Part shown: in pieces, positions 1 through 64,000 of the stretch
Layout: each line of letters opens with the position of its first letter
Position numbering within the stretch: position 1 is the first letter of the stretch
From: Peristeroidobacter soli
Lineage (GTDB): Bacteria > Pseudomonadota > Gammaproteobacteria > Steroidobacterales > Steroidobacteraceae
Assembly: GCF_004138485.1 (NCBI RefSeq)
Contig: NZ_RYEV01000005.1
Span: 496,001 to 560,000 of the forward strand
Direction of reading: 5' to 3'
Length of the DNA: 64,000 nucleotides
The notes under the pieces: generated by a model
What the model was told of the DNA's origin: nothing
Database searches by the model: none
Seen by the model: only the letters and a program-made list of their open reading frames with translations
Program-made: the position numbers and the translations under genes

Positions 1-279
1 AAGCGCAAGACCATCGGCGTGCGTGTGCCCGACCATCCCGTGGTCACCGCCATCCTCGACGAGCTGGGCGAACCGATCATGAGCTCGACGCTAATCCTGC
101 CGGGCGACGAGCATCCGCTGACCGATCCGCGCGAGATCCAGGAGCGGCTGTTTCACTTCGTCGACGCGGTGATCGACAGCGGCAACTGCGGGCTCGAGCC
201 GAGCAGCGTGATCGACCTGGCCGGTCCCGCGCCGGTCGTGGTCCGCCGGGGCAAGGGCGACGTGAGCGCGTTCGAATAA
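1..279 (+). CDS. yciO: YciO/Sua5/YrdC-family protein, C-terminal part
   Basis: Reading from base 1, an open frame runs to a TAA at 277-279, so only the last 92 codons are present. The visible part begins KRKTIGVRVPDHP and continues with a GEPIMSSTLILPGDEHPLTD-type segment, typical of the YciO branch of the Sua5/YrdC family. Relatives bind RNA and nucleotides, and the family includes threonylcarbamoyl-AMP synthases for tRNA t6A; the YciO branch itself has a less certain role. Its place just upstream of trpS matches gammaproteobacterial order. The N-terminal catalytic region lies outside the window, so activity cannot be judged. Confidence 0.85.
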   Translation, partial: KRKTIGVRVPDHPVVTAILDELGEPIMSSTLILPGDEHPLTDPREIQERLFHFVDAVIDSGNCGLEPSSVIDLAGPAPVVVRRGKGDVSAFE

Positions 280-321
280 TGCGACTCATCGGCAGCTATC
301 AAGAGTGGCTGTCAAGCTGCG

Positions 322-327
322 TATAAT
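322..327 (+). promoter_or_regulatory. Candidate -10 box for the trpS-scpA-scpB operon
   Basis: A perfect TATAAT lies in the 129-base gap between yciO and trpS, 82 bases before the trpS start. No good -35 hexamer is visible at the usual spacing, so this rests on the -10 match and its location only. Confidence 0.45.
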
Positions 328-408
328 GCCGCCAGCTTCACAAGCTGCTGATTTCCCGAATTAACAAGATTCGCTAACGCCTTGATTTTTAGGTCGTAAG
401 GATAGGCA

Positions 409-1626
409 TTGAGCTCGACTCCCGCTACCAACCGACGCGTCCTGTCCGGCATGCGCCCGACAGGTGCACTCCATCTTGGTAACTATCACGGCGCGCTCAA
501 GAACTGGGTGGAGCTGCAGTACCAGTACGAGTGCTACTTCTTCGTCGCGGACATTCATGCGCTGACGACCGGTTACGAGGACACTTCGCAACTCGAGAGC
601 AATGTCTGGAACGTGGTGATCGACTGGCTGGCCGCCGGTCTGAACCCGGCGTCCTCGACCATCTTCATTCAGTCGCGCGTGCCCGAGCACTCCGAGCTGC
701 ATCTGTTGCTGTCGATGATCACGCCGCTCGGCTGGCTGGAGCGCGTGCCGACCTACAAGGATCAGCAGGAGCAGCTCAAGGACAAGGATCTCGCGACCTA
801 CGGCTTTCTCGGTTATCCGTTGCTGCAGTCGGCCGACATCCTGTTGTACAAGACCGCCTTCGTACCGGTTGGCGAGGACCAGATCGCGCACGTGGAGATC
901 ACGCGCGAAGTGGCGCGTCGCTTCAATCATGTCTATGGCCGCGAGCCCGACTTCGAGGCCAAGGTGGATAAGGCACTCAAGGCATTGGGCAGTCGCAACG
1001 GCACTCGATACAACGAGTTGCGGCGTCTTTATCAGGAGAAGGGCGATCAGGAAGCCATCGCCAAGGCGCACTCGCTGCTGGAAGGCACGGCGCGGCTGAC
1101 CCTGGCCGATCGCGAGCGCCTCATCGGCTATCTGGAAGGCACGGGCCGCAGCTATCTGGTCGAGCCCGAAGTGCTGCTGACGGCGACGCCGAAGGTGCCC
1201 GGCCTCGACGGTCGCAAGATGTCCAAGTCCTACGGCAACACCATCGGCCTGCGCGAGGATCCCGATCAGGTCGCGAAGAAGCTGAAGGGCATGATGACCG
1301 ACCCGGCGCGGCAGCGTCGCACCGATCCGGGCGATCCGGACAAGTGCCCGGTGTTCGATCTGCACAAGATCTATTCGTCGACCGAGACGCAGGCGTGGGC
1401 CGCGCAGGGCTGTCGCTCCGCCGGCATCGGTTGTCTGGATTGCAAGAAGCCGGTCATCGATGCAATCGTGACCGAGCTGCGCGGCATGCAGGCACGTGCC
1501 AAGGAATTCGAAGAGAATCGCGACCTGGTCCGAGGCATCATCGCCGAGGGCAACGAGAAGGCGCGCGACGTGGCCCGCCAGACACTCGATGAGGTGCACC
1601 AGGCGATGGGGATGAACTACCGGTGA
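409..1626 (+). CDS. trpS: Tryptophanyl-tRNA synthetase
   Basis: Cytoplasmic class I synthetase charging tRNA-Trp with tryptophan and ATP. The HIGH-type signature reads HLGN at residues 22-25 within GALHLGNYHGAL, and the KMSKS loop is exact at residues 270-274. At 405 residues it is longer than the roughly 335-residue E. coli enzyme; the extra length is a helical insert before KMSKS, as in several other proteobacteria. The start is TTG at 409, preceded by an AAGGA ribosome site at about 398-402; no ATG lies close by. The last bases overlap scpA as GTGA, suggesting coupled translation. Confidence 0.95.
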   Translation: MSSTPATNRRVLSGMRPTGALHLGNYHGALKNWVELQYQYECYFFVADIHALTTGYEDTSQLESNVWNVVIDWLAAGLNPASSTIFIQSRVPEHSELHLLLSMITPLGWLERVPTYKDQQEQLKDKDLATYGFLGYPLLQSADILLYKTAFVPVGEDQIAHVEITREVARRFNHVYGREPDFEAKVDKALKALGSRNGTRYNELRRLYQEKGDQEAIAKAHSLLEGTARLTLADRERLIGYLEGTGRSYLVEPEVLLTATPKVPGLDGRKMSKSYGNTIGLREDPDQVAKKLKGMMTDPARQRRTDPGDPDKCPVFDLHKIYSSTETQAWAAQGCRSAGIGCLDCKKPVIDAIVTELRGMQARAKEFEENRDLVRGIIAEGNEKARDVARQTLDEVHQAMGMNYR

Positions 1627-4442
1627 GCAAGGCCAAGCCCGAACTGAAGCTGGTGGAAGACACCGGCTCGCAGCTGCAGGACGAGGACCTGAGCGCCGAA
1701 TTGCCGCCCCAGCAGAGCGAGATGCCGTTCGCCGTCGTCGAAGGCGAGCCGATGACGCAGCTGCCGCGGGATTTGTATATTCCGCCGGATGCGTTGCAGG
1801 TGTTCCTGACCGCGTTCGAAGGTCCGCTCGATCTGCTGCTGTATCTGATCCGCAAGCAGAACCTCGACATCCTGAACATTCCGATCGCCGAGATCACTCG
1901 TCAGTACATGAAGTACATCGAGGTGATGGCGGAGTTGCAGCTGGAGCTCGCCGGCGAATATTTGCTGATGGCCGCGATGCTCGCGGAGATCAAGTCGCGC
2001 ATGCTGTTGCCGCGGCCGCCGTCGGCTGAGGGCACGGATGAAGACGATCCGCGCGCCGAGCTGGTGCGTCGTCTGCAAGAGTACGAGCGCTTCAAGAAAG
2101 CGGCGGAGGATCTCGACAAGCTGAATCGGCTGGAGCGCGACAACGTGCTCGCGTCCGCCGAGCTGGAAGAGCGCCAGGTCGTCAAGCTGCTGCCGGACGT
2201 GACGCTGAAGGAAATGCTCGACGCATTTCGCGACGTGTTGTCCCGCGCCGAGAAGTTCGCGCATCACCACATCTCGCGCGAGCGCTTGTCGCAGCGTGAG
2301 CGCATGACGGAGATTCTGGCGCGCTTGCAGACGGTCGCGTTCTTCGAGTTCCGCCAATTGTTCAAGCCCGAAGAAGGGCGCATGGGCGTCACTGTGACGT
2401 TCATCGCCATTCTGGAATTGATGAAGGAAGGCTTGATCGAAATCGTGCAAGCTGAGGCTTACGCCCCCATCCACGTACGCACCGCGCAGCGGCACCTGAA
2501 AGTCGTTCAGGGTGGCGTCGCGGCTTCGGAGACGGCCGACGCGGAGAACGCCGCGGCGCTCGCGCAGCCGGAGCTGGCGGGTGAGAACGATATTCCAGAT
2601 GACGACGACACGCCGCCGGCCGATGACGCTGCCATCGCCGTGCAGGAAGCTGTTGCCGATGTGGCTGCGGCGTCTTCGATTGCGGTCGACAGCATCGAGT
2701 CGGATAACACGATTGTCGATGCGGGCTTTGTTGAAGCCGCGGTGTCGGAGGCGATTGCGTCGACCGAGAATGCGGTGGAGACCGTCGCCGAAGTCGCTGC
2801 GACTGATGAGGCGGCCGTTGCCGCCGCGGTGGCCGAAGAGGTTGCTGCTGGATCGCCGGTGGTGATCGATGAGGCGGCGCTCGAGTCCTCCGAGGGTCGA
2901 GAGGTCGCGATCGATGCAGCGGTGATCGAAGCGGCCGCCGCCGATCTCGCGGCAGAAGATTCGTTGCCGGCTGAGCCGGGGGCCGTCGATGTTGCGACGG
3001 ACGGCTCGTTGCTGATTGAGTCGGCCGGCGCCGATATCGCGATTGAAGGATTGCTGATTGAGCCGGCCACGCTTCAGGTCGTGACCGATGAGTTGTCGGT
3101 GAACTCGCACGTTTATGACGAGGTCACCCTCGAAGACGTGCCGCATGATTTTGGCGCCGTGGATTCCGCCCTCGCCGACGAAACAGATCCGCTGACGGCG
3201 CAGGCCGTCGAGCAGGTCGCTGAGCTCAGCGTGTCGCCGGTGATGGATGTCCTCGCGGAGGGCGAGTTGACACAGGCCGGCCTCATCGAAGGCACGGTCG
3301 CCGACGCGCCTGAATCGGTTGAGGCGCTGGTGTCGATTTACACGCCGGAGCCGGTGGAGACGACCGAAGCGGTCGAGCCGAACGAGGCAGCTGGGCTGGC
3401 TGAGACGACCGAAGCGGTCGACGTGACCGAGGTCGTCGGGCTGACCGAGACCACTGAAGCCGTCGAGCCGAACGAGGTTGTCGGGCTGACTGAGACGACC
3501 GAAGCGGTCGAGTCGACCGAGGTCATCGGGCTGACCGAGATGACCGAAGCGGTCGAGCCGAACGAGGCCGTCGCGGCGATCGAGAGTGTTGACGTCGTTC
3601 CCGGCGACGAGCGCACGGTTGAAGAACACGTCGTCGAGGAGCACGAAGTCGAGGAACACATCGTTCCCGAGCACGTGGTCGAAGAGCACGTCGTGCCCAC
3701 GCCGGTGGTGATCGAAGAGAACACGTCGCAGACGGATGCAGCCGCGTTCGTCGATGAGTCCGTCGCCCGGTCGGAAGCCGAGGTTGTTGTCGACCAGGTC
3801 GAGGCAGCTGACGGCGTCGACGGAGTTGTCGACCAGGTCGAGACCGCTGAGGTGCTCGACGAAGTGGTCGATGAGGTCGAGGCAGCTGAAGCCGTCGACG
3901 GAGTGGTCGATGAGGTCGAGGCAGCTGACGGCGTCGACGGAGTTGTCGACCAGGTCGAGACCGCTGAGGTGCTCGGCGGAGTGGTCGATGAGGTCGAGAC
4001 AGCTGACGTCGTCGACGAGGTTGTGTCTCGAGCCGAGCCGGTGGAGATCACCGACGAAGTCGTCGCATCTTCCGACTTCACGACGGCCGAAGTCGTGGAA
4101 GAGGAAGTCGTGGACGAGCATTCGCAGCCGGTCGAGACGACGGATGTCGTCATGACCGAGGCAGCGCCAGCGGTCGAAGCAGTTGAAGTCGCTGCGGCCG
4201 TCGAGGATGCGCCGGCTGATGAAACGATCGAAGTCGCCGCCGGGCAAGTACCGGCTGAAGAAACGACCAACGTGGTGATCGAGGATGCGCCGGCGCCGGT
4301 TACGGCCGATGCGGCCGGGCATGACGAAGCGACCACCGAGCAGACTGCCGACCTGTCCGGGCCTGATCTGTCTAATGCAGGCGACAGCGTGACCGGAGCC
4401 TCCGACGAGGCTGACAATACGGACGCGGAACCAACGAGATGA
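1623..4442 (+). CDS. scpA: Segregation and condensation protein A with giant repeat-rich acidic tail
   Basis: Kleisin subunit that bridges the SMC heads and binds ScpB during chromosome condensation and segregation. Residues about 58-285 are a normal ScpA: FEGPLDLLLYLIRKQNLDI, then a long helical region and a C-terminal winged helix (GVTVTFIAILELMKEGLI). The other ~650 residues are an Ala/Val/Glu/Asp-rich tail with tandem repeats: 15-residue units (bases 3357-3581), 13-residue units (3789-4061) and a pentad region of the EEHVV type (about 3616-3715). At 939 residues it is three to four times the usual size. The frame is real: the start overlaps the trpS stop (GTGA) and the stop overlaps the scpB start (ATGA). 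The tail is probably disordered; its role is unknown. Confidence 0.93.
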   Translation: MSKAKPELKLVEDTGSQLQDEDLSAELPPQQSEMPFAVVEGEPMTQLPRDLYIPPDALQVFLTAFEGPLDLLLYLIRKQNLDILNIPIAEITRQYMKYIEVMAELQLELAGEYLLMAAMLAEIKSRMLLPRPPSAEGTDEDDPRAELVRRLQEYERFKKAAEDLDKLNRLERDNVLASAELEERQVVKLLPDVTLKEMLDAFRDVLSRAEKFAHHHISRERLSQRERMTEILARLQTVAFFEFRQLFKPEEGRMGVTVTFIAILELMKEGLIEIVQAEAYAPIHVRTAQRHLKVVQGGVAASETADAENAAALAQPELAGENDIPDDDDTPPADDAAIAVQEAVADVAAASSIAVDSIESDNTIVDAGFVEAAVSEAIASTENAVETVAEVAATDEAAVAAAVAEEVAAGSPVVIDEAALESSEGREVAIDAAVIEAAAADLAAEDSLPAEPGAVDVATDGSLLIESAGADIAIEGLLIEPATLQVVTDELSVNSHVYDEVTLEDVPHDFGAVDSALADETDPLTAQAVEQVAELSVSPVMDVLAEGELTQAGLIEGTVADAPESVEALVSIYTPEPVETTEAVEPNEAAGLAETTEAVDVTEVVGLTETTEAVEPNEVVGLTETTEAVESTEVIGLTEMTEAVEPNEAVAAIESVDVVPGDERTVEEHVVEEHEVEEHIVPEHVVEEHVVPTPVVIEENTSQTDAAAFVDESVARSEAEVVVDQVEAADGVDGVVDQVETAEVLDEVVDEVEAAEAVDGVVDEVEAADGVDGVVDQVETAEVLGGVVDEVETADVVDEVVSRAEPVEITDEVVASSDFTTAEVVEEEVVDEHSQPVETTDVVMTEAAPAVEAVEVAAAVEDAPADETIEVAAGQVPAEETTNVVIEDAPAPVTADAAGHDEATTEQTADLSGPDLSNAGDSVTGASDEADNTDAEPTR
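3357..3581 (+). repeat. Five tandem 45-base repeats inside scpA
   Basis: Five imperfect 15-residue units of the form ETTEAVEPNEVVGLT occupy residues 579-653 of ScpA. Units alternate between EPNE and xxTE variants, suggesting expansion by unequal exchange or slippage. Copy number probably varies between strains. Confidence 0.85.
3789..4061 (+). repeat. Seven tandem 39-base repeats inside scpA
   Basis: Seven 13-residue units of the form VDQVEAADGVDGV or VDEVETAEVLDEV start at residue 723. The first six are close to each other and the seventh is diverged. Bases for units 1 and 2 are nearly duplicated at units 4 and 5, so a two-unit block has probably been copied. Confidence 0.85.
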
Positions 4443-5680
4443 ACGAACACGATCTCAAGCACATCATCGAAGCGACGCTGCTGGCGGCGGGCAAGCCGAT
4501 CACCACGCAGCAGCTGATGGATCTCTTCGAAGAGCGCGAGCGCCCCACGCCCGAATTCTTCACCACCGCCATCGGCATGCTGATCGCCGACTACGAGAAC
4601 CGTGGCATCGAGCTGGTCGAAGTCGCGAGCGGCTGGCGCATCCAGGTGCGGCCGAAGGCCGCCGAAGTCGTATCGCGTCTGTGGTCGGAACGTCCGGCGA
4701 AGTATTCGCGTGCGTTTCTGGAAACATTGGCGCTCATCGCCTATCGCCAGCCCATCACCCGCAGCGAGATCGAAGAGATCCGCGGCGTGTCGATCAGCTC
4801 GACCATCATGCGCACGCTCCAAGAGCGCGGCTGGATTCGCACCGTCGGTCACCGCGAAGTCCCGGGCCGTCCGGAACTGCTCGGCACGACGCGTGAGTTC
4901 CTGGATTACTTCGGTCTGAAGAGCCTGGATCAGCTGCCGACGCTCGCCGAGCTGAAGGACATCGAGACCATCGGTGTGCAACTCGAGCTGCAGGCCGATC
5001 AGCCTCAGCCCATCGAAGGGTCGGCTGAAGGTGAAGTTGCGGCGAGCACCGAAGAGGGCGCGGCGACGACAGAAGAAGCTGCGGCGAGCGGCGAGGCCGC
5101 TATCGAGTCCGGTGGTGAAATTGTGGCGAGCGCGGAAGGCGCCGCCGCCGCCGTCGAAGCAGGAGCAGAGGCTGACGCGGAAGCCGGCATCGACGGCGAG
5201 ACGGTCGCCAAAGCCGACGACAGCGGCCGTGATGCCGACGACGAAGACGCCGAAGACACTGACGCCGACGCCGACGCCGAAGAGGAAGAGGACGAAGACG
5301 ACGAGGACGAGGACGAGGACGAAGAGGAAGAGGACGAAGAGGAAGAGGACGAAGAGGAAGAGGAAGAGGAAGAGGAAGAAGAAGACGACGACTTCGGCGA
5401 TGATGACGATGATGACGACGCCGAAGACGAAGACGAAGACGACGACGCCGACTTCGATGACGACGAAGACGATGACGACGACTTCGATGAGGACGACGAC
5501 GAGAGCGAGGACAAGCTGTCGGCCGACGCTGGTGACAGCGACGAATCGAACGACGCCGACGATGAATTGTCCGCCGACGCCGATGAGGGCGACGACGAGT
5601 CCGGTACCTCATCGCCGATGGTCGCATCGGACCACGATGAAGAGCACACTCGCGTCAGCGAGCCACCGAGCGAAGGCTAA
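4439..5680 (+). CDS. scpB: Segregation and condensation protein B with extreme acidic tail
   Basis: Winged-helix dimer that binds the ScpA kleisin in the SMC-ScpAB complex. Residues 1 to about 185 are a conventional ScpB, from HIIEATLLAAGKPITTQQL through ETLALIAYRQPITRSEIEEI to GRPELLGTTREFLDYFGL. The remaining ~225 residues are first Ala/Glu-rich and then almost pure Asp/Glu (bases 5265-5515). Usual length is near 200 residues, here 413. The start ATG overlaps the scpA stop as ATGA. A polyanionic tail beside DNA could mimic DNA or bind basic proteins, but that is inference. Confidence 0.93.
   Translation: MNEHDLKHIIEATLLAAGKPITTQQLMDLFEERERPTPEFFTTAIGMLIADYENRGIELVEVASGWRIQVRPKAAEVVSRLWSERPAKYSRAFLETLALIAYRQPITRSEIEEIRGVSISSTIMRTLQERGWIRTVGHREVPGRPELLGTTREFLDYFGLKSLDQLPTLAELKDIETIGVQLELQADQPQPIEGSAEGEVAASTEEGAATTEEAAASGEAAIESGGEIVASAEGAAAAVEAGAEADAEAGIDGETVAKADDSGRDADDEDAEDTDADADAEEEEDEDDEDEDEDEEEEDEEEEDEEEEEEEEEEEDDDFGDDDDDDDAEDEDEDDDADFDDDEDDDDDFDEDDDESEDKLSADAGDSDESNDADDELSADADEGDDESGTSSPMVASDHDEEHTRVSEPPSEG
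5265..5515 (+). repeat. Low-complexity GAA/GAG/GAC/GAT tract coding poly-Asp/Glu
   Basis: About 250 purine-rich bases encode nearly uninterrupted Asp and Glu, broken only by a few Ala, Phe, Gly and Ser. Such tracts are prone to slippage, so exact length may vary or be misassembled. Frame is preserved through the tract to the scpB stop. Confidence 0.85.
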
Positions 5681-5715
5681 CCCACCGGCACCGCTGCACC
5701 CGCGGTGCCCGAATC

Positions 5716-6558
5716 ATGTCCGAACGTCTGCATAAACTCCTGGCCCAGCACGGCCTCGGCTCGCGTCGCGAGATCGAGAAGTGGATGCTGGAAGGCCGTG
5801 TCCGTCTGAACAATCAGCCGGCGCAGCCCGGCGACCGTTACAACGCGGGCGATCGGGTCAGCATCGATGGCAAAGATGTCACATCGCGGCTGAGCGTCTT
5901 CGCGGCGCCGAAAGTGATCCTGTATCACAAGCCGCAAGGCCAGCCGATCACGCCCACCGCGGAAGATGAAAGCGGCGAGGTGGCGGGTAAATCCGTCATG
6001 GAATCGCTGCCGTCGTTGCGCGGCTCGCGCTGGCTGGTCGTGAACACCATGCAAGCGGGCGACAGCGGATTGTTGTTACTGACGAGCGATGGTCGCCTGG
6101 CCGACGCGCTTCGCCGCCGCGCTGAAACGACGCCGGCAGCGTACGTTGCACGCGTGCTCGTGCCGTTTCCCGAATACGACGTCGACTCCATTCCTCGCGT
6201 CGTTCAATACGACGACGAGACCATCGAGTTCGAAAACATCGAGCCGGCCGGCGGCGAGGGCACGAATCGATGGTTCCGCGTGGAATCGCATCGTGCGCAT
6301 CGTCGCGCCGCCGTGCGGGCATTGTTTGAAAGTCGCGGGTTGAAAGTCAGCCGCGTGATTCAAGTGCAGTTCGGCGAGTTCGAGCTGCCGCGAGATCTGC
6401 CTCGCGGTAAGCATCGTGAGCTGTCGGACAGCGAGGTCGCTGAGTTGTATGCGAGCGTCGAGCTCACATTGCCGACGCCGCCGCCCAAGCCGGAAGCGCC
6501 GGCCCGTCCGCGCCGCCGGCCCGCGCCTGATCGACGCAAGAAGCCGAAGCGGCGCTGA
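5716..6558 (+). CDS. rluB: RsuA/RluB-family pseudouridine synthase homologue lacking the catalytic Asp
   Basis: Homologue of the synthase that makes pseudouridine 2605 in 23S rRNA, at the position following scpB where rluB usually lies. Residues 1-60 form an S4 RNA-binding domain (RLHKLLAQHGLGSRREIEKW). The family motif GRLDxxTxGLLLLT is here NTMQAGDSGLLLLT, so the invariant nucleophilic Asp aligns with Gln113 (bases 6052-6054). The later GRNREVRR-like segment is also altered. The fold appears intact (GLLLLTSDGRLADAL, KVSRVIQVQFGEFELPRDLP), and the tail is Pro/Arg/Lys-rich. It may bind rRNA without modifying it; a shifted active site at Asp116 is less likely. Confidence 0.8.
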   Translation: MSERLHKLLAQHGLGSRREIEKWMLEGRVRLNNQPAQPGDRYNAGDRVSIDGKDVTSRLSVFAAPKVILYHKPQGQPITPTAEDESGEVAGKSVMESLPSLRGSRWLVVNTMQAGDSGLLLLTSDGRLADALRRRAETTPAAYVARVLVPFPEYDVDSIPRVVQYDDETIEFENIEPAGGEGTNRWFRVESHRAHRRAAVRALFESRGLKVSRVIQVQFGEFELPRDLPRGKHRELSDSEVAELYASVELTLPTPPPKPEAPARPRRRPAPDRRKKPKRR

Positions 6559-6563
6559 CCTCG

Positions 6564-6597
6564 GAAGTAACAATCGAAAGTAACAATCGTTACTTCG
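6564..6597. terminator. Possible bidirectional terminator hairpin
   Basis: The convergent gap holds a direct repeat of AAGTAACAATCG and a perfect 7-bp stem, AAGTAAC (6578-6584) with GTTACTT (6589-6595), loop AATC. The 3' arm contains the VOC-gene stop codon. No long T-run follows, so function is only suggested. Confidence 0.4.
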
Positions 6598-7009
6598 GCT
6601 CGTTCATCGACCACAGCACGCCGAACGGGTCTTTCAACTGGCCGTAGCGGGCGCCCCAGAACATATCCTGCAGCGGCAGCACGATCTCCGCGCCGGCATC
6701 TACCGCGCGCTGCCACCACTGGTCGATGTTCTTCACCTGCAGCGTCAGGTTGAAACCCTGCGGCTGCTCGCAGGGGTGGCCGTGCTCGGGATAGCCGTCG
6801 GCCAGCATCAGCGACGAGCCATTGACGTAAAGATGGATGTGCATGGTGCGGCCCTTGTCATCCACCGGATAACGAAACACTTCCCTGGCGTCGAATGCCT
6901 TCACGTAGAAGTCGGACGCCTTGCTGGCGCCATCCACGCACAGATAGGCGACCAGGCCGCCTTTGACTTCGGGATTCGGGTAGGGAGTTTCGCTCTGCGC
7001 CGCGCTCAT
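6590..7009 (-). CDS. VOC-superfamily (PhnB-like glyoxalase fold) protein
   Basis: A 139-residue single-domain protein with the PhnB-like VOC pattern: LVAYLCVDGASKASDFYVKA near the N-terminus, MHIHLYVNGSSLMLADG in the middle and QDMFWGARYGQLKDPFGVLW near the end. VOC proteins use a beta-alpha-beta-beta-beta fold as metal enzymes or small-molecule binders; the substrate cannot be read from sequence. AGGAG lies at good spacing before the ATG. It ends tail-to-tail with the pseudouridine-synthase gene. Confidence 0.8.
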   Translation of the reverse strand: MSAAQSETPYPNPEVKGGLVAYLCVDGASKASDFYVKAFDAREVFRYPVDDKGRTMHIHLYVNGSSLMLADGYPEHGHPCEQPQGFNLTLQVKNIDQWWQRAVDAGAEIVLPLQDMFWGARYGQLKDPFGVLWSMNEPK

Positions 7010-7098
7010 TTTCTGCTCCTGTTGCGAGTGGAACCGGTCGTTCGAGGCAAGGACGCCGCCGCCGACCGGTTCCCGACACAGGCGGGCAAAAAAGTCGG

Positions 7099-7848
7099 CT
7101 ACTGGGCGTTGAGGGTCTGGCCCTGGACGCCGCGGCTATCGGGCCCGAGCAAGTAAAGATACGCCGCCACGATGGTGTGAGCTTCGCGCAGCTTGCTGCG
7201 ATCCTCGGCGGGGTAGGCCTGCAATCGCATGTTCGTCTTCACCGCGCCCGGGTTGATGCTGTTCACGCGCATCGCCGGCTGCTTCTCCAGTTCCTGCGCC
7301 AGCATGCTCATCAGACCGTCGCTGGCCCACTTGGACACCAGATACGAGCCCCAGAACGGACGCGGATTGGAGACGACGCCGCTGGAGGTGAACAAGATCA
7401 CTGGATCGGGCGACTTCTTCAGCAGCGGCAGACAGGTGCGCGTGAGAATGAAGGGCGCATTGACGTTCACGTGCATGGTGCGCAGCCATTTCGCCACGTC
7501 GTGATGTTCGATCGGCGCGCGTTCGCCCAGCATCGAGGCGTTGTGCAGCAGGCCGTCGAGTCGGCCGAATTCCTGATCGAGCGCGGTGACCAGCTTCTCG
7601 TACTCATCCGGGCCGGCTTTCTCGAAATCCAGCGGCAGAATGGATGGCCGCGGATGGCCGCCCTTCACGATCTCATCGTAAACCGCTTCGAGCTTGCGAA
7701 CGTTTCGACCATGCAGCACGACCTGCGCGCCGTGGGTCGCGGCCGCAATCGCCACCGCTTTACCGATGCCGTCGCTCGCGCCGGTGATGAGGATGACGCG
7801 ATCTTTGAGCGCGTCTTTGGAGGGTTGGTAGGTACGCGGGTCAGTCAT
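7099..7848 (-). CDS. yciK: YciK-type short-chain dehydrogenase/reductase
   Basis: Classical SDR of 249 residues, close in length and motif order to E. coli YciK. The cofactor motif TGASDGIG is at residues 22-29, LHNASMLG supplies the structural Asn, and the catalytic Tyr169 and Lys173 lie in SYLVSK. NPGAVKTNMR and the C-terminal LGPDSRG segment are YciK-like. A longer reading upstream of 7848 has no family support, so I take the ATG that begins MTDPRTYQPS. Pseudomonads also keep yciK near ubiG, mtaD and gyrA. Physiological substrate unknown. Confidence 0.85.
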   Translation of the reverse strand: MTDPRTYQPSKDALKDRVILITGASDGIGKAVAIAAATHGAQVVLHGRNVRKLEAVYDEIVKGGHPRPSILPLDFEKAGPDEYEKLVTALDQEFGRLDGLLHNASMLGERAPIEHHDVAKWLRTMHVNVNAPFILTRTCLPLLKKSPDPVILFTSSGVVSNPRPFWGSYLVSKWASDGLMSMLAQELEKQPAMRVNSINPGAVKTNMRLQAYPAEDRSKLREAHTIVAAYLYLLGPDSRGVQGQTLNAQ

Positions 7849-7885
7849 ATTCTTTGCCAGCCATATGCTTCGTCGGACGGGCGGA

Positions 7886-8719
7886 TCAAGCACGACGCGC
7901 GGCGCGCCACGCAGTCCACGGTTTTTGCAGCGGGCCGAGCTCGATGCGCTGGGAGGCGACATCGTAGTGGCGGGCCGCGATGTGATCGAGCAATTTGCGG
8001 TGCAATGCCGCCAGCACGAACGCAGGACGCAGACTCTCCGTCTGTCGGCCCCGAGGAGGCAGCTCCAGTTCGGCGGCGGCACTGTCACGGATGGAGCTCA
8101 ATGCGGTCTTGAGCTTCGGATCGACTTCGCGGGCGCGCAGATGATCCGTTTTCAATTCCTGCCGGTCGAGCAGGTCGAGCGGCAAATAAACATTGCCGTC
8201 GTACGCATCCTGACGCAGATCCCGAACGATCTCCGCCATGCGAATGCCGACGCCGAGTTTGTTGGCCGCCGCTCGCGTTGTTTCATCGAGCGCGCCCGGT
8301 TGGGCGAGCAGGGCAGCGATCAACTCCTGAATCGCGCCACCGCTACGAGAGCAATACGCACGCAGCTCCTGCTGATTCGAGAAGGTCATGCGGGCGAGAT
8401 CCATGTCCGCCGCCGCCAGCACTTCGTGCAACTTGCTGAAAATGGCACGATCGCCGGACGCGTGTTCGTTGAGCACCCGCGTCGCCGGATGCTGTGGATT
8501 GCCGTTGACCAGCCGATCAGTCTCGGCGCGCCACCAGGTCAGCCGCGTATGAGCGACGTCATGACTGGCGCTCTTGGCGGATTCGCGAATTTCGGTGTCG
8601 ATGACGTAGAGGGCGAGGACGGCGTCGCGCTTGTCTTCGGGCGAGTACAGCAGCGAGAAATAGCGCATCGAGCCCGGTGGGGCCGTGCGATTGACCAGTT
8701 CGTTCTCCAGGATCGACAT
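7886..8719 (-). CDS. Squalene/phytoene synthase family protein
   Basis: All-alpha isoprenoid synthase-like protein of 277 residues. The second Asp-rich motif is well kept, MAEIVRDLRQD at 161-171 followed by GNVYLP, as in phytoene and squalene synthases. The first motif is weak: DTEIRE at 41-46 where DDxxD is usual. No carotenoid or hopanoid genes lie nearby, so head-to-head prenyl coupling is uncertain. An alternative is an assembly-factor-like relative of this fold, as in the NDUFAF6 group. The start ATG at 8719 lies four bases after the rmuC stop, so the two genes are probably cotranscribed. Confidence 0.75.
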   Translation of the reverse strand: MSILENELVNRTAPPGSMRYFSLLYSPEDKRDAVLALYVIDTEIRESAKSASHDVAHTRLTWWRAETDRLVNGNPQHPATRVLNEHASGDRAIFSKLHEVLAAADMDLARMTFSNQQELRAYCSRSGGAIQELIAALLAQPGALDETTRAAANKLGVGIRMAEIVRDLRQDAYDGNVYLPLDLLDRQELKTDHLRAREVDPKLKTALSSIRDSAAAELELPPRGRQTESLRPAFVLAALHRKLLDHIAARHYDVASQRIELGPLQKPWTAWRAARRA

Positions 8720-8723
8720 GGCG

Positions 8724-10040
8724 CTACTTGGACTGCGCTGCCTTGTCGTTGGTCCCGGGCAGCGGCAGCTGGTCTTTCTCCGCCGGCTCGCGCGTCATCT
8801 TGTCGATGGGCTCCAGCGTTTCCAGCTCGCGATCCGGGCGCACCCCCAGCTCGGTGAACTTGCGTGCGCCGGGCAGCACCTGGCGTTCGAGCGAACCGAC
8901 CGCGGCGTTGAAATGATCGACGCTGCTACTCAGGTTGCGGCCCAGCTTGCCCAGATGTGTCGTGAACACCGCCAGACGCTTGTAGAGATCTTCGGCGAGC
9001 GTGCGAATGGTCTCGGCATTCTGAGCGAGCGACATCTGCCGCCAGCCATAGGCGACTGCTTTCAGCAGCGCGACGAAGCTCGATGGGGTCGCGATGATCA
9101 CGTCCTGACGAATCGCGTCTTCCAGCAGGTTCGGTTGCTCGGCGAGCGCGGCGGACAGGAACTGATCGCCCGGGATGAACAGAATCACGAAGTCGGGGCT
9201 GCGTTCGAACTGCGCCCAGTAGCTCTTCGCGCCGAGTTGCTTGACGCGCTCGGCGATGGCGTTGGCGTGACGGCGCATCGCCACTGCGCGCGCTTCGTCG
9301 GTGGCGGCATCGACGGCTTCGAGATAGGCATCGAGCGGCGTCTTCACGTCCACGACCAGATCGCGGCCGTCGGGCATGTGGACGATCATGTCGGGACGCA
9401 GGTTGCCGTCCTCGATGCGTACGTGCACCTGTTCCTTGAAGTCGCAGTGCTCGACCATGCCGGCCAGCTCGGCCAGGCGACGCAGCGTCATTTCGCCCCA
9501 CTGGCCGCGCACTTCGGGCCGGCGCAGCGCGTTGACCAGCGTGCGGGTTTCCTTTTGCAGCGCTTGCTGGCCGAGCGCGACGGTTTCGAGCGAGGTCTTC
9601 AGGCTGCCGAAAGTTTCGGCGCGCTCTTTTTCGATGCGCACGATCTGCTGCTCGGTCTTGCCCAGCGCCTCGCGAATCGGCGCGAGCATGGTCTCGATGG
9701 CTTTCTCACGTTCGGTGAGTGCCGAGACCGCGTATTGCTGATGCTGAGTCAGGTGCTCGCGCGCGAGTTGCAGGAACAGCTCGCTGTTGGTACGCAGGGA
9801 CGAGCCGGCCAGCGTGTCGAACTGCGACTTCATCTTTTCCATCGAACGTTCGAGCGCGGCCTGGCGCTCGCGTTCGAGCTGCTCTTCGCCCTTGACCTGA
9901 GCTTTCAGCACCGCGAGCTCGACGTGCAGCCCCTCAGAACGCTGACGCGCACGCAGACTCGCGACGAGCGCGCCGACGAGCGCACCCACCAGCGCGGCCA
10001 GAACCATCAACCCAATCGAAGTACCGACCAATTCAGGCAT
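8724..10040 (-). CDS. rmuC: DNA recombination protein RmuC
   Basis: RmuC-family protein of 438 residues, linked in E. coli to limiting inversions at short inverted repeats. An N-terminal hydrophobic helix (residues 9-27) is followed by a long coiled coil to about residue 150 and then the conserved nuclease-like core: RRPEVRGQWGEMTLRRLAEL, DGRDLVVDVKTPLDAYLEAV and FIPGDQFLSAAL. The start ATG at 10040 overlaps the ubiG stop by eight bases, so translation is probably coupled. It sits where pseudomonads carry mupP between ubiG and yciK. Confidence 0.92.
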   Translation of the reverse strand: MPELVGTSIGLMVLAALVGALVGALVASLRARQRSEGLHVELAVLKAQVKGEEQLERERQAALERSMEKMKSQFDTLAGSSLRTNSELFLQLAREHLTQHQQYAVSALTEREKAIETMLAPIREALGKTEQQIVRIEKERAETFGSLKTSLETVALGQQALQKETRTLVNALRRPEVRGQWGEMTLRRLAELAGMVEHCDFKEQVHVRIEDGNLRPDMIVHMPDGRDLVVDVKTPLDAYLEAVDAATDEARAVAMRRHANAIAERVKQLGAKSYWAQFERSPDFVILFIPGDQFLSAALAEQPNLLEDAIRQDVIIATPSSFVALLKAVAYGWRQMSLAQNAETIRTLAEDLYKRLAVFTTHLGKLGRNLSSSVDHFNAAVGSLERQVLPGARKFTELGVRPDRELETLEPIDKMTREPAEKDQLPLPGTNDKAAQSK

Positions 10041-10743
10041 CTCTTTTCAAGTGCATCATGTAGTTCACGCTCACGTCGCCGGTGCGACGGGCGGTGTGTT
10101 GGAGCGGGTCATACGCGAGGCCCGCGATGTCCACGACATTGAGACCGGTGCTGCGGGCCCAGCGGCTCATCTCGGAAGGCTTGATGAAGCGCTCATAACT
10201 ATGAGTGCCACGCGGCAGCAGGTTGAGCACGTACTCCGCGCCGACCACCGCCAATAGATAAGCCTTGAGATTGCGATTCAACGTCGAGACGAAGATGTCA
10301 CCGCCGGGCTTCACCAGATCGTGCAGAGCGCGCAGCACGCTTTCCGGCTCGGGCACGTGTTCGAGCATTTCCATGCAGGTGACGATGTCGTAGGCGCCCG
10401 GCGAATGAGCCGCGTGGGTCTCGGCCGACTCGCGCATGTAACGAATCGTGAGCTGGCTTTCGAGCGCATGCAGCCCGGCGACTTCGATGGTCTGAGGCGC
10501 GAGGTCGATGCCCGTGACTCGAGCGCCGCGCTTGGCCATCGCTTCGCTGAGAATGCCGCCGCCGCAGCCCACATCGAGCACGCGCTTGCCCCGCAACGAG
10601 GCGCCCTCATCGACGTAGTCGAGCCGCACCGGATTCAAAACGTGCAGCGGACGAAATTCGCCCTTCGGATCCCACCAGCGCTGGGCGATGTCGTCGAAGC
10701 GGGCGATTTCGGCCGGGTCGTGATTGGAAGCAGTTGCGTTCAT
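10033..10743 (-). CDS. ubiG: Ubiquinone biosynthesis O-methyltransferase UbiG
   Basis: SAM-dependent enzyme performing both O-methylations of ubiquinone biosynthesis. It starts at ATG 10743 as MNATASNHDPAEIARFDDIA and has 236 residues, close to the E. coli protein. Motif I is VLDVGCGGG at residues 55-63, followed by CMEMLEHVPEPESVLRAL and FVSTLNRNLKAYLLAVVGAE, which separate UbiG from other methyltransferases. The start overlaps the stop of the amidohydrolase gene upstream as ATGA. Synteny with the mtaD-ubiG pair of pseudomonads supports the call. Confidence 0.96.
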   Translation of the reverse strand: MNATASNHDPAEIARFDDIAQRWWDPKGEFRPLHVLNPVRLDYVDEGASLRGKRVLDVGCGGGILSEAMAKRGARVTGIDLAPQTIEVAGLHALESQLTIRYMRESAETHAAHSPGAYDIVTCMEMLEHVPEPESVLRALHDLVKPGGDIFVSTLNRNLKAYLLAVVGAEYVLNLLPRGTHSYERFIKPSEMSRWARSTGLNVVDIAGLAYDPLQHTARRTGDVSVNYMMHLKRDA

Positions 10744-12026
10744 TCTGTCACCTGAGCCGCGATACGAACGCGCCAGAGCTCGGCGCGATTCAACAGAGCC
10801 GCGGTGTCGATATGCGTCAGCTGGCGATCGCGCACCAGCGTGCGGCCGGCGACCCAGACATCGCTGACTTGCTCGCGCGACGCGGCATATACAATCTGCG
10901 CGGCCGGATCGTAGGTGGGCTGAGTATTGGGCTGGCCCAAGTCGATACAACACACATCGGCCCATTTCCTCGGCAGCAGCGAGCCGATGGACTCGGCCAG
11001 GCCGAGCGCGCGTGCACCGTTCAGCGTCGCCGTTTGGAGCCAGTCATGCGCATCGACCGGGGTCGCCGCGGGGAACATGCCATTGGCGATGAGGGCGGCG
11101 GTGCGCAGCTCGGCGAGCAGATCGTGATTGCCGACACCGCCGCTGCCCAACGCCACGTTCACCGCACGATCCTTGAATAGGGGCACGGGGCACAGGCCGC
11201 TGCCGAGCTTGAGGTTGGATTGCGGGCAATGGACGACACTGGCGCCCGCGGCGGCGACGCGTTCGACGTCGGCGGAATCCAGTTTGACCATGTGAACCGC
11301 GGCGAGCAGTGGGGACAGCAGCCCCAGCTGTTCGAGCCGTTCGAGCGACGGCGCGCTGCCTCGGCTCTCGTTGACGTGCATGTAGATGGGTAATTCCAGC
11401 TCGTCGGCGAGGCGCCGCAGGCGTTCCAGCGTGTCGTCGCTGAGTGCTGCGGGTTCCACCGGCGCGAGCGCGGTCGTGATCAAAGGATCGTCGCGGTATT
11501 CGTCCCGCAATTTGAAGCCTTTATCCAGACACTCGCTGGCCGAACCGGCCCAGACCGACGGCGTGTCCTGTACGGGTAGGCCGACGCAGACACGCATGCG
11601 CGCTTCGGCGGCGGTCTGCGCGACCACTTCTGGAAAAAGATGCTGGTCGGCAAAACATGTCGTGCCGCTCGATAGCGCGGCGGCGATCGCAAGCTCGGTA
11701 CCGTCGCGGACGTATTCAGCATCGACCCAGCGCCGTTGAAGCTGCCGGATGGTGTGCGCCCAATGCTCGAACGAGCTGCTGGCGACTGCTCCGTGCAACA
11801 GGCTGCTGGCGGCATGCGTATGCGCGTTCACCAGCCCCGGCAACAGCACGTGCGCCGGCCGGTCGAGCTCTTCCTGCGCGGAAAAACGCTGTTTCGCCTC
11901 GGCCGTGGGCAACACCGCCAGGATGCGGCCCTGGTGAATCGCCAGCGAATGTGCTTCCAGCACCACGCCCGCCGGTTCGATCGGAATGATCCAGCGGGCC
12001 GAGAGCAGCGTGTCGATAGGTTCCAT
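10740..12026 (-). CDS. MTA/SAH deaminase-like amidohydrolase missing a conserved Asp
   Basis: Amidohydrolase of the TRZ/ATZ-MtaD-SsnA group, which deaminates methylthioadenosine or S-adenosylhomocysteine. It starts at ATG 12026 (MEPIDTLLSARWI) and has 428 residues. The metal motif NAHTH (His69, His71), MHVNES, the AVHMVKL histidine and VHCPQSNLKLGSG are all present. The usual VALGTDG motif reads VALGSGG, so the metal-binding and catalytic Asp is Gly296 (bases 11139-11141). The frame is otherwise intact, with TLNGARALGL near the end. It may be inactive or use another residue. Position before ubiG and beside gyrA matches mtaD. Confidence 0.8.
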   Translation of the reverse strand: MEPIDTLLSARWIIPIEPAGVVLEAHSLAIHQGRILAVLPTAEAKQRFSAQEELDRPAHVLLPGLVNAHTHAASSLLHGAVASSSFEHWAHTIRQLQRRWVDAEYVRDGTELAIAAALSSGTTCFADQHLFPEVVAQTAAEARMRVCVGLPVQDTPSVWAGSASECLDKGFKLRDEYRDDPLITTALAPVEPAALSDDTLERLRRLADELELPIYMHVNESRGSAPSLERLEQLGLLSPLLAAVHMVKLDSADVERVAAAGASVVHCPQSNLKLGSGLCPVPLFKDRAVNVALGSGGVGNHDLLAELRTAALIANGMFPAATPVDAHDWLQTATLNGARALGLAESIGSLLPRKWADVCCIDLGQPNTQPTYDPAAQIVYAASREQVSDVWVAGRTLVRDRQLTHIDTAALLNRAELWRVRIAAQVTE

Positions 12027-12120
12027 GGGCGCCGGAGTATAGCTGTGAGAAGTACCACCGGACGCCCTGTTTTGGACGCGCGATGTGATAAGATTCGCCA
12101 CTTCCTTCGACGAGTTCCGC
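12027..12120. promoter_or_regulatory. Divergent promoter region between the amidohydrolase gene and gyrA
   Basis: This 94-base gap separates head-to-head genes and must contain both promoters unless starts are misplaced. TATACT on the minus strand (12036-12041) is a candidate -10 for the amidohydrolase operon, which would give a very short leader. On the plus strand only an A/T-rich GATAAGATT around 12087-12095 stands out. Confidence 0.4.
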
Positions 12121-14790
12121 ATGGCCGAAATCGCGCGCGAAATCCTGCACGTCAACCTCGAAGACGAGATGCGCCAGTCGTATCTCGACTATGCGATGAG
12201 CGTCATCGTCGGGCGCGCTCTGCCCGACGTGCGCGACGGCTTGAAGCCGGTCCATCGTCGCATCCTGTTCGCGATGCATGAGAGCAATAACGTCTATTCC
12301 CGCCCGTATGTGAAGTGCGCGCGCGTGGTCGGTGACGTGCTCGGCAAATATCACCCGCACGGCGACACGTCGGCTTACGACGCGCTGGTGCGCATGGCGC
12401 AGAACTTCTCGATGCGCTACCAGCTGGTCGACGGCCAGGGCAACTTCGGCTCGGTGGACGGCGATCCGCCGGCGGCCTATCGCTACACCGAGTGCCGCAT
12501 GACGCAGCTTGCGAGCGAGCTGCTCGCCGATATCGACCGCGAGACCGTCGATTTCGTCGACAACTACGACGGCAAGGAAAAAGAGCCGGTCGTGCTGCCG
12601 ACGCGCGTGCCGAACCTGCTGATCAACGGCTCGGCCGGTATCGCGGTCGGCATGGCCACCAACATTCCGCCGCACAACCTGGGCGAAGTGGTCACGGCCT
12701 GTATCGCCCTCATCGACGATCCGAGCATCACCATCGCGACCTTGATGCAGATCATTCCGGGCCCGGACTTTCCGACCGCCGGCATCATCAACGGCGCCGC
12801 CGAGATCGCCTCGGCCTATCTGACCGGCCGTGGCCGCGTATACGTGCGCGCCAAGACCGACATCGAGGAAGACGACAAGGGTCGTCAGGCCATCATCATC
12901 ACCGAGCTGCCGTATCAGGTGAACAAGGCGCGGCTGCTCGAGCGGATCGCCGAGCTGGTGCGCGAAAAAGTGGTCGAGGGCATCGCCTCCGATGGCTTGC
13001 GCGACGAGTCCGACAAGGACGGCATGCGCGTGGTCATCGAGCTCAAGCGCGGTGAAGTCGCGGATGTGGTGCTGAACAAACTGTTCAAGCACACGCCGAT
13101 GGAAACGGTGTTCGGCATGAACATGGTGGCCTTGCAGGACGGCCAGCCGAAGCTGTTCAACCTGAAGGAGATGCTCGAAGCGTTCGTGCGGCACCGGCGC
13201 GAAGTGGTCACCCGCCGCACCGTGTTCGACCTGCGCAAGGCTCGCGAGCGCGCCCACATTCTGGAAGGCCAGGCGGTCGCGCTGGCCAACATCGATGAAG
13301 TCATTGCCTTGATCAAGGCGTCGCCGACGCCGCCTGAAGCCAAGGTCGCGTTGATGAGCCGCATCTGGACGTCGGGCGCGGTGCCGGCGATGTTGGAGCG
13401 GGCCGGCGACATCGTCTCCCGGCCGGACGGCTTGTCCATCGAGTTCGGTCTGGTCGAAGGCGGCTATCGCTTGTCCGACGTCCAGGCGCAAGCCATCCTG
13501 GACATGCGCCTGAACCGGCTGACCGGTCTGGAGCAGGACAAGATCATCGCCGAGTTCCAGGAACTGCTGACGCAGATCGCCGACCTGAGCGACATCCTGG
13601 CGCGTCCCGAGCGCCTGTTGCAGGTGATTCGTACCGAGCTGGAAGAGGTCAAGGCCAAGTACGCCGATCCGCGTCGCACCCAGATCAATTTCGATCATTC
13701 GGATCTGACCATCGAAGATCTGATCGAACAGCAGGACGTGGTGGTCACGCTGTCGCATGGCGGCTATGCGAAGTCGCAGCCGGTCACCGATTATCAGGCG
13801 CAGCGTCGCGGCGGTCGCGGCAAGTCCGCCACCGCGATGAAGGACGAAGACTTCGTCGACAAGCTGTTCGTCGCCAATACTCACGACACGCTGTTGTGCT
13901 TCTCCAGCACCGGCAAGCTGTATTGGCTCAAGGTGTATCAGCTGCCGCAGGCCAGCCGGGGCTCGCGCGGAAAGCCAATTGTGAATCTGTTGCCGCTGCA
14001 GGAAGGCGAGCGCATCAACGCGGTGCTGCCCATCCACGAATTCGAAGAAAACAAATTCGTGTTCATGGTCACGGCGGCGGGCACGGTGAAGAAGACGTCG
14101 CTCGAAGCATTCTCGCGGCCGCGCCAGGCCGGCATCATCGCCATCGAGCTGGAGCAGGGCGACCGGCTGGTCGGTGTCGACATCACCGACGGCACCAAGC
14201 AGATCATTCTGTGCTCGAGCGGCGGCAAGGCCATTCGCTTCGATGAGAACGACGTGCGTCCGATGGGGCGCACGGCAGCCGGCGTGCGAGGCATTCGCTT
14301 GCCGGAACCGACACCAGCGGCTGAAGGCGCGGAGCTGCCGGCCACCGCCGCCGAAGAGGTCATCTCGCTGATCATCGTCGATGAGCAGGGCATGGTGCTC
14401 ACCGCGTCCGAAAATGGCTACGGCAAGCGGACCGCGATCGAGGACTTCCCGATCCATGGTCGCGGCGGTCAGGGCGTGATCGCGTTGCAAATCAGCGAGC
14501 GAAATGGTCGGATGGTCGGCGCGCTGCTGGTGAAGCCGGAAGACGAGATCATGCTGATCAGCTCGGGCGGCACGTTGGTGCGCACGCAGGTCAACGAAAT
14601 CTCGGTGCAAGGTCGCAACACTCAGGGCGTGCGCCTGATCCGGGTCGACGAAGGCGATCGTCTGGTCGGTCTGGAGCGCATCGTCAGCGAAGGTGCTGGC
14701 GAAGCCGGCGCGGAAGGCGCCGAGGGTGAGGGCGGCGAAGGCGATGCCGGTGGCGACGATGGCGGCGGCGCTGCTCCGGATTCTGCCTGA
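12121..14790 (+). CDS. gyrA: DNA gyrase subunit A
   Basis: Breakage-reunion subunit of gyrase, 889 residues from the ATG that begins [17 protein letters not shown]. The active-site Tyr is residue 122 in YRYTECRM. The quinolone-determining region reads [10 protein letters not shown] with Thr83 and Asp87; Thr83 is the normal residue in some gammaproteobacteria such as Pseudomonas. The GyrA box QRRGGRGK begins the beta-pinwheel domain, which separates GyrA from ParC. The last ~35 residues are Gly/Glu/Asp-rich, another acidic tail. No strong ribosome site is visible. serC follows after 39 bases. Confidence 0.97.
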
Positions 14791-14820
14791 CCAGTCATTA
14801 GTCAGTAGTCATTGGTTACT
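14788..14820. repeat. Short dispersed repeat, copy 1 (upstream of serC)
   Basis: A 33-base unit made of GTCATTAGTCAGTAGTCATT-like words directly follows and includes the gyrA stop. Its reverse complement matches the unit at 15913-15945 at 27 of 33 positions, so serC is flanked by inverted copies. Confidence 0.7.
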
Positions 14821-14829
14821 TCGGGTCTT

Positions 14830-15912
14830 ATGCGCGTCTATAACTTCAGTCCCGGTCCGGCGGTGTTGCCACAGGAAGTACTCGAGCAGGCGCGCGAGGA
14901 AATGCTCGACTGGCATGGCACCGGCATGTCGGTCATGGAAATGAGCCATCGGGGCAAGGCGTTCATTGCCATCGCGGAACAGGCGGAAGCCGATCTGCGC
15001 GAGCTGCTGTCGATCCCGAAGAACTACAAGGTGCTGTTCCTGCAGGGCGGCGCCTTCGGCCAGTTCGCCGGCGTGCCGATGAATCTCAGCAAGCCCGGCG
15101 ACACGGTCGACTATGTGAACACCGGCGCCTGGTCCAAGAAAGCGATCAGCGAGGCAAAAGCCTACGCCAAGGTGAATGTGGCTGCCGATGCCGGCGAGCC
15201 GTACACCTCGATTCCGTTGTTGTCGAATTGGCAGGTGAGCGAGAACGCCGCCTATCTGCACTACACGCCGAACGAAACTATCGGTGGCGTGGAGTTTCAT
15301 TTCGTCCCCGAGCTGAAGAGCGGCACGCCCCTGGTCGTCGACATGTCCTCGACCTTGCTGTCGCGGCCCATCGATGTTTCCAAGTTCGGGCTGATCTACG
15401 GTGGTGCACAGAAGAACGTCGGCCCCGCCGGCCTCACGCTGGTGATAGTGCGAGAAGACCTGCTCGGTCACGCCCGTCCGGGCACGCCGTCGTTCATGGA
15501 TTACGGCGCCATGGCGAAGGAAGGCTCGATGCTGAACACGCCGCCGACCTACGCCTGGTATCTGGCGGGTCTGGTGTTCCAGTGGTTGAAGCGCCAGGGC
15601 GGCCTGAAGGCCATGGGCGAGATCAACCGGCGCAAGGCGGAGCTGCTGTACTCGGCCATCGATACCTCGTCGTTCTATAAGAATCCGGTGGCGCACGATG
15701 CGCGCTCCTGGATGAATGTGCCCTTCACGCTGGCGCGGCCGGAGCTGGACAAGACGTTCACCAGCGAGGCGAAGGACGCCGGGCTGGTGACATTGGAAGG
15801 CCATCGCTCGGTCGGTGGCATGCGCGCCAGCATCTACAACGCCATGCCGCTGGCGGGCGTGGAAGCGCTCGTGAGCTTCATGAAGGAGTTCGAGCGCAAG
15901 CACGCAGGATGA
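14830..15912 (+). CDS. serC: Phosphoserine aminotransferase
   Basis: PLP enzyme converting 3-phosphohydroxypyruvate and glutamate to phosphoserine; it also serves pyridoxal-phosphate synthesis. The 360-residue protein starts MRVYNFSPGPAVLPQEVL, and an upstream in-frame GTG lies in the intergenic repeat. The PLP Lys is residue 195 in YGGAQKNVGPAG. VMEMSHRGKAF and GGMRASIYNAMP are family signatures. It lies between gyrA and pheA as in many gammaproteobacteria, with a serA-type gene next to it so that two serine steps are adjacent. Confidence 0.96.
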   Translation: MRVYNFSPGPAVLPQEVLEQAREEMLDWHGTGMSVMEMSHRGKAFIAIAEQAEADLRELLSIPKNYKVLFLQGGAFGQFAGVPMNLSKPGDTVDYVNTGAWSKKAISEAKAYAKVNVAADAGEPYTSIPLLSNWQVSENAAYLHYTPNETIGGVEFHFVPELKSGTPLVVDMSSTLLSRPIDVSKFGLIYGGAQKNVGPAGLTLVIVREDLLGHARPGTPSFMDYGAMAKEGSMLNTPPTYAWYLAGLVFQWLKRQGGLKAMGEINRRKAELLYSAIDTSSFYKNPVAHDARSWMNVPFTLARPELDKTFTSEAKDAGLVTLEGHRSVGGMRASIYNAMPLAGVEALVSFMKEFERKHAG

Positions 15913-15946
15913 AGTGACTGGTGACTGCTGACCAATGACTGGTCAG
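15913..15946. repeat. Short dispersed repeat, copy 2 (downstream of serC)
   Basis: Inverted partner of the 14788-14820 unit, beginning directly after the serC stop. It overlaps the ATG at 15935 that could otherwise be taken as the serA start, which argues for the downstream GTG. Confidence 0.7.
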
Positions 15947-15964
15947 AGCGTCGAGGGGAACGAT

Positions 15965-17134
15965 GTGGCTTATCGAATCCTGATGCTGAACAATATTTCC
16001 GTTCGCGGCCTGGAGCGGCTGCCACGGGAGAGATATGAGATTGCGTCGGCGTTGAGCAATCCCGACGCCGTGCTGGTTCGCTCGGCGGACATGCACTCGA
16101 TCGAGCTTCCCGCCAGCGTCATTGCCGTCGGCCGCGCCGGGGCGGGCACCAACAATATTCCTGTGTCGCGCCTGTCCGCGCGCGGCATTCCAGTCTTCAA
16201 CGCGCCGGGCGCCAATGCGAACGCCGTGAAAGAACTGGTCATCGCCGGTTTATTTCTTGCGGCCCGCAATATCTGCCAGGCCTGGGACTACGCACGCAAT
16301 CTCAAAGGCTCGGATGAAGAGCTGGAGGTCGCGGTCGAGCAGGGCAAGAAGAAATACGTCGGCTACGAGCTGCCCAGTCGCACGCTCGGTGTCATCGGCC
16401 TCGGTGCGGTTGGCGTCGAGGTTGCGAACGCGGCTCATCTGCTTGGCATGCGAGTGCTCGGTTTCGATCCGCAAATCACCGTGCAACGCGCGTGGCAATT
16501 GTCGTCGGGCGTGCAGCAGGCGTTGTCGCTGGACGATCTGTTCTCACGTTGCGACATGGTCACGGTGCATGTTCCCTTGATCGAAGCGACTCGCGGCTTC
16601 GTGAACGCCGCGCGCATCCGGCTGCTCAGAGACAACGGCGTCGTGCTCAACTTTTCACGCGCCGGCATCGTCGATGAGAAGGCGGTGGTGGAAGCGCTCG
16701 ACAGCGGCAAGCTCGGCGCCTACATCTGTGACTTCCCGACCAACGGCGTGAAGCATCATCCGAAGATCGTGGCGCTGCCGCATCTGGGCGCGTCCACCGG
16801 CGAGGCCGAGGAGAACTGCGCCATCATGGTCGCGGACACGCTCAAGGACTTCCTCGAGAACGGCAACATCCGTCACTCGGTCAATTTTCCCGAGGCGGTG
16901 CTGCCCCGGACCGCGAGCTCGACCCGGCTGTCGATCTCCAACGAGAACGTGCCGAACATGGTCGGACAGATCTCCACCGCCCTGGCCCACGCCCGACTCA
17001 ACATCGCCGATCTGCTCAACAAATCCCGCGGCGAGCTGGCCTATACGTTGATCGATGTGGACGGTCAGGTGCCCGCCGGGGTGCTGGACCAGCTGCGCAA
17101 GATCGAGGGCGTATTGAACGTGCGTGCGTTGTGA
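15965..17134 (+). CDS. serA: D-3-phosphoglycerate dehydrogenase with C-terminal ACT domain
   Basis: NAD-dependent first enzyme of serine synthesis, 389 residues. The Rossmann motif GVIGLGAVGVEVAN is central, and the catalytic His lies in PHLGASTGEAEEN. Residues about 320-389 form an ACT domain (NMVGQISTALAHARLNIADL), normally the serine-feedback site. I choose GTG 15965 because GAGGGGA lies at 15953-15959 with good spacing; the ATG at 15935 is inside a repeat. The length fits the short ACT-containing class rather than the larger type I enzymes. It shares a likely transcript with serC. Confidence 0.93.
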   Translation: MAYRILMLNNISVRGLERLPRERYEIASALSNPDAVLVRSADMHSIELPASVIAVGRAGAGTNNIPVSRLSARGIPVFNAPGANANAVKELVIAGLFLAARNICQAWDYARNLKGSDEELEVAVEQGKKKYVGYELPSRTLGVIGLGAVGVEVANAAHLLGMRVLGFDPQITVQRAWQLSSGVQQALSLDDLFSRCDMVTVHVPLIEATRGFVNAARIRLLRDNGVVLNFSRAGIVDEKAVVEALDSGKLGAYICDFPTNGVKHHPKIVALPHLGASTGEAEENCAIMVADTLKDFLENGNIRHSVNFPEAVLPRTASSTRLSISNENVPNMVGQISTALAHARLNIADLLNKSRGELAYTLIDVDGQVPAGVLDQLRKIEGVLNVRAL

Positions 17135-17137
17135 CCG

Positions 17138-17181
17138 TCGAGGCTGGCAGAATGACGGGCTGAAAACCCGTTCAGCCTCGA
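17138..17181 (+). other. Two-part stem-loop in the serA-pheA gap
   Basis: Perfect 9-bp outer arms, TCGAGGCTG (17138-17146) and CAGCCTCGA (17173-17181), enclose a second stem ACGGG/CCCGT around CTGAAAA. It ends 16 bases before the pheA start. There is no T-run and no Phe-rich leader peptide, so it is not a classical attenuator; it may affect pheA translation or mRNA stability. Confidence 0.5.
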
Positions 17182-17197
17182 GCACGACTGTCTCACA

Positions 17198-18361
17198 ATG
17201 AAGCGCACTCCCAAGGCCGGCTCTCGCAAGGCCGTCTCCAAAAAAGCGGCAGCCAGAAAGGCTCCGGCGTCGGTACCGGCCGAGCTGAGCTCGATCCGCC
17301 AGCAGATCGATGCGATCGATCAGCACATCCACGAGTTGCTGAACGAGCGCGCCCGCTTTGCCCAGCAGGTGGGCGAGTCCAAGCGCGGTGAGGGCATGAG
17401 CACGGCGGACTTTTACAAGCCCGAGCGCGAAGCGCAGGTGCTGCGCAATGCCATCGAGCGAAACAAAGGCCCGCTGCGCAACGACGAGATCGTGCGGCTG
17501 TTCCGCGAGATCATGTCCGCCTGTCTGGCCCAGCAGGAGCCGCTGAAGATCGCGTTCCTCGGTCCGGAGGGCACGTTCTCCCAACAGGCGGTGCTGAAAC
17601 ATTTCGGCCATTCGGTGCGGGCGCTGCCGCTGCCGGCGATCAGCGAAGTATTCGAGGAAGTGCAGGCCGGTCATGCCGACTTCGGCGTGGTGCCCATCGA
17701 GAATTCCACCGAGGGGACGGTCAATCACACGCTGGACATGTTTCTGAATTCGCCGCTGAAGATCTGCGGCGAGATCGAGCTGCGCATTCGTCAGCATCTG
17801 ATGGGCCGCATGAAAGGGCTGCAGAAAATCTCGCGTGTCTGCTCACATCCGCAGTCGCTGGCGCAGTGTCGGCAATGGCTGGATGAGCATCTTCCAAACA
17901 TCGAGCGCGTGCCGGTCAGTAGCAATGCCGAGGCAGCCCGCCGGGCCCGCGATGAGGACGGCACGGCGGCGATTGCCGGCGAGGCGGCGGCGGAGGTTTA
18001 CAACCTCGGCGTGCTCGTTCCGGAAATCGAGGACACGGCCGATAACACCACGCGCTTCCTGGTCGTCGGTCGCAAGCTGTTCAGCGCCAGCGGCCAGGAC
18101 AAAACCACCTTGCTAGTCTCGGCCGGCGACACGCAGTCGCCCGGCGCGCTGCATCGGTTGCTGGGGCCGCTGGCGGACAACGACATCACCATGACCCGCA
18201 TCGAATCCCGGCCGTCGCGCAAACGTAAATGGGATTATGTGTTCTTCATCGACGTGATCGGCCATGCCGAGCAGCCGCCGCTGTCCACGGCGCTGGATGA
18301 GCTGCGCAAAGCGTCCACTCTGTTTCGAGTGCTGGGCTCGTACCCGGCCGCGGTGCTGTAA
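17198..18361 (+). CDS. pheA: Bifunctional chorismate mutase/prephenate dehydratase (P-protein)
   Basis: Makes phenylpyruvate from chorismate. A Lys/Ala-rich leader of ~28 residues precedes an AroQ chorismate mutase (SIRQQIDAIDQHIHELLNER, KPEREAQVL), then the dehydratase (IAFLGPEGTFSQQAVLKHF; ENSTEGTVNHTLDMF) and a C-terminal ACT domain with the Phe-binding ESRP motif. Length of 387 is normal. The basic leader is unusual; a shorter start is possible but no better internal one is obvious. A hairpin lies just upstream. Confidence 0.96.
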   Translation: MKRTPKAGSRKAVSKKAAARKAPASVPAELSSIRQQIDAIDQHIHELLNERARFAQQVGESKRGEGMSTADFYKPEREAQVLRNAIERNKGPLRNDEIVRLFREIMSACLAQQEPLKIAFLGPEGTFSQQAVLKHFGHSVRALPLPAISEVFEEVQAGHADFGVVPIENSTEGTVNHTLDMFLNSPLKICGEIELRIRQHLMGRMKGLQKISRVCSHPQSLAQCRQWLDEHLPNIERVPVSSNAEAARRARDEDGTAAIAGEAAAEVYNLGVLVPEIEDTADNTTRFLVVGRKLFSASGQDKTTLLVSAGDTQSPGALHRLLGPLADNDITMTRIESRPSRKRKWDYVFFIDVIGHAEQPPLSTALDELRKASTLFRVLGSYPAAVL

Positions 18362-18392
18362 GGCCGGAATGAGGGTAGACTGGGCGCCCTGA

Positions 18393-18411
18393 GGCTCGGC
18401 GCCGCCGAGCC
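18393..18411 (+). other. Short GC-rich hairpin before aroA
   Basis: Perfect 8-bp stem GGCTCGGC/GCCGAGCC with a 3-base loop, 19 bases upstream of the aroA start. No T-run follows, so it is more likely an mRNA structure near the ribosome site than a terminator. Confidence 0.4.
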
Positions 18412-18430
18412 GGTGACCCCGTAAAACTAG

Positions 18431-19750
18431 ATGTCGCATTACATAGTCGAGCCCGTTTCTGGCGTTTCCGGCGCGGTCCGCGTGCCCGGCGATAAGTCCG
18501 TTTCACACCGTTCGCTCATGCTCGGCAGCATCGCCGATGGCGTGACCGAGGTGTCCGGCTTTCTGGAAAGCGAAGATTGCCTGTCGACCATGAAAGCGAT
18601 GCGCGCGCTCGGCGTGAAAATCGAGCAGATCGGCCCGCAGGCCGTGCGCGTTCATGGGGTCGGCATGCGCGGCTTGAAGCCGGCGAATCATGCGCTCGAC
18701 ATGGGCAACTCCGGCACGGCGATGCGCCTGATGACCGGTCTGTTGTCCGGCCAGTCCTTCAACAGCGAGCTGATCGGCGATTCCTCGCTGATGAAGCGTC
18801 CGATGGAACGCGCCGCGAAGCCGCTGCGCGAAATGGGTGCGCAGATCGCGACGCTCGACGGTAAACCGCCGGTGAAAATCACGGGCGGCGCGACGTTGAA
18901 AGGCATTCGTTATGAATTGCCCGTGGCGAGTGCCCAGGTGAAATCCGCGGTGCTGCTCGCCGGTTTGTATGCAAACACGCCGACGACGGTCATCGAGCCT
19001 GCGATCACGCGCGATCATACCGAGCGCATGTTGCTGAGCTTTGGCTGCCAGGTCGACGCCGCGCACGGAGAAGTGTCGCTGACGCCGCCCACGCAACTGA
19101 AAGCGTGCACGCTGGAAGTGCCGGGAGATTTTTCTTCCGCAGCCTTCTTCATGGTCGCAGGCTCGATCAATCCCAGGAAGGACGCCGTGCTGACCATCAC
19201 CGGCGTCGGCATCAATCCGACGCGCACCGGCCTGCTGGATATCCTGGCGCTGATGGGGGCGGACCTGCGCGTAGTGAATCATCGCTCCGCGGGCGCCGAG
19301 CCAGTCGCCGACATCGAAGTGCGTCCGGCGCAATTGCAAGGCATTCATGTGCCCGAACATCTGGTGCCCCTGGCGATCGATGAATTCCCAGTGCTGTTCG
19401 TCGCCGCGTCCTGCGCGCAGGGCGAGACCATCGTCACCGGTGCCGAGGAGCTGCGCGTGAAGGAAAGCGACCGCATTGCTGTCATGGCCGAGGGCCTGAA
19501 GGCGATGGGCGTGACCTGTGAAGTGCTGTCCGACGGCATTCGCATTCAGGGTCGTCCGGAAGGCAAGGTGTTCTCCGGCGGCACCGTCGACAGTCATGGC
19601 GATCACCGGATCGCTATGTCGTTCTCGGTGGCCAGCTTGCGCGCCGCCGCTCCGATCAAGATTCTGGATGTGGCCAATGTCGCCACCTCGTTCCCGGACT
19701 TCCCCGGCACCGCCGCCTCGGCGGGGCTGAACGTCACCGTGCATGGCTGA
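18431..19750 (+). CDS. aroA: 3-phosphoshikimate 1-carboxyvinyltransferase (EPSP synthase)
   Basis: Transfers enolpyruvyl from PEP to shikimate 3-phosphate. The N-terminal VPGDKSVSHRSLMLGSIADG and LDMGNSGTAMRLMTGLL segments are the two substrate loops, and KESDRIAVMAEGL and DHRIAMSF lie near the end. The Gly of the GNSGTAMR loop is intact. Length of 439 is normal. The stop overlaps the cmk start by eight bases, so the two are translated together. Shikimate product feeds chorismate to PheA encoded just upstream. Confidence 0.97.
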   Translation: MSHYIVEPVSGVSGAVRVPGDKSVSHRSLMLGSIADGVTEVSGFLESEDCLSTMKAMRALGVKIEQIGPQAVRVHGVGMRGLKPANHALDMGNSGTAMRLMTGLLSGQSFNSELIGDSSLMKRPMERAAKPLREMGAQIATLDGKPPVKITGGATLKGIRYELPVASAQVKSAVLLAGLYANTPTTVIEPAITRDHTERMLLSFGCQVDAAHGEVSLTPPTQLKACTLEVPGDFSSAAFFMVAGSINPRKDAVLTITGVGINPTRTGLLDILALMGADLRVVNHRSAGAEPVADIEVRPAQLQGIHVPEHLVPLAIDEFPVLFVAASCAQGETIVTGAEELRVKESDRIAVMAEGLKAMGVTCEVLSDGIRIQGRPEGKVFSGGTVDSHGDHRIAMSFSVASLRAAAPIKILDVANVATSFPDFPGTAASAGLNVTVHG

Positions 19751-20426
19751 TCCCACTCCGATCCTGACCATCGACGGCCCGAGCGGCTCGGGTAAAGGCA
19801 CGATCGCGCGGCGGGTCGCCGACCAGTTGGGGTGGCACCTGCTGGACAGTGGGGCGCTGTATCGGCTGGTGGCGCTCGCCGGGTTGCGCAAAGGCCTGGC
19901 TCAGGACGACCAGAGCGGTCACCAACGGGTCGCCGAGCAGCTGGATGTCAGATTCGGCCTGGCTTCGGATGGGGGCGAGCAGATCTGGCTGGAGGGCGAG
20001 GAGGTCAGCCGGGCCATCCGGACCGAGCAGACCGGCGAGGGCGCCTCCCAGGTGGGGGCGATGCCGGGCGTCCGTGCGGCCTTATTAGAGCGTCAGCGTG
20101 CATTTGCACAGGCTCCCGGGCTGGTGGCCGACGGGCGCGACATGGGTACCGTGGTTTTTCCGTCCGCCCGCCTCAAGATATACCTGACGGCCAGCGCCGA
20201 AGAGCGCGCGCGCAGGCGTTATAACCAGTTGAAAGACAAGGGCCTCGATGCTAACCTCGCCGCCCTTTCGCTGGACATCGCCGAGCGTGACCGACGCGAC
20301 GCAAGCCGCCCGATCGCCCCGCTAAAGCCCGCGGATGACGCGCAGATCGTGGACTCCACCTCGATGACGATTGACGCCGTCCTGGCCAGAGTTCTGGAAC
20401 TGGCCGCCGCGCGCTTCGGGCTCTGA
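19743..20426 (+). CDS. cmk: Cytidylate kinase
   Basis: Phosphorylates CMP and dCMP using ATP. The P-loop GPSGSGKGT lies at residues 12-20, with LLDSGALYRLVAL next as the CMP-binding segment, and ADGRDMGTVVFPSA and RDRRDASRPIAPLKPA later, all specific to Cmk. Length of 227 is normal. It overlaps aroA and precedes rpsA, the standard proteobacterial order. Confidence 0.97.
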   Translation: MADPTPILTIDGPSGSGKGTIARRVADQLGWHLLDSGALYRLVALAGLRKGLAQDDQSGHQRVAEQLDVRFGLASDGGEQIWLEGEEVSRAIRTEQTGEGASQVGAMPGVRAALLERQRAFAQAPGLVADGRDMGTVVFPSARLKIYLTASAEERARRRYNQLKDKGLDANLAALSLDIAERDRRDASRPIAPLKPADDAQIVDSTSMTIDAVLARVLELAAARFGL

Positions 20427-20555
20427 TTCCCAGCTGAAAGCGTTTGTTTCGATTTCTTGGCGCTGCGCCGGATGCGCGGCTTGATGCAACAACCCCTCGT
20501 CGGACCGGATGCCGGCAGGACAAACACGCGGGCCCACGTGGCCCTGGAAATACTC

Positions 20556-22235
<1,680 letters not shown>

Positions 22236-22260
22236 TTTTGTCCTCCGCGACAGTCAGCGG

Positions 22261-22288
22261 CACGGCGGTGGGGCATCCCACCGCCGTG
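22261..22288 (+). other. Perfect 12-bp hairpin between rpsA and ihfB
   Basis: CACGGCGGTGGG (22261-22272) pairs perfectly with CCCACCGCCGTG (22277-22288) around GCAT. No T-run follows. It may partly terminate or protect the rpsA transcript, letting ihfB be expressed at a different level. Confidence 0.6.
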
Positions 22289-22332
22289 TATGTCGCCTCA
22301 GGTTCTGTGGAAGAACAACAACGGGCCCGAGC

Positions 22333-22635
22333 ATGACCAAATCGGAACTCATCGAGCTCATTGCAGCCAAGCAGAAACATCTGCCAGCCAAGGATGTGGA
22401 GCTGGCGGTGAAGCAGGTGCTGGAGATCATGAGCGATGCCCTCGCGCAGGGCGGTCGTATCGAGATCCGCGGCTTCGGCAGCTTTTCATTGCATTTCCGT
22501 CCGCCTCGCCAGGGTCGCAATCCCAAGACCGGCGAGACCGTGGCGCTATCCGGCAAGTACGTGCCGCACTTCAAGCCCGGCAAGGACCTGCGCGAGCGCG
22601 TGAACGACGGCGCCGACAGTCCGATCCGCGACTAA
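22333..22635 (+). CDS. ihfB: Integration host factor subunit beta
   Basis: DNA-bending protein, one half of the IHF heterodimer. The 100 residues begin [20 protein letters not shown] and contain [23 protein letters not shown] (the beta-ribbon arm with the intercalating Pro) and [10 protein letters not shown]. This matches IhfB rather than IhfA or HU. It follows rpsA after 97 bases, as in most gammaproteobacteria. Confidence 0.97.
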
Positions 22636-22664
22636 TTTTTGTCGATTCCCTTAGACTAGGGACC

Positions 22665-22955
22665 ATGTCCCGCGTCGTTTTCTATTTCACCGTTGCGCTG
22701 GCCGCGCTGGTGGCGCTGTTCGTCAGCGCCATGAACATCGATCGTGTCGAAGTGGAGCTGGCGTTCCTCAAGATCGCAACTCCGCTGGGACTGGCGCTGG
22801 TGGTGGCCTTCGTCGCCGGGCTGGTGGCGGGGCTGATCTGGCGCGTCTACTGGGTGGCCGAGCTGCTGAACGAGCGTGGCCGGCTGCGACGCGCTTTGCG
22901 CCTGGCCGAGCAGCGCGCCCGGGCCGCCGCCGCGACCGGGGAAAATGCCGGCTGA
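22665..22955 (+). CDS. lapA: LapA-type inner-membrane protein
   Basis: A 96-residue protein with two membrane helices (about 4-22 and 42-63) and a basic Ala/Arg-rich cytoplasmic tail, the DUF1049/LapA layout. NIDRVEVELAFLKIATPLGL between the helices is typical. LapA partners LapB in controlling LpxC turnover and lipopolysaccharide amount. The stop overlaps the lapB start by 11 bases. The start ATG 22665 begins MSRVVFYFTVAL. Confidence 0.88.
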   Translation: MSRVVFYFTVALAALVALFVSAMNIDRVEVELAFLKIATPLGLALVVAFVAGLVAGLIWRVYWVAELLNERGRLRRALRLAEQRARAAAATGENAG

Positions 22956-24135
22956 CCCGCCGTCCCTATTGCTGATCGTCGCGCTGTTCGTCGCCGCGGC
23001 TGCCGGCTGGCTATTCGGACGCTACCGTGCCAGCGCCGGCGCGACCCCTCCCGAACCGAACCGGCTCTCCGAAGAATATTTCCGGGGCCTGAGCTTCCTG
23101 CTCGATGAAGAGCCGGACAAGGCATTGGAAGTATTCCTGCGCATGGCCGATGTCGACAACGACACCGTCGAAACTCACTTCGCGCTGGGCAATCTGTATC
23201 GCCGCCGGGGGGAAGTGGAACGGGCGATTCGCGTGCACGAAAGCATCATGGCGCGGCCGTCGTTGAGCGACGACCATCGTCTGCACGCGATGTTTGCTCT
23301 GGGCGAGGATTACTTTCGCGCCGGCCTGTTCGATCGCGCCGAACGTTTGTTTCTACAGCTCGCCGACGGCGGCGGCCGTCACGTGCAGGCATTGCGATAT
23401 CTGTTACGGATCTACGAGCAGCAGCGCGATTGGGAGCAGGCCATCGTGGCGTATCGCAAGCTCGTCGCGGTCGCCTCTGCCGAGCATCCGACCGCGATCG
23501 CTCACTACCACTGTGAGCTCGCGGAGCAAATGCGTGCCAAGGGCGATTTCACCGGCGCTCGCGAACAACTGCATCACGCCCGGGATGCCCAACGTAACTT
23601 TCCTCGCGGCGCATTGATTCGCGCCGACATCGCGCTCGATATGAATCAGCCGGAGCTGGCGGCTTTGCTGTGTCAGCGCGCGGTCGAGTTGCATCCGAAG
23701 CTGCTGACATTGGCGCTGCCGCGAGTGATGCGTGCGATGCGCGGAACGGATGCGGTTGAGATCGAGCGTCGTTTTCGCGCGTGGATGCGACCTGATCCGG
23801 TGGCCCGTGCAGAGCTTGCATACGCCGCCATCGTGGCCGGCTTGGAACAGGAACCCTTCGTCCGCGAGTGTTTGCCCGACCTGCTGCGGGAGGATCCCAC
23901 GCTGGGCGAAATTGTGAGCGCCACGAGCGGCGATCCCTCACAGTTGACGGCGGAGCAATGCACCGCGCTGGCAACCGCGCTCGGCCGGATTCTCCGGCGC
24001 ACCCAACGCTATCGCTGCGTGGACTGCGGCTTCGCGAGCGCGGCGCATTTCTGGCAATGCCCCGGCTGCCGCAGCTGGGACGCGTTCGCGCCCGTGGCAT
24101 TGCTGGACCTGGCGCCCGGCATGTATCGCCGCTGA
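22945..24135 (+). CDS. lapB: Lipopolysaccharide assembly protein LapB
   Basis: Membrane-anchored TPR protein that presents LpxC to FtsH and coordinates lipopolysaccharide synthesis. The 396-residue chain has an N-terminal helix (about 6-22), a run of TPR units from residue ~45 (EPDKALEVFLRMADVDNDTV, THFALGNLYRRRGEVERAIR) and a C-terminal rubredoxin-like metal site with CVDCG and CPGC. The start ATG overlaps lapA. The DEEPDKALEVF segment is strongly characteristic. Confidence 0.95.
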   Translation: MPADPPSLLLIVALFVAAAAGWLFGRYRASAGATPPEPNRLSEEYFRGLSFLLDEEPDKALEVFLRMADVDNDTVETHFALGNLYRRRGEVERAIRVHESIMARPSLSDDHRLHAMFALGEDYFRAGLFDRAERLFLQLADGGGRHVQALRYLLRIYEQQRDWEQAIVAYRKLVAVASAEHPTAIAHYHCELAEQMRAKGDFTGAREQLHHARDAQRNFPRGALIRADIALDMNQPELAALLCQRAVELHPKLLTLALPRVMRAMRGTDAVEIERRFRAWMRPDPVARAELAYAAIVAGLEQEPFVRECLPDLLREDPTLGEIVSATSGDPSQLTAEQCTALATALGRILRRTQRYRCVDCGFASAAHFWQCPGCRSWDAFAPVALLDLAPGMYRR

Positions 24136-24261
24136 GCACATTTCCGTACCCATAATCGACCGATTGCGGGGCGTTTTCCCCAGATATCGAGCACCTTTCG
24201 CCACCCCTTCCGGCCGACACTCTCCGCCGCCGACAACGGCAAACCATTCAAGGAGAGAATC

Positions 24262-24561
24262 ATGTCGAGTCATTTCGTGAGGCGCTCGGTGCAGGTGCTG
24301 ATCTGCAGTCTGTTACCGGCGGCGGTCTGGGCCGGACCGGTGGATATCAATACCGCCGATGCCGCCACCATCGCCAAGGAGCTGCAGGGCATCGGGCTCA
24401 GCAAGGCGCAGGACATCGTCGAGTACCGAGAGAAGAACGGCGCCTTCAAGAGCGCCGACGAGCTGCGCAAGATCAAGGGCATCGGTGCCAAAACGTTGGA
24501 ACGAAACCGCGTCAATATCCGTATGGATTCGGCGACAACCGGCCCCCGCAAGGGCAGCTGA
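24262..24561 (+). CDS. ComEA-like helix-hairpin-helix protein
   Basis: Exported 99-residue protein with a signal peptide ending near AVWAG (residue ~25) and tandem helix-hairpin-helix motifs, [20 protein letters not shown] and [16 protein letters not shown]. Such proteins bind double-stranded DNA in the periplasm during natural transformation. AAGGAGAG lies just upstream of the ATG. No other competence genes are in the window, so transformation is not implied by this gene alone. Confidence 0.88.
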
Positions 24562-24583
24562 GCAGGGCAGTAGCGTGAACTGT

Positions 24584-24610
24584 GCCCGGTCACCAGCGAC
24601 CGGGCCTTTT
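24584..24610 (+). terminator. Rho-independent terminator after the comEA-like gene
   Basis: Perfect 8-bp stem GCCCGGTC (24584-24591) and GACCGGGC (24598-24605) with loop ACCAGC, followed by CTTTTGT. It separates the comEA-like gene from galU. Confidence 0.8.
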
Positions 24611-24682
24611 GTCACCCCTCCCGCGTCGGCCGCTTGCGATATCATCGGGGCCGCACCTAAGTACCCAACGCGGAGATGTGCA

Positions 24683-25576
24683 GTGGCGAAGACGAACGAG
24701 ATCAGAACGGCAGTATTTCCGGTGGCGGGGCGCGGCACGCGCTTCTTGCCGGCCACCAAGGCGAGCCCCAAGGAGATGTTGCCGATCGTCGACAAGCCGC
24801 TGATCCAGTATGCCGCCGAAGAGGCGCTCGCCGCCGGCGCGCGCAAGCTCGTGTTCATCACCGGCAGCTCCAAGCGCGCCATCGAAGATCATTTCGATTC
24901 CGACCACGAGCTGGAAGAAGCGCTGGAGGCGCAGAATAAGCACGACCTGCTCAAGGCACTCAAGGACATCGTGCCGTCGTGGGCCAGCTGTATTTACATT
25001 CGCCAGCCCTCGCCGCTCGGTCTGGGTCACGCCGTGTGGTGTGCCAAGCCGGTGGTCGGCGATGAACCTTTCTTCGTGCATCTCGCCGACGACTTGATCG
25101 ATGCGCCGACGCCGTGCCTGCGTCAGATGGCCGAAGTGTACGCAGAGCGTGGCGGCAGCGTGCTCGGTGTGGAAACCGTGCCGCGTACCGAAACCGACAA
25201 GTACGGCATCGTCGCGACCGAAGAGCGCGATGGCCGGGTCAGCAAAGTGAAACAGATCGTCGAGAAGCCGCGTCCGCAGAACGCGCCGTCGACGCTCGCG
25301 GTGGTCGGCCGTTATCTGTTGTCACCCACCATTTTCGCGAAGCTCGAAAACACCGGCCGCGGCGCCGGCGGCGAGATTCAGCTCACCGACGCGATCGCCG
25401 ATCTGCTCGACGAGGAGAGCGTGTTTGCTTATGAGTTCGAAGGCAAACGCTACGACTGCGGCAGCAAACTCGGGTATCTGCAAGCCACCGTCGAATACGG
25501 ATTGAAGCACGAAGCCCTGGGCACCAAGTTCCAGGACTATCTGCGCAACCTCGCGGCGACGCTGCCGCCGAAGTAA
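24683..25576 (+). CDS. galU: UTP-glucose-1-phosphate uridylyltransferase
   Basis: Makes UDP-glucose for polysaccharide and lipopolysaccharide synthesis. The 297-residue protein starts at GTG 24683 with CGGAG about seven bases upstream. The nucleotide loop [19 protein letters not shown] is followed by [23 protein letters not shown] and TDKYGIV, then [10 protein letters not shown] and [14 protein letters not shown], all specific to bacterial GalU. Confidence 0.96.
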
Positions 25577-25597
25577 CTTTTGTTTCAGAGACCCAAG

Positions 25598-26908
25598 ATG
25601 TCAGCCAACTCAGATCTGCACGCCCGGCGCAACGCTGCGCTCACCAAGGGCATGTCCACCATGCTGCCCGTCTATATCGAGAAGGGGCAGAACGCGGAAG
25701 TTTGGGACGCGGACGGGCGTCGTTACGTCGACTTCGCCGGCGGTATCGCCGTGTTGAATACCGGTCACTTGCATCCGCATGTGAAGGCCGCTGTGGTGAA
25801 GCAGCTCGACGCGGGCTTCACGCATACCTGTGTGATGATCACGCCGTATCGTGTGGCGGTTGAATTGGCCGAGAAGCTCAATGCACTGGCGCCGGGGCCG
25901 ACGCCGAAGAAGACCATGCTGGTTACCACCGGTGCCGAAGCCGTGGAGAACGCGGTGAAGATCGCGCGTGCTCACACGGGGCGCTCCGCGGTGATCGCAT
26001 TCGGCGGCAGCTTCCATGGCCGCACTTATATGGCGATGGCGCTGACCGGCAAAGTATCACCTTACAAGGTGGGCTTCGGTCCGTTCCCTGGCGACGTTTA
26101 TCACGTGCCGTATCCGGTGACGTATCACGGTGTGACCTCGGACGACAGCCTCGCCGCGCTCGAACAGCTGTTCAAAGTCGCCGTCGAGCCGTCGCGCGTT
26201 GCCGCCATCATCATCGAGCCAGTGCTCGGCGAGGGTGGTTTCTATGCGGCGCCGGTGGAGTTCATGAAGGCGCTGCGCGCGCTGTGTGACAAGCATGGCA
26301 TCGTGCTCATCGTCGATGAGATCCAGACCGGTTTTGCCCGCACCGGCAAGATGTTTGCTATCGAGCACTACGGCGTCGAACCGGATCTGATGACCATGGC
26401 GAAGAGCCTCGCGGGCGGCTTCCCGCTGGCGGCGGTCGTCGGCAAGCAGCAGATCATGGATGCGCCGATCACCGGCGGGCTCGGCGGTACGTATGCAGGC
26501 TCGGCTGTGAGCTGTGCCGCTGCGCTCGCCGTGATCGAAGTGATGGAGAAGGAGAAGTTGCCGGCGCGTGCCAATCAGGTCGGCGACATCCTGATGCAGC
26601 GTCTGCGCAAGTTCCAGGGCGAGTTCACCTGCGTGGGTGAAGTGCGCGGGCTGGGCGCGATGGTCGCGATGGAGCTGGTGCGTAATCGCGATGCGCATGC
26701 GCCCGATGCGGATCTGGCCAAGGCGCTGGTCCAGCGCGCGGCGGCCAATGGCCTGGTGCTGCTCTCGTGCGGGCTCTATGCCAACGTGATTCGTTTGCTG
26801 GTGCCGCTGACCGCGTCCGACGCGATCATCAACGAAGGCCTCGACATCATCGAGAAATCACTCCGCGAGGTGCTGGCGGCGACGGCGCCGGTGGCTGCGA
26901 CCGGCTGA
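25598..26908 (+). CDS. gabT: 4-aminobutyrate aminotransferase
   Basis: Class III PLP aminotransferase, 436 residues, transferring the amino group of GABA to 2-oxoglutarate to give succinic semialdehyde. The PLP Lys is residue 269 in TMAKSLAGGFPL. The segments FAGGIAVLNTGHLHPHV, TTGAEAVENAVKIARAHTGR and IIIEPVLGEGGFYAAP match GabT. No gabD or transporter is adjacent. I use ATG 25598; a TTG at 25580 is a weaker choice. Its last 51 bases are overlapped on the other strand by the end of the protease gene. A related omega-amino acid substrate is possible. Confidence 0.9.
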   Translation: MSANSDLHARRNAALTKGMSTMLPVYIEKGQNAEVWDADGRRYVDFAGGIAVLNTGHLHPHVKAAVVKQLDAGFTHTCVMITPYRVAVELAEKLNALAPGPTPKKTMLVTTGAEAVENAVKIARAHTGRSAVIAFGGSFHGRTYMAMALTGKVSPYKVGFGPFPGDVYHVPYPVTYHGVTSDDSLAALEQLFKVAVEPSRVAAIIIEPVLGEGGFYAAPVEFMKALRALCDKHGIVLIVDEIQTGFARTGKMFAIEHYGVEPDLMTMAKSLAGGFPLAAVVGKQQIMDAPITGGLGGTYAGSAVSCAAALAVIEVMEKEKLPARANQVGDILMQRLRKFQGEFTCVGEVRGLGAMVAMELVRNRDAHAPDADLAKALVQRAAANGLVLLSCGLYANVIRLLVPLTASDAIINEGLDIIEKSLREVLAATAPVAATG

Positions 26909-28831
26909 GCCGCTCGGAACCTTGCGGCGGCCGAAGGCGGGCAACGCCAGCGGCAACAGGCCAAGGAACAGCAGCAACCAGTCGAAGCTGCCGCCGCCCC
27001 CGTTGCTCTGACCGATCGGCGAGGAGGCCGGCGGAACCTGGGTCTCGGGCGGCGTGCTGGTGACCATCGCGAAATCGGTGTCATCGGTCGCGCCCGCGTC
27101 GTCCGTCACTCGCAGCCGCAACGTGAAGCGGCTGTTTCCACTCACTTGCAATGTGGTCGACGCGGCCGCCGCGTCGGCGATGGTCGGCGCCGCGCCCGTG
27201 ACGTTGACTATGCTCCACTGATAACTCGTCACCGTGCGCGGATCCGCCGCGAAGCTGGTGCTGCCGCTGATGTTTACGGCGACGTTGGGATTGATGGTTG
27301 CGGTCGACTGCACGATGCCGAACGGTTTACGGGCTGCATCCACCGCGGCCTTGGTATTGAGCATGCCGGCGCCGCAGGTGACCGTCGTGCAGATACATTC
27401 GCCCCCTTGCACGAAATTGGTCGGCACGCGGCAGATCGCGTTGGTCGTCGCGCTCGAGGTGGGGAAGGGCGACGCCGATTCCTGTAACAGCGTCGTGTAC
27501 TGATCCGGGGTGAGGCGCGGGTTCACCGCGTGCATCAACGCCGCGGCTCCAGCTACCAAAGGCGCCGAGAAGCTGGTACCGAAGTTCGGCCGAGTCACGA
27601 AATCCGTATAACTCGGGGCCGCAGGGGCCTTCTCGCCCGTGTCGACCGCCACCTGCAACGCGAACTGGCAAGGCGCGGCGTCGGTGAACGGCGGGCCCGG
27701 ATTCACGCAATTGCCGCCAGGGGCGGAGATATCGGTGCCGGGGCCGAGATTGCTGAAGCCGATCTTGGTGCCGATGTGGCGAATGCCACCGACGCCGAGC
27801 ACGTTCGAGCAGTTCGCAGGCGTGCCCGGAGGAATGCCGTCATTGCCAACCGAGGCGACGATCAAGGTGCCACGCCCCGTGATCTCATCGACGGCGGATT
27901 GATAGGCGGCATTGCAGTCGTCGTCACCGCCGAGGCTCAGGTTGATGATGTCGGCGGGGTTCTGGTTCGCGGGCGCGCCGTCGACGATCAGGCCCGCGGC
28001 CCAGCGCATGCCATCGATGATGTCCGAGTCGAAGCCGCCGCATTTGCCGAGAACTCGTACTGGCAGGATCCGAGTGCCCCAGCCGGTGCCCGCCATGCCG
28101 ACGCCATCGTTGCTCGATGCGCCGATCAAGCTCGCGACGCGCGTGCCATGCCAGGAGCTGTTGCCCGTCGCGCAATTGGTGAAGGGCGCCGAGGTACGAT
28201 CGGCCGCGTCGACCCAGTCGCCGGGATCGGTGGCATCCGCGTCCCGCACATCGCCGTCGTTGGCGACGCGGGCATCGGAGATGAAGTCGTAGCCGGGCAG
28301 TATCTTGGCCGTGAGATCGGGATGATCGGGACGGATGCCGGTATCCACCACGGCGACCACCGCAGTGGTGCCCGTGCTGTCGGTGGTGACGTCCCAGGCC
28401 TCACTCGTATGAGTGGCGGCCGGTTGAGTGCCGAGCAGGTACCACTGATTGGCGATCAGCGGGTCGGACGGGATCTGCTGGATCTGGCGGCGTTTGTCGG
28501 CGACCGCGAAGGCCACGTCCGGATCGGCATTGAGCTTGTCGAGCACGGCCTGCAGTTCGTTGCCGCTCATGGCGCGATCGAGCTTGTATACGTCGGTATT
28601 CGAGCTACTGCGCCGCTTGTGCTGGATCGACAGACCCGAGCTCGCGGTGAGCTTGCTCGCGCGTTGCACGGGGGAAGCGGCGAGCGTCGTTTTGGCACCG
28701 CTGCGCCAACGCACGATGATCTGATCGGTGGCATCGGGTGCCCGCAACCGGGGACCGGTGTAGTCCCGCGTTTGGGCGAAGGCCGGCAAGGCGACCAACG
28801 CGGACAGCACGACGGCGGCGAACATCTTCAT
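26858..28831 (-). CDS. Secreted S8-family (subtilisin-like) serine protease with GlyGly-CTERM-like tail
   Basis: Starts at ATG 28831 (MKMFAAVVLSALVALPAFAQ), with AAAGGA upstream, giving 657 residues with a signal peptide. The catalytic triad is Asp163 in VVDTGIRPDHPDL, His228 in WHGTRVASLIG and Ser420 in GTSFSAPLVAG. A region before it resembles an I9-type prodomain. Residues ~530-600 form a PKD-like beta domain. Near the end GGGGSFDWLLLFLGLLPLAL followed by GRRK fits a GlyGly-CTERM anchor processed by rhombosortase. An extra basic tail runs 51 bases into gabT on the opposite strand. Likely type II secreted or surface-held; substrate unknown. Confidence 0.93.
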   Translation of the reverse strand: MKMFAAVVLSALVALPAFAQTRDYTGPRLRAPDATDQIIVRWRSGAKTTLAASPVQRASKLTASSGLSIQHKRRSSSNTDVYKLDRAMSGNELQAVLDKLNADPDVAFAVADKRRQIQQIPSDPLIANQWYLLGTQPAATHTSEAWDVTTDSTGTTAVVAVVDTGIRPDHPDLTAKILPGYDFISDARVANDGDVRDADATDPGDWVDAADRTSAPFTNCATGNSSWHGTRVASLIGASSNDGVGMAGTGWGTRILPVRVLGKCGGFDSDIIDGMRWAAGLIVDGAPANQNPADIINLSLGGDDDCNAAYQSAVDEITGRGTLIVASVGNDGIPPGTPANCSNVLGVGGIRHIGTKIGFSNLGPGTDISAPGGNCVNPGPPFTDAAPCQFALQVAVDTGEKAPAAPSYTDFVTRPNFGTSFSAPLVAGAAALMHAVNPRLTPDQYTTLLQESASPFPTSSATTNAICRVPTNFVQGGECICTTVTCGAGMLNTKAAVDAARKPFGIVQSTATINPNVAVNISGSTSFAADPRTVTSYQWSIVNVTGAAPTIADAAAASTTLQVSGNSRFTLRLRVTDDAGATDDTDFAMVTSTPPETQVPPASSPIGQSNGGGGSFDWLLLFLGLLPLALPAFGRRKVPSGSAGRSHRRRRRQHLAE

Positions 28832-29143
28832 CTGCGATTCCTTTAGATCCCTCGACGAGTGTACGTCTGCGCGAGCGGCGATCAAACCATCGCCAGGGTG
28901 TACGGTGGATGAATATTGCATCCGATCCGCGACGGCGGGCGAATCCATTCCAGGTCAATCACCGAGGGTATTCGCTGCCACAAACGTCCTGGATTCCGTG
29001 ACGTAGCGCACGGTCGACACCTTGCGAGGGTCGTAGCCGGGTCGGTAGCATCCGTCGCGAATTTAACAAATAAAATCGTTCGGGATGGCAGCGGGTCGCA
29101 AGCAATCGCAGGGAGGAGCAAGTGCTGGCGCATTTGTTTCTGC
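28832..29143. promoter_or_regulatory. 312-base divergent control region upstream of the electron-transfer cluster
   Basis: No protein-coding gene is evident here. Visible items are an inverted repeat GGCGAT (28877-28882)/ATCGCC (28889-28894) near the protease start, an A/T-rich island ending in TAAAAT (29071-29076) that could be a -10, and GGGAGGAG at 29111-29118. That strong ribosome-site-like string suits a GTG at 29122 opening a 30-codon frame (29122-29214), out of frame with the oxidoreductase whose own ATG has no good site. No clear FNR or CRP palindrome is visible. Confidence 0.5.
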
Positions 29144-31675
29144 ATGTACCAAATCGCAATCATCGGCGCGGGCCCCGCGGGCCTCAGCGCAGCCGCACGC
29201 GCAGCGGCGCGTGATCAACAGGCGAGGCGCTCGAGCCCCAGCTACATACTGCTAGAAGGCTTCAGCGCGCACGCCAAGACCATCCAGCGTTACCAGAAGG
29301 GTAAGCATGTGATGGCCGAGCCCGGCTTCCTGGATCTGCGCAGCGATCTGGGCTTCGGCGCCGGCAGCCGCGAGAAAATTCTGTCGTCGTGGGGCGACGG
29401 TCTGCGTCAGCTCAGCGTCAACATCCGGCACAACGCTGAAGTCCGGAAGATCGGCGGCGGCAAGGGCGCGTTCTCGATCCAGCTCACCAGCGGCGAGACC
29501 CTGCAGGCCGCCTGCGTCGTGCTCGCGATCGGCCTGGAAGGCAATCCGCGCAAGCTGGGCGCGCCCGGCGAGGACCTGGAGCGGGTTCAATATCAGCTCG
29601 ACGATCCCAAGGAATTCAGCAACGAAACCATCCTGGTGGTCGGCGCCGGCGATTCGGCCATCGAAAACGCACTGGCCCTGGCCGAACAGAACGAGGTCTG
29701 GATCTTGAATCGCGGCAAGGAATTCAGCCGCGCCAAGGACGCCAACCTCAACGCCGTGGTCGCGGCCATCACCGATCCGCGCCGCCGGTTGAACTGTCAT
29801 TACGAGACCAGCATCAAGAGCGTCACCCAGACCAACGGTGCCATGCCTCTGTCGGTCGTCATGCAGACCGCGACGGGCGAGAAGACGGTGCAGTGTCACC
29901 GCATCATCGCGCGTCTGGGCGCCATTCCGCCCCGCAAGTTCGTCGAGTCCATCGGCATCAAGTTTCCGAACGAGCGCGCCGACGCCATTCCCGAGCTGAG
30001 CCGTCACTACGAAAGCAACGTGCCCGGCGTCTACATCATCGGCTCGCTGGCGGGCTATCCGCTGATCAAACAGGCCATGAACCAGGGCTACGACGTGGTC
30101 GAGTTCATCAACGGCAACGACGTGAAGCCGGCCGACCACGCGCTCCTCGAATATCAATTCTTCGGCCTGCCGTTCGAGCGCCCGGTGGATGAGATCATCG
30201 AACGCTTCCAGACCCTGATTCCGATGTTCCGCCAGATGAACCCGCTGGCGTTTCGTGAGCTGGTGATCGAGAGCGACCTGCTGGTCGCGTTTCCAGCCGG
30301 TGCCGAGTTCGACGATGCCCGCAAGCGGATGGGGGTGTTGCAGAAGAAGCTGGCGTTGAAAGATCCGCAGCCGCGCATGACCCGCGTCATTCGTGAGGGC
30401 GAGGTGATCTACGAGCCCGGCGAGTTCGGCACGTCGTTCTTCACCATCGTCGATGGCGAGGTGCTGCTCGAAGCCACCGGGCCGCAGAGGATCCGCACCC
30501 GGTTGGGGCGCGGTGAGTTCTTCGGCGAGATGAGTCTGCTGTCGGGCCGGCCGCGCCTGGAGAAAGCGGTCGCGGGTCCGGGCTGCATCCTGGTGGAGAC
30601 ACCTCGACGGACCATGGTGAAGCTGATCAACTCCAACGAGGAGGTGCGCAGCGGCATCGATTGGATCTTCATCGTGCGCGAGCTGCAGCGACACTTCGCG
30701 CCGTTCGCCACGCTCAGGGAGCTAAGAAACATCGCCACGCGCGTGACGCTGCGCAAGCTCAAGGCCGGCGAAGTGCTGTTCAGCGAGAAAGAACCCGGCG
30801 ACTCGTTGTTCGTCTTGCGCTCGGGCGCGATCACGTTGTTACGTCGGCAAGGTGACGAGGACAAGCTGGTGTCGCAGGTTCGCTCCGGTCAGCTGATCGG
30901 TGAGATGGCACTGATGGGCGATCCGGTGCGACGCGAGACCGCGACTGCCAACGTTGCCGCCGAGCTCATCGAGATCAAACGCAAGGAATTTCTCGAGCTG
31001 ACGCGTCGTGACGACGCGCGGCTCGATCCGCTGCAGAAGGACGTGAGCCGGCGCGTCGTGGACAACGCGCGCATGCAGGTGCGGCCGGAAGCGGGCACGC
31101 TGATGAACTTCCTGATGGACGAAGGGCTCGGCGAGGCCACCAACGTGCTGGTGATCGACGAAGCGCTGTGCGTCGGTTGTGACAACTGCGAAAAGGCCTG
31201 CGCCGAAACTCACGAAGGCGTGTCGCGACTGGATCGCGAAGCCGGCGCGACGTTCGCCAACATTCACATCCCGATCTCCTGCCGTCACTGCGAGCAGCCC
31301 CATTGCATGAAGGACTGCCCGCCGAATGCATTGCGCCGCTCGGAGAGCGGCGAGGTCTATATCAACGAGACCTGCATCGGCTGCGGCAACTGCGAGGCGA
31401 ACTGCCCGTACGGCGTGATCCGCATGGTCTACGACGCGCCGAAGAAGCCGGGCCTGGTGTCCTGGATGCTGTTCGCGATCGGCAGCGGCCCCGGCGAAGA
31501 GCCCGATTACACGCCCTCCGCCAAGGCCAAGGACAAAGGCAAGAAAGCCACCAAGTGCGACGCCTGCGTCGGCCTGAAGGGCGGACCGGCCTGTGTGCGA
31601 GCCTGTCCGACCGGTGCGGCCATTCGCATCGGACCGGAGCAATTCATCGACCTGGTCGAGGAGCGCAAGCGGTGA
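29144..31675 (+). CDS. FAD/NAD(P) oxidoreductase - 2x cyclic-nucleotide-binding - 4x[4Fe-4S] fusion
   Basis: An 843-residue three-part protein. Residues 1 to ~330 are a thioredoxin-reductase-fold flavoprotein with FAD motif IAIIGAGPAGLSAAA and pyridine-nucleotide motif ILVVGAGDSAIENALAL, but without the CxxC disulfide of thioredoxin reductase. Residues ~410-510 and ~530-625 are two cNMP-binding folds (FGEMSLLSGRPR; IGEMALMGDPVRRETATA). Residues ~671-830 are a DmsB/NrfC-like ferredoxin with four Cys clusters: CVGCDNCEKAC, CRHCEQPHCMKDCP, CIGCGNCEANCP and CDAC...CVRACP. Known families suggest NAD(P)H to FAD to Fe-S flow. Being leaderless it is cytoplasmic and probably docks on the next gene's membrane protein. 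The stop overlaps that gene as GTGA. The start is the first codon of the Rossmann strand, though its ribosome site is poor. Confidence 0.9.
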   Translation: MYQIAIIGAGPAGLSAAARAAARDQQARRSSPSYILLEGFSAHAKTIQRYQKGKHVMAEPGFLDLRSDLGFGAGSREKILSSWGDGLRQLSVNIRHNAEVRKIGGGKGAFSIQLTSGETLQAACVVLAIGLEGNPRKLGAPGEDLERVQYQLDDPKEFSNETILVVGAGDSAIENALALAEQNEVWILNRGKEFSRAKDANLNAVVAAITDPRRRLNCHYETSIKSVTQTNGAMPLSVVMQTATGEKTVQCHRIIARLGAIPPRKFVESIGIKFPNERADAIPELSRHYESNVPGVYIIGSLAGYPLIKQAMNQGYDVVEFINGNDVKPADHALLEYQFFGLPFERPVDEIIERFQTLIPMFRQMNPLAFRELVIESDLLVAFPAGAEFDDARKRMGVLQKKLALKDPQPRMTRVIREGEVIYEPGEFGTSFFTIVDGEVLLEATGPQRIRTRLGRGEFFGEMSLLSGRPRLEKAVAGPGCILVETPRRTMVKLINSNEEVRSGIDWIFIVRELQRHFAPFATLRELRNIATRVTLRKLKAGEVLFSEKEPGDSLFVLRSGAITLLRRQGDEDKLVSQVRSGQLIGEMALMGDPVRRETATANVAAELIEIKRKEFLELTRRDDARLDPLQKDVSRRVVDNARMQVRPEAGTLMNFLMDEGLGEATNVLVIDEALCVGCDNCEKACAETHEGVSRLDREAGATFANIHIPISCRHCEQPHCMKDCPPNALRRSESGEVYINETCIGCGNCEANCPYGVIRMVYDAPKKPGLVSWMLFAIGSGPGEEPDYTPSAKAKDKGKKATKCDACVGLKGGPACVRACPTGAAIRIGPEQFIDLVEERKR

Positions 31676-32544
31676 TCCACCGCAATCTGCTCTCGTATCG
31701 CGGCGCTCGTTACCTCTGGTGGTCGCTGGGGCTGATCATCGCGTCCTGTGCTCTATATGTCACACAGGGCGACTCGCAGCCGCCCAACGGCGGCACCTGG
31801 CAGGGGTATGTGCTCGGCACGGTCGGCGCGCTGCTGATCGTCTGGCTGACCATGCTCGGTGTTCGCAAGCGTCGCTACAGCTCGACCACGGGCACCGTGC
31901 AAGGCTGGACGTCGGCCCATGTGTATCTCGGTTCGGCGCTGATCGTCATCGCGACGTTGCATTCCGGCATCCAGGTTGGCTGGAATCTGCACACGCTTGC
32001 GTATGTGCTCATGTGTGTGGTGATTCTGAGTGGCTTCTTCGGCCTGTACACGTACATGAGCTACCCGCAGCTCATTTCCAAGAACCGCGAGGGTGGGGCA
32101 CGCGCGGAATTGTTTGCTGAATTGTTCGAGCTGGATCGAAATGCTCGCTCGGTGGCGAGCCGTTGCGCGCCGGACGTCGCCATTTCCGTCGACAGCAGCA
32201 TCGAGCGCACGACGCTGGGCGGCGGCATGTATTCGCAGCTGTTCAGTCGCGACGACTCGTATTTCGTTCGCGGCGAGGGCAAGCCGGTTCGAAACACCGA
32301 CCAGCAGCGAGTCATCGATTTCGTCGGCGCCCGCCTGCCGCGGGCGGCCAAGGGTGCCGAGGCCGCCAATCTCCAGCAGCTCATCGTCCTGCTCTGTCGT
32401 CGCCAGGCCGTGCTACGACGAATCCGTCGTGACATTCGTTTGTACGGCTGGCTCAAGATCTGGCTGTACTTTCATGTGCCCATCACCATCGCGCTGCTCG
32501 TGGCGCTGGTGTTGCACATCGTCGTGACGTTCTTCTACTGGTAG
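31672..32544 (+). CDS. Polytopic membrane protein with intramembrane His, probable b-type haem subunit
   Basis: A 290-residue protein starting at GTG 31672, overlapping the previous stop. I count about five membrane helices: four in the first ~125 residues and one at the end (HVPITIALLVALVLHIVVTF). His residues fall inside or at the edge of helices (SAHVYLG, ATLHSGIQ, LHTLAYV, and two in the last helix), as in diheme cytochromes b and ferric-reductase-like proteins. A ~130-residue soluble loop separates helices four and five. It would pass electrons between the cytoplasmic Fe-S protein and periplasmic haems, probably by way of quinone. No family name is certain. Confidence 0.75.
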   Translation: MIHRNLLSYRGARYLWWSLGLIIASCALYVTQGDSQPPNGGTWQGYVLGTVGALLIVWLTMLGVRKRRYSSTTGTVQGWTSAHVYLGSALIVIATLHSGIQVGWNLHTLAYVLMCVVILSGFFGLYTYMSYPQLISKNREGGARAELFAELFELDRNARSVASRCAPDVAISVDSSIERTTLGGGMYSQLFSRDDSYFVRGEGKPVRNTDQQRVIDFVGARLPRAAKGAEAANLQQLIVLLCRRQAVLRRIRRDIRLYGWLKIWLYFHVPITIALLVALVLHIVVTFFYW

Positions 32545-32550
32545 CCGCGC

Positions 32551-34392
32551 ATGGATGCATTACTACGCGAGCTACGGGAAGGGCCAGACGGTATCGCCGA
32601 GTACTACGATACCGAGATCAGCAGCAAAGCGCTGTCGATCGGCAGTGCCGCCGATCGCAACATTCAATTGTTGGGTCGAGGCATCGCGCCCGAGCATGCG
32701 GTCATCGTGCTGGCCGGCTCGCAGCTGATGCTGGAGTGCCGGCGCGGCGAGGTCGTTCGACTCAACGGCAGGAAGAAGGCGACGGCGCGGCTCAACGTCG
32801 GCGATGTGATCGAGCTGGCCGGACATCGGCTGCGCATCGCTCAGCCGCCGCCGGGGTTCAATGCCGCCATCGAGCTGCAACCGAACGATCGCATCGACGC
32901 CAGCGCGTTCGAAAGCGCCTTCCGCACCGACCTGTCCCAGACCTGGCTCGGCAAGCGCGCCATGGCGTGGACCGGCGTGGTGCTGGTGCTGTTGTTCGGA
33001 TTGATGCTGCCGTTCTTCGTCATGAAGTTGCATCACGCCGGCACGGCGACGCCTTCATGGGTGCCGGGCGACAAGTTCTGGAACACCGGACCGCTGCATC
33101 AAGTGCATCAACAGGCGACTGGCGATCGCTGCGAGACGTGTCATCAGAAGCTGTTCCAGCGCGTGCAGGACGCGGCGTGCACCGAATGTCATCGCACGAC
33201 GCACGATCACATCATGCCCGCGCGCCTGGCGCTCACCGAGCTCGGACCGACGCCGCGCTGTGCGACCTGTCATCGCGAGCACAACGAGCCCCAGACCTTC
33301 CTGGTCAACAGCGGCGACGGGATGTGCGTCGCTTGTCACGGCGATCCCGAGCACGGTTTCGGCGAGATCAAGCTGGATCGGGTGCTGGGCTTCGGCTTGC
33401 AGCGTCATCCCGAGTTCAAGCCTCACCTGCTGGTCTCGACGACGGCGCCGGCGGGCTCAGGCCTCACGTATGAATGGAAGACGCTGGTCGCCGAGCTGGA
33501 CCAGGCGAAGGAACAGTCGAACCTGAAGTTCTCTCACCAGCAGCATCTGGATCCGGATCAGGTGCTCCGTCGCGGCGACAGCAAGCCGATGAACTGCGCC
33601 GACTGTCATCGCCTGGAGCCGGATGGCGAGCACTTCGCGCCGATCCGGATGGAAGGGCAATGTTCGTCGTGTCATGAGCTCACGTTCGATCCCGGCGCGC
33701 CGGATCGTCAGCTGCCTCACGGCAAGCCGCGCGAAGTCGTGCTCACGCTGCAGGATTATTTCACCCGCAAGTTCTCCGATCCAAACGCCGGCAAGGTGAC
33801 CCGCGAGCGTCGTCGCCTGCCGGGGCATGAAGAGGAGGAGGAGACCTGCACCGGCGCGCCGTTCGATTGCGCCATGCGCAGTGCTCGCAAGGAAATCGAA
33901 AGTCAGTTTACCCGGCGCGGCTGCATCGGCTGTCACGCCGTGATCGACACGCAAGCGCCCAATGTGTTCGATCGCTTCCAGGTCATTCCGATCAAGTTCG
34001 CGCGCGACTATTTCCCCTCGAATCGCTTCGATCATCGCAGCCACCAGATCCAGGGCAAGCTGACCGGCGACGACGCGTGCCTGTCCTGCCACGCAGCCAA
34101 AAAATCCGAGGACGCCAGTGATCTGATGGTGCCGGGCATTACGAAATGCACCGAGTGTCATGGCGATAAGGCCGCGGCCGAGCGAGTCACCGTGCAATGC
34201 GTGAGCTGTCACGAATATCACCCCCGCGATCCATCGCTGCGGGACATCTTCAGCAGCAGCCCGAGTCCGCGCATCACGACGCAATTGATCCCAAAGGCTG
34301 CGCGACCGCAGGAGCGCGGCCTGGGGAATTCCGCGGCAGAGCGAATGGGCGAAACCAAACCGGCGCCTGCGGGCGAACTCGCTGGATCATGA
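32551..34392 (+). CDS. FHA-like domain - transmembrane helix - decahaem cytochrome c
   Basis: A 613-residue chain with three parts. Residues ~25-105 resemble an FHA domain (LSIGSAADRNIQL, GIAPEHAVIV, VRLNGRKK), but the usual GR and SxxH phosphothreonine contacts read GS and APEH. One membrane helix lies at ~137-161. The remainder is periplasmic by the positive-inside pattern and has ten CxxCH sites, from CETCH at residue 194 to CVSCH near 549, plus many free His for bis-His ligation. No signal peptide: the helix is a signal anchor. The next gene overlaps as ATGA. FHA fused to a multihaem cytochrome would place a signalling input directly on the redox carrier. Confidence 0.88.
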   Translation: MDALLRELREGPDGIAEYYDTEISSKALSIGSAADRNIQLLGRGIAPEHAVIVLAGSQLMLECRRGEVVRLNGRKKATARLNVGDVIELAGHRLRIAQPPPGFNAAIELQPNDRIDASAFESAFRTDLSQTWLGKRAMAWTGVVLVLLFGLMLPFFVMKLHHAGTATPSWVPGDKFWNTGPLHQVHQQATGDRCETCHQKLFQRVQDAACTECHRTTHDHIMPARLALTELGPTPRCATCHREHNEPQTFLVNSGDGMCVACHGDPEHGFGEIKLDRVLGFGLQRHPEFKPHLLVSTTAPAGSGLTYEWKTLVAELDQAKEQSNLKFSHQQHLDPDQVLRRGDSKPMNCADCHRLEPDGEHFAPIRMEGQCSSCHELTFDPGAPDRQLPHGKPREVVLTLQDYFTRKFSDPNAGKVTRERRRLPGHEEEEETCTGAPFDCAMRSARKEIESQFTRRGCIGCHAVIDTQAPNVFDRFQVIPIKFARDYFPSNRFDHRSHQIQGKLTGDDACLSCHAAKKSEDASDLMVPGITKCTECHGDKAAAERVTVQCVSCHEYHPRDPSLRDIFSSSPSPRITTQLIPKAARPQERGLGNSAAERMGETKPAPAGELAGS

Positions 34393-36443
34393 GACAGACT
34401 TCACAGATTCGCTGGTGGCGGGGCTTGCTATTGCCGTTTTCGGCGGTCGTGCTGGCGGCATGCTCAGGCGGCTCGCCCACCACGCCGACGACAGGCACCG
34501 ATACCAGCAATCCGAATTGCACTGGCACTTGCCTTGGCACGTCGCTATCGAATCTAACCGTCGCCGATGTGCAACGGGTGATCGCGCAGGGCGTCGCCGA
34601 AGCGCAGGCACGCGGCACGAATGCAACGATCGCGGTCGTCGATCGCGTCGGCAACGTGCTCGCCGTGTACCGCATGGGCGACGCGAGCACGCGCTCGGTC
34701 ACGGTGACGACGTCGCCGGACGGCAGCGCGCCGATCTCCGGTGGGTTGGAAGGCATTCGTCTGCCGGTGCAGGCGGCGATGGTGAACATCGATCAAGCGG
34801 CGGCCATCGCGAAGGCGGTGACCGGCGCGTATCTGTCTTCGGAAGGCAACGCGTTCTCCACGCGGGTCGCCAGCCAGATCGTGCAGGAACATTTCAATCC
34901 GGGGGAGGACTTCCAGCCCGCCGGCCCGTTGTTCGGGGTGCAGTTCAGTTCGCTCGCCTGCTCCGATCTGGTTCGCTCGTTCACCGGAACACCGGGCCCG
35001 GGGCCGCAGCGGACGCCGCTTGGATTATCGGCAGACCCTGGTGGTTTCCCGCTCTACAAGAACGGCACCGTGGTGGGCGGTGTCGGTGTGCTGGCCGATG
35101 GCTTCTACAGCATCGACAAAAACATTCTGGATCGTGACATCGACGTGGACGAAGCGATCGCGCTCGCCGCGACGTTCAGTTATAGCGCGCCGGTCGATCG
35201 ACGCGCGGATCGCATCACCGTCGACGGCAAAGTGCTGCGCTTCACCGATGTGGAGTTCGCCGATCTCAGCACCAACCCGCAGTCGGCCGCAGACTTCAGC
35301 ACACTCACCGCGGCCGTGGGTGCGCTGATCATGGTGCCCGGCTATACGGACGGTGTGATTCGCGACGGCACGGTGTTCGGCCAGCCCGGGTCGGGTGTGC
35401 GACCGGACGGCGATATGAATTTTCCGGGGCGGGATGCGTTCGTCCTGGTCGATGAAACCAACAACCTGCGTTATCCGCCACGCGCCGGCACCGATGGAGC
35501 GTCGGCGCTGACTGAAAGCGAAGTTCGCACGTTGCTCCAATCGGCGCTCGATGTCGCGAACCGCGCCCGTGCGCAGATCCGCCGCCCGGTGGGATCACAA
35601 GCGCGCGTGACGATCTCGGTGGTCGACTCGCAAGGCGTGATTCTGGGCGTTGCTCGCACGCGTGATGCGCCTCTGTTCGGCACGGACGTGTCGTTGCAGA
35701 AGGCGCGCACTGCCGCCTTCATGTCATCGAGCACGGCGGCGAGCTTCATCGCGACCTTGCCTGACGCGCGATATCTCAGCACGACGGACGCCTCCGTCAG
35801 TGTCGTGCGCTCGATTCAATTGAGCAGCTACGTGGATGCGTTGCGAACCTTCATTGGCAGTCCCACCGCGCTTGCCGACGGTCAGATCGCATTCACCGAT
35901 CGCGCCAACGGCAATCTGTCGCGACCGTTCTTTCCCGATGGCATCAACGGCGCGACTCCGGGCCCGTTGAGCAAGCCGGCCGGCGAGTGGAGCCCGTTCT
36001 CCACCGGCCTGCAGCTCGATCTGGTGATGAACGCGACACTTCAGCACGTGTTGTTCGTGGCCGGCGTGCCCGGAATTCCCGATGTCGCGACGGGCTGCGC
36101 GGGCGTGCAACTCGCCACCGACCTGACCAGCGTGGGGCAGACGATCACGGGCGTGCGTCTGGCGAATGGGCTGCAGATCTTCCCGGGCAGCGTGCCGGTT
36201 TACCGAGGCAATGTGTTGATCGGCGCGGTCGGTGTGTCCGGCGACGGCGTCGATCAGGACGACATGGTCGCGTTCATGGGCCTGCACAATGCCGGCCAGA
36301 CGTTGAGCGGCGCGATCAACAACGCCCCGGCGGAAATGCGCTCCGACAATCTGCTGCCGCAAGGCGTGCGCCTGCGCTATGTGCAGTGTCCGCAGGCGCC
36401 GTTCATCGACGGCACGGACGACAACGTGTGTGGAGGGAAGTGA
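34389..36443 (+). CDS. Lipoprotein with repeated GlcG/HbpS-like domains
   Basis: A 684-residue protein with a lipobox ending LAAC (Cys25) followed by Ser-Gly-Gly, so a membrane-anchored lipoprotein facing the periplasm or surface. Residues ~50-240 and ~390-480 each carry the GlcG/HbpS (former DUF336) pattern: VQRVIAQGVAEAQARGTNAT then AVVDRVGNVLAVYRM, and LLQSALDVANRARAQI then ISVVDSQGVILGVARTRDA. PVYRGNVLIGAVGVSGDGVD near the end resembles the C-terminal half of the same fold. HbpS binds haem and senses redox stress in Streptomyces; a haem or redox-partner role fits the neighbours but is inference. The start overlaps the previous stop. Confidence 0.75.
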   Translation: MRQTSQIRWWRGLLLPFSAVVLAACSGGSPTTPTTGTDTSNPNCTGTCLGTSLSNLTVADVQRVIAQGVAEAQARGTNATIAVVDRVGNVLAVYRMGDASTRSVTVTTSPDGSAPISGGLEGIRLPVQAAMVNIDQAAAIAKAVTGAYLSSEGNAFSTRVASQIVQEHFNPGEDFQPAGPLFGVQFSSLACSDLVRSFTGTPGPGPQRTPLGLSADPGGFPLYKNGTVVGGVGVLADGFYSIDKNILDRDIDVDEAIALAATFSYSAPVDRRADRITVDGKVLRFTDVEFADLSTNPQSAADFSTLTAAVGALIMVPGYTDGVIRDGTVFGQPGSGVRPDGDMNFPGRDAFVLVDETNNLRYPPRAGTDGASALTESEVRTLLQSALDVANRARAQIRRPVGSQARVTISVVDSQGVILGVARTRDAPLFGTDVSLQKARTAAFMSSSTAASFIATLPDARYLSTTDASVSVVRSIQLSSYVDALRTFIGSPTALADGQIAFTDRANGNLSRPFFPDGINGATPGPLSKPAGEWSPFSTGLQLDLVMNATLQHVLFVAGVPGIPDVATGCAGVQLATDLTSVGQTITGVRLANGLQIFPGSVPVYRGNVLIGAVGVSGDGVDQDDMVAFMGLHNAGQTLSGAINNAPAEMRSDNLLPQGVRLRYVQCPQAPFIDGTDDNVCGGK

Positions 36444-36444
36444 C

Positions 36445-38364
36445 GTGAGCAAGAAACGTCAACCACTGACTGCTTCGTTACTCACGATCAGTACGTTTGT
36501 CGTTACCGCGACCGCATGGTCGACGAGCGCGAACTCCGCTGAAGTTTGTTATCAGGACGACATCGGCCGCATCGTGAAGCGACGCCGGCCGGGCTACACC
36601 GAAGTGCCGTGTCCGCAGGAGGGCAGCGCGCAGCAGCCGACGACGCCGACGGGCGAAGGCGTGCCGCCGCAACCGCCGGAAGCTCAACGAGTCCTGCCGG
36701 TGCCGTCCGTTGAGGACACGGGCCGCGCGCCGAGACGCCGGGTGATGGAACGAACACCACCCGCGTCGATCTCGCCGATCCCGCGGCCGGGTCTCACGGA
36801 TTTCGTCGACTCCGTGCCCATGCCCGATCGGTGGCGCATCGTCGACACGCTGGGCTACAAGGAACGTTGGTGGGATCCGTACAACCGCAACGTGCTCAAG
36901 GCGGACAAGCCGGTGGTCGGCGACGATTGGTTCTTCAACCTGGGATTGATCTCCGACACGGTGTACGAGATGCGCGAAGTGCCCACCGGCATCGGCGCGA
37001 TCTCCACCGACCAGCCCGGTGGCATCGATGTGTTCGGCAGCTCCGATCAGTGGTCGGTGTCCCAGAACATCAGCGCCGAGTTTGTCTATTACAAAGGCAA
37101 CACCGTCTTCAAGCCACCCGATTGGGAGTTCCGCCTGACGCCGGTGGTGTCGTACAACTACACCGAGCTGGAAGAAATCCAGGGCGTGAACGCCGATGCG
37201 CGCAAGGGACTGACGCGCGACGATACGTTCGTCGGCTTGCAGGCCGCGTTCGTGGACAAACATCTGCGCAACGTTTCCGACAACTTCGACTTCGACAGCT
37301 TCCGCATCGGCATTCAGCCGTTCTCGTCGGACTTCCGTGGCTTTCTGTTCCAGGACAACCAACTGGGCGCGCGCCTGTTCGGTACCCGTGGCAACAACAA
37401 ATGGCAGTACAACCTCGCGTACTTCCGCCGCTTGGAGAAGGACACGAACAGCGGCTTGAACGATGTCAGCGAGGCGCCGCGCAAGGACGACGTGTTCGTC
37501 GCGAACCTGTATCGACAGGATTTCCCGGTGCTCGGCTTCACATCGCAGGCGACGGTGCTCTACAACCGCAACCGCGAAGATGAGCTGCGTTACAACGCCA
37601 ATGGCTTCATCGAGCGGCCGACGTCGTTGGGCCTGGAGCAGCTTCGTGAGTACGACGTGACTTATGTGGGCTACAACGGCGACGGCCATTTCGGTCGGTT
37701 GAATCTCACGACCTCGGTGTATTACGCGTTCGGCGACGAGACGCCGAGCGTGTTCGTCAATCAGAAGGTCGACATCAGTGCGCTGTTCGCGGCGGCGGAG
37801 CTGTCGATGGACTTCGACTGGATCCGCCCGCGCATCTCGCTGTTGTACGGCAGTGGCGACGACGATCCGTTCGACGACGAGGCGCACGGCTTCGATGCGG
37901 TGTTCGAGAACCCGCAGTTCGCCGGCGCGGATACCAGTTACTTCATCCGTCAGGCCGTGCCGCTGATTGGTGGCGGTCGCGTGAACCTCGCGACACGTAA
38001 CGGGGTGTTGAACAACCTGCGCTCGTCCAAGGAAGAGGGTCAGTCCAATTTCACCAATCCCGGCATCGTGATGGCGGGCCTCGGGGTCGACATGGATCTG
38101 ATGCCGGAGCTGCGCCTGTCCTTCAACGCGAACACGCTGTACTTCGACGACACGGCGGTGCTCGAAGTGGCGCGCAATCAAGGACCGATCGACAAGCACA
38201 TCGGCTATGACGTGTCGGCGTCGCTGGTGTATCGCCCGATGATGTCTCAGAACATCGTGATACGCGCTTCATACGCAACGCTGATTGCCGGTGACGGCTT
38301 CGACGCGTTGTTCCCGGACGAGGATCCGGGCTACTTCCTGCTCAACGCGGTCTTCGCTTACTGA
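36445..38364 (+). CDS. Outer-membrane beta-barrel protein of the multihaem cluster
   Basis: A 639-residue exported protein. It starts at GTG 36445 behind GGAGGGAAG and has a signal peptide ending near ANSAE. After a Pro-rich linker (residues ~60-120), the chain shows alternating aromatic and polar strands typical of barrels (SAEFVYYKGNTVF, FRLTPVVSYNYTEL, YNLAYFRRLEK) and ends NAVFAY with a terminal aromatic as BAM substrates do. It is not recognisably MtrB/PioB, but porin-cytochrome conduits always pair a barrel with multihaem proteins, so a pore holding one of the neighbouring decahaem proteins is plausible. Confidence 0.75.
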   Translation: MSKKRQPLTASLLTISTFVVTATAWSTSANSAEVCYQDDIGRIVKRRRPGYTEVPCPQEGSAQQPTTPTGEGVPPQPPEAQRVLPVPSVEDTGRAPRRRVMERTPPASISPIPRPGLTDFVDSVPMPDRWRIVDTLGYKERWWDPYNRNVLKADKPVVGDDWFFNLGLISDTVYEMREVPTGIGAISTDQPGGIDVFGSSDQWSVSQNISAEFVYYKGNTVFKPPDWEFRLTPVVSYNYTELEEIQGVNADARKGLTRDDTFVGLQAAFVDKHLRNVSDNFDFDSFRIGIQPFSSDFRGFLFQDNQLGARLFGTRGNNKWQYNLAYFRRLEKDTNSGLNDVSEAPRKDDVFVANLYRQDFPVLGFTSQATVLYNRNREDELRYNANGFIERPTSLGLEQLREYDVTYVGYNGDGHFGRLNLTTSVYYAFGDETPSVFVNQKVDISALFAAAELSMDFDWIRPRISLLYGSGDDDPFDDEAHGFDAVFENPQFAGADTSYFIRQAVPLIGGGRVNLATRNGVLNNLRSSKEEGQSNFTNPGIVMAGLGVDMDLMPELRLSFNANTLYFDDTAVLEVARNQGPIDKHIGYDVSASLVYRPMMSQNIVIRASYATLIAGDGFDALFPDEDPGYFLLNAVFAY

Positions 38365-38379
38365 GGGTTGTGCTCGGAC

Positions 38380-41300
38380 ATGCCAAAGATGCCAACAACC
38401 CTCCTCAGCAAGCTCGCAACCGTGCTTGTGATGTGCGCGCTCAACAGCGTGGCTTCGGCCAGCCTGTTCGGCGACGAGCCGAAGTATGTGACCGCGTCGT
38501 CCGCACCCAAGAGCCAGACCGACGAGATGATGCGGGCGAAGACCGAGGGCTGCCAGACCTGTCACACGCAAACCGATCAGGCGACGATGCATATGAACCC
38601 GGCGGTGAAGCTGGGTTGCACGGACTGTCACGGGGGCGATGCGAATGTGCGCCTCGTGCCCGGCGTTCAACGCGGCACCAAGGAGTACATGAAGCAGCAG
38701 GAGCTCGCGCACGTACTGCCGAAGTTTCCGGAGGAGTGGAATTATCCGTCCAGTGCCAACCCGCGGCGCACCTACACGCTGTTGAATCGGGAGAGCCCCG
38801 AGTTCATTCGTTTCATCAATCCGTCCGACTACCGCATCGTTCGCGAGTCGTGCGGCGCCTGTCACATGGAGATCATCGAGGCTTCCGCGCGCAGTATGCA
38901 CACGACGGGCGCGATGCTGTGGGGTGGCGCGGCTTATAACAATGGCATTCTGGATTTCAAACAGTACATCCTCGGTGAGGCCTACGACCGCAATGGCCAG
39001 GGCGTGCTGTTGAAGGGACCGAAGATCCCGGATCATCTGATCAATCAGGCGGCGGTCGCCGGCATTCTGCCGCAGCTATATCCGCTGCCGTCGTGGGAAA
39101 CGATTTACCCCGGTGACATCTTCCGTGTGTTCGAGCGTGGCGGACGGAACATCGCGAACCTGTTTCCCGAAACCGGTCTGCCCAATGCCGCCGGTCAGCT
39201 GCAACGAATCGAAGAGCCGGGGCGGCCCGATTTCCGTCAATCCAATCGCGGCCCGGGCACGGGTGCTCGCATCGCGGTGCCGGTCATCAATATCACCAAG
39301 ACGCGGTTGAACGATCCGCTGCCGTGGTTCATGGGCACGAACGACCAGCCGGGCGACTTCCGGCATTCGGGCTGCGCGTCCTGCCACGTCGTGTATGCGA
39401 ACGATCGCGACAAGCGTCATTCGAGCATCTACGCGAAGTTCGGTCATGAAGGCCTGACGCGCACCGTCGATCCGACCATCAGCAAGAGCGAGCCCGGTCA
39501 TCCGCTGACGCATTCGTTGACGCGCTCGGTACCGACCAGCCAGTGCATGGTCTGTCACATGCATCAGCCGAACATGTTCATGAACAGCTTCCTCGGCTAC
39601 ACGATGTGGGACTACGAGTCCGACGCGCCGTTCATGTGGCCCGAGCAACAGCAGTACCCGACCAGCGAGCAGATCCGCAAAGTCCTGGATCGCAATCCGG
39701 AAGGCGCGGCGACGCGGGGCAAATGGGCGGACGTGAACTTCCTGAAGCAGGTGTCGGAGCTCAATCCGCAGCTCAAGGACACGCAGTTCGCGGACTATCA
39801 CGGCCACGGCTGGAACTTCCGCGCAGTGTTCAAGCGAGATCGCAAGGGCAATCTGCTCGACGCCAACAACAAGGTGGTGAGCGACGAGGATCCGCAGAAG
39901 TTCAAGAAGGCGGTCCACATGTCGTCCATTCACGTCGACGTGGGCATGCAGTGCGTGGACTGCCACTTCTCGCAGGACAATCACGGCAACGGCTACATCT
40001 ATGGTGAGGTTGCCGCCGCCGTCGAGATCGACTGCAAAGACTGCCATGGCACGGCACTGCAGCTGCCGAACTTGTACACGTCGGGTCCGGCCGCGTTGGG
40101 TGGCGGCGTGGACATGACGACGCTGCGCACGCCGGATGGCCGCCGGCGCTTCGAGTGGGTCGGTGACACGCTGTATCAGCGCTCGATGATGGAGGCGGGC
40201 GTCGAATGGCGCATGAGCCTGGTGAAGCGCTCGGTGGATCCCAACAGCGCGGAGTACAACCCGAAGGCGGCGCGTGCCAAGCTCATGAGCAAGAACACGT
40301 CGTCGCTGGAGTGGGGCAAGGGCGTCGCGCCGAACAACCTCGCGCACACCGATGAGAACGTCGAGTGTTATACGTGCCACACGTCGTGGACCACGAGCTG
40401 TGGCGGCTGTCACTTGCCGATCGAGGCGAACGCCAAGACCGAGCGTCATCACTACGAAGGCGGCGAGACGCGCAACTACGCGACGTACAATCCGCAGGTC
40501 GCGCGTGACGACATGTTCCTGCTCGGTCGTCGCGAGCCTGCCGCCGGCGGCAAGATCGCGCCCGTGAGATCGAGTTCGGCGCTGGTACTGTCGTCGACCA
40601 ACGCGAACCGCGAGAAGATCTATATCCAGCAGCCGCCGATCGCGGCCAGCGGCTACAGCTCGCAGGCGTTCAACCCGCATTACCCGCATACGGAGCGCAA
40701 GACCGAGACCAAGACTTGTACCGATTGTCACCTGTCGAAGGAGAACGACAACAACGCCATCATGGCGCAGCTGTTGGCGCAGGGAACCAACTTCATCAAC
40801 TTCGTCGGCTACAACGCGTACGTGGGCGGTCAGGGGCAGATCAGCGCGGTGAACGTGACCGAGTGGGATGAGCCTCAGGCCGTCATCGGCAGCTATCTGC
40901 ATCGCTATGCCTATCCGGACTGGTTCGCCGCTCACAACAAGAACGATCGCGAGCTGAAGAATGGCTACAGTCACAGCGCGGGCGAGGTGAGGTGTCTGCA
41001 GTTGCGTGGCGAATATCTGTATGTCGCCGAGGGACGCGGCGGCCTGCAGGTGTACGACGTGGCGAGCCAGGGTAACAAGGGCGTGTCACAACGATTGATC
41101 ACGGCACCGTTCAGCCCGTTGGGTCACGATACCCAGGTCAATACGAAGGACGCGACGTGCGTGGCGCTGCCGACCAATCAGCCGATTCATCCGCCGCGTA
41201 ACAACGGCGAGAAGATGCGGGTGGCAAACCTCGAGCAGCCGATTCATCCGCTCTACAACTACGCGTACGTGACGGACTCGAAGGAAGGACTGATCCTGGT

Positions 41301-42132
41301 CGACGTGAACACGATGGCTGACGGCGAGCCGCGCAACAACTTCCTGAAGCGTGCGGTGACCTGGAATCCGGGCGGTGTGCTCAACGGCGCGCGTCACATC
41401 ACCGTCGGCGGCTATTACTTGTACATCACGACGGCGAAGGGCGTGGCCATCGTCAGTGTCGATACGCCGAAGAACCCGGTGCTGATCGCGGAGATTCCGC
41501 TGAAGGATGCGCGTTCGACGGCCTTGCAGTTCCGTTATCTGTTCGTCACCGACGCCGAGGGCTTGAAGACCGTCGATGTGACAGATCCGAAGGCGCCGCG
41601 GCTCGTGCCGGACAACACCATTCGTATCAAGAACGCGCAGCGCGTGTTCGTCGCGAGAACGTACGCGTACGTCGCGGCGGGCAGCGATGGTGTCGTGATC
41701 GTCGATGCAGAGCGGCCGGAGCGAATGTTCGAGTATCAACGCTTCACGGCCGGCGGCAAGATCACCGATGCCCGTGATGTGATCGTCGCGACGACCAATG
41801 CTTCGTTGTTCATGTACGTGGCGGACGGCGAGGGCGGCCTCAAGGTGGTGCAACTCACGTCGCCAGCCTCACAGCCGAAGTTCTATGGCTTCAGCCCCGA
41901 TCCCAAGCCGGAGCTGATTGCGATGTATTCGACCAGCAAGCCGGCGCTGAGCCTTTCCAAGGGCCTCGAGCGCGATCGCGGCGTGGACGAGACGGGCGGT
42001 CAGATCGCCGTCTTCGGTCGCCGCGGCTCGCGACCGCTCAACCTGGAAGAAATGCGCAAGCTGTTCCTGGATGACAACGGGCAGCCGTGGTATGTCACCG
42101 ACCAGGTAGAACAGAGGGTCTCGCGACAATGA
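38380..42132 (+). CDS. Decahaem cytochrome c fused to an LVIVD beta-propeller
   Basis: A 1250-residue exported protein with signal peptide MPKMPTTLLSKLATVLVMCA, probably cleaved after VASA. The first ~800 residues hold ten CxxCH motifs (CQTCH at residue 58, then CTDCH, CGACH, CASCH, CMVCH, CVDCH, CKDCH, CYTCH, CGGCH, CTDCH), unevenly spaced. From ~868 to ~1190 come repeated LVIVD-type blades (LQVYDV, LILVDV, VAIVSVDTPKNPVLIAE, LKTVDVTDPKAPRL, VVIVDAERPERM). Propellers of this type occur in cell-surface proteins, so it may be the terminal surface reductase. ATG 38380 is chosen; GAGGG lies 13 bases upstream. A short repeat-derived PALSLSKG segment lies near the end. Confidence 0.88.
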   Translation: MPKMPTTLLSKLATVLVMCALNSVASASLFGDEPKYVTASSAPKSQTDEMMRAKTEGCQTCHTQTDQATMHMNPAVKLGCTDCHGGDANVRLVPGVQRGTKEYMKQQELAHVLPKFPEEWNYPSSANPRRTYTLLNRESPEFIRFINPSDYRIVRESCGACHMEIIEASARSMHTTGAMLWGGAAYNNGILDFKQYILGEAYDRNGQGVLLKGPKIPDHLINQAAVAGILPQLYPLPSWETIYPGDIFRVFERGGRNIANLFPETGLPNAAGQLQRIEEPGRPDFRQSNRGPGTGARIAVPVINITKTRLNDPLPWFMGTNDQPGDFRHSGCASCHVVYANDRDKRHSSIYAKFGHEGLTRTVDPTISKSEPGHPLTHSLTRSVPTSQCMVCHMHQPNMFMNSFLGYTMWDYESDAPFMWPEQQQYPTSEQIRKVLDRNPEGAATRGKWADVNFLKQVSELNPQLKDTQFADYHGHGWNFRAVFKRDRKGNLLDANNKVVSDEDPQKFKKAVHMSSIHVDVGMQCVDCHFSQDNHGNGYIYGEVAAAVEIDCKDCHGTALQLPNLYTSGPAALGGGVDMTTLRTPDGRRRFEWVGDTLYQRSMMEAGVEWRMSLVKRSVDPNSAEYNPKAARAKLMSKNTSSLEWGKGVAPNNLAHTDENVECYTCHTSWTTSCGGCHLPIEANAKTERHHYEGGETRNYATYNPQVARDDMFLLGRREPAAGGKIAPVRSSSALVLSSTNANREKIYIQQPPIAASGYSSQAFNPHYPHTERKTETKTCTDCHLSKENDNNAIMAQLLAQGTNFINFVGYNAYVGGQGQISAVNVTEWDEPQAVIGSYLHRYAYPDWFAAHNKNDRELKNGYSHSAGEVRCLQLRGEYLYVAEGRGGLQVYDVASQGNKGVSQRLITAPFSPLGHDTQVNTKDATCVALPTNQPIHPPRNNGEKMRVANLEQPIHPLYNYAYVTDSKEGLILVDVNTMADGEPRNNFLKRAVTWNPGGVLNGARHITVGGYYLYITTAKGVAIVSVDTPKNPVLIAEIPLKDARSTALQFRYLFVTDAEGLKTVDVTDPKAPRLVPDNTIRIKNAQRVFVARTYAYVAAGSDGVVIVDAERPERMFEYQRFTAGGKITDARDVIVATTNASLFMYVADGEGGLKVVQLTSPASQPKFYGFSPDPKPELIAMYSTSKPALSLSKGLERDRGVDETGGQIAVFGRRGSRPLNLEEMRKLFLDDNGQPWYVTDQVEQRVSRQ
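41935..41970 (+). repeat. In-frame dispersed-repeat insert (SKPALSLSKG type)
   Basis: The bases coding SKPALSLSKG contain CTGAGCCTTTCCAAGGG, close to the widespread intergenic palindrome core CTGAGCCTGTCGAAGG. Translation of that repeat gives PALSLSKG in many unrelated bacterial proteins. Here it sits in frame in the C-terminal linker of the decahaem-propeller protein. Confidence 0.55.
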
Positions 42133-42170
42133 TAAAACAGCGACGCGGGCATCCTGCCACTCGCGCTGTG

Positions 42171-42204
42171 GCGCCGGAGAAAAGGCGCGACTTTTCCCCG
42201 GCGC
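42171..42204 (+). other. 14-bp hairpin between the decahaem-propeller and c554-like genes
   Basis: GCGCCGGAGAAAAG (42171-42184) pairs with CTTTTCCCCGGCGC (42191-42204) with one mismatch around GCGCGA. It lies in the only sizeable gap (118 bases) of the cluster. A partial terminator or mRNA-stability element would let upstream and downstream genes be expressed in different amounts. Confidence 0.55.
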
Positions 42205-42250
42205 TCGCCGCCTGCGGCGTCGGGCACGTCCATGTGCCTGGGGGTGCCAT

Positions 42251-43549
42251 GTGCAAGGTTCCGTAACTCGTCGCACGCCGTGGATGGTCGCGGCGTTAGT
42301 GGGGGTGAGCGTGCGCGCGCTCGCCATCGAGCCGGGTATTGCCGATTACAAACATATGGGGGTGGCGAGCTGTGCCACCAGCGTGTGTCACGGCAAGCTC
42401 GCGCCGCAGTCAGACAAGGACGTGGCGTTGAACGAGTACCGGATCTGGCAACAGGAAGACCGGCACGCGCAGGCGTTCCGAACGCTGGAGCTGGCCGAGT
42501 CCAAACGCATCGCCACCAATCTCGGACTGCCGAATGCGACCGCGGCCAGGATTTGTCTCGACTGCCACGCCGACAATGTGCCGTCCGACAAGCGCGGCCC
42601 GAAGTTTCAGATGAGCGACGGCGTGGGCTGCGAAGCGTGCCACGGTGGCTCGGAGAAATGGCTCGAAAGCCACGCGACCGAAACCGCCACGCATAAGGAC
42701 AACGTGGCGCGCGGCATGTATCCAACGGAGCAGCCGCTGAAACGGGTTCAGGTGTGCCTGGGATGTCATCTCGGCACCAAGGATCAATTCGCGACGCACG
42801 CCATCATGGGCGCCGGTCATCCGCGCCTGAGCTTCGAGCTCGAGGCTTACACCACCAATCAGCCGGCGCATTTCATCGTCGATGAGGACTACAACGAACG
42901 CAAGGGCGAGATCCCCGGCATGAACCTGTGGGTCACCGGCCAGATCGAAACCACGCGTCGCTACCTGTCGCTGTTGCAAACAAACATGTTCCATGCGGGC
43001 GACATGTTTCCGGAGCTGGCGTTCTACGATTGCCACAGCTGCCATCATCCGATGGACAAGATCCGCTGGAATTCGGCGCGCGCGGGCGCCGGCATCAAGC
43101 CGGGAACGGTGCGTTTGCAGACCCAGAATCTCATCGTGTTGCAGGCCCTCACCGATGCTTTCGAACCCTCCGCGACCGCGCAGCTCGCCGATCTGACGAA
43201 CGCGCTCATTCGCGCCGGGCAGCGCGATCGTGCCGCGGTGAGCGAGGCGGCGAAGGCGTTGCTGAACTGGCTGGGCCCGCGCGATGCGCTCGCTCGTAAA
43301 CAATATTCGAGCGCCGATGTAATTAAGATGCGCAAGACGCTCGCTCGTTGGGCGGCGACCGACAAAGCAGGCGACTATGCGGCTGCGGAGCAGATCGTGC
43401 TGGGGCTGGAGAGCCTGAGTTACACGATCGGCGATCGCAACAGCAAGAAGGCGGCGCTGGATGCGCTGTACAACGCGGTCAAGAACGACACGACGTTCAG
43501 CCCGCAACAATTCGCCGCTGCCGCGGCCAACGCGCAAAAATCATTCTGA
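42251..43549 (+). CDS. Cytochrome c554-like multihaem protein
   Basis: A 432-residue exported protein starting at GTG 42251, with GGGGG about seven bases upstream and an RR-containing signal peptide ending VRALA. It has four CxxCH sites (CLDCH, CEACH, CLGCH, CHSCH) and an N-terminal CATSVCH at residue 41, a CX4CH site as seen in some cytochromes c3 and in c554-related proteins. The order MGVASC...VCHG, then CHADNVP, resembles the cytochrome c554 family. The last ~170 residues are helical and haem-free. Likely a soluble periplasmic shuttle among the larger cytochromes. Confidence 0.85.
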   Translation: MQGSVTRRTPWMVAALVGVSVRALAIEPGIADYKHMGVASCATSVCHGKLAPQSDKDVALNEYRIWQQEDRHAQAFRTLELAESKRIATNLGLPNATAARICLDCHADNVPSDKRGPKFQMSDGVGCEACHGGSEKWLESHATETATHKDNVARGMYPTEQPLKRVQVCLGCHLGTKDQFATHAIMGAGHPRLSFELEAYTTNQPAHFIVDEDYNERKGEIPGMNLWVTGQIETTRRYLSLLQTNMFHAGDMFPELAFYDCHSCHHPMDKIRWNSARAGAGIKPGTVRLQTQNLIVLQALTDAFEPSATAQLADLTNALIRAGQRDRAAVSEAAKALLNWLGPRDALARKQYSSADVIKMRKTLARWAATDKAGDYAAAEQIVLGLESLSYTIGDRNSKKAALDALYNAVKNDTTFSPQQFAAAAANAQKSF

Positions 43550-43561
43550 ACGAGCCCCACC

Positions 43562-44392
43562 GTGCGCTTCCCAGCCGCCAGCAAACGATTCTCCGGACGG
43601 ACTCACCCGGGCCGTCGCGGCGGTCCGAATGAAGACGTGATCGGTTGGGACGAGGCCAGCCACTTCTGGTTCGTCGCCGACGGCATGGGCGGGCATGCCA
43701 GCGGCGACGTGGCCAGCCGCGTCGTGAAAGAAACATTGCTGGGCGAGGCGTTGACGCTGCCGCTGGTGGATGCCCTGAAGAAGGCGCATGAAACGGTGCT
43801 GGCAACCGCAAAGACGAATACTGCTTACGACAACATGGGTTCGACCGTCGTGGCGACGCGCATCGTTGAGCGCGAGGCGGAGATTGCCTGGGTCGGCGAC
43901 AGCCGCGCGTATCTGTGGCGTGCCGGTTCGTTGAGTGCGCTGACGCGCGATCACTCCTATCTGGAAGTCCTGCGAGTCCAGGAGAATCTTTCCGAAGAGC
44001 AACTGCGCGGTCATCCCAACCGCAACCTGGTCACCCGGACGCTGGGCATCGGTACGCCGGAGCCGTCGACCGCGAAACTGCCTCTGAAACGGCGGGACTG
44101 GCTGCTTCTGTGCAGTGACGGGCTCAATGACGAGCTGGAGGATCGTGAGATCGCCGAAGTGTTGCGTACCCATACGGAGCTGGAGGAGGCCACGGAGGCG
44201 CTGATCGATGCGGCGCTCGCCAAAGGCGGGCGGGACAATGTGAGCGCGGTGGTCGTCGAGTACGACGGGCCGGACGCGGTCGAGGTTTCGAGCGGGATGT
44301 CGCAGAAACTCAGGCCGATGTTACCTATTATTGGCGGTATGGCCGCCGCCACGCTTGTGGCGGTCTTGTGGTGGTGGTTCTATGGTCGCTGA
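43562..44392 (+). CDS. PP2C-family protein phosphatase with C-terminal membrane anchor
   Basis: Mn/Mg-dependent Ser/Thr phosphatase of 276 residues. Metal and catalytic motifs are all present: NEDVIG, VADGMGGHASGDVAS, STVVA, AWVGDSRAYLW, LLLCSDGLND and GGRDNVSAVVV. A hydrophobic segment (IIGGMAAATLVAVLWWWFYG) at the extreme end anchors it in the inner membrane with its catalytic domain in the cytoplasm. Start GTG 43562, 12 bases after the cytochrome gene; the ribosome site is weak. It overlaps the FHA gene by 11 bases, the usual pairing of phosphatase and phosphothreonine reader. No Ser/Thr kinase is in the window. Confidence 0.92.
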   Translation: MRFPAASKRFSGRTHPGRRGGPNEDVIGWDEASHFWFVADGMGGHASGDVASRVVKETLLGEALTLPLVDALKKAHETVLATAKTNTAYDNMGSTVVATRIVEREAEIAWVGDSRAYLWRAGSLSALTRDHSYLEVLRVQENLSEEQLRGHPNRNLVTRTLGIGTPEPSTAKLPLKRRDWLLLCSDGLNDELEDREIAEVLRTHTELEEATEALIDAALAKGGRDNVSAVVVEYDGPDAVEVSSGMSQKLRPMLPIIGGMAAATLVAVLWWWFYGR

Positions 44393-45359
44393 ATCCAACG
44401 CAGTCCTGATCAAGGTCGGCAACAGCCGCGAGATCCAGGTGAAGCAGGAAACCGTACTGGGCCGGCAGGCCGAGTGCGACGTGCTGCTCACCGAAGGTCA
44501 TACGTCCCGGCGGCACGCCAGACTGGTGCAAGCCGAGGATGGCTATTGGCTGGAGGACCTGGGCTCCTCCAACGGCACGTTCATCAACGGCAATCGAATC
44601 TCGGGTCGGGTGAAAATCGCCTCGGGCGACCGGCTGCGTTTCGACGTCGAAGAGTTCGACTTCCGTATTCCGTCGCAGGGAGCTGCACCGGTGGCGCTCG
44701 ATGAGAGCAAGACGGTGTATCGGGCGCCGGAGTCGGCGGCGGTCGTGGCTGAGAGCAGCGGTGTGTTCAAACGGCCGGGCGCGTGGGCGGATCCGGATGC
44801 GATGGGCGATGCCGGCATCCACAAGACCAAGTTCATCGATCCCGCCCAGATGAAACAAATGGCCAGCAGCACCGCGCCGGTCGCGGCGGCGCCCAGCTCG
44901 GTCGATGGACCGCATCTGCAAGTGGTGTCCGGGAGCCGCACCGGATTGAACATTCGCCTGGCGGTCGGCGACTCGGGCAATGCCGAGTGGACCATCGGCA
45001 GTCAGACGGATCGCGAAGTGCAGTTCATGGATAGCGGCGTGTCGGCGCTGCACGCCAAGATCGTCAATGAAGGCGAGCGCTGGAAAGTGCTCGATCAGAT
45101 GTCGGCGAACGGCACGTTCGTCAATGGCAAGCGGGCCAATGTGAGTTATCTCGCCTCCGGCGATCGCGTGCGCTTCGGCCCGGTCGAATGCGTGTTCCGC
45201 ACCGATGCCAGCAGCGCCCCCATCACCGCCACTCAGCGCATCGCCGATGCGAGCGTAGGCGAGGAGACCAAAGGCCGGAACCTCGTGGTCGCGACGGTCG
45301 CGTTCCTTGCGACCATCGCCGTGCTGTTCGTTGTCTATAAATTCTTGCTGGCGAAGTAG
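44382..45359 (+). CDS. Double-FHA-domain membrane-anchored protein
   Basis: A 325-residue protein from ATG 44382. FHA1 (residues ~6-95) is canonical: VLGRQAECDVLL, TSRRHARLV, LEDLGSSNGTFINGNRI, with Arg, Ser and Asn positioned to bind phosphothreonine. FHA2 (~190-285) is weaker in its first loop (TIGSQTDREVQF, VSALHAKIV) but keeps SANGTFVNGKR. A Pro/Ala-rich linker joins them, and a helix at the end (VVATVAFLATIAVLFVVYKF) anchors it with both domains cytoplasmic. It is probably the reader of phospho-Thr marks removed by the adjacent PP2C. The stop lies directly against the stop of the convergent DUF899 gene. Confidence 0.92.
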   Translation: MVAESNAVLIKVGNSREIQVKQETVLGRQAECDVLLTEGHTSRRHARLVQAEDGYWLEDLGSSNGTFINGNRISGRVKIASGDRLRFDVEEFDFRIPSQGAAPVALDESKTVYRAPESAAVVAESSGVFKRPGAWADPDAMGDAGIHKTKFIDPAQMKQMASSTAPVAAAPSSVDGPHLQVVSGSRTGLNIRLAVGDSGNAEWTIGSQTDREVQFMDSGVSALHAKIVNEGERWKVLDQMSANGTFVNGKRANVSYLASGDRVRFGPVECVFRTDASSAPITATQRIADASVGEETKGRNLVVATVAFLATIAVLFVVYKFLLAK

Positions 45360-46121
45360 TCAGGTATCGCGGCTGCGCATCGCCGCCTCTCCGGCATCCG
45401 ACACCTCAACCCACTTCGGATCCGGCGGCGCCTCCGCGACGTAGCTGTCGTGCCAGTTCCACCACTTGTAAGGCCGGCTCTGCGGATAACCCTGCGGCGA
45501 TTTCTCCCATTCCTCCTGCCGCCCCAGCGCCGTCATATCCAAGAAGCTCCACACCGTACCGATCGACTCATCGCCGCGGCTGTTGATGAAGTACGTGCGG
45601 AAGATCCGATCGCCGTCGCGAATGAACGCATTGTGGCCGTGCCACTCCGCCACGCCGAAGTCGGCATCGAAGCGGTCGGTGATGGTGTACCAGGGAATGT
45701 GCTGCCACCCCATTTGTGACTTCAGCCGCTTGATGTCAGCTTGCGGTGCTCGAGACGCATACGCGAGCGTCGTGTCGCGGGCGTGGAGGTGGGAGAGGTG
45801 TGAGACCTGGTCCGCGACCATGGAGCAACCGATGCACGCGTGTTGCGGCCAGCCGTGTACGCCGGGCTCGAAGAATGCGCGATAGACAATCAGCTGCCGA
45901 CGGCCTTCGAATAAATCGAGCAGGCTCACGCGGCCCTTGGGCCCATCGAAGAAGTATTTGTTTTCAACCGCGACCCAAGGCATCTGCCGGCGCTCCGCCA
46001 TGAGAGCGTCGCGGGCGCGAGTGTGGGCCTTTTCCTTGGCGAGCATCCGCTCGCGGGCCGCTTCCCACTCCTGGGCCGACACGATTGAGGGCGTATTGGG
46101 GGGTAATTGGGTCGTGCTCAT
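45360..46121 (-). CDS. DUF899 family thioredoxin-fold protein
   Basis: A 253-residue protein starting at ATG 46121 with GAGG upstream. It has the DUF899 hallmark set: MPWVAVENKYFFDGPKG, QLIVYRAFFEPGVHGWPQHA, CIGCSMVADQVSHLSHLHAR and NWHDSYVAEAP near the end. The CxxC in a thioredoxin-like context hints at redox chemistry, but no member of this group has a firm function known to me. It shares no spacer with the convergent FHA gene, so some read-through is likely. Confidence 0.85.
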   Translation of the reverse strand: MSTTQLPPNTPSIVSAQEWEAARERMLAKEKAHTRARDALMAERRQMPWVAVENKYFFDGPKGRVSLLDLFEGRRQLIVYRAFFEPGVHGWPQHACIGCSMVADQVSHLSHLHARDTTLAYASRAPQADIKRLKSQMGWQHIPWYTITDRFDADFGVAEWHGHNAFIRDGDRIFRTYFINSRGDESIGTVWSFLDMTALGRQEEWEKSPQGYPQSRPYKWWNWHDSYVAEAPPDPKWVEVSDAGEAAMRSRDT

Positions 46122-46195
46122 CGAAACCTCCGAGGGCGATTCGGGGGAAGTGTCGCCCTTACGGAGCACAACGCGGGAGTAACAAATACGGCGGG

Positions 46196-46996
46196 CTAGA
46201 GCAGTGTCAATAAATGCTTGGCGGCGGCCGGATTGTGCTGTTTGGCGCCGCTGATGAAGAAGATAAAGACGTCGCGGGGTTTCTTCGGCGGCTTTGCGGT
46301 CGTTACATACGGCAGATCCGACGGAGTGCCACCTTCCGCCCACAACTTCGCGCGCTCACTCCACGCCTGTAGATCGGGTTTGGAGTAGCCAGTCGGCTCC
46401 GTCTCTTCCGTCTTGCGAAGTCGCGCGTAAACGAAATCAGCGGTCACGTCGGCGAAGTTCGGAAACTCGTCGGTGTGGGCGTACACCGTCGCGACCGAGT
46501 ACTTCCGGGCCAGTTCCACATAGGCTGGATCCATGAAGGTCTTGTGCCGTACCTCGAGCACGTGCCGCAGCGGCAGATCGTCGAGTGTGTGGGGCAGGGC
46601 TGCGAGAAATCTCTCGATGTCCTCGGCGTTGAAGTGCAGGCTGGGCGGGCATTGCCACAGGATGGGCCCGAGCTTCGGCCCGAGCGACGACAGGCCGCTC
46701 GCGAGAAAACGAGGCATCGACGGCACAGCCTCCGACAGCACCTTGCGATACGTGAGATAGCGTGGCGCCTTGATGGAGAACACGAAGTCATCGGGTGCAT
46801 CGTCGCGCCACTTGGCGAACACCTCCGGCTTCTGCAGCCGGTAGAACGTGCCGTTGATCTCGATGGCCGTGACCTGCCGGCTCGCGTAGTGGAGCTGGGA
46901 TTTCTTGGGCAGGTCGGCAGGGTAGAAGGTCTCTTCCCAGGGCTCGTAGGTCCAGCCGCCGATGCCGGCGCGGATGCTTCCCCTCTTGTTGCTCAT
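46196..46996 (-). CDS. DUF72 family protein
   Basis: A 266-residue TIM-barrel-type DUF72 protein: IRAGIGGWTYEPWEETFYPA at the start, EINGTFYRLQKPEVFAKW, then ILWQCPPSLHFN and LEVRHKTFMDP. These features define the family; its biochemical role is unsettled. The ATG lies seven bases after the stop of the upstream Lrp gene, so the two are cotranscribed. A 74-base gap then separates it from DUF899. Confidence 0.88.
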   Translation of the reverse strand: MSNKRGSIRAGIGGWTYEPWEETFYPADLPKKSQLHYASRQVTAIEINGTFYRLQKPEVFAKWRDDAPDDFVFSIKAPRYLTYRKVLSEAVPSMPRFLASGLSSLGPKLGPILWQCPPSLHFNAEDIERFLAALPHTLDDLPLRHVLEVRHKTFMDPAYVELARKYSVATVYAHTDEFPNFADVTADFVYARLRKTEETEPTGYSKPDLQAWSERAKLWAEGGTPSDLPYVTTAKPPKKPRDVFIFFISGAKQHNPAAAKHLLTLL

Positions 46997-47003
46997 GAAA
47001 ACC

Positions 47004-47477
47004 TCAACGCACCAGATGACGGACCGGGAGGCGCGACGAACGCTTGATGGTATTGAGCACGATGCTCGAATGCACGTCGCGGACCGCGCGAATGGCCATG
47101 AGCTTCTTCAGCACGACGTTGCTGAGCTGCTCCAGATCCGGGACGACCACTTGCAGCAGCAGGTCGTAGGCGCCGGTCATGGCGTGACAGCTCACCACTT
47201 CTTCCATGCTGTCGACGGCGCGGCGGAACTGTTCGATGTTCTCATCGGTGTGACGCGTCAGACGGACCTGCACGAACGCCTGCACCTTCAAGCCGAGCCG
47301 GCTCGGATCGATGACGGCCGTGTATCCCTGGATGATGCCGTCTTGTTCCATGAGCTTCACCCGGCGGGCGCAGGGCGTACTCGAAAGTCCGACCTCTTCG
47401 GCCAGGTCGACGATGGATAAACGGCCGTCGCTTTGCAGCTCGGTGAGGATGGCGGCGTCGTAGCGGTCCAGGTCCAT
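47004..47477 (-). CDS. Lrp/AsnC family transcriptional regulator
   Basis: A 157-residue regulator with N-terminal helix-turn-helix (AAILTELQSDGRLSIVDLAE, VGLSSTPCARRVKLMEQDG) and a C-terminal RAM ligand domain (MTGAYDLLLQVVVPDLEQL). It is divergent from the branched-chain dehydrogenase genes, the arrangement of bkdR in pseudomonads, so it probably senses branched-chain amino acids and activates them. It also heads the DUF72 transcript. Confidence 0.92.
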   Translation of the reverse strand: MDLDRYDAAILTELQSDGRLSIVDLAEEVGLSSTPCARRVKLMEQDGIIQGYTAVIDPSRLGLKVQAFVQVRLTRHTDENIEQFRRAVDSMEEVVSCHAMTGAYDLLLQVVVPDLEQLSNVVLKKLMAIRAVRDVHSSIVLNTIKRSSRLPVRHLVR

Positions 47478-47638
47478 TTTACAGCTCGGAGTGGAATCGC
47501 CTAATTCGGCGGGTTGGCGTGGAGACTATCACCAATCCGGGGGGTAAATCCTGGGTGACTTTGTTGATTTCCGCTCAGGGCTCAGGCGTAGGCTGGCGCC
47601 CGCGGCCAGAACTGCCGCTTGATGCAAGACTCCAGTAC
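47478..47638. promoter_or_regulatory. Divergent control region between the Lrp gene and the E1 gene
   Basis: 161 bases containing both promoters by position. An in-frame GTG at 47519 would add 40 residues to E1, but that stretch has no family similarity that I recognise, so I treat it as leader. No clear Lrp box or sigma-70 hexamers are visible. Confidence 0.45.
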
Positions 47639-49756
47639 ATGAGCGCAGAACGACATTCGCTATTCGGCACCGGCGTTGGCAGTGGGACCCGGCAGCATCC
47701 GCAGCCTGACTGGCAGCGGGTAGTGCATACAATTCTGTTGTCGCGTGCCCTCGATGAGCTGGAAGAGACGCAGTTGCTGCCGGCGCGCAAGATCCTCTAT
47801 CAGTTTACGGCGCGTGGCCACGACGTGACGCAGGTGTTACTCGGGCAATTGATGACCGGTGCCCGCGATGGCATGGGTGTGTATTACCGCTCGCGGCCGT
47901 TGCTGCTCTCGGTCGGTCTGTCGCTCAAGGACGCGTTGGCATCGACCATGATGCGTTCGGGCAGCGTGAGCGATGGTCGCGATATCGGTGTGGTGTTCAA
48001 TTTGCCGAAGCGCGATGGAGTCTGCGTGTTGCCAGCCTGTGGTGGCGTGGGCGCGCAGTACACGCCGGCGATCGGTTGGGCGCAGTCGCTGCAGTATCGA
48101 GCGCAGGTTCTGAAGGAAGCCGAGGCCAATGGCAGCATCGCCGTGGCTCATGGTGGCGACGCCTCGGTCGCGACCAATGGTTTCTGGGCCGCGTTGACGA
48201 TTGCGACCACGCAGCGTCTGCCCATCCTGTTCTTCATCGAAGACAACGGTTACGGCATCTCGGTGAAGTCCGACTTTCAGACGCCCGGTGGCAACATCGC
48301 CGCCAATCTCTCGGGCTTCAAGAATCTGCGCATCATCGAAGGCGACAGCGCCAGGCCGGTCGAAGCCGCGAACCTGCTCGCCGAAGCGGTGACCGCCGTG
48401 CGCGCCGGCGAAGGACCGGTGCTGATGCGAATGCTGGTGCCGCGCCTGTCGGGCCATTCGGGTCAGGACACGCAGACCTACAAATCGCCCGAGGAAATCA
48501 GCGCCGAGCGAGCTCGCGATCCGCTGGTCAAGTTGCGTGCGCAGCTCGTGCCGAGCGTGATTTCCGAAGATGCGTGGAAGGCGCTCGAACAGCGGGCTCA
48601 TGACGATGTGCAGGCCGCGCTGGCCGCCGTCGAGGCGAGCGCGGTGCCCGATGTCACGCGTTCGACGAGCCACGTCTTCTCCGAAAACAAGGCGGATGGC
48701 AGTGTCGATCTGCAGCAGCAGGGCGGCTTGTTGAATGCGGGTGTGAAGCACCCCGAAGGCAACGAGACGCCGCGCTCGGAAGGACCGCGCATCAACATGG
48801 TCACGGCGATTCGTCGCACGTTGGAGCATGAGTTGAGCGTCAATCCGCGCGTCGTCGTGTTTGGCGAAGACGTTGGTCGCAAGGGTGGCGTGCATGCCGC
48901 GACGCTGGGATTGCAGGAGAAGTTCGGCGCATCGCGCGTGTTCGATACGAGCTTGTCGGAAGAGGGCATCATCGGTCGCGCGGTGGGCATGGCGCTGTCG
49001 GGCCTGATGCCGGTGCCGGAGATTCAGTTCCGTAAGTACGCCGATCCGGCCGTCGAGCAGTTGAATGACTGCGGCACCATGCGTTGGCGCACGGCGAATC
49101 GTTTCGCCGCACCGATGGTGGTGCGCATGCCGGGCGGCTTCTTCAAGTGCGGCGATCCGTGGCACAGTCAGAGCAACGAAGTGCAGTTCGTGCACGCGAT
49201 CGGCTGGCGGGTTGCGATGCCTTCGAATGCCGAAGACGCCGTGGGCCTGTTGAGAAGCGCGCTGCGTGCCAACGATCCGACGATCTTCTTCGAGCACCGC
49301 GCGATGCTCGATGGTGCCTGGGCGCGTCGTCCGTATCCGGGCGATGATTTCATCGTGCCTTTCGGCAAAGCCAAGCAGTTGCGTGCGGGCTCCGAGCTCA
49401 CGGTTATCAGCTGGGGCGCCATGGTCGAGCGTTGCGAGCAGGCGGCGGAGGAATCGAGCGTCGATGTTGAACTGCTCGACCTGCGCACGCTGATGCCGTG
49501 GGATCGCGAGGCCGTGCTGGCGTCGGTGCGCAAGACGCGTCGTTGCCTGATCGTTCACGAGGACAATCTCACCGCCGGCTTCGGTGCCGAGATCGCCGCC
49601 ACGCTGGCGAAAGATGCGTTCTTCGATCTCGACGCGCCCATCGAACGCGTCACCATGCCGGACGTGCCGAGCCCGCACAGCCCGCTGTTGCTCGACTCGG
49701 TGGTCCCGAGTGTCGCCCGCATCACTGACACCATCCGTCAGCTCGCCAGCATCTGA
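47639..49756 (+). CDS. Branched-chain 2-oxo acid dehydrogenase E1, fused alpha and beta
   Basis: A 705-residue fusion of the two TPP-dependent E1 chains. Residues ~30-330 are alpha-like, with a TPP site of the GDGx(n)N type read as HGGDASVATNG...IEDNGYG; the third position is Ala, not Gly. Residues ~380-705 are beta-like (VVVFGEDVGRKGGVHAATLG, DTSLSEEGIIGRAVGMALSG, MPGGFFKCGDPWHSQSNE). Fused E1 occurs in several bacterial groups. ATG 47639 begins MSAERHSLFGTG. E2 follows after 14 bases; no E3 is nearby, so lipoamide dehydrogenase must come from elsewhere. Confidence 0.88.
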   Translation: MSAERHSLFGTGVGSGTRQHPQPDWQRVVHTILLSRALDELEETQLLPARKILYQFTARGHDVTQVLLGQLMTGARDGMGVYYRSRPLLLSVGLSLKDALASTMMRSGSVSDGRDIGVVFNLPKRDGVCVLPACGGVGAQYTPAIGWAQSLQYRAQVLKEAEANGSIAVAHGGDASVATNGFWAALTIATTQRLPILFFIEDNGYGISVKSDFQTPGGNIAANLSGFKNLRIIEGDSARPVEAANLLAEAVTAVRAGEGPVLMRMLVPRLSGHSGQDTQTYKSPEEISAERARDPLVKLRAQLVPSVISEDAWKALEQRAHDDVQAALAAVEASAVPDVTRSTSHVFSENKADGSVDLQQQGGLLNAGVKHPEGNETPRSEGPRINMVTAIRRTLEHELSVNPRVVVFGEDVGRKGGVHAATLGLQEKFGASRVFDTSLSEEGIIGRAVGMALSGLMPVPEIQFRKYADPAVEQLNDCGTMRWRTANRFAAPMVVRMPGGFFKCGDPWHSQSNEVQFVHAIGWRVAMPSNAEDAVGLLRSALRANDPTIFFEHRAMLDGAWARRPYPGDDFIVPFGKAKQLRAGSELTVISWGAMVERCEQAAEESSVDVELLDLRTLMPWDREAVLASVRKTRRCLIVHEDNLTAGFGAEIAATLAKDAFFDLDAPIERVTMPDVPSPHSPLLLDSVVPSVARITDTIRQLASI

Positions 49757-49770
49757 TCGAGAGACTCACA

Positions 49771-51030
49771 ATGACAACAATCGAAGTGCGCGCACCGAGC
49801 GAGCAGTCCGAAGGCACGCGTTCGCAGGTTCAGCGCTGGTTGAAGAACATCGGCGAGACGGTCGTGGAGAACGAACCGCTCATCGAAGTGGAGACCGACA
49901 AGGTCACCATCGAAATTCCGGCACCCGCCGGCGGCGTGCTGCGCGAAATTGTTAAGCACGAACAGGAAGAGATCGAGCCGGGCGAATTGCTGGGTTGGAT
50001 TGCGTCAGCCCAAGCGGCTGCTGAAGAAGCGCCAGCGCCAGCAGCGGCAAGTGAGGCCGCTGCTTCGACTCGGCCGGCCGCACCGGGTGCGGAGATTCGG
50101 ATGGCGGCGCTGGCTGCTCACGCCGAAGCATTGTCGACCGGTCGTAGCAGCCCGGCCGTGCGTCGATTGATCGCCGAGCATGGGCTCGAATCTGCGCCGA
50201 TTCGTGGCACAGGGGCGGGCGGACGAGTCACTGTTGACGATGTGCTCGCATACGTCGCTGACCGGCGAACAAACAGCGGAGCGGCCCCGAAGCAGAAAGC
50301 GTCGTTGCCGACGGAAGCGGAAGCTGCCGTTGCCGGTCGCCGGATTCCGCATTCGACGATGCGCAAGCGCATTGCCGAGCGCATGGTCGAGAGCCTGTTG
50401 CAGACGGCGCCGCACGTCACGACGGTGTTCGAGGCCAACATGTCCGCGGTGATCGCGCATCGCGCGGCTCACAAGGATGAGTTTCAAAAGCAGGGCGTTG
50501 CGCTGACTTTTACGGCGTATTTCCTCGCGGCGTGCGTGGATGCGATTCGCGAAGTGCCCGAGGCGAACAGTCGCTGGACCGACGATGCGCTGATCGTTCC
50601 GGACACCATCAACATCGGTGTCGGCACGGCGCTCGAAGGCAAGGGGCTGGTGGTGCCGGTGGTTCGCAACGTGCAGGGGCTGGACCTGCTCAGCATCGCT
50701 CGCGAGCTGGGTGAGCTGGTCGATCGTGCCCGTAACGACAAGCTCACGCCGGGCGATGTCCGCGATGGCACGTTCACGATCTCGAATCACGGCGTGAGTG
50801 GCAGCCTGGTCGCGACGCCCATCATCATCAATCAGCCGCAGTCGGCGATTCTGGGCGTCGGCAAGCTGGAGAAGCGGGCAGTCGTCGTCACCGAGAATGG
50901 CGAAGATCGCATCGTGATCCAGCCGCGTTGTTTCATCACGCTGACGCTGGATCATCGCGTGATGGACGGCCATCGTGCGAACCGGTTCCTGCAGGTGCTG
51001 GTGGAGCGTCTGGAGAACTGGAAAGACTAG
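49771..51030 (+). CDS. Dihydrolipoamide acyltransferase (E2) of the 2-oxo acid dehydrogenase
   Basis: Core acyltransferase, 419 residues. The lipoyl domain carries Lys44 in ETDKVTIE, a Pro/Ala linker follows, then an E3-binding domain (SSPAVRRLIAEHGLES, GTGAGGRVTVDDVLAYV) and the catalytic domain ending in DHRVMDGHRANRF with His395 and Asp399. One lipoyl domain only. The start lies 14 bases after the fused E1, so substrate follows E1; branched-chain acyl groups are likely given the Lrp neighbour, though a succinyl-type E2 has similar motifs. The last four bases overlap the end of paaX. Confidence 0.9.
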   Translation: MTTIEVRAPSEQSEGTRSQVQRWLKNIGETVVENEPLIEVETDKVTIEIPAPAGGVLREIVKHEQEEIEPGELLGWIASAQAAAEEAPAPAAASEAAASTRPAAPGAEIRMAALAAHAEALSTGRSSPAVRRLIAEHGLESAPIRGTGAGGRVTVDDVLAYVADRRTNSGAAPKQKASLPTEAEAAVAGRRIPHSTMRKRIAERMVESLLQTAPHVTTVFEANMSAVIAHRAAHKDEFQKQGVALTFTAYFLAACVDAIREVPEANSRWTDDALIVPDTINIGVGTALEGKGLVVPVVRNVQGLDLLSIARELGELVDRARNDKLTPGDVRDGTFTISNHGVSGSLVATPIIINQPQSAILGVGKLEKRAVVVTENGEDRIVIQPRCFITLTLDHRVMDGHRANRFLQVLVERLENWKD

Positions 51031-51998
51031 GCCAGCTGCGTGTCGCCGCCGCCGATGGTGGCGTCGACCGCGGGCAATCCGCCGAAGCGTTGGAAGATCT
51101 CCGCGGCCGGTGCCGGCAGGGCGCCGGCCTGCGTTTGCACTGTCGCGGACAGATATTGTTCCGACGCCGGAAACACTTTCGCGTACAGATCGCGGCAGAG
51201 CTTCTGCGCATCTGTGCCAGCCCAGTCCTCCGGCAGCAGCGCCGCGGGCAGCAAAGGATCACGCAAATGAATCTTGCGGTATTCGTGCAGGAGCAGGGTG
51301 CGAAGGAGGAAGGCCACGTCGCCTGCCATCGGCGCCTCGTCCAGCGACGTCGCGACCGGCGAGAACATGTCGATGAAACGTTTGTAGCGACGGCCCAGAT
51401 CGTCCAGGTCCCAACCCATCGCGACCAGGTTGGCGCTCGCCGCCTGCGACAGGATGGAGCCTTTCATCACGATCAGCTGCCCGGCCGCTTGCAACTCCTC
51501 CAGACGCGCATTGATCGCCGAGGCCTGGTCGGTGGGGTGAGCAAAGACCCCGGGCGTGATCTGACCAAAGCCCAGCCAGGACAGTTCATCGCGCAGATCG
51601 TCGCGTCGGGTCTTCAGCGTCGGCGGCACGATCGCCAGGGTCCACAGGCCGTCCCAATCCTGCGGAGGCGCGCCATAGATTCGTTGAGTCGCTTCGGCGA
51701 AGCGGGCACGGCCGTTGGTGGTGAGGCTGTAGAAGCTGGCGCGGCCGCTGCGCTCGAAGCTCACCCATTCCTCATTCGCCAGTCGACCGATCGAGGTGCG
51801 CACCAGCCGCTCGGTCAAGCCGAAGGGCATGGCCAGCTTGATCAGGCTGGCCAACGCGATGGTGCCGCCGCGAGGCGCGATGGCATCGCCCAGGATCGTG
51901 ACCAGCAACGAGCCGCCGCGAAGCGGGCGTTGCCGCCGGAAACGGGCGACGAGGGCGTTGGTGCGAGTGACGAAAGCCGAGTTCGATTTTGCTGACAT
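51027..51998 (-). CDS. paaX: Phenylacetate operon repressor PaaX
   Basis: A 323-residue regulator with an N-terminal winged helix (GGTIALASLIKLAMPFGLTE, RTSIGRLANEEWVSF), the central PaaX segment (WTLAIVPPTLKTRRDDLRDE, LSWLGFGQITPGVFAHP) and a C-terminal helical domain (EYRKIHLRDPLLPAALLP). PaaX represses paa genes until phenylacetyl-CoA binds. It is divergent from paaA, and the gap contains an inverted repeat suited to a dimer. It converges on the E2 gene with a four-base overlap. Confidence 0.93.
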   Translation of the reverse strand: MSAKSNSAFVTRTNALVARFRRQRPLRGGSLLVTILGDAIAPRGGTIALASLIKLAMPFGLTERLVRTSIGRLANEEWVSFERSGRASFYSLTTNGRARFAEATQRIYGAPPQDWDGLWTLAIVPPTLKTRRDDLRDELSWLGFGQITPGVFAHPTDQASAINARLEELQAAGQLIVMKGSILSQAASANLVAMGWDLDDLGRRYKRFIDMFSPVATSLDEAPMAGDVAFLLRTLLLHEYRKIHLRDPLLPAALLPEDWAGTDAQKLCRDLYAKVFPASEQYLSATVQTQAGALPAPAAEIFQRFGGLPAVDATIGGGDTQLA

Positions 51999-52034
51999 GG
52001 ATGCGCATGGTAGCGCAGGCGGCGTTGCTTAATC

Positions 52035-52073
52035 TGACACAGAAATAATTGATCTATCTCAAAAACTGTGTCA
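52035..52073. promoter_or_regulatory. Inverted repeat in the paaX-paaA gap, candidate PaaX operator
   Basis: TGACACAG (52035-52042) and CTGTGTCA (52066-52073) are perfect inverted arms with centres 31 bp apart, about three helical turns. They lie in the A/T-rich middle of the 104-base divergent gap, 30 bases upstream of paaA. This would let one dimer control both genes. The exact words differ from the E. coli PaaX site as I recall it, so binding is inferred. Confidence 0.6.
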
Positions 52074-52102
52074 CATTGTCCGGGCTGGACTGTGGGGGCT
52101 TT

Positions 52103-53098
52103 ATGTACACGCAAGGTTTGGATTCCCTGGGCGCCGATTGCCTGCACCAGGCGACGGATGCCGTGACGCTCGAGCAGCGTTTTCAGAGCAAGGTGGATGC
52201 CGACGATCGCATCGAGCCCAAGGACTGGATGCCTGACGCCTATCGTCAGACGCTGATTCGTCAGATCTCACAGCATGCTCATTCCGAGATCGTCGGCATG
52301 CTTCCCGAAGGCAACTGGATCACGCGCGCGCCGTCGCTGCGTCGTAAGGCCGTGCTGATCGCGAAGGTGCAGGACGAGGGCGGTCACGGCATGTATCTGT
52401 ACAGCGCCGCTGAAACGCTCGGCATTTCACGCGATGAGCTGCTGGAGCAGTTGCTCGCCGGCACCGCGAAGTATTCGAGCATCTTCAACTATCCGACCCC
52501 GACCTGGGCCGACGTGGGCGCGATCGGCTGGCTGGTCGATGGCGCGGCCATCATGAATCAGATTCCGATCTGCCGTTGTTCGTACGGCCCGTATGCGCGC
52601 GCCATGGTGCGCATCTGCAAGGAAGAAAGTTTCCATCAACGCCAGGGCTTCGAAATCATGATGACGCTGGCTCGCGGCACGCCCGAGCAGCACCGCATGG
52701 CGCAGGACGCGCTCAATCGCTGGTGGTGGCCGTCGATCATGATGTTCGGCCCGAACGATGCCACGTCCAAGCACACCGCGCAGTCCATGCGCTGGAAGAT
52801 CAAACGTTTCAGCAACGACGAGCTGCGCCAGAAGTTCATCGACATCACCGTGCCGCAAGCCGAATTCCTGGGCCTGACGGTGCCGGATCCGGACATGCGC
52901 TGGGACGAGGCGACTCAGCACTACGTGCATGGTCCCATCGACTGGAAGGAATTCGAAGAAGTGCTCAAGGGCAACGGTCCATGCAATCGCGAGCGGCTCG
53001 AAACCCGTCGTCGCGCCCATGATGAGGGGCGCTGGGTGCGTGAGGCCGCGCTCGCGTACGCAGAGAAACAGCGCGCTCGCGAAACGCAGGCGGCTTGA
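52103..53098 (+). CDS. paaA: 1,2-phenylacetyl-CoA epoxidase, catalytic subunit A
   Basis: Diiron oxygenase subunit that epoxidises the ring of phenylacetyl-CoA. The 331-residue protein starts [20 protein letters not shown] at ATG 52103. Carboxylate/His diiron motifs are visible in [34 protein letters not shown] and [17 protein letters not shown], all typical of PaaA. First gene of the operon under the paaX-paaA control region. Confidence 0.97.
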
Positions 53099-53124
53099 GG
53101 CCTCTTAATCAGGAATTGGGAAAC

Positions 53125-53418
53125 ATGAGTGAGCAACGCAAACAGTGGCCGCTGTACGAAGTCTTCATTCGTGCGCGTTCGGGTCTGGAACACAAGCACG
53201 TCGGCAGCATCCACGCCGTCGATGCGCGTCAGGCGGTCGAGCATGCGCGTGATCTGTACACGCGCCGCCAGGAGGGCGTGAGCATCTGGGTGGTGCGCTC
53301 GTCCGATATCGTCGCGTCCGATCCGGGCGACGCCGAGGCGCTGTTCGAGCCGGCGAAGGACAAGATCTATCGCCATCCGACGTTCTATTCGATTCCGGAT
53401 GAGGTGAAGAATCTATGA
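53125..53418 (+). CDS. paaB: 1,2-phenylacetyl-CoA epoxidase subunit B
   Basis: A 97-residue structural subunit of the epoxidase. WPLYEVFIRARSGLEHKHVG, AVDARQAVEHARDLYTRRQE and the end HPTFYSIPDEVKNL are characteristic. GGAATTGGG lies before ATG 53125; the upstream in-frame codons are not conserved. The stop overlaps paaC as ATGA. Confidence 0.95.
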   Translation: MSEQRKQWPLYEVFIRARSGLEHKHVGSIHAVDARQAVEHARDLYTRRQEGVSIWVVRSSDIVASDPGDAEALFEPAKDKIYRHPTFYSIPDEVKNL

Positions 53419-54197
53419 GCGCCTCGCCCGCCATCGTGGCCGCTTCGGCGCAGCTGCGGTTTCGCTACGCCCTCTACTTGGGCGACACCAGCCTGATCCT
53501 CGCGCAGCGACTGGGTGAGTGGGTCGGTCATGCGCCCGCGCTCGAGGAAGATCTGGCGCTGGCCAACACCGCGCTCGATCTGCTGGGGCAGGCGCGTCAT
53601 CTGCTGTCGTATGCCGGTGAGATCGAAGGCAAGGGGCGCAGTGAAGACGATCTCGCGTTCCTGCGCGACCCGTCGGACTTCATCAATCTCGCGCTGGTCG
53701 AGCAGCCCAACGTGGACTTCGGCCATACCATCGTGCGTCAGTTCCTGATCGATGCCTGGCAGCTGGAGTTGTTCGAGTGCCTGCAAGGCTCCTCCGATCC
53801 GCGCTTCGCCGAGCTTGCGGCCAAGGCGCTCAAGGAAACCCGCTATCACTATCGTTTCAGCTCGGGCTGGATGGTGCGGCTGGGCGATGGCACCGAAGAA
53901 AGTCACCAGCGCGTGCAGGACGGCCTGAATGCGTTGTGGAAATTCACGGGCGAGTTGTTCGCGCCCGGGGCGGTCGATGAGCAAGCCGCGGCTGCCGGTC
54001 TGGGTCCGGATCCCGCATCGCTTCGTGCCGCGTGGACTGCCAATGTGGAACAGGTGCTGACGGAAGCGACCCTGAAGAAGCCGGCCGATGTTTCCTATCG
54101 CTGGTTCGGCAAGCGCCACCAGCACACCGAGCATCTGAGCCATTTGCTGGCCGAGATGCAGATCATGCAGCGGACTTATCCCGGCGTGCAGTGGTAG
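53415..54197 (+). CDS. paaC: 1,2-phenylacetyl-CoA epoxidase subunit C
   Basis: A 260-residue ferritin-fold partner of PaaA without a full catalytic diiron site in known homologues. YALYLGDTSLILAQRLGEWV, ALANTALDLLGQARHLL, KETRYHYRFSSGWMVRLGDG and the end HTEHLSHLLAEMQIMQRTYP are family marks. Overlaps paaB and precedes paaD by two bases. Confidence 0.96.
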   Translation: MSASPAIVAASAQLRFRYALYLGDTSLILAQRLGEWVGHAPALEEDLALANTALDLLGQARHLLSYAGEIEGKGRSEDDLAFLRDPSDFINLALVEQPNVDFGHTIVRQFLIDAWQLELFECLQGSSDPRFAELAAKALKETRYHYRFSSGWMVRLGDGTEESHQRVQDGLNALWKFTGELFAPGAVDEQAAAAGLGPDPASLRAAWTANVEQVLTEATLKKPADVSYRWFGKRHQHTEHLSHLLAEMQIMQRTYPGVQW

Positions 54198-54199
54198 CC

Positions 54200-54724
54200 A
54201 TGAACCAGGCACCCGCCACTAGTGCCGACAGATTCCTCGCTCCCGCGGAGCGCGAGATCTGGCGCATTCTGGCGGACGTGCCGGACCCGGAAATTCCGGT
54301 GCTCAGCGTGGTCGAGCTCGGCATCGTTCGCCATGTTCGCGTGGCGGATGATCGCCGCGTGACCGTGGGGGTGTCGCCGACTTACACCGGTTGTCCAGCG
54401 ACTGAGGTGATCGCCCGCTCCATTCAAACCCGACTGGAAGCGGAAGGATATGAAGATCCCAAGGTCGAGTCGGTGCTGTCGCCGCCCTGGAGCAGCGACT
54501 GGGTGACCGAGAGCGGTCGCGCCAAGCTCAAGGAATACGGCATCGCACCGCCGGCACAGTCGGTGAGCAATCCGAAACATCTGTTTCGCGAACCCAAGGT
54601 GGCGTGCCCACGCTGCTCATCCATGCAGACCCGCAAGGTGAGCGAGTTCGCCTCGACGCCCTGCAAGGCGCTGTATCGGTGCGAGAGCTGTCTCGAGCCT
54701 TTCGAATACTTCAAGTGCATCTAA
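54200..54724 (+). CDS. paaD: PaaD, MIP18/DUF59-type maturation factor of the epoxidase
   Basis: A 174-residue protein with an N-terminal MIP18/DUF59 domain (VPDPEIPVLSVVELGIVRHV, YTGCPATEVIA) and a C-terminal zinc-ribbon-like Cys set (CPRC, then CESCLEPFEYFKC). PaaD is required for epoxidase activity and probably helps Fe or Fe-S delivery. ATG 54200 is two bases after the paaC stop. Confidence 0.94.
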   Translation: MNQAPATSADRFLAPAEREIWRILADVPDPEIPVLSVVELGIVRHVRVADDRRVTVGVSPTYTGCPATEVIARSIQTRLEAEGYEDPKVESVLSPPWSSDWVTESGRAKLKEYGIAPPAQSVSNPKHLFREPKVACPRCSSMQTRKVSEFASTPCKALYRCESCLEPFEYFKCI

Positions 54725-54746
54725 TAAAACTGTATTCAATAAGATC

Positions 54747-55835
54747 ATGCTGACCTTTCATCCGCTCAAAGTGGCCGACGTGCGTCCCGAGGGGAGCGAC
54801 GCGCTGTGCATTTCATTCGAAGTGCCCGACTCGTTGCGCGAGACCTTTCGCTTTATCCCTGGGCAGCACGTGGGCGTGCGTGCGCAGATCGGCGGGCAGG
54901 AAGTCCGGCGCACCTATTCGATCTGCAGCGCGGCCGACGATAGTCACTTGCGCATCGGCGTGCGGGTCCACGATAACGGCAGCATGTCGCAGTACCTCGC
55001 CAATCAGTTGCGCTCGGGTGACAGCATCGAGGTGCTGACACCGACCGGTCGCTTCTTCGCCGAGCCGCAGCCGACCACGCAGCGGACGTATTGCGCGTTC
55101 GCCGGCGGCAGTGGCATCACGCCCATCCTGGGCATCGTGAAGAACCTGTTGACTCGCGAGCCGAACAGCCGATTCATGCTGTTCTATAGCAATCGCACCA
55201 CCTCGACCATCATGTTCGCCGAGGAGTTGCTGGCGCTGAAGGATCGTTATCCGACGCGACTTTCGTTGTATTTCCTGTTGAGCCGCGAGCCGCAGGATGT
55301 GGAACTGTTCAACGGCCGGCTCGATCGCGAGAAAGTCACCTTGCTCAGCAAGGAAGTGTTCGATCCGCTCGAGACCGACGCGTTCTTCCTGTGCGGCCCG
55401 GGCGACATGATAGAAAGCGTGCGCGACACGCTCACCGGTCTGGGCGTCGAGCCCACTCGTATTCATACCGAGCGCTTCGCCAGCGACATGCCGGTGGGAG
55501 CTCAATCCGCGGCACCAGTGACGGCGAAGCCGACGCGCGCGAAGGCGGAAGAAATAGCGCAGATCACAATCACGATGGACGGTCGTCAGCGCACGTTCGC
55601 GATGCTGGACGACGATGCCACCGTGCTCGACGCCGCCGAGCGCGTCGGCATGGAGCTGCCGTACTCGTGTCGTGCCGGCGTGTGCTCGACCTGCCGCTGC
55701 AAGGTCACCAAGGGCACGGCCGAGATGGAAGTGAACTACGCCCTGGAGCCTTGGGAAGTCGAAGCCGGCTTCGTGCTGTGCTGTCAGGCCAAGCCCACCA
55801 GTGGCGATCTCGAAATCACTTACGACGAGCGCTGA
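54747..55835 (+). CDS. paaE: 1,2-phenylacetyl-CoA epoxidase reductase PaaE
   Basis: Electron donor to PaaABC, 362 residues. A flavin/NADPH reductase module (IPGQHVGVRAQIGGQEVRRT, FAGGSGITPILGIVKNLL, FFLCGPGDMIESVRDTL) is followed by a plant-type [2Fe-2S] domain with CRAGVCSTCRC and a distal Cys in FVLCCQAKP. All four cluster Cys are present. Confidence 0.96.
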   Translation: MLTFHPLKVADVRPEGSDALCISFEVPDSLRETFRFIPGQHVGVRAQIGGQEVRRTYSICSAADDSHLRIGVRVHDNGSMSQYLANQLRSGDSIEVLTPTGRFFAEPQPTTQRTYCAFAGGSGITPILGIVKNLLTREPNSRFMLFYSNRTTSTIMFAEELLALKDRYPTRLSLYFLLSREPQDVELFNGRLDREKVTLLSKEVFDPLETDAFFLCGPGDMIESVRDTLTGLGVEPTRIHTERFASDMPVGAQSAAPVTAKPTRAKAEEIAQITITMDGRQRTFAMLDDDATVLDAAERVGMELPYSCRAGVCSTCRCKVTKGTAEMEVNYALEPWEVEAGFVLCCQAKPTSGDLEITYDER

Positions 55836-55836
55836 T

Positions 55837-56628
55837 ATGAGCTATCAAACGATTTTGTTCGAGGTGACGGACGGCGTGGCGCGGCTCACTTTGAACCGGC
55901 CGGATCGTCTCAACAGTTTCAACGTGCAGATGCATGGCGAGGTGCGCGACGCGCTTGCGCAGCTCACGAATGACAGTGGCGCGCGCGTGCTGGTGTTCAC
56001 CGGTGCGGGCCGTGGCTTCTGCGCCGGGCAGGATTTGGGCGATCGAGCCGTCGCGCCGGGCGGGCAGGGGGTCGATCTCGGTGATTCCATCGAGAACTAC
56101 TACAAGCCCCTGGTGCTCGCGCTTCGCAATCTGCCCATGCCGGTGATCGGCGCGGTCAACGGCGTTGCCGCCGGTGCCGGAGCAAACATCGCGCTGGCGT
56201 GCGATCTGGTCATCGCCGCGAAGTCTGCGAGCTTCGTGCAGGCGTTCAGCAAGCTCGGCCTGGTGCCGGATTCGGGCGGCACTTGGTTCTTGCCCCGACT
56301 CCTCGGCAATGCACGGGCCATGGGGCTCGCGTTGTTGGGCGACAAGTTGCCGGCCGAGCAAGCGGCCCAGTGGGGTTTGATCTGGCGCTGTGTCGAGGAC
56401 GCGGACTTCAAGACAACGGTCGATCAGCTGGCCACGCAGTTGGCCGCCGCGCCGACGCGCGGGCTCGCACGCACCAAGCAAGCGATCTACGAATCGTGGA
56501 GTCACTCGCTCGAGCAACAGCTCGATCAGGAGCGCGACTTCCAGCGCGAGCTGGGCCGGTCGCAGGACTACGCCGAAGGCGTCGCCGCCTTCACTGACAA
56601 ACGCACACCGAAGTTCACCGGCCGGTAA
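55837..56628 (+). CDS. paaG: 2-(1,2-epoxy-1,2-dihydrophenyl)acetyl-CoA isomerase (crotonase family)
   Basis: Isomerises the ring epoxide to oxepin-CoA. The 263-residue crotonase-fold protein begins MSYQTILFEVTDGVARLTLN and has the CoA/oxyanion segments GRGFCAGQDLGDRAV and NGVAAGAGANIALACDLVIA, with FSKLGLVPDSGGTWFLPR later. Asp in VPDSGG matches PaaG's catalytic position. It lies between the epoxidase genes and paaZ, fixing the assignment over other enoyl-CoA hydratases. Confidence 0.92.
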   Translation: MSYQTILFEVTDGVARLTLNRPDRLNSFNVQMHGEVRDALAQLTNDSGARVLVFTGAGRGFCAGQDLGDRAVAPGGQGVDLGDSIENYYKPLVLALRNLPMPVIGAVNGVAAGAGANIALACDLVIAAKSASFVQAFSKLGLVPDSGGTWFLPRLLGNARAMGLALLGDKLPAEQAAQWGLIWRCVEDADFKTTVDQLATQLAAAPTRGLARTKQAIYESWSHSLEQQLDQERDFQRELGRSQDYAEGVAAFTDKRTPKFTGR

Positions 56629-56636
56629 TCAACGTC

Positions 56637-58664
56637 ATGCAACTCAAAAGTTACGTTCAGGGCCGCTGGTTTGCCGGCGAGGGCGAAGCCCAGCAGCTGC
56701 GCGATGCCACGACCGGTCAGGTGATTGCCTCGGCCTCGTCGACGGGCATCGATTTCAAGGCGACGCTGCGTCATGCGCGCGAAGTCGGCGGTCCGGCGCT
56801 CCGCAAGCTGACGTTCCATGAGCGTGCGTCATTGTTGAAGCAGCTCGCCAAGAAGCTCGGTGAGTTCAAAGAAGAGTTCTACGCACTGTCGTATGCCACG
56901 GGCGCGACCAAGACCGATTCGTGGATCGATATCGACGGCGGTTTCGGCACGCTGTTCGCGTATGCAAGCCGCGGCACGCGCGAGTTGCCGAACAGCAAGG
57001 TCTACATCGATGGCGATGTGGAAGGCTTGTCGAAGGGTGGCACGTTCGTCGGTCAGCACATTTGCGTGCCGCTGGAAGGCGCGGCCGTGCACATCAATGC
57101 GTTCAACTTCCCCGTGTGGGGCATGTTGGAAAAGCTGTCACCGACGCTGCTGGCCGGTGTGCCTGCCATCGTGAAACCGGCGACCGCGACCTCGTATCTC
57201 ACCGAGCTGGTGGTCCGACGCATCATCGAGTCCGGCATCCTGCCGGAAGGCTCGCTGCAACTGGTCTGCGGCAGCCTGGGCGATCTGTTCGATCATTTGA
57301 CCTGCCAGGATGTCGTGTCGTTCACGGGCTCGGCGGGTACGGCGCAGAAGCTGCGCACGCATCCCAGCATCGTCGCGCATTCGGTGCGTTTCATCAGCGA
57401 GACGGATTCGATCAACAGCTGTGTGCTGGCGGAAGATGCCCGGCCGGGGCAGCCTGAGTTCGATCTGTTCGTGCGCGAAGTCACGCGTGAGATGACGACG
57501 AAGGCGGGCCAGAAGTGCACGGCCATTCGTAAAGCGATCGTGCCCGCGGCGCATGCCGATGCGGTGGTGGAAGCGCTGAAGGCCTCGCTGGGAAAAATCG
57601 TCGTGGGCGATCCGCGACTCGAGAATGTTCGGATGGGACCGCTGGCCGCGTTGTCTCAGCGTCGCGAAGTGCTGGGTCGGATCAGCGAGCTGCGACGCGA
57701 AGCTGAGCTGATTACCGGCGAGCGCGTCGACATCGTCGGCGGCGATCTCGAGCATGGTGCGTTCGTCGCGCCGTCGCTGCTCTATTGTCGCGAACCTCGC
57801 AAGGCCAAGGCGCTTCATCACATCGAAGCGTTCGGTCCGGTCTGCAGCGTCGTGCCTTACGAGTCCACGCCCGAAGCGATCACCTTTGCTCGCTTGGGCG
57901 AGGGCAGCCTGGTTGCCTCGGTGTTCACTGCCGACGACGCACTCGCGACCGAGTTGGTGCTCGGCCTCGCGCCGCTGCACGGTCGTTTGCTCGTCGTGAA
58001 TCGTGATTGTGCGAAGGAGTCGACGGGTCATGGTTCGCCGATGCCGGCACTGGTGCACGGTGGCCCGGGGCGCGCGGGCGGTGGCGAAGAAATGGGCGGC
58101 ATTCGCGGCGTAATGCATTACATGCAGCGCACGGCGATTCAGGGCAGCCCGCAGACCATCGCTGCGGTGACCGGACGTTGGCTGCGCGGCGCCGTGCAGA
58201 AGGATCCGGGCCGTCATCCGTTCCGCAAGGCATTCCACGAACTGCAGATTGGTGACAGCCTCAACTCCGCCGAACGTGAAGTGACGCTAGAGGACATCGA
58301 GAAGTTCGCCGCGCTCTCAGGTGATACGTTCTACGCGCACATGGATGAGGAGGCTGCGGCCCGCAATCCATTGTTCGGCGGTCGCGTGGCGCATGGCTAC
58401 TTCCTGGTCTCCGCCGCGGCCGGATTGTTTGTCGATCCGCCGTATGGTCCGGTGCTGGCGAACTACGGCCTCGATCGGTTGCGTTTCGTGAAGCCGGTGA
58501 AGCCGGGCGATCGCATCAAGGTGCGGCTCACCTGCAAATCCAAGTCGCTGCGCGCCGAGAAGGGCTACGGCGAAGTGGCGTGGGACACCGAGATCACCAA
58601 TCAGAACGGCGAGATCGTGGCGAGCTACGACGTACTCACGATGGTGAGTGAGCAAAGGGCCTGA
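56637..58664 (+). CDS. paaZ: Oxepin-CoA hydrolase / 3-oxo-5,6-dehydrosuberyl-CoA semialdehyde dehydrogenase
   Basis: Bifunctional 675-residue enzyme. Residues 1 to ~520 are an aldehyde dehydrogenase with catalytic Cys294 in GQKCTAIRKAIVP. Residues ~530-675 are a MaoC hotdog hydratase (FAALSGDTFYAHMDEEAA, GGRVAHGYFLVSAAAGLF) that opens the oxepin ring. Both active sites look intact. The stop codon lies inside the left arm of the 32-bp palindromic repeat. No paaF, H, J, I, K or Y is in the window, so later beta-oxidation steps are encoded elsewhere. Confidence 0.96.
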   Translation: MQLKSYVQGRWFAGEGEAQQLRDATTGQVIASASSTGIDFKATLRHAREVGGPALRKLTFHERASLLKQLAKKLGEFKEEFYALSYATGATKTDSWIDIDGGFGTLFAYASRGTRELPNSKVYIDGDVEGLSKGGTFVGQHICVPLEGAAVHINAFNFPVWGMLEKLSPTLLAGVPAIVKPATATSYLTELVVRRIIESGILPEGSLQLVCGSLGDLFDHLTCQDVVSFTGSAGTAQKLRTHPSIVAHSVRFISETDSINSCVLAEDARPGQPEFDLFVREVTREMTTKAGQKCTAIRKAIVPAAHADAVVEALKASLGKIVVGDPRLENVRMGPLAALSQRREVLGRISELRREAELITGERVDIVGGDLEHGAFVAPSLLYCREPRKAKALHHIEAFGPVCSVVPYESTPEAITFARLGEGSLVASVFTADDALATELVLGLAPLHGRLLVVNRDCAKESTGHGSPMPALVHGGPGRAGGGEEMGGIRGVMHYMQRTAIQGSPQTIAAVTGRWLRGAVQKDPGRHPFRKAFHELQIGDSLNSAEREVTLEDIEKFAALSGDTFYAHMDEEAAARNPLFGGRVAHGYFLVSAAAGLFVDPPYGPVLANYGLDRLRFVKPVKPGDRIKVRLTCKSKSLRAEKGYGEVAWDTEITNQNGEIVASYDVLTMVSEQRA

Positions 58665-58938
58665 TAGCACTCATTTGATGGGCTGCGACGAGCTATTGCG
58701 GTTCAGGGCTAGGCGCGACGACCGCCGTGTACTCTGCAGTACATAAGGGAGGAGCAACGACGGCCTGAACCGCAATAGCTCGTCCCATCTAAGGATATTC
58801 ATTATATGGGTTGCGCCTCGAATCGCCCGCCGCTGCGTTACAAAGCTTGCCCATATCGACATATGGGCTGCGCTTTGCGCCTTGCTGCAGGCGATTGGAG
58901 GCGCAACGCAGCCCATCAAATGAGTGCTATCAGGCCCT
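58656..58938. repeat. 283-bp nested palindromic element with perfect 32-bp terminal arms
   Basis: Outer arms 58656-58687 and 58907-58938 are perfect inverted repeats of 32 bp. Inside are two further hairpins: 21-bp perfect arms at 58687-58707/58764-58784, whose interior holds TGTACT-CTGC-AGTACA, and 18-bp arms at 58810-58827/58890-58907 with one mismatch, whose interior holds CCCATAT-CGAC-ATATGGG. A single strand could fold as a three-way junction. The outer arms contain the stop codons of paaZ and of the convergent monooxygenase gene, both read AGG GCC TGA. There is no ORF of note and no clear target-site duplication. It fills the 265-base gap and may serve as a two-way terminator or be a non-autonomous mobile repeat. 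Confidence 0.85.
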
Positions 58939-60384
58939 GGGTGAACTGAAGCGCATCACGCCGTCGTCCACGGCGGCGAAGCGCAGGTTCATCAGGTCGA
59001 GCGCGTAGTTCTGATACAGGCGCCACGGCGCCTTGGAGCTCTGTTTGGGGAATTGGTCGATCGATCGCTGTACGTAACCCGATGAGAAGTCGATCCACGG
59101 CGTCGCGGTGATCGATGGATCGTCGTTACGTGGCGTGCACTGCCGATAGCCGTGTTTGTCCATGTATTTCAGCAGGCGACAGACGTACTCGCAGGTGAGA
59201 TCGCATTTCAGCGTCCAGGACGCGTTGGTGTAGCCGAACGCGGTGGCCAGGTTCGGCACATCGCTGTACATCATGCCCTTGTAGCTCAGGGTCCGAGGCG
59301 GATCGACCGGCTGGCCATCGACGGTCAGCGCCAGGTTGCCCAGCACCTGCAGATTCAAACCGGTGGCAGTGACGATCAGGTCGGCCGCCAGCTCGGCGCC
59401 TGAACGCAACCGCAAGCCGTCTTCGGTAAACGTCTCGATATGATCGGTGACGACCGACGCCTGGCCTCGTCTCAGGGTCTGAAACAAATCGCCGTTCGGC
59501 ACCAGACACAACCGCTGATCCCACGGGTTGTAGCGCGGCGTGAAGTGACGATCCACATCGCAGGTATCGCCCAGCTGATTCTTCACCAGTTGAAGCAGGC
59601 GTTGTTTCATCCGCTCCGGCGTGCGGCGGCACATGTTGAAGAACATCATGCCGAGCAGCACGTTCTTCCAGCGCGTCACGCCATAAGCGAACTTCGCCGG
59701 GAAATGGCGGCGCAGCCAGTTGGCGATCGAGTCCTGTTCCGGACGCGCGACGATGTAGGTCGGCGACCGCTGCAACATCGTGACGTGTGCGGCGGACTTC
59801 GCCAGCTCCGGCACCAATGTGACCGCCGTGGCACCGCTGCCGATGACGACGACGCGCTTGCCGGCGTAGTCGATGTCCTCGGTCCATTTCTGAGGATGCA
59901 CGATGCGGCCCCGGAATCGTTCGGTTCCCTGGAACGCCGGTGTGTAGCCGGCTTCGTAGTTGTAGTAGCCGCTGCACATGAACAGGAAATTGCAGGTGAA
60001 GCGTGCGATCTGGCCCGAGGGCAACGTGGCCTCGACGGTCCACAATGCCTGATCGGAACTCCACGACGCGCGCTGCACGCGGTGATTGAAGCGGATCTTT
60101 CGATCGATGCAGTAATCGCGCGCCGTGTCCCGCACGTAGTTGAGAATCGATGGCCCGTCCGCGATCGCCTTGGCATCGCGCCAGGGGCGGAACGAGTAGC
60201 CCAAGGTATACATGTCCGAATCGGAGCGAATGCCCGGATAGCGGAACAGATCCCACGTCCCGCCGATGCAGTCGCGCCCTTCCAGAATGACGTAACTCTT
60301 GTTCGGGCAATGACGTTGCAGGTGATATCCCGCGCCGATGCCGGACAGGCCCGCGCCCACGACCAGTACGTCGACGTGTTCCAT
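58930..60384 (-). CDS. FAD-dependent Baeyer-Villiger-type monooxygenase
   Basis: A 484-residue flavoprotein with two Rossmann motifs, VLVVGAGLSGIGAGYHL at residues 7-22 and VVVIGSGATAVTLVPEL, flanking the class B fingerprint FRGRIVHPQKW (Phe157, Gly159, His163, Trp167). Close in layout to EthA-like enzymes that oxygenate ketones or sulfides with NADPH and O2. RYPGIRSDSDMYTLGYSF and GYTNASWTLKCDLTCEYV are subgroup marks. The Lrp-type regulator gene lies nine bases upstream on the same strand. The stop codon sits in the right arm of the palindromic element. Substrate unknown. Confidence 0.9.
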   Translation of the reverse strand: MEHVDVLVVGAGLSGIGAGYHLQRHCPNKSYVILEGRDCIGGTWDLFRYPGIRSDSDMYTLGYSFRPWRDAKAIADGPSILNYVRDTARDYCIDRKIRFNHRVQRASWSSDQALWTVEATLPSGQIARFTCNFLFMCSGYYNYEAGYTPAFQGTERFRGRIVHPQKWTEDIDYAGKRVVVIGSGATAVTLVPELAKSAAHVTMLQRSPTYIVARPEQDSIANWLRRHFPAKFAYGVTRWKNVLLGMMFFNMCRRTPERMKQRLLQLVKNQLGDTCDVDRHFTPRYNPWDQRLCLVPNGDLFQTLRRGQASVVTDHIETFTEDGLRLRSGAELAADLIVTATGLNLQVLGNLALTVDGQPVDPPRTLSYKGMMYSDVPNLATAFGYTNASWTLKCDLTCEYVCRLLKYMDKHGYRQCTPRNDDPSITATPWIDFSSGYVQRSIDQFPKQSSKAPWRLYQNYALDLMNLRFAAVDDGVMRFSSPRA

Positions 60385-60393
60385 GAGGGCTCC

Positions 60394-60864
60394 TCAGTCG
60401 TCCGTCTTGGCGTAGTTCAAGGGCAGGGCGGTGGTGTGCTTGATGGTTTCCAGGGAGAAGCTGGCGCTCACGTCCAGGAACGCACAGCCGGCGATCAGTT
60501 TCTTGTAGACCACGTCGTAGGCGTCGATGTTCGGCACCACGATGCGCAACAGATAATCCACTTCGCCACTGACACGGTGAATCTCGGTGACTTCAGGAAT
60601 ATCGCGCACGGTGCGCACGAACTGTTCGAACCAGGCCGCGCTGTGATTCGAGGTCTTCACCGTCACGAATACCGTGGTACCGACATTCACCGACCTGGCG
60701 TCGAGCAATGCCACGGTGCGTGCGATCACGCCGGTTTCCTGCAGACGCTGGATTCGCCGCCAGCACGGCGCCTTGGACAAACCGACGCGCTCGGCGATGT
60801 CGGCGGCGGTGAGCGAGCCGTCGTGTTGCAAGAGGTCGAGAATGCGGCGGTCCAGGCGATCCAT
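60394..60864 (-). CDS. Lrp/AsnC family transcriptional regulator
   Basis: A 156-residue regulator starting MDRLDRRILDLLQHDGSLTA, with helix-turn-helix VGLSKAPCWRRIQRLQETG and a RAM domain (VSGEVDYLLRIVVPNIDAYD). It heads a two-gene unit with the monooxygenase. The 15-base palindrome just upstream may be its own operator. An upstream in-frame extension of 45 codons has no family support. The ribosome site is weak. Confidence 0.9.
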   Translation of the reverse strand: MDRLDRRILDLLQHDGSLTAADIAERVGLSKAPCWRRIQRLQETGVIARTVALLDARSVNVGTTVFVTVKTSNHSAAWFEQFVRTVRDIPEVTEIHRVSGEVDYLLRIVVPNIDAYDVVYKKLIAGCAFLDVSASFSLETIKHTTALPLNYAKTDD

Positions 60865-60893
60865 GGCGGGCGATGCGCGTCGAAAGGAGGTTG

Positions 60894-60908
60894 CGCAACA
60901 TTGTTGCG
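60894..60908. promoter_or_regulatory. Palindrome CGCAACATTGTTGCG, candidate Lrp-family operator
   Basis: Perfect 7-bp arms around one base, within GTTGCGCAACATTGTTGCG, lie 30 bases upstream of the regulator start in a 110-base divergent gap. A second palindrome ACGATT-TCGC-AATCGT is at 60928-60943. Autoregulation by the adjacent Lrp-type protein is the simplest reading. Confidence 0.5.
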
Positions 60909-60974
60909 TCCGGCGCGGCCGCTGTCCACGATTTCGCAATCGTGTCGCCGGCCGGCTTCGGTAGCCTGTTACGC

Positions 60975-61208
60975 ATGAACACTGTGCGTGCCAATCCATT
61001 CACCGACCACCCCGCATCCGTCGGGGAAACGTACCTCGCTCATTTGCGGAACGCCGCCGGCTTCGGCTTTCAGATGGTAGTTGCGGGCCTCGCGTGCCTG
61101 GTGCACGCGTTATTGCCGTTCTTGTTTGTGCGCACCGGCAGCGATTGCATCGGTCGCTTGCACGAGCGCATGCACGCCCGCCGACGCCGCGCCGAAAGCG
61201 GTCACTGA
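60975..61208 (+). CDS. DUF6356-like small membrane protein
   Basis: A 77-residue protein, NPFTDHPASVGETYLAHLRN followed by one long hydrophobic stretch (FQMVVAGLACLVHALLPFLF) and an Arg-rich tail. FTxHPxSVGExYxxH is the signature of a small uncharacterised family in proteobacteria. The tail overlaps the end of the convergent gene by seven bases. Function unknown. Confidence 0.75.
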   Translation: MNTVRANPFTDHPASVGETYLAHLRNAAGFGFQMVVAGLACLVHALLPFLFVRTGSDCIGRLHERMHARRRRAESGH

Positions 61209-62218
61209 TCGCCGATATGCAGGGCGTTCCGGATGGAGCGCAGGATACCCGACCAGCGGCTGGCGGGCTTGGCCAACGGCGCCGCGGCGGCCGCCGGTTC
61301 GGCCTCGATGGCTAAGGATTCATGAGTCAACAGGCCGCACAGCGCACAGGCGTTCAAGAATCCCCGAATGTTTGCAATGGGCTGCGCGGCCAGATGGGTC
61401 ATCTGCTGCGCAGTGTAGGCGTTGTTCATCAGAATGGAGGTGAGCCGCACCTGCCAGGTCTTGTGTCCCAGCCTGCCGAAATCGGGCCAGCGTTGCAGAC
61501 GGAAGCGCGCCATGCGCGGCAGCCAGGGCAGCAGATCCGTCGTCGTTCCCAGCTGACCGCAATTCCACAGCAGGTACTGCAGCGAGTGACGACGCAGCTC
61601 GCCTGCGGCGGGCACTGAATCATTCGAGCCAAGCTCACGCACTTCAATCGCGCCCGATGTTTGTGCCAGCTCGGCAATCACTTCCGGCGACAGATCCTTA
61701 CTCGCAAGCACAGTTGCCTGCGAAGGCTGCACATAAATCGAAACGTCACCCCGCGTGATGAGATGCGTTCGTTGATTGTCCTTGGCGATGATGTCGCGCA
61801 AGACATGCGCGAGTACGAAGCCTTCATTCTGAGCGACCGCCTCCGCGCGAGATGCAGCGACGAGCTCCTGAGTCGTGAGGGAGGGGTCGACGTCCTGTGC
61901 GGCGAGCGTGGCATCGAGCATCGAGATGAAGTCGCTCACTCGCAGCGGCGCGTACACCGCTTGAGTGTCTTCGGGCGCGGTGCCGCCTTGACGCACCAAC
62001 GAGACGCAGCGAGGCCGGCCGCGTTCAATGGCCTGCCTCATCACGGCGCGGGCGAGGGCGGACTCGGGCTCGCAAATCGCGAGATCCGCGGCGGGCTCTT
62101 CGCTGTAGGTCCAGGTCGCGGCGGTTTTGCCTTCCACGAGCTGGAGCATCGATTTCACGCGCATCTCGTCGCGGATCGATAAGCCTATCGTGGTGAGTGT
62201 CAACTGCCGCGCGGTCAT
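61202..62218 (-). CDS. Uncharacterised protein, possible response-regulator-like N-terminus
   Basis: I do not recognise this 338-residue protein. It starts at ATG 62218 (MTARQLTLTTIGLSIRDEMR); no ribosome site is clear. Residues 1-110 look like an alpha/beta fold of receiver type (TTIGLSIRDEMRVKSMLQLV, DLAICEPESALARAVM, PRCVSLVR) without an obvious phospho-acceptor Asp. The middle is helical, and residues ~215-310 are Trp/Leu-rich (LQYLLWNCGQLGTTTDLLPW), perhaps a winged helix. No signal peptide or membrane helix. Neighbours give no hint. Confidence 0.6.
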   Translation of the reverse strand: MTARQLTLTTIGLSIRDEMRVKSMLQLVEGKTAATWTYSEEPAADLAICEPESALARAVMRQAIERGRPRCVSLVRQGGTAPEDTQAVYAPLRVSDFISMLDATLAAQDVDPSLTTQELVAASRAEAVAQNEGFVLAHVLRDIIAKDNQRTHLITRGDVSIYVQPSQATVLASKDLSPEVIAELAQTSGAIEVRELGSNDSVPAAGELRRHSLQYLLWNCGQLGTTTDLLPWLPRMARFRLQRWPDFGRLGHKTWQVRLTSILMNNAYTAQQMTHLAAQPIANIRGFLNACALCGLLTHESLAIEAEPAAAAAPLAKPASRWSGILRSIRNALHIGDQ

Positions 62219-62555
62219 CGCGAAATGGGACTGTGATCCGAAGCAACCAGCGTTGTAAGCGAGCGGGAGAAATGTACAACGCGCGCGGGGAAAAAATGTG
62301 ATCGACTCGGAAATCAGCGCGCCTTGCAGCGCTTTTTTTGCGAGTTGCGCCGATGCGGCCATGCTGGGAATCACCGCGGCCTCGCGTCAGTTTTCACCAG
62401 ATAAGTACTCCTACGCATGTCGCGGGAAAGGGCGCCACCGACTCGAAGGTTCCCATCCGGGAAACCAACTATATAAAATGTCTCGCACTGCGATCCAAGA
62501 CCCGCGTCACCCTGATAGTGCACGCTCCATCTGCCATCGAGATAAGGGAACCAAC
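62219..62555. other. Divergent intergenic stretch without a supported gene
   Basis: This 337-base region separates the unrecognised minus-strand gene from the DUF3187 gene. It is more A/T-rich than its surroundings (runs such as AAAAAA near 62292 and TTTTTTT near 62333) and should hold both promoters. Open frames here lack similarity or codon bias that I can recognise. Confidence 0.5.
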
Positions 62556-63659
62556 GTGAAAAAACTGCCAGCCGCGACGCTGATGCTCGCCGGCCTCGCC
62601 TTCGGCATGCCAATCGCGCACGCCGAGGACGGCCAACTGTACGGCCTGCTGCGCTCTCGCGACCTCACCCCCTTCGGCTTCCTGCGCCTGGACATGCGGC
62701 CGGCGCACGCGGTGTCGATCGAGCCCGGCAACTGGGCGTTCGAGACCGAACTGGCCTATCAGAACACCTGGGCGCTGAGCCCCGAAGTGGAGAAGTACCT
62801 CACGTCGAGGGAATCGCTCGGCCGGCACGATCTCACGGCGGCCGACGTGCAGGCCATTCGCGATCTGCCGGGCGAGAACTATCTGCTGGATCTGGAGCTG
62901 GCGCTGCTCGACGTGACCTTCCACTACAAGTTCTCCAACGTCTTCACCGGTTACGTCATCGCCAGCGGCGTGTCGTTCCAGGGCGGTTTTCTCGACAGCA
63001 CCATCGAAGGCTTTCACGACACGTTCGGTTTCAGCTCGTTCGGCCGGCCGGCGGTCTCGAAGAATCAGGTCAACCTGATCTATGACTTGAAGTCGAGCCA
63101 ATACACCAGCCTCGGTACGCCGACGGATGGCGGCCTGCTCGATCCCACGTTTGGCTTGCGCTACACGGGTTGGACGTTGCCCGGCCGCTGGCATCTGTCG
63201 ACCGAGGTGGCGGTGAAGGTGCCGATCGCGGGCCGTCGCGCGCTGCTGTCGACCGGGCGTACCGACTATGGCGTGCAAATGTCGTTACAGCGCAAGGGCG
63301 ATCATCATGGGTTCTATGTGGATGCGGCCGCCGTTTACTACGATGGTTCGACTCAGGTCGCGGCCCAGGAACCCCAATGGATCCCGACCCTGATCGTCGG
63401 CTACGAGCGGATGCTGACCGCGCGCACCAACGTCAACCTGCAGGCCTATCTGAGCCAGAGTGTGTACTCGCACCAGGAGACCGATCTGGAGGAGTTGCTA
63501 GGGCTGAAGTACCAGTACAGCATCGGCATTCGTCATCGGCGCAACAACTTCCTGTTCACGTTTGGCATCACCGAGAATCTGCAGAACGTCAACAACACGC
63601 CGGACATCGGTTTCCAGCTGGGCCTCGCCTGGGTGCCGCTGTCCTCCCTGTCCCGCTGA
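62556..63659 (+). CDS. DUF3187 family outer-membrane-type protein
   Basis: A 367-residue exported protein starting at GTG 62556 behind AAGGGA, with signal peptide ending IAHAED. The remainder is beta-rich with repeated aromatic alternation (WAFETELAYQNTWAL, VTFHYKFSNVFTGYVIASGV, FYVDAAAVYYDGSTQV, YSIGIRHRRNNFLFTFGITE), as in barrels, and matches the DUF3187 layout. Function unknown. The 337-base stretch since the preceding divergent start (62219-62555) holds no gene that I can support; a perfect terminator follows the stop. Confidence 0.8.
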   Translation: MKKLPAATLMLAGLAFGMPIAHAEDGQLYGLLRSRDLTPFGFLRLDMRPAHAVSIEPGNWAFETELAYQNTWALSPEVEKYLTSRESLGRHDLTAADVQAIRDLPGENYLLDLELALLDVTFHYKFSNVFTGYVIASGVSFQGGFLDSTIEGFHDTFGFSSFGRPAVSKNQVNLIYDLKSSQYTSLGTPTDGGLLDPTFGLRYTGWTLPGRWHLSTEVAVKVPIAGRRALLSTGRTDYGVQMSLQRKGDHHGFYVDAAAVYYDGSTQVAAQEPQWIPTLIVGYERMLTARTNVNLQAYLSQSVYSHQETDLEELLGLKYQYSIGIRHRRNNFLFTFGITENLQNVNNTPDIGFQLGLAWVPLSSLSR

Positions 63660-63689
63660 TTCCGCTCCCCTAGCCATCCTCGCGAACCC

Positions 63690-63718
63690 CGGCGTCGTCT
63701 GACGCTGGCGTTTTTTTG
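63690..63718 (+). terminator. Rho-independent terminator after the DUF3187 gene
   Basis: CCGGCGTC (63690-63697) pairs with GACGCTGG (63702-63709), one G-U pair, loop GTCT, followed by CG and seven T residues. Confidence 0.88.
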
Positions 63719-63785
63719 TCGCCTATGTCAGATTTATAACTGAACCTTAGGGTGATGTTAGCTTACTGACAACCGGGAGACGGGC

Positions 63786-64000
63786 GTGGGGTCGAAGTGG
63801 ATGGCCGGGCTGTTGGGGATGGCGGTGCTGGGCGCCTCGGGCGCCTCGGCCGACGCCATCGACGACTTCGTGAATCAGGAGCTGGCCAGGCAGAAGGTGC
63901 CGGGCGTAGCGATCGGCATCATGGAACACGGCCAGCTGGCGCGAGCGGCCGGTTATGGGCTCGCCAATATCGAGCACGGCGTGCCGGTGCACGCGGACAC
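63786..64000 (+). CDS. Serine hydrolase (beta-lactamase/class C family), N-terminal part
   Basis: Begins at GTG 63786 with GGGAGA upstream and runs off the window after 71 codons. A signal peptide ends near ASAD, followed by IDDFVNQELARQKVPGVAIG, then MEHGQLARAAGYGLANIEHG, the opening of class C beta-lactamase-like hydrolases and esterases. The catalytic SxxK lies beyond the window, so the exact activity is unknown. Confidence 0.8.
   Translation, partial: MGSKWMAGLLGMAVLGASGASADAIDDFVNQELARQKVPGVAIGIMEHGQLARAAGYGLANIEHGVPVHAD

Follow-up and report, generated by a model that had tools for sequence, protein, structure and literature searches.

The locus at positions 29144-45359 consists of nine genes (g1 to g9), all on the + strand, which form a directon according to the open reading frames (ORFs) of the window, i.e., the whole stretch of 64,000 nucleotides that was analyzed. 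The organism of the window is a Steroidobacter-like bacterium. Neighboring genes overlap at g1/g2 and g3/g4 (4 bases each) and at g8/g9 (11 bases), and short gaps separate g2-g3 (6 bases), g4-g5 (1 base), g5-g6 (15 bases) and g7-g8 (12 bases). The original prediction that nearly all genes overlap or lie within 15 bases of each other holds for seven of the eight junctions, the exception being g6-g7 with a gap of 118 bases. A divergent ORF (26858-28948, - strand) precedes the cluster, and a convergent DUF899 ORF on the - strand abuts its end from 45360. TGYNNNNNNTGYCAY occurs in 28 copies in the window against 4.3 expected, a number reached in none of 100 shuffles. The CXXCH motif is found 10, 10 and 4 times in g3, g6 and g7, respectively, and g7 has one additional CX4CH. 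All nine genes of the predicted parts list, including the two decahaem cytochromes (g3 and g6), are present on the + strand, and domains were assigned by Pfam.

The first gene, g1 (29144-31675), encodes a predicted cytoplasmic protein in which a YpdA/TrxR-like NAD(P)H/FAD reductase is fused to two cyclic-nucleotide (cNMP)-binding domains and a DmsB-like 4x[4Fe-4S] domain. Pfam searches revealed matches to Pyr_redox, two cNMP_binding, Fer4 and PF13247 (E 5e-10), and the tandem cNMP domains are placed between the flavin and Fe-S domains. Family matches and conserved residues were found for FAD, NAD(P)H and four [4Fe-4S] clusters; 16 cysteines are kept in 48 of 48 alignment rows, and no conserved CXXC was found in the FAD part of this alignment. 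No hydrophobic segment was found in g1. The model of YpdA bacillithiol disulfide reductase (TIGR04018) gave 104.6 bits against a cut-off of 339.9, indicating a related protein instead of a family member. Both cNMP domains of the window protein contain a Glu and an Arg, which we take to be the residues of the phosphate-binding cassette, as in PKA and CRP. The Arg is kept in 48 of 48 rows in both pockets, and the Glu in 47 rows in domain 1 and 35 rows in domain 2. With these residues in place, both domains are predicted to bind a ligand.

The inner-membrane His-rich protein of the original prediction, g2 (31672-32544), was re-identified as a cytochrome b-type protein with two WX3HX13H motifs and SGXXG. 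W79, H83, H97, H107, G121, G124, W264, H268 and H282, and thereby the bis-haem b signature, are present in 36 of 36 rows, and S120 in 34. The sole Pfam match is a sub-threshold hit to cytochrome b561 (23.7 bits; cut-off 30.1). The third gene, g3 (32551-34392), encodes an FHA-like N-terminus, one transmembrane segment (135-163) and an exported decahaem cytochrome, with Pfam matches to FHA (22.6 bits; cut-off 20.7) and multihaem families; 10 CXXCH motifs are kept in 56 of 60 rows and nine in the other four. The DmsE model gave 27.2 bits (cut-off 192.2), and g3 was not assigned to the DmsE-type decahaem cytochromes. The predicted fusion of an FHA-like domain to a carrier is present in g3, but the domain is degenerate. 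Arg and Ser, presumably the usual phosphothreonine contacts of FHA, are replaced by Ser32 and Ala46 in the window protein, which was therefore rejected as a phosphothreonine-binding FHA; among 48 rows, 30 have the Arg at its position and four have the Ser. The exported carrier g7 (42251-43549) matches Cytochrome_C554 in Pfam, in agreement with its prediction as c554-like, and its haem motifs were corrected to five (four CXXCH and one CX4CH, kept in 59 of 59 rows).

The predicted lipoprotein, g4 (34389-36443), has a lipobox (LAAC-S) and was refined to an HbpS-like protein by its Pfam match (PF03928). The neighboring g5 (36445-38364) encodes a predicted outer-membrane beta-barrel of ~18 strands (AlphaFold2 pLDDT 79.6, pTM 0.74) with no Pfam family match and no credible sequence relative in the PDB. 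Foldseek placed it nearest to AlgE and OprD/Occ channels, the best hit being AlgE 3rbh (E 7.8e-18; TM 0.45 by query, 0.67 by target). The predicted barrel is thus retained as a putative AlgE/OprD-like channel, not as an MtrB-like sheath, and MtrB_PioB was rejected (no PF11854 match; ~18 strands). The MtrB barrel has 26 strands. As the ~18 predicted strands of g5 would form a narrower barrel than MtrB, its interior may be too narrow for a decahaem cytochrome. The second decahaem cytochrome, g6 (38380-42132), is predicted to be exported, combines multihaem and C-terminal LVIVD (beta-propeller-type) repeats in Pfam and keeps 10 CXXCH motifs in 80 of 81 rows (eight in one). Its N-terminus is signal-like and contains no lipobox, and no solved structural relative was found. 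The ExtM model for a cytochrome of the selenite/tellurite operon (NF040943) was rejected at 70.4 bits against a cut-off of 800.

These outer components also raise the rather unlikely alternative of a reductase at the cell surface that serves the acquisition of iron or haem. In this case, ferric chelates or haem would be reduced at the outer membrane with electrons delivered to g4 and g6, and g5 would be the product channel instead of a cytochrome sheath. The folds nearest to g5 are consistent with this role, as are the HbpS-like domains of g4, a family described by Pfam as haem-degrading, although their haem role in g4 is only putative. A FecR-domain ORF family lies upstream of g1 in seven of 88 loci; the Pfam check, covering five of the seven, gave scores over the cut-off in L030, L031 and L033, a score below it in L067 and no match in the incomplete L028 piece. 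In L033, a FecR gene and a TonB-dependent receptor occupy the expected place of g6, and a TonB plug gene lies near g1-g3 in L148. On the other hand, no TonB or Feo protein was found among ~12 Pfam-run representatives of the 40 largest flank families, and 25 c-type haems would be a costly means of chelate reduction.

A neighborhood search, which the original prediction had proposed, revealed conservation of the cluster in Alpha-, Beta- and Gammaproteobacteria. A scan of species genomes found g6 relatives encoded in at least 591 stretches, and the neighbors of the best 80 of these are mostly the same gene set. Of the 80 loci, 57 extend 9 kb or more on the upstream side of g6; 56 of these contain g1-g3, 55 contain g4 and all 57 contain g5. 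The adjacency of the barrel gene to the 10-CXXCH gene g6, the general gene pair of porin-cytochrome complexes (PCC), is kept across loci. By this neighborhood, g1 to g6 form one conserved unit. A sample of 398 genomes of the phylum, including the window's own, contained g1 in 15 and the barrel in 12, all of them among the 15; a full-length g6 was found in 11, each of which also has g1, g2 and g5. The genes co-occur even when separated: G455 has g1 and g6 on separate contigs, and in G408 and G273 the two are >600 kb apart. Among 19 relatives, g6 is present in all 11 with g3 and in none of the eight same-genus genomes without g3, and both halves are found on the Sphingobium plasmid pMSHV, arranged in a pair of convergent blocks. 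Three genomes of the 398 have g1-g3 (module A) without the barrel or g6, and module A can therefore function, or be maintained, when the outer-membrane part is missing. A cytochrome c maturation family (CcmH/CycH) was found in the flanks of five of 88 loci and confirmed by Pfam in one. By these matches, the core set is widespread in Proteobacteria.

Gene content, domain order, cofactor ligands, neighborhood, co-occurrence and core homology to PCC4-like loci make it, on balance, probable that the cluster encodes a trans-envelope conduit of the PCC kind, a sister of PCC4, which would run outward from NAD(P)H and bypass the quinone pool. Electrons would pass from NAD(P)H through FAD to the four [4Fe-4S] clusters, all within g1 in the cytoplasm, and then to the two haems b of g2 in the inner membrane (H83/H268 and H97/H282). 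The decahaem g3, anchored in the inner membrane, would receive them from g2 and hand them through the pentahaem carrier g7 to the decahaem-propeller cytochrome g6, which may be held at the outer membrane by g5 and g4. The final acceptor, outside or outer-periplasmic, could be iron or haem, a metal oxide or a humic quinone. Of the originally predicted route from the cytoplasm to the cell surface, an electron-transfer unit from the cytoplasm into the envelope is retained, and the outer-membrane crossing is unproven because g5 is predicted to be AlgE/OprD-like. The outward direction is suggested by the pairing of the same membrane protein with two NAD(P)H flavoprotein types, YpdA-like in the window system versus NAD_binding_1/Fer2 in L149, L151 and L157, and by energetics, since NAD(P)H oxidation by most outside acceptors is downhill and the reverse needs energy input.

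A conduit operating inward, in which ferrous iron, Mn(II), minerals or a cathode outside the cell would donate electrons that pass through g6/g7/g3 and g2 to quinone or NAD(P)+, is distinctly improbable: g1 is of the NAD(P)H type, and with such donors the reduction of NAD(P)+ would be uphill without energy input. The carriers of the cluster also include Steroidobacter, Parahaliea and Limnobacter, which are regarded as heterotrophs. Inward flow would nevertheless agree with the presence of the cluster in a Haliea MAG titled 'Biocath' (L041) and with the model of He et al. (2017; PMC5566968), in which PCC4 conveys electrons from the donor to quinone, whereas we infer outward flow here.

The proposed outward conduit would include control at its first step. 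The predicted fusion of signaling domains to carriers was borne out within a conserved electron-transfer unit whose cNMP pockets are kept, and the tandem cNMP domains of g1 may gate the entry of electrons. The cluster ends, as predicted, with an Stp1-like PP2C phosphatase, g8 (43562-44392), and a double-FHA protein, g9 (44382-45359), each with a C-terminal transmembrane segment (250-274 and 298-325, respectively; Pfam, NCBIfam and transmembrane scan). They are, however, accessories of one gammaproteobacterial branch, each found in 18 of 42 loci with two long flanks and distributed with at least two changes on the tree; in this branch, the membrane-tethered PP2C and FHA proteins would add control, as would a cyclase or Ser/Thr kinase in some relatives. 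The first FHA of g9 keeps GR, SxxH and NG, presumably the FHA motif. Pfam-confirmed cyclase genes lie within or next to the cluster in five of 88 loci: in L093, L099 and L110, which represent one event because they form one clade on the tree and which have no g9 within the stretch examined, g7 and g8 flank a Guanylate_cyc-FHA gene; in L109, a cyclase gene directly follows g1, and in L102 one faces g1. No cyclase or kinase was found in the window's operon; a Guanylate_cyc-FHA homolog (39% identical) is encoded elsewhere in its genome. Tentatively, many Proteobacteria might turn a quinone-independent NAD(P)H drain to the outer membrane on and off through cyclic-nucleotide binding to the donor flavoprotein, with no need for new transcription, and a dedicated cyclase-FHA/PP2C/FHA loop would set the drain. 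Points against such control are that the g3 FHA lacks its usual Arg and Ser and that a cyclase is near the cluster in only those five loci. It is unlikely that the signaling domains are structural relics, with cNMP domains assembling g1, FHA placing g3, and PP2C and the double-FHA protein hitch-hiking. The variable FHA residues of g3, the variable Glu of cNMP domain 2 and the restricted distribution of g8 and g9 are consistent with relics, whereas the invariant Arg of both pockets, the nearly invariant Glu of domain 1, the cyclase genes in relatives, the motif kept in g9 and the occurrence of cNMP domains in PCC4-like loci (~25% identity to g1) argue against them.

If NAD(P)H electron export holds true, many supposed plain heterotrophs would have an unrecognized reductant outlet, with relevance to the redox chemistry of iron, manganese and humic matter in soils and the sea. 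Second-messenger control that is part of the electron carriers themselves could also be tested in this system, and with a ligand-gated wire, redox export would be regulated in the manner of an ion channel.

Searches of open-license PMC papers revealed neither a name nor an experiment for the cluster, and one 2026 metagenome paper probably lists it. This paper (PMC13264449, June 2026) describes a 'first group' of PCCs in ghost-rock MAGs, with a decahaem cytochrome gene of 4-5 kb next to a ~20-strand porin and a ferredoxin-NADP+ reductase gene nearby in seven of 11. Matched by description, this group is very probably the same system; it is left unnamed, PCC4 is used for other clusters, and 'cyclic nucleotide' has no occurrence in the main text. 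MtrCAB, PioAB and MtoAB share the overall idea of decahaem cytochromes and a barrel, whereas NAD(P)H, and not a CymA-type quinol oxidase, would be the point of electron entry in the window system. The original contrast with known systems (Mtr and Pio), based on signaling domains fused to carriers, holds only in part: PCC4, as described, shares the core design, and PCC4-like loci carry cNMP domains. PCC3 (He et al. 2017; Gallionellaceae, PMC10734462) has a membrane protein of the same signature, and a PCC3-like locus (L150) encodes a g2 homolog (HMM E 2e-17). PCC3 differs in the much larger haem counts of its periplasmic and extracellular cytochromes (~10-35; 24 and 27 CXXCH in ORFs of L150), and HMMs found no g5 or g6 homolog in L150; the cluster was not assigned to PCC3. 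The core set (cNMP-FeS protein, membrane protein and decahaem cytochrome) is a cousin of the PCC4 type (subgroup II) proposed in 2017. As described in PMC5566968, PCC4 comprises a porin, three multihaem cytochromes (4, 5 and 10 haem sites), a membrane protein with two WX3HX13H and SGXXG (the 'IMP' signature of PCC3/PCC4, carried by g2), an adjacent PF13247 Fe-S protein and a further redox protein. Five transmembrane helices are described for the PCC4 membrane protein; in g2, a hydropathy scan flags only 44-65, 102-130 and 260-290. The window system differs from this description in its haem counts (10, 10 and 4+1), in the FHA-TM part of g3 and in the fusion of PF13247 to the cNMP domains and a YpdA-like flavoprotein, the PCC4 reductase being separate; the passages on PCC4 name no HbpS-like lipoprotein or LVIVD cytochrome. 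Our comparison was made on loci of PCC4-like make-up, which contain homologs of the cNMP-FeS part of g1, of g2, of the haem part of g3 and of g7. The g6 HMM gave no match in them, and the g5 barrel HMM (A2) gave none in nine PCC4-/PCC3-like loci, in which a barrel-like ORF was recognized only in L157 and perhaps L149. L157, the best PCC4-like locus, contains a 5-haem ORF, a barrel-like ORF, an FAD/NAD/2Fe-2S reductase, a 4-haem ORF, a cNMP-Fe-S ORF, the membrane protein and a 10-haem ORF. Ferric reductases/NADPH oxidases (FRD) likewise use NAD(P)H, flavin and two haems b held by HX13H pairs across the membrane (PMC5566968), whereas the window system would pass electrons on to multihaem cytochromes. 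The comparison suggests that PCC4 itself may run outward from NAD(P)H, not inward to quinone.

The cluster occupies 29144-45359 of the forward strand (window G000:C4:496001-560000, in a genome of 9.37 Mb), where ORF calls gave nine genes, g1 to g9, with a divergent ORF on the upstream side and a convergent DUF899 ORF on the other. By eye, the translation of the divergent neighbour (26858-28948, reverse strand) resembles an S8-type serine protease that is secreted and carries a C-terminal anchor. The tight packing described in the original prediction was confirmed, with seven of the eight junctions overlapping or separated by at most 15 bases and a 118-base gap between g6 and g7 as the exception. 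The window contains 28 haem motifs against 4.3 expected, which is well over chance. A promoter and terminator scan of 28800-45700 returned 2 promoter-like and 13 terminator-like sites, compared with 3.0 and 11.5 in shuffled sequences, and added no information. A NapC-type gene lies approximately 120 kb from the cluster, indicating that a quinol-linked haem protein is present in the genome and absent from the cluster. A locus on another contig (G000:C1:440-447 kb), containing a 1061-aa double-cNMP ORF, a double-FHA ORF of 888 aa and a kinase, was considered as a paralogous cluster and rejected, as BLAST detected no g1-g9 match at E 1e-5.

The soluble protein g1 contains, in order, an NAD(P)H/FAD domain, two cNMP domains and an Fe-S domain. 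The NAD(P)H/FAD domain is closest to YpdA/thioredoxin reductase, yet lacks a conserved redox CXXC, and the Fe-S domain has 16 Cys residues conserved in 48/48 aligned rows, sufficient for four [4Fe-4S] centres. In both cNMP pockets the key Arg is conserved in 48/48 rows, and the Glu in 47/48 and 35/48; the functions of these residues are assumed here to be those in CRP and PKA. The membrane protein g2 has two WX3HX13H pairs (W79/H83/H97 and W264/H268/H282, kept in 36/36 rows) and an S120-G-x-x-G124 motif (glycines in 36/36 rows, Ser in 34/36). He et al. 2017 (PMC5566968) report this WX3HX13H/SGXXG signature in the inner-membrane proteins of the porin-cytochrome complexes (PCCs) PCC3 and PCC4, and liken it to ferric reductases and cytochrome b. 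In g2, a simple hydropathy scan picks out three segments (44-65, 102-130 and 260-290), and the five helices that He et al. assign to this type of protein appear plausible. Among the remaining carriers, g3 combines an FHA-like domain, one TM segment and ten CXXCH motifs, and g6 combines ten CXXCH motifs with LVIVD repeats. The predicted c554-like carrier, g7, is indeed c554-like, and its description is to be revised by an extra motif, as one CX4CH, conserved in 59/59 rows, accompanies its four CXXCH.

No credible solved relatives of g6 or g5 were found by sequence, and the model of the g6 haem part (pLDDT 59.7) gave four Foldseek rows, each with E above 3 and meaningless. An AlphaFold2 model of g5 built from 49 sequences (pLDDT 79.6, pTM 0.74) lists 19 strands of at least 7 residues, about 18 of which are assigned to the barrel. 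Foldseek ranked AlgE structures highest (E 7.8e-18; TM 0.45 by query and 0.67 by target; rmsd 8.3), followed by OprD/Occ channels. With the strand number of MtrB as the yardstick, the modelled g5 does not look like the large MtrB-like sheath. A search of the genome for MtrB_PioB produced nothing in the cluster and a single match elsewhere, which is partial, lies on contig C3 and scores barely above the cut-off (29.1 bits). The channel-like predicted barrel, together with the lipoprotein g4, which has a lipobox and HbpS-like domains, and with FecR/TonB neighbours in a few loci, speaks for reduction of iron or haem for acquisition; in G023, the genes next after the barrel are those for FecR and a TonB-dependent receptor (L033:3697-7922, reverse strand), with g6 on a separate contig. 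This is the strongest rival explanation, and we regard it as rather unlikely. The preferred explanation is a conduit in which electrons would move outward from NAD(P)H through g1, g2, g3 and g7 to g6 at the outer membrane, an order proposed from cofactors and gene order.

Comparison of gene neighbourhoods shows that g1-g6 form a real unit. The marker g3 was found in 12/60 genomes of the relatives set including its own (11/59 others), and the order g1-g5, whose conservation the original prediction had made a point to check, is kept in 11/11 fetched regions. In nine of these g6 follows; the exceptions are L025, which stops inside g5, and the aforementioned G023. Here g8 and g9 occur only within the same genus. 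A contig scan with g6 over 84,980 species gave at least 594 stretches, of which at least 591 encode a relative of g6, and the set recurs among the best 80 of these 591, a selection biased towards near relatives. In the 57 of these 80 loci with at least 9 kb upstream of g6 (the other 23 having less), g1, g2 and g3 were each found in 56, g4 in 55, g5 in 57 and g7 in 42. The arrangement varies: g1 is placed after g7 in betaproteobacterial loci, in many alphaproteobacterial loci g7 either was not seen or has the opposite orientation, and two convergent blocks are present in L114 (titled Sphingomonadaceae) and on the Sphingobium herbicidovorans plasmid pMSHV, typed conjugative. Alphaproteobacterial loci (L068-L071, L082, L086, L092, L096, L097 and L105) have an additional small ORF between g3 and g4, conserved and with a median length of 180 aa; it has a weak Biotin_lipoyl match in L096 and no match in L082.

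In an even phylum sample of 398 genomes, including that of the window, the genomes with the barrel (12) are a subset of those with g1 (15), and those with full-length g6 (11) are a subset of those with the barrel; g6 matches occurred in 15/398, four being left out as fragments of 43-54 bits. The one genome with a barrel and no g6 (G213) has g1-g5 on a contig that stops after g5. Matches to g2 were found in 27/398 genomes, 15 strong (at least 224 bits) and 12 weak. The halves of the cluster are unlinked in G408, G455 and G273, and three genomes (G060, G093 and G212) contain g1-g2-g3, with barrel and g6 not found at the thresholds used. The cluster thus divides into module A (g1-g3) and module B (g4-g6, together with g7). 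In G093 and G212 (L147 and L148), a single ORF of about 1120 aa contains both g1 and g2; module A is followed by two chemoreceptor genes in L147 and has a TonB plug gene nearby in L148.

Regarding the signalling components, the FHA-like domain predicted on g3 is present, and the window protein lacks the usual Arg and Ser (Arg in 30/48 and Ser in 4/48 rows of the family). Likewise, the terminal PP2C (g8) and double-FHA protein (g9) are present as predicted, and among relatives they map to one branch, each occurring in 18 of the 42 loci with both flanks long. Of the 59 rows scored on the tree, 25 have one or both genes, and the distribution needs a minimum of 2 changes. Both proteins end in a C-terminal hydrophobic segment, by which the phosphatase and the FHA adaptor would be tethered at the inner membrane. 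Pfam confirmed a cyclase at the cluster in 5/88 loci: a cyclase-FHA gene lies between g7 and g8 in L093, L099 and L110, which form one clade and thus count as one event, a cyclase-domain ORF is directly behind g1 in L109, and a CHASE2-cyclase gene faces g1 in L102. A CHASE2 domain alone was found in L032, and the L031 member of the same family has no Pfam match. The genome of the window has a cyclase-FHA gene, 39% identical, about 400 kb from the cluster. Ser/Thr kinase-like ORFs lie near L062 (run through Pfam), L047, L039 and, weakly, L077.

Recurrent flank genes gave no lead to the acceptor. Identification covered representatives from about a dozen of the 40 largest families, and most of these are unrelated enzymes; the families found repeatedly include FecR, cyclase/CHASE2, Ser/Thr kinase, caspase-like and CcmH/CycH. 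The family including CcmH/CycH, related to cytochrome c maturation, occurs near the cluster in L051, L074, L077, L098 (by Pfam) and L102. Among the matches listed, the closest named g6 relative is from Steroidobacter agaridevorans (94-95% identical). The window g6 (38380-42132) is 70-72% identical to those of Haliea/Pseudomonadales MAGs (L028-L032, L039-L043, L067 and L104) and 64-65% to same-family or same-order relatives, and is placed with the g8/g9-bearing branch; the cluster is present in only 5/13 same-genus genomes. These affinities, the placement and the patchy presence make it likely that the cluster was gained by horizontal transfer. Both modules are borne by a megaplasmid of Sphingobium herbicidovorans (L022, NZ_CP020539.1) that was typed conjugative, and 11 further Sphingobium plasmid records contain a g1 homologue (41-42% identity over 95% of its length). 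The MAG titles of L071, L095 and L113 (Marinimicrobia, Klebsiella pneumoniae and Bordetella parapertussis) are at odds with the tree, and these may be mislabelled bins.

The weak g2 matches of the phylum sample provided a route to PCC4-like loci, and nine of the 12 genomes (L149-L151 and L154-L159; G259, G089 and G244 left out) were examined. L157 contains a 5-haem ORF, a barrel-like ORF (called from its C-terminal F alone, without a Pfam match), an FAD_binding_6/NAD_binding_1/Fer2 reductase, a 4-haem c554-like protein, a cNMP-cNMP-Fer4 protein, a membrane protein and a 10-haem protein, a set that fits the PCC4 recipe in the available part of He et al. (PMC5566968). The HMMs of g1 (E 2e-59), g2 (9e-18) and g3 (8e-19) match this locus; the g5 and g6 HMMs have no match there. 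cNMP domains are present in 7/7 PCC4-like Fe-S proteins tested by Pfam (L149, L151, L154 and L156-L159), and no cNMP-Fe-S gene was seen beside the membrane-protein gene in L155; the term "cyclic nucleotide" does not appear in the main text of He et al. (PMC5566968). L150 is PCC3-like, and an Fe-S protein near its cluster (L150:4480-5925, reverse strand) has a YpdA-like FAD domain that shares 34% identity with the corresponding domain of g1; PCC3 may also have an NAD(P)H donor. He et al. (PMC5566968) proposed inward, quinone-linked flow for PCC4. In both sister systems the same Fe-S/membrane-protein pair is accompanied by an NAD(P)H flavoprotein, of a different type in each, and mainly for this reason outward flow from NAD(P)H is preferred for the present cluster.

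Among the open-licence papers listed for multihaem cytochromes with FHA, cNMP, LVIVD or HbpS domains, no description of the cluster was seen, nor was one seen in the available portions of PMC12175321, PMC12016527, PMC10734462, PMC13322032, PMC9226611 and PMC6344600, the last mentioning unspecified novel PCCs. The available part of PMC13264449 reports 11 nameless PCCs, in which a 4-5 kb decahaem gene adjoins the gene of a barrel with some 20 strands; 7/11 have a ferredoxin-NADP+ reductase in the vicinity. As this make-up fits g6-g5-g1, these PCCs, matched by description, are very probably the same system. We would call the cluster a kind of PCC that is sister to PCC4, and what is new here comprises module B, the joining of NAD(P)H flavoprotein, tandem cNMP domains and Fe-S domain in one protein, the FHA-tethered decahaem protein, the accessory phospho-signalling and cyclase genes, and the breadth of the distribution.
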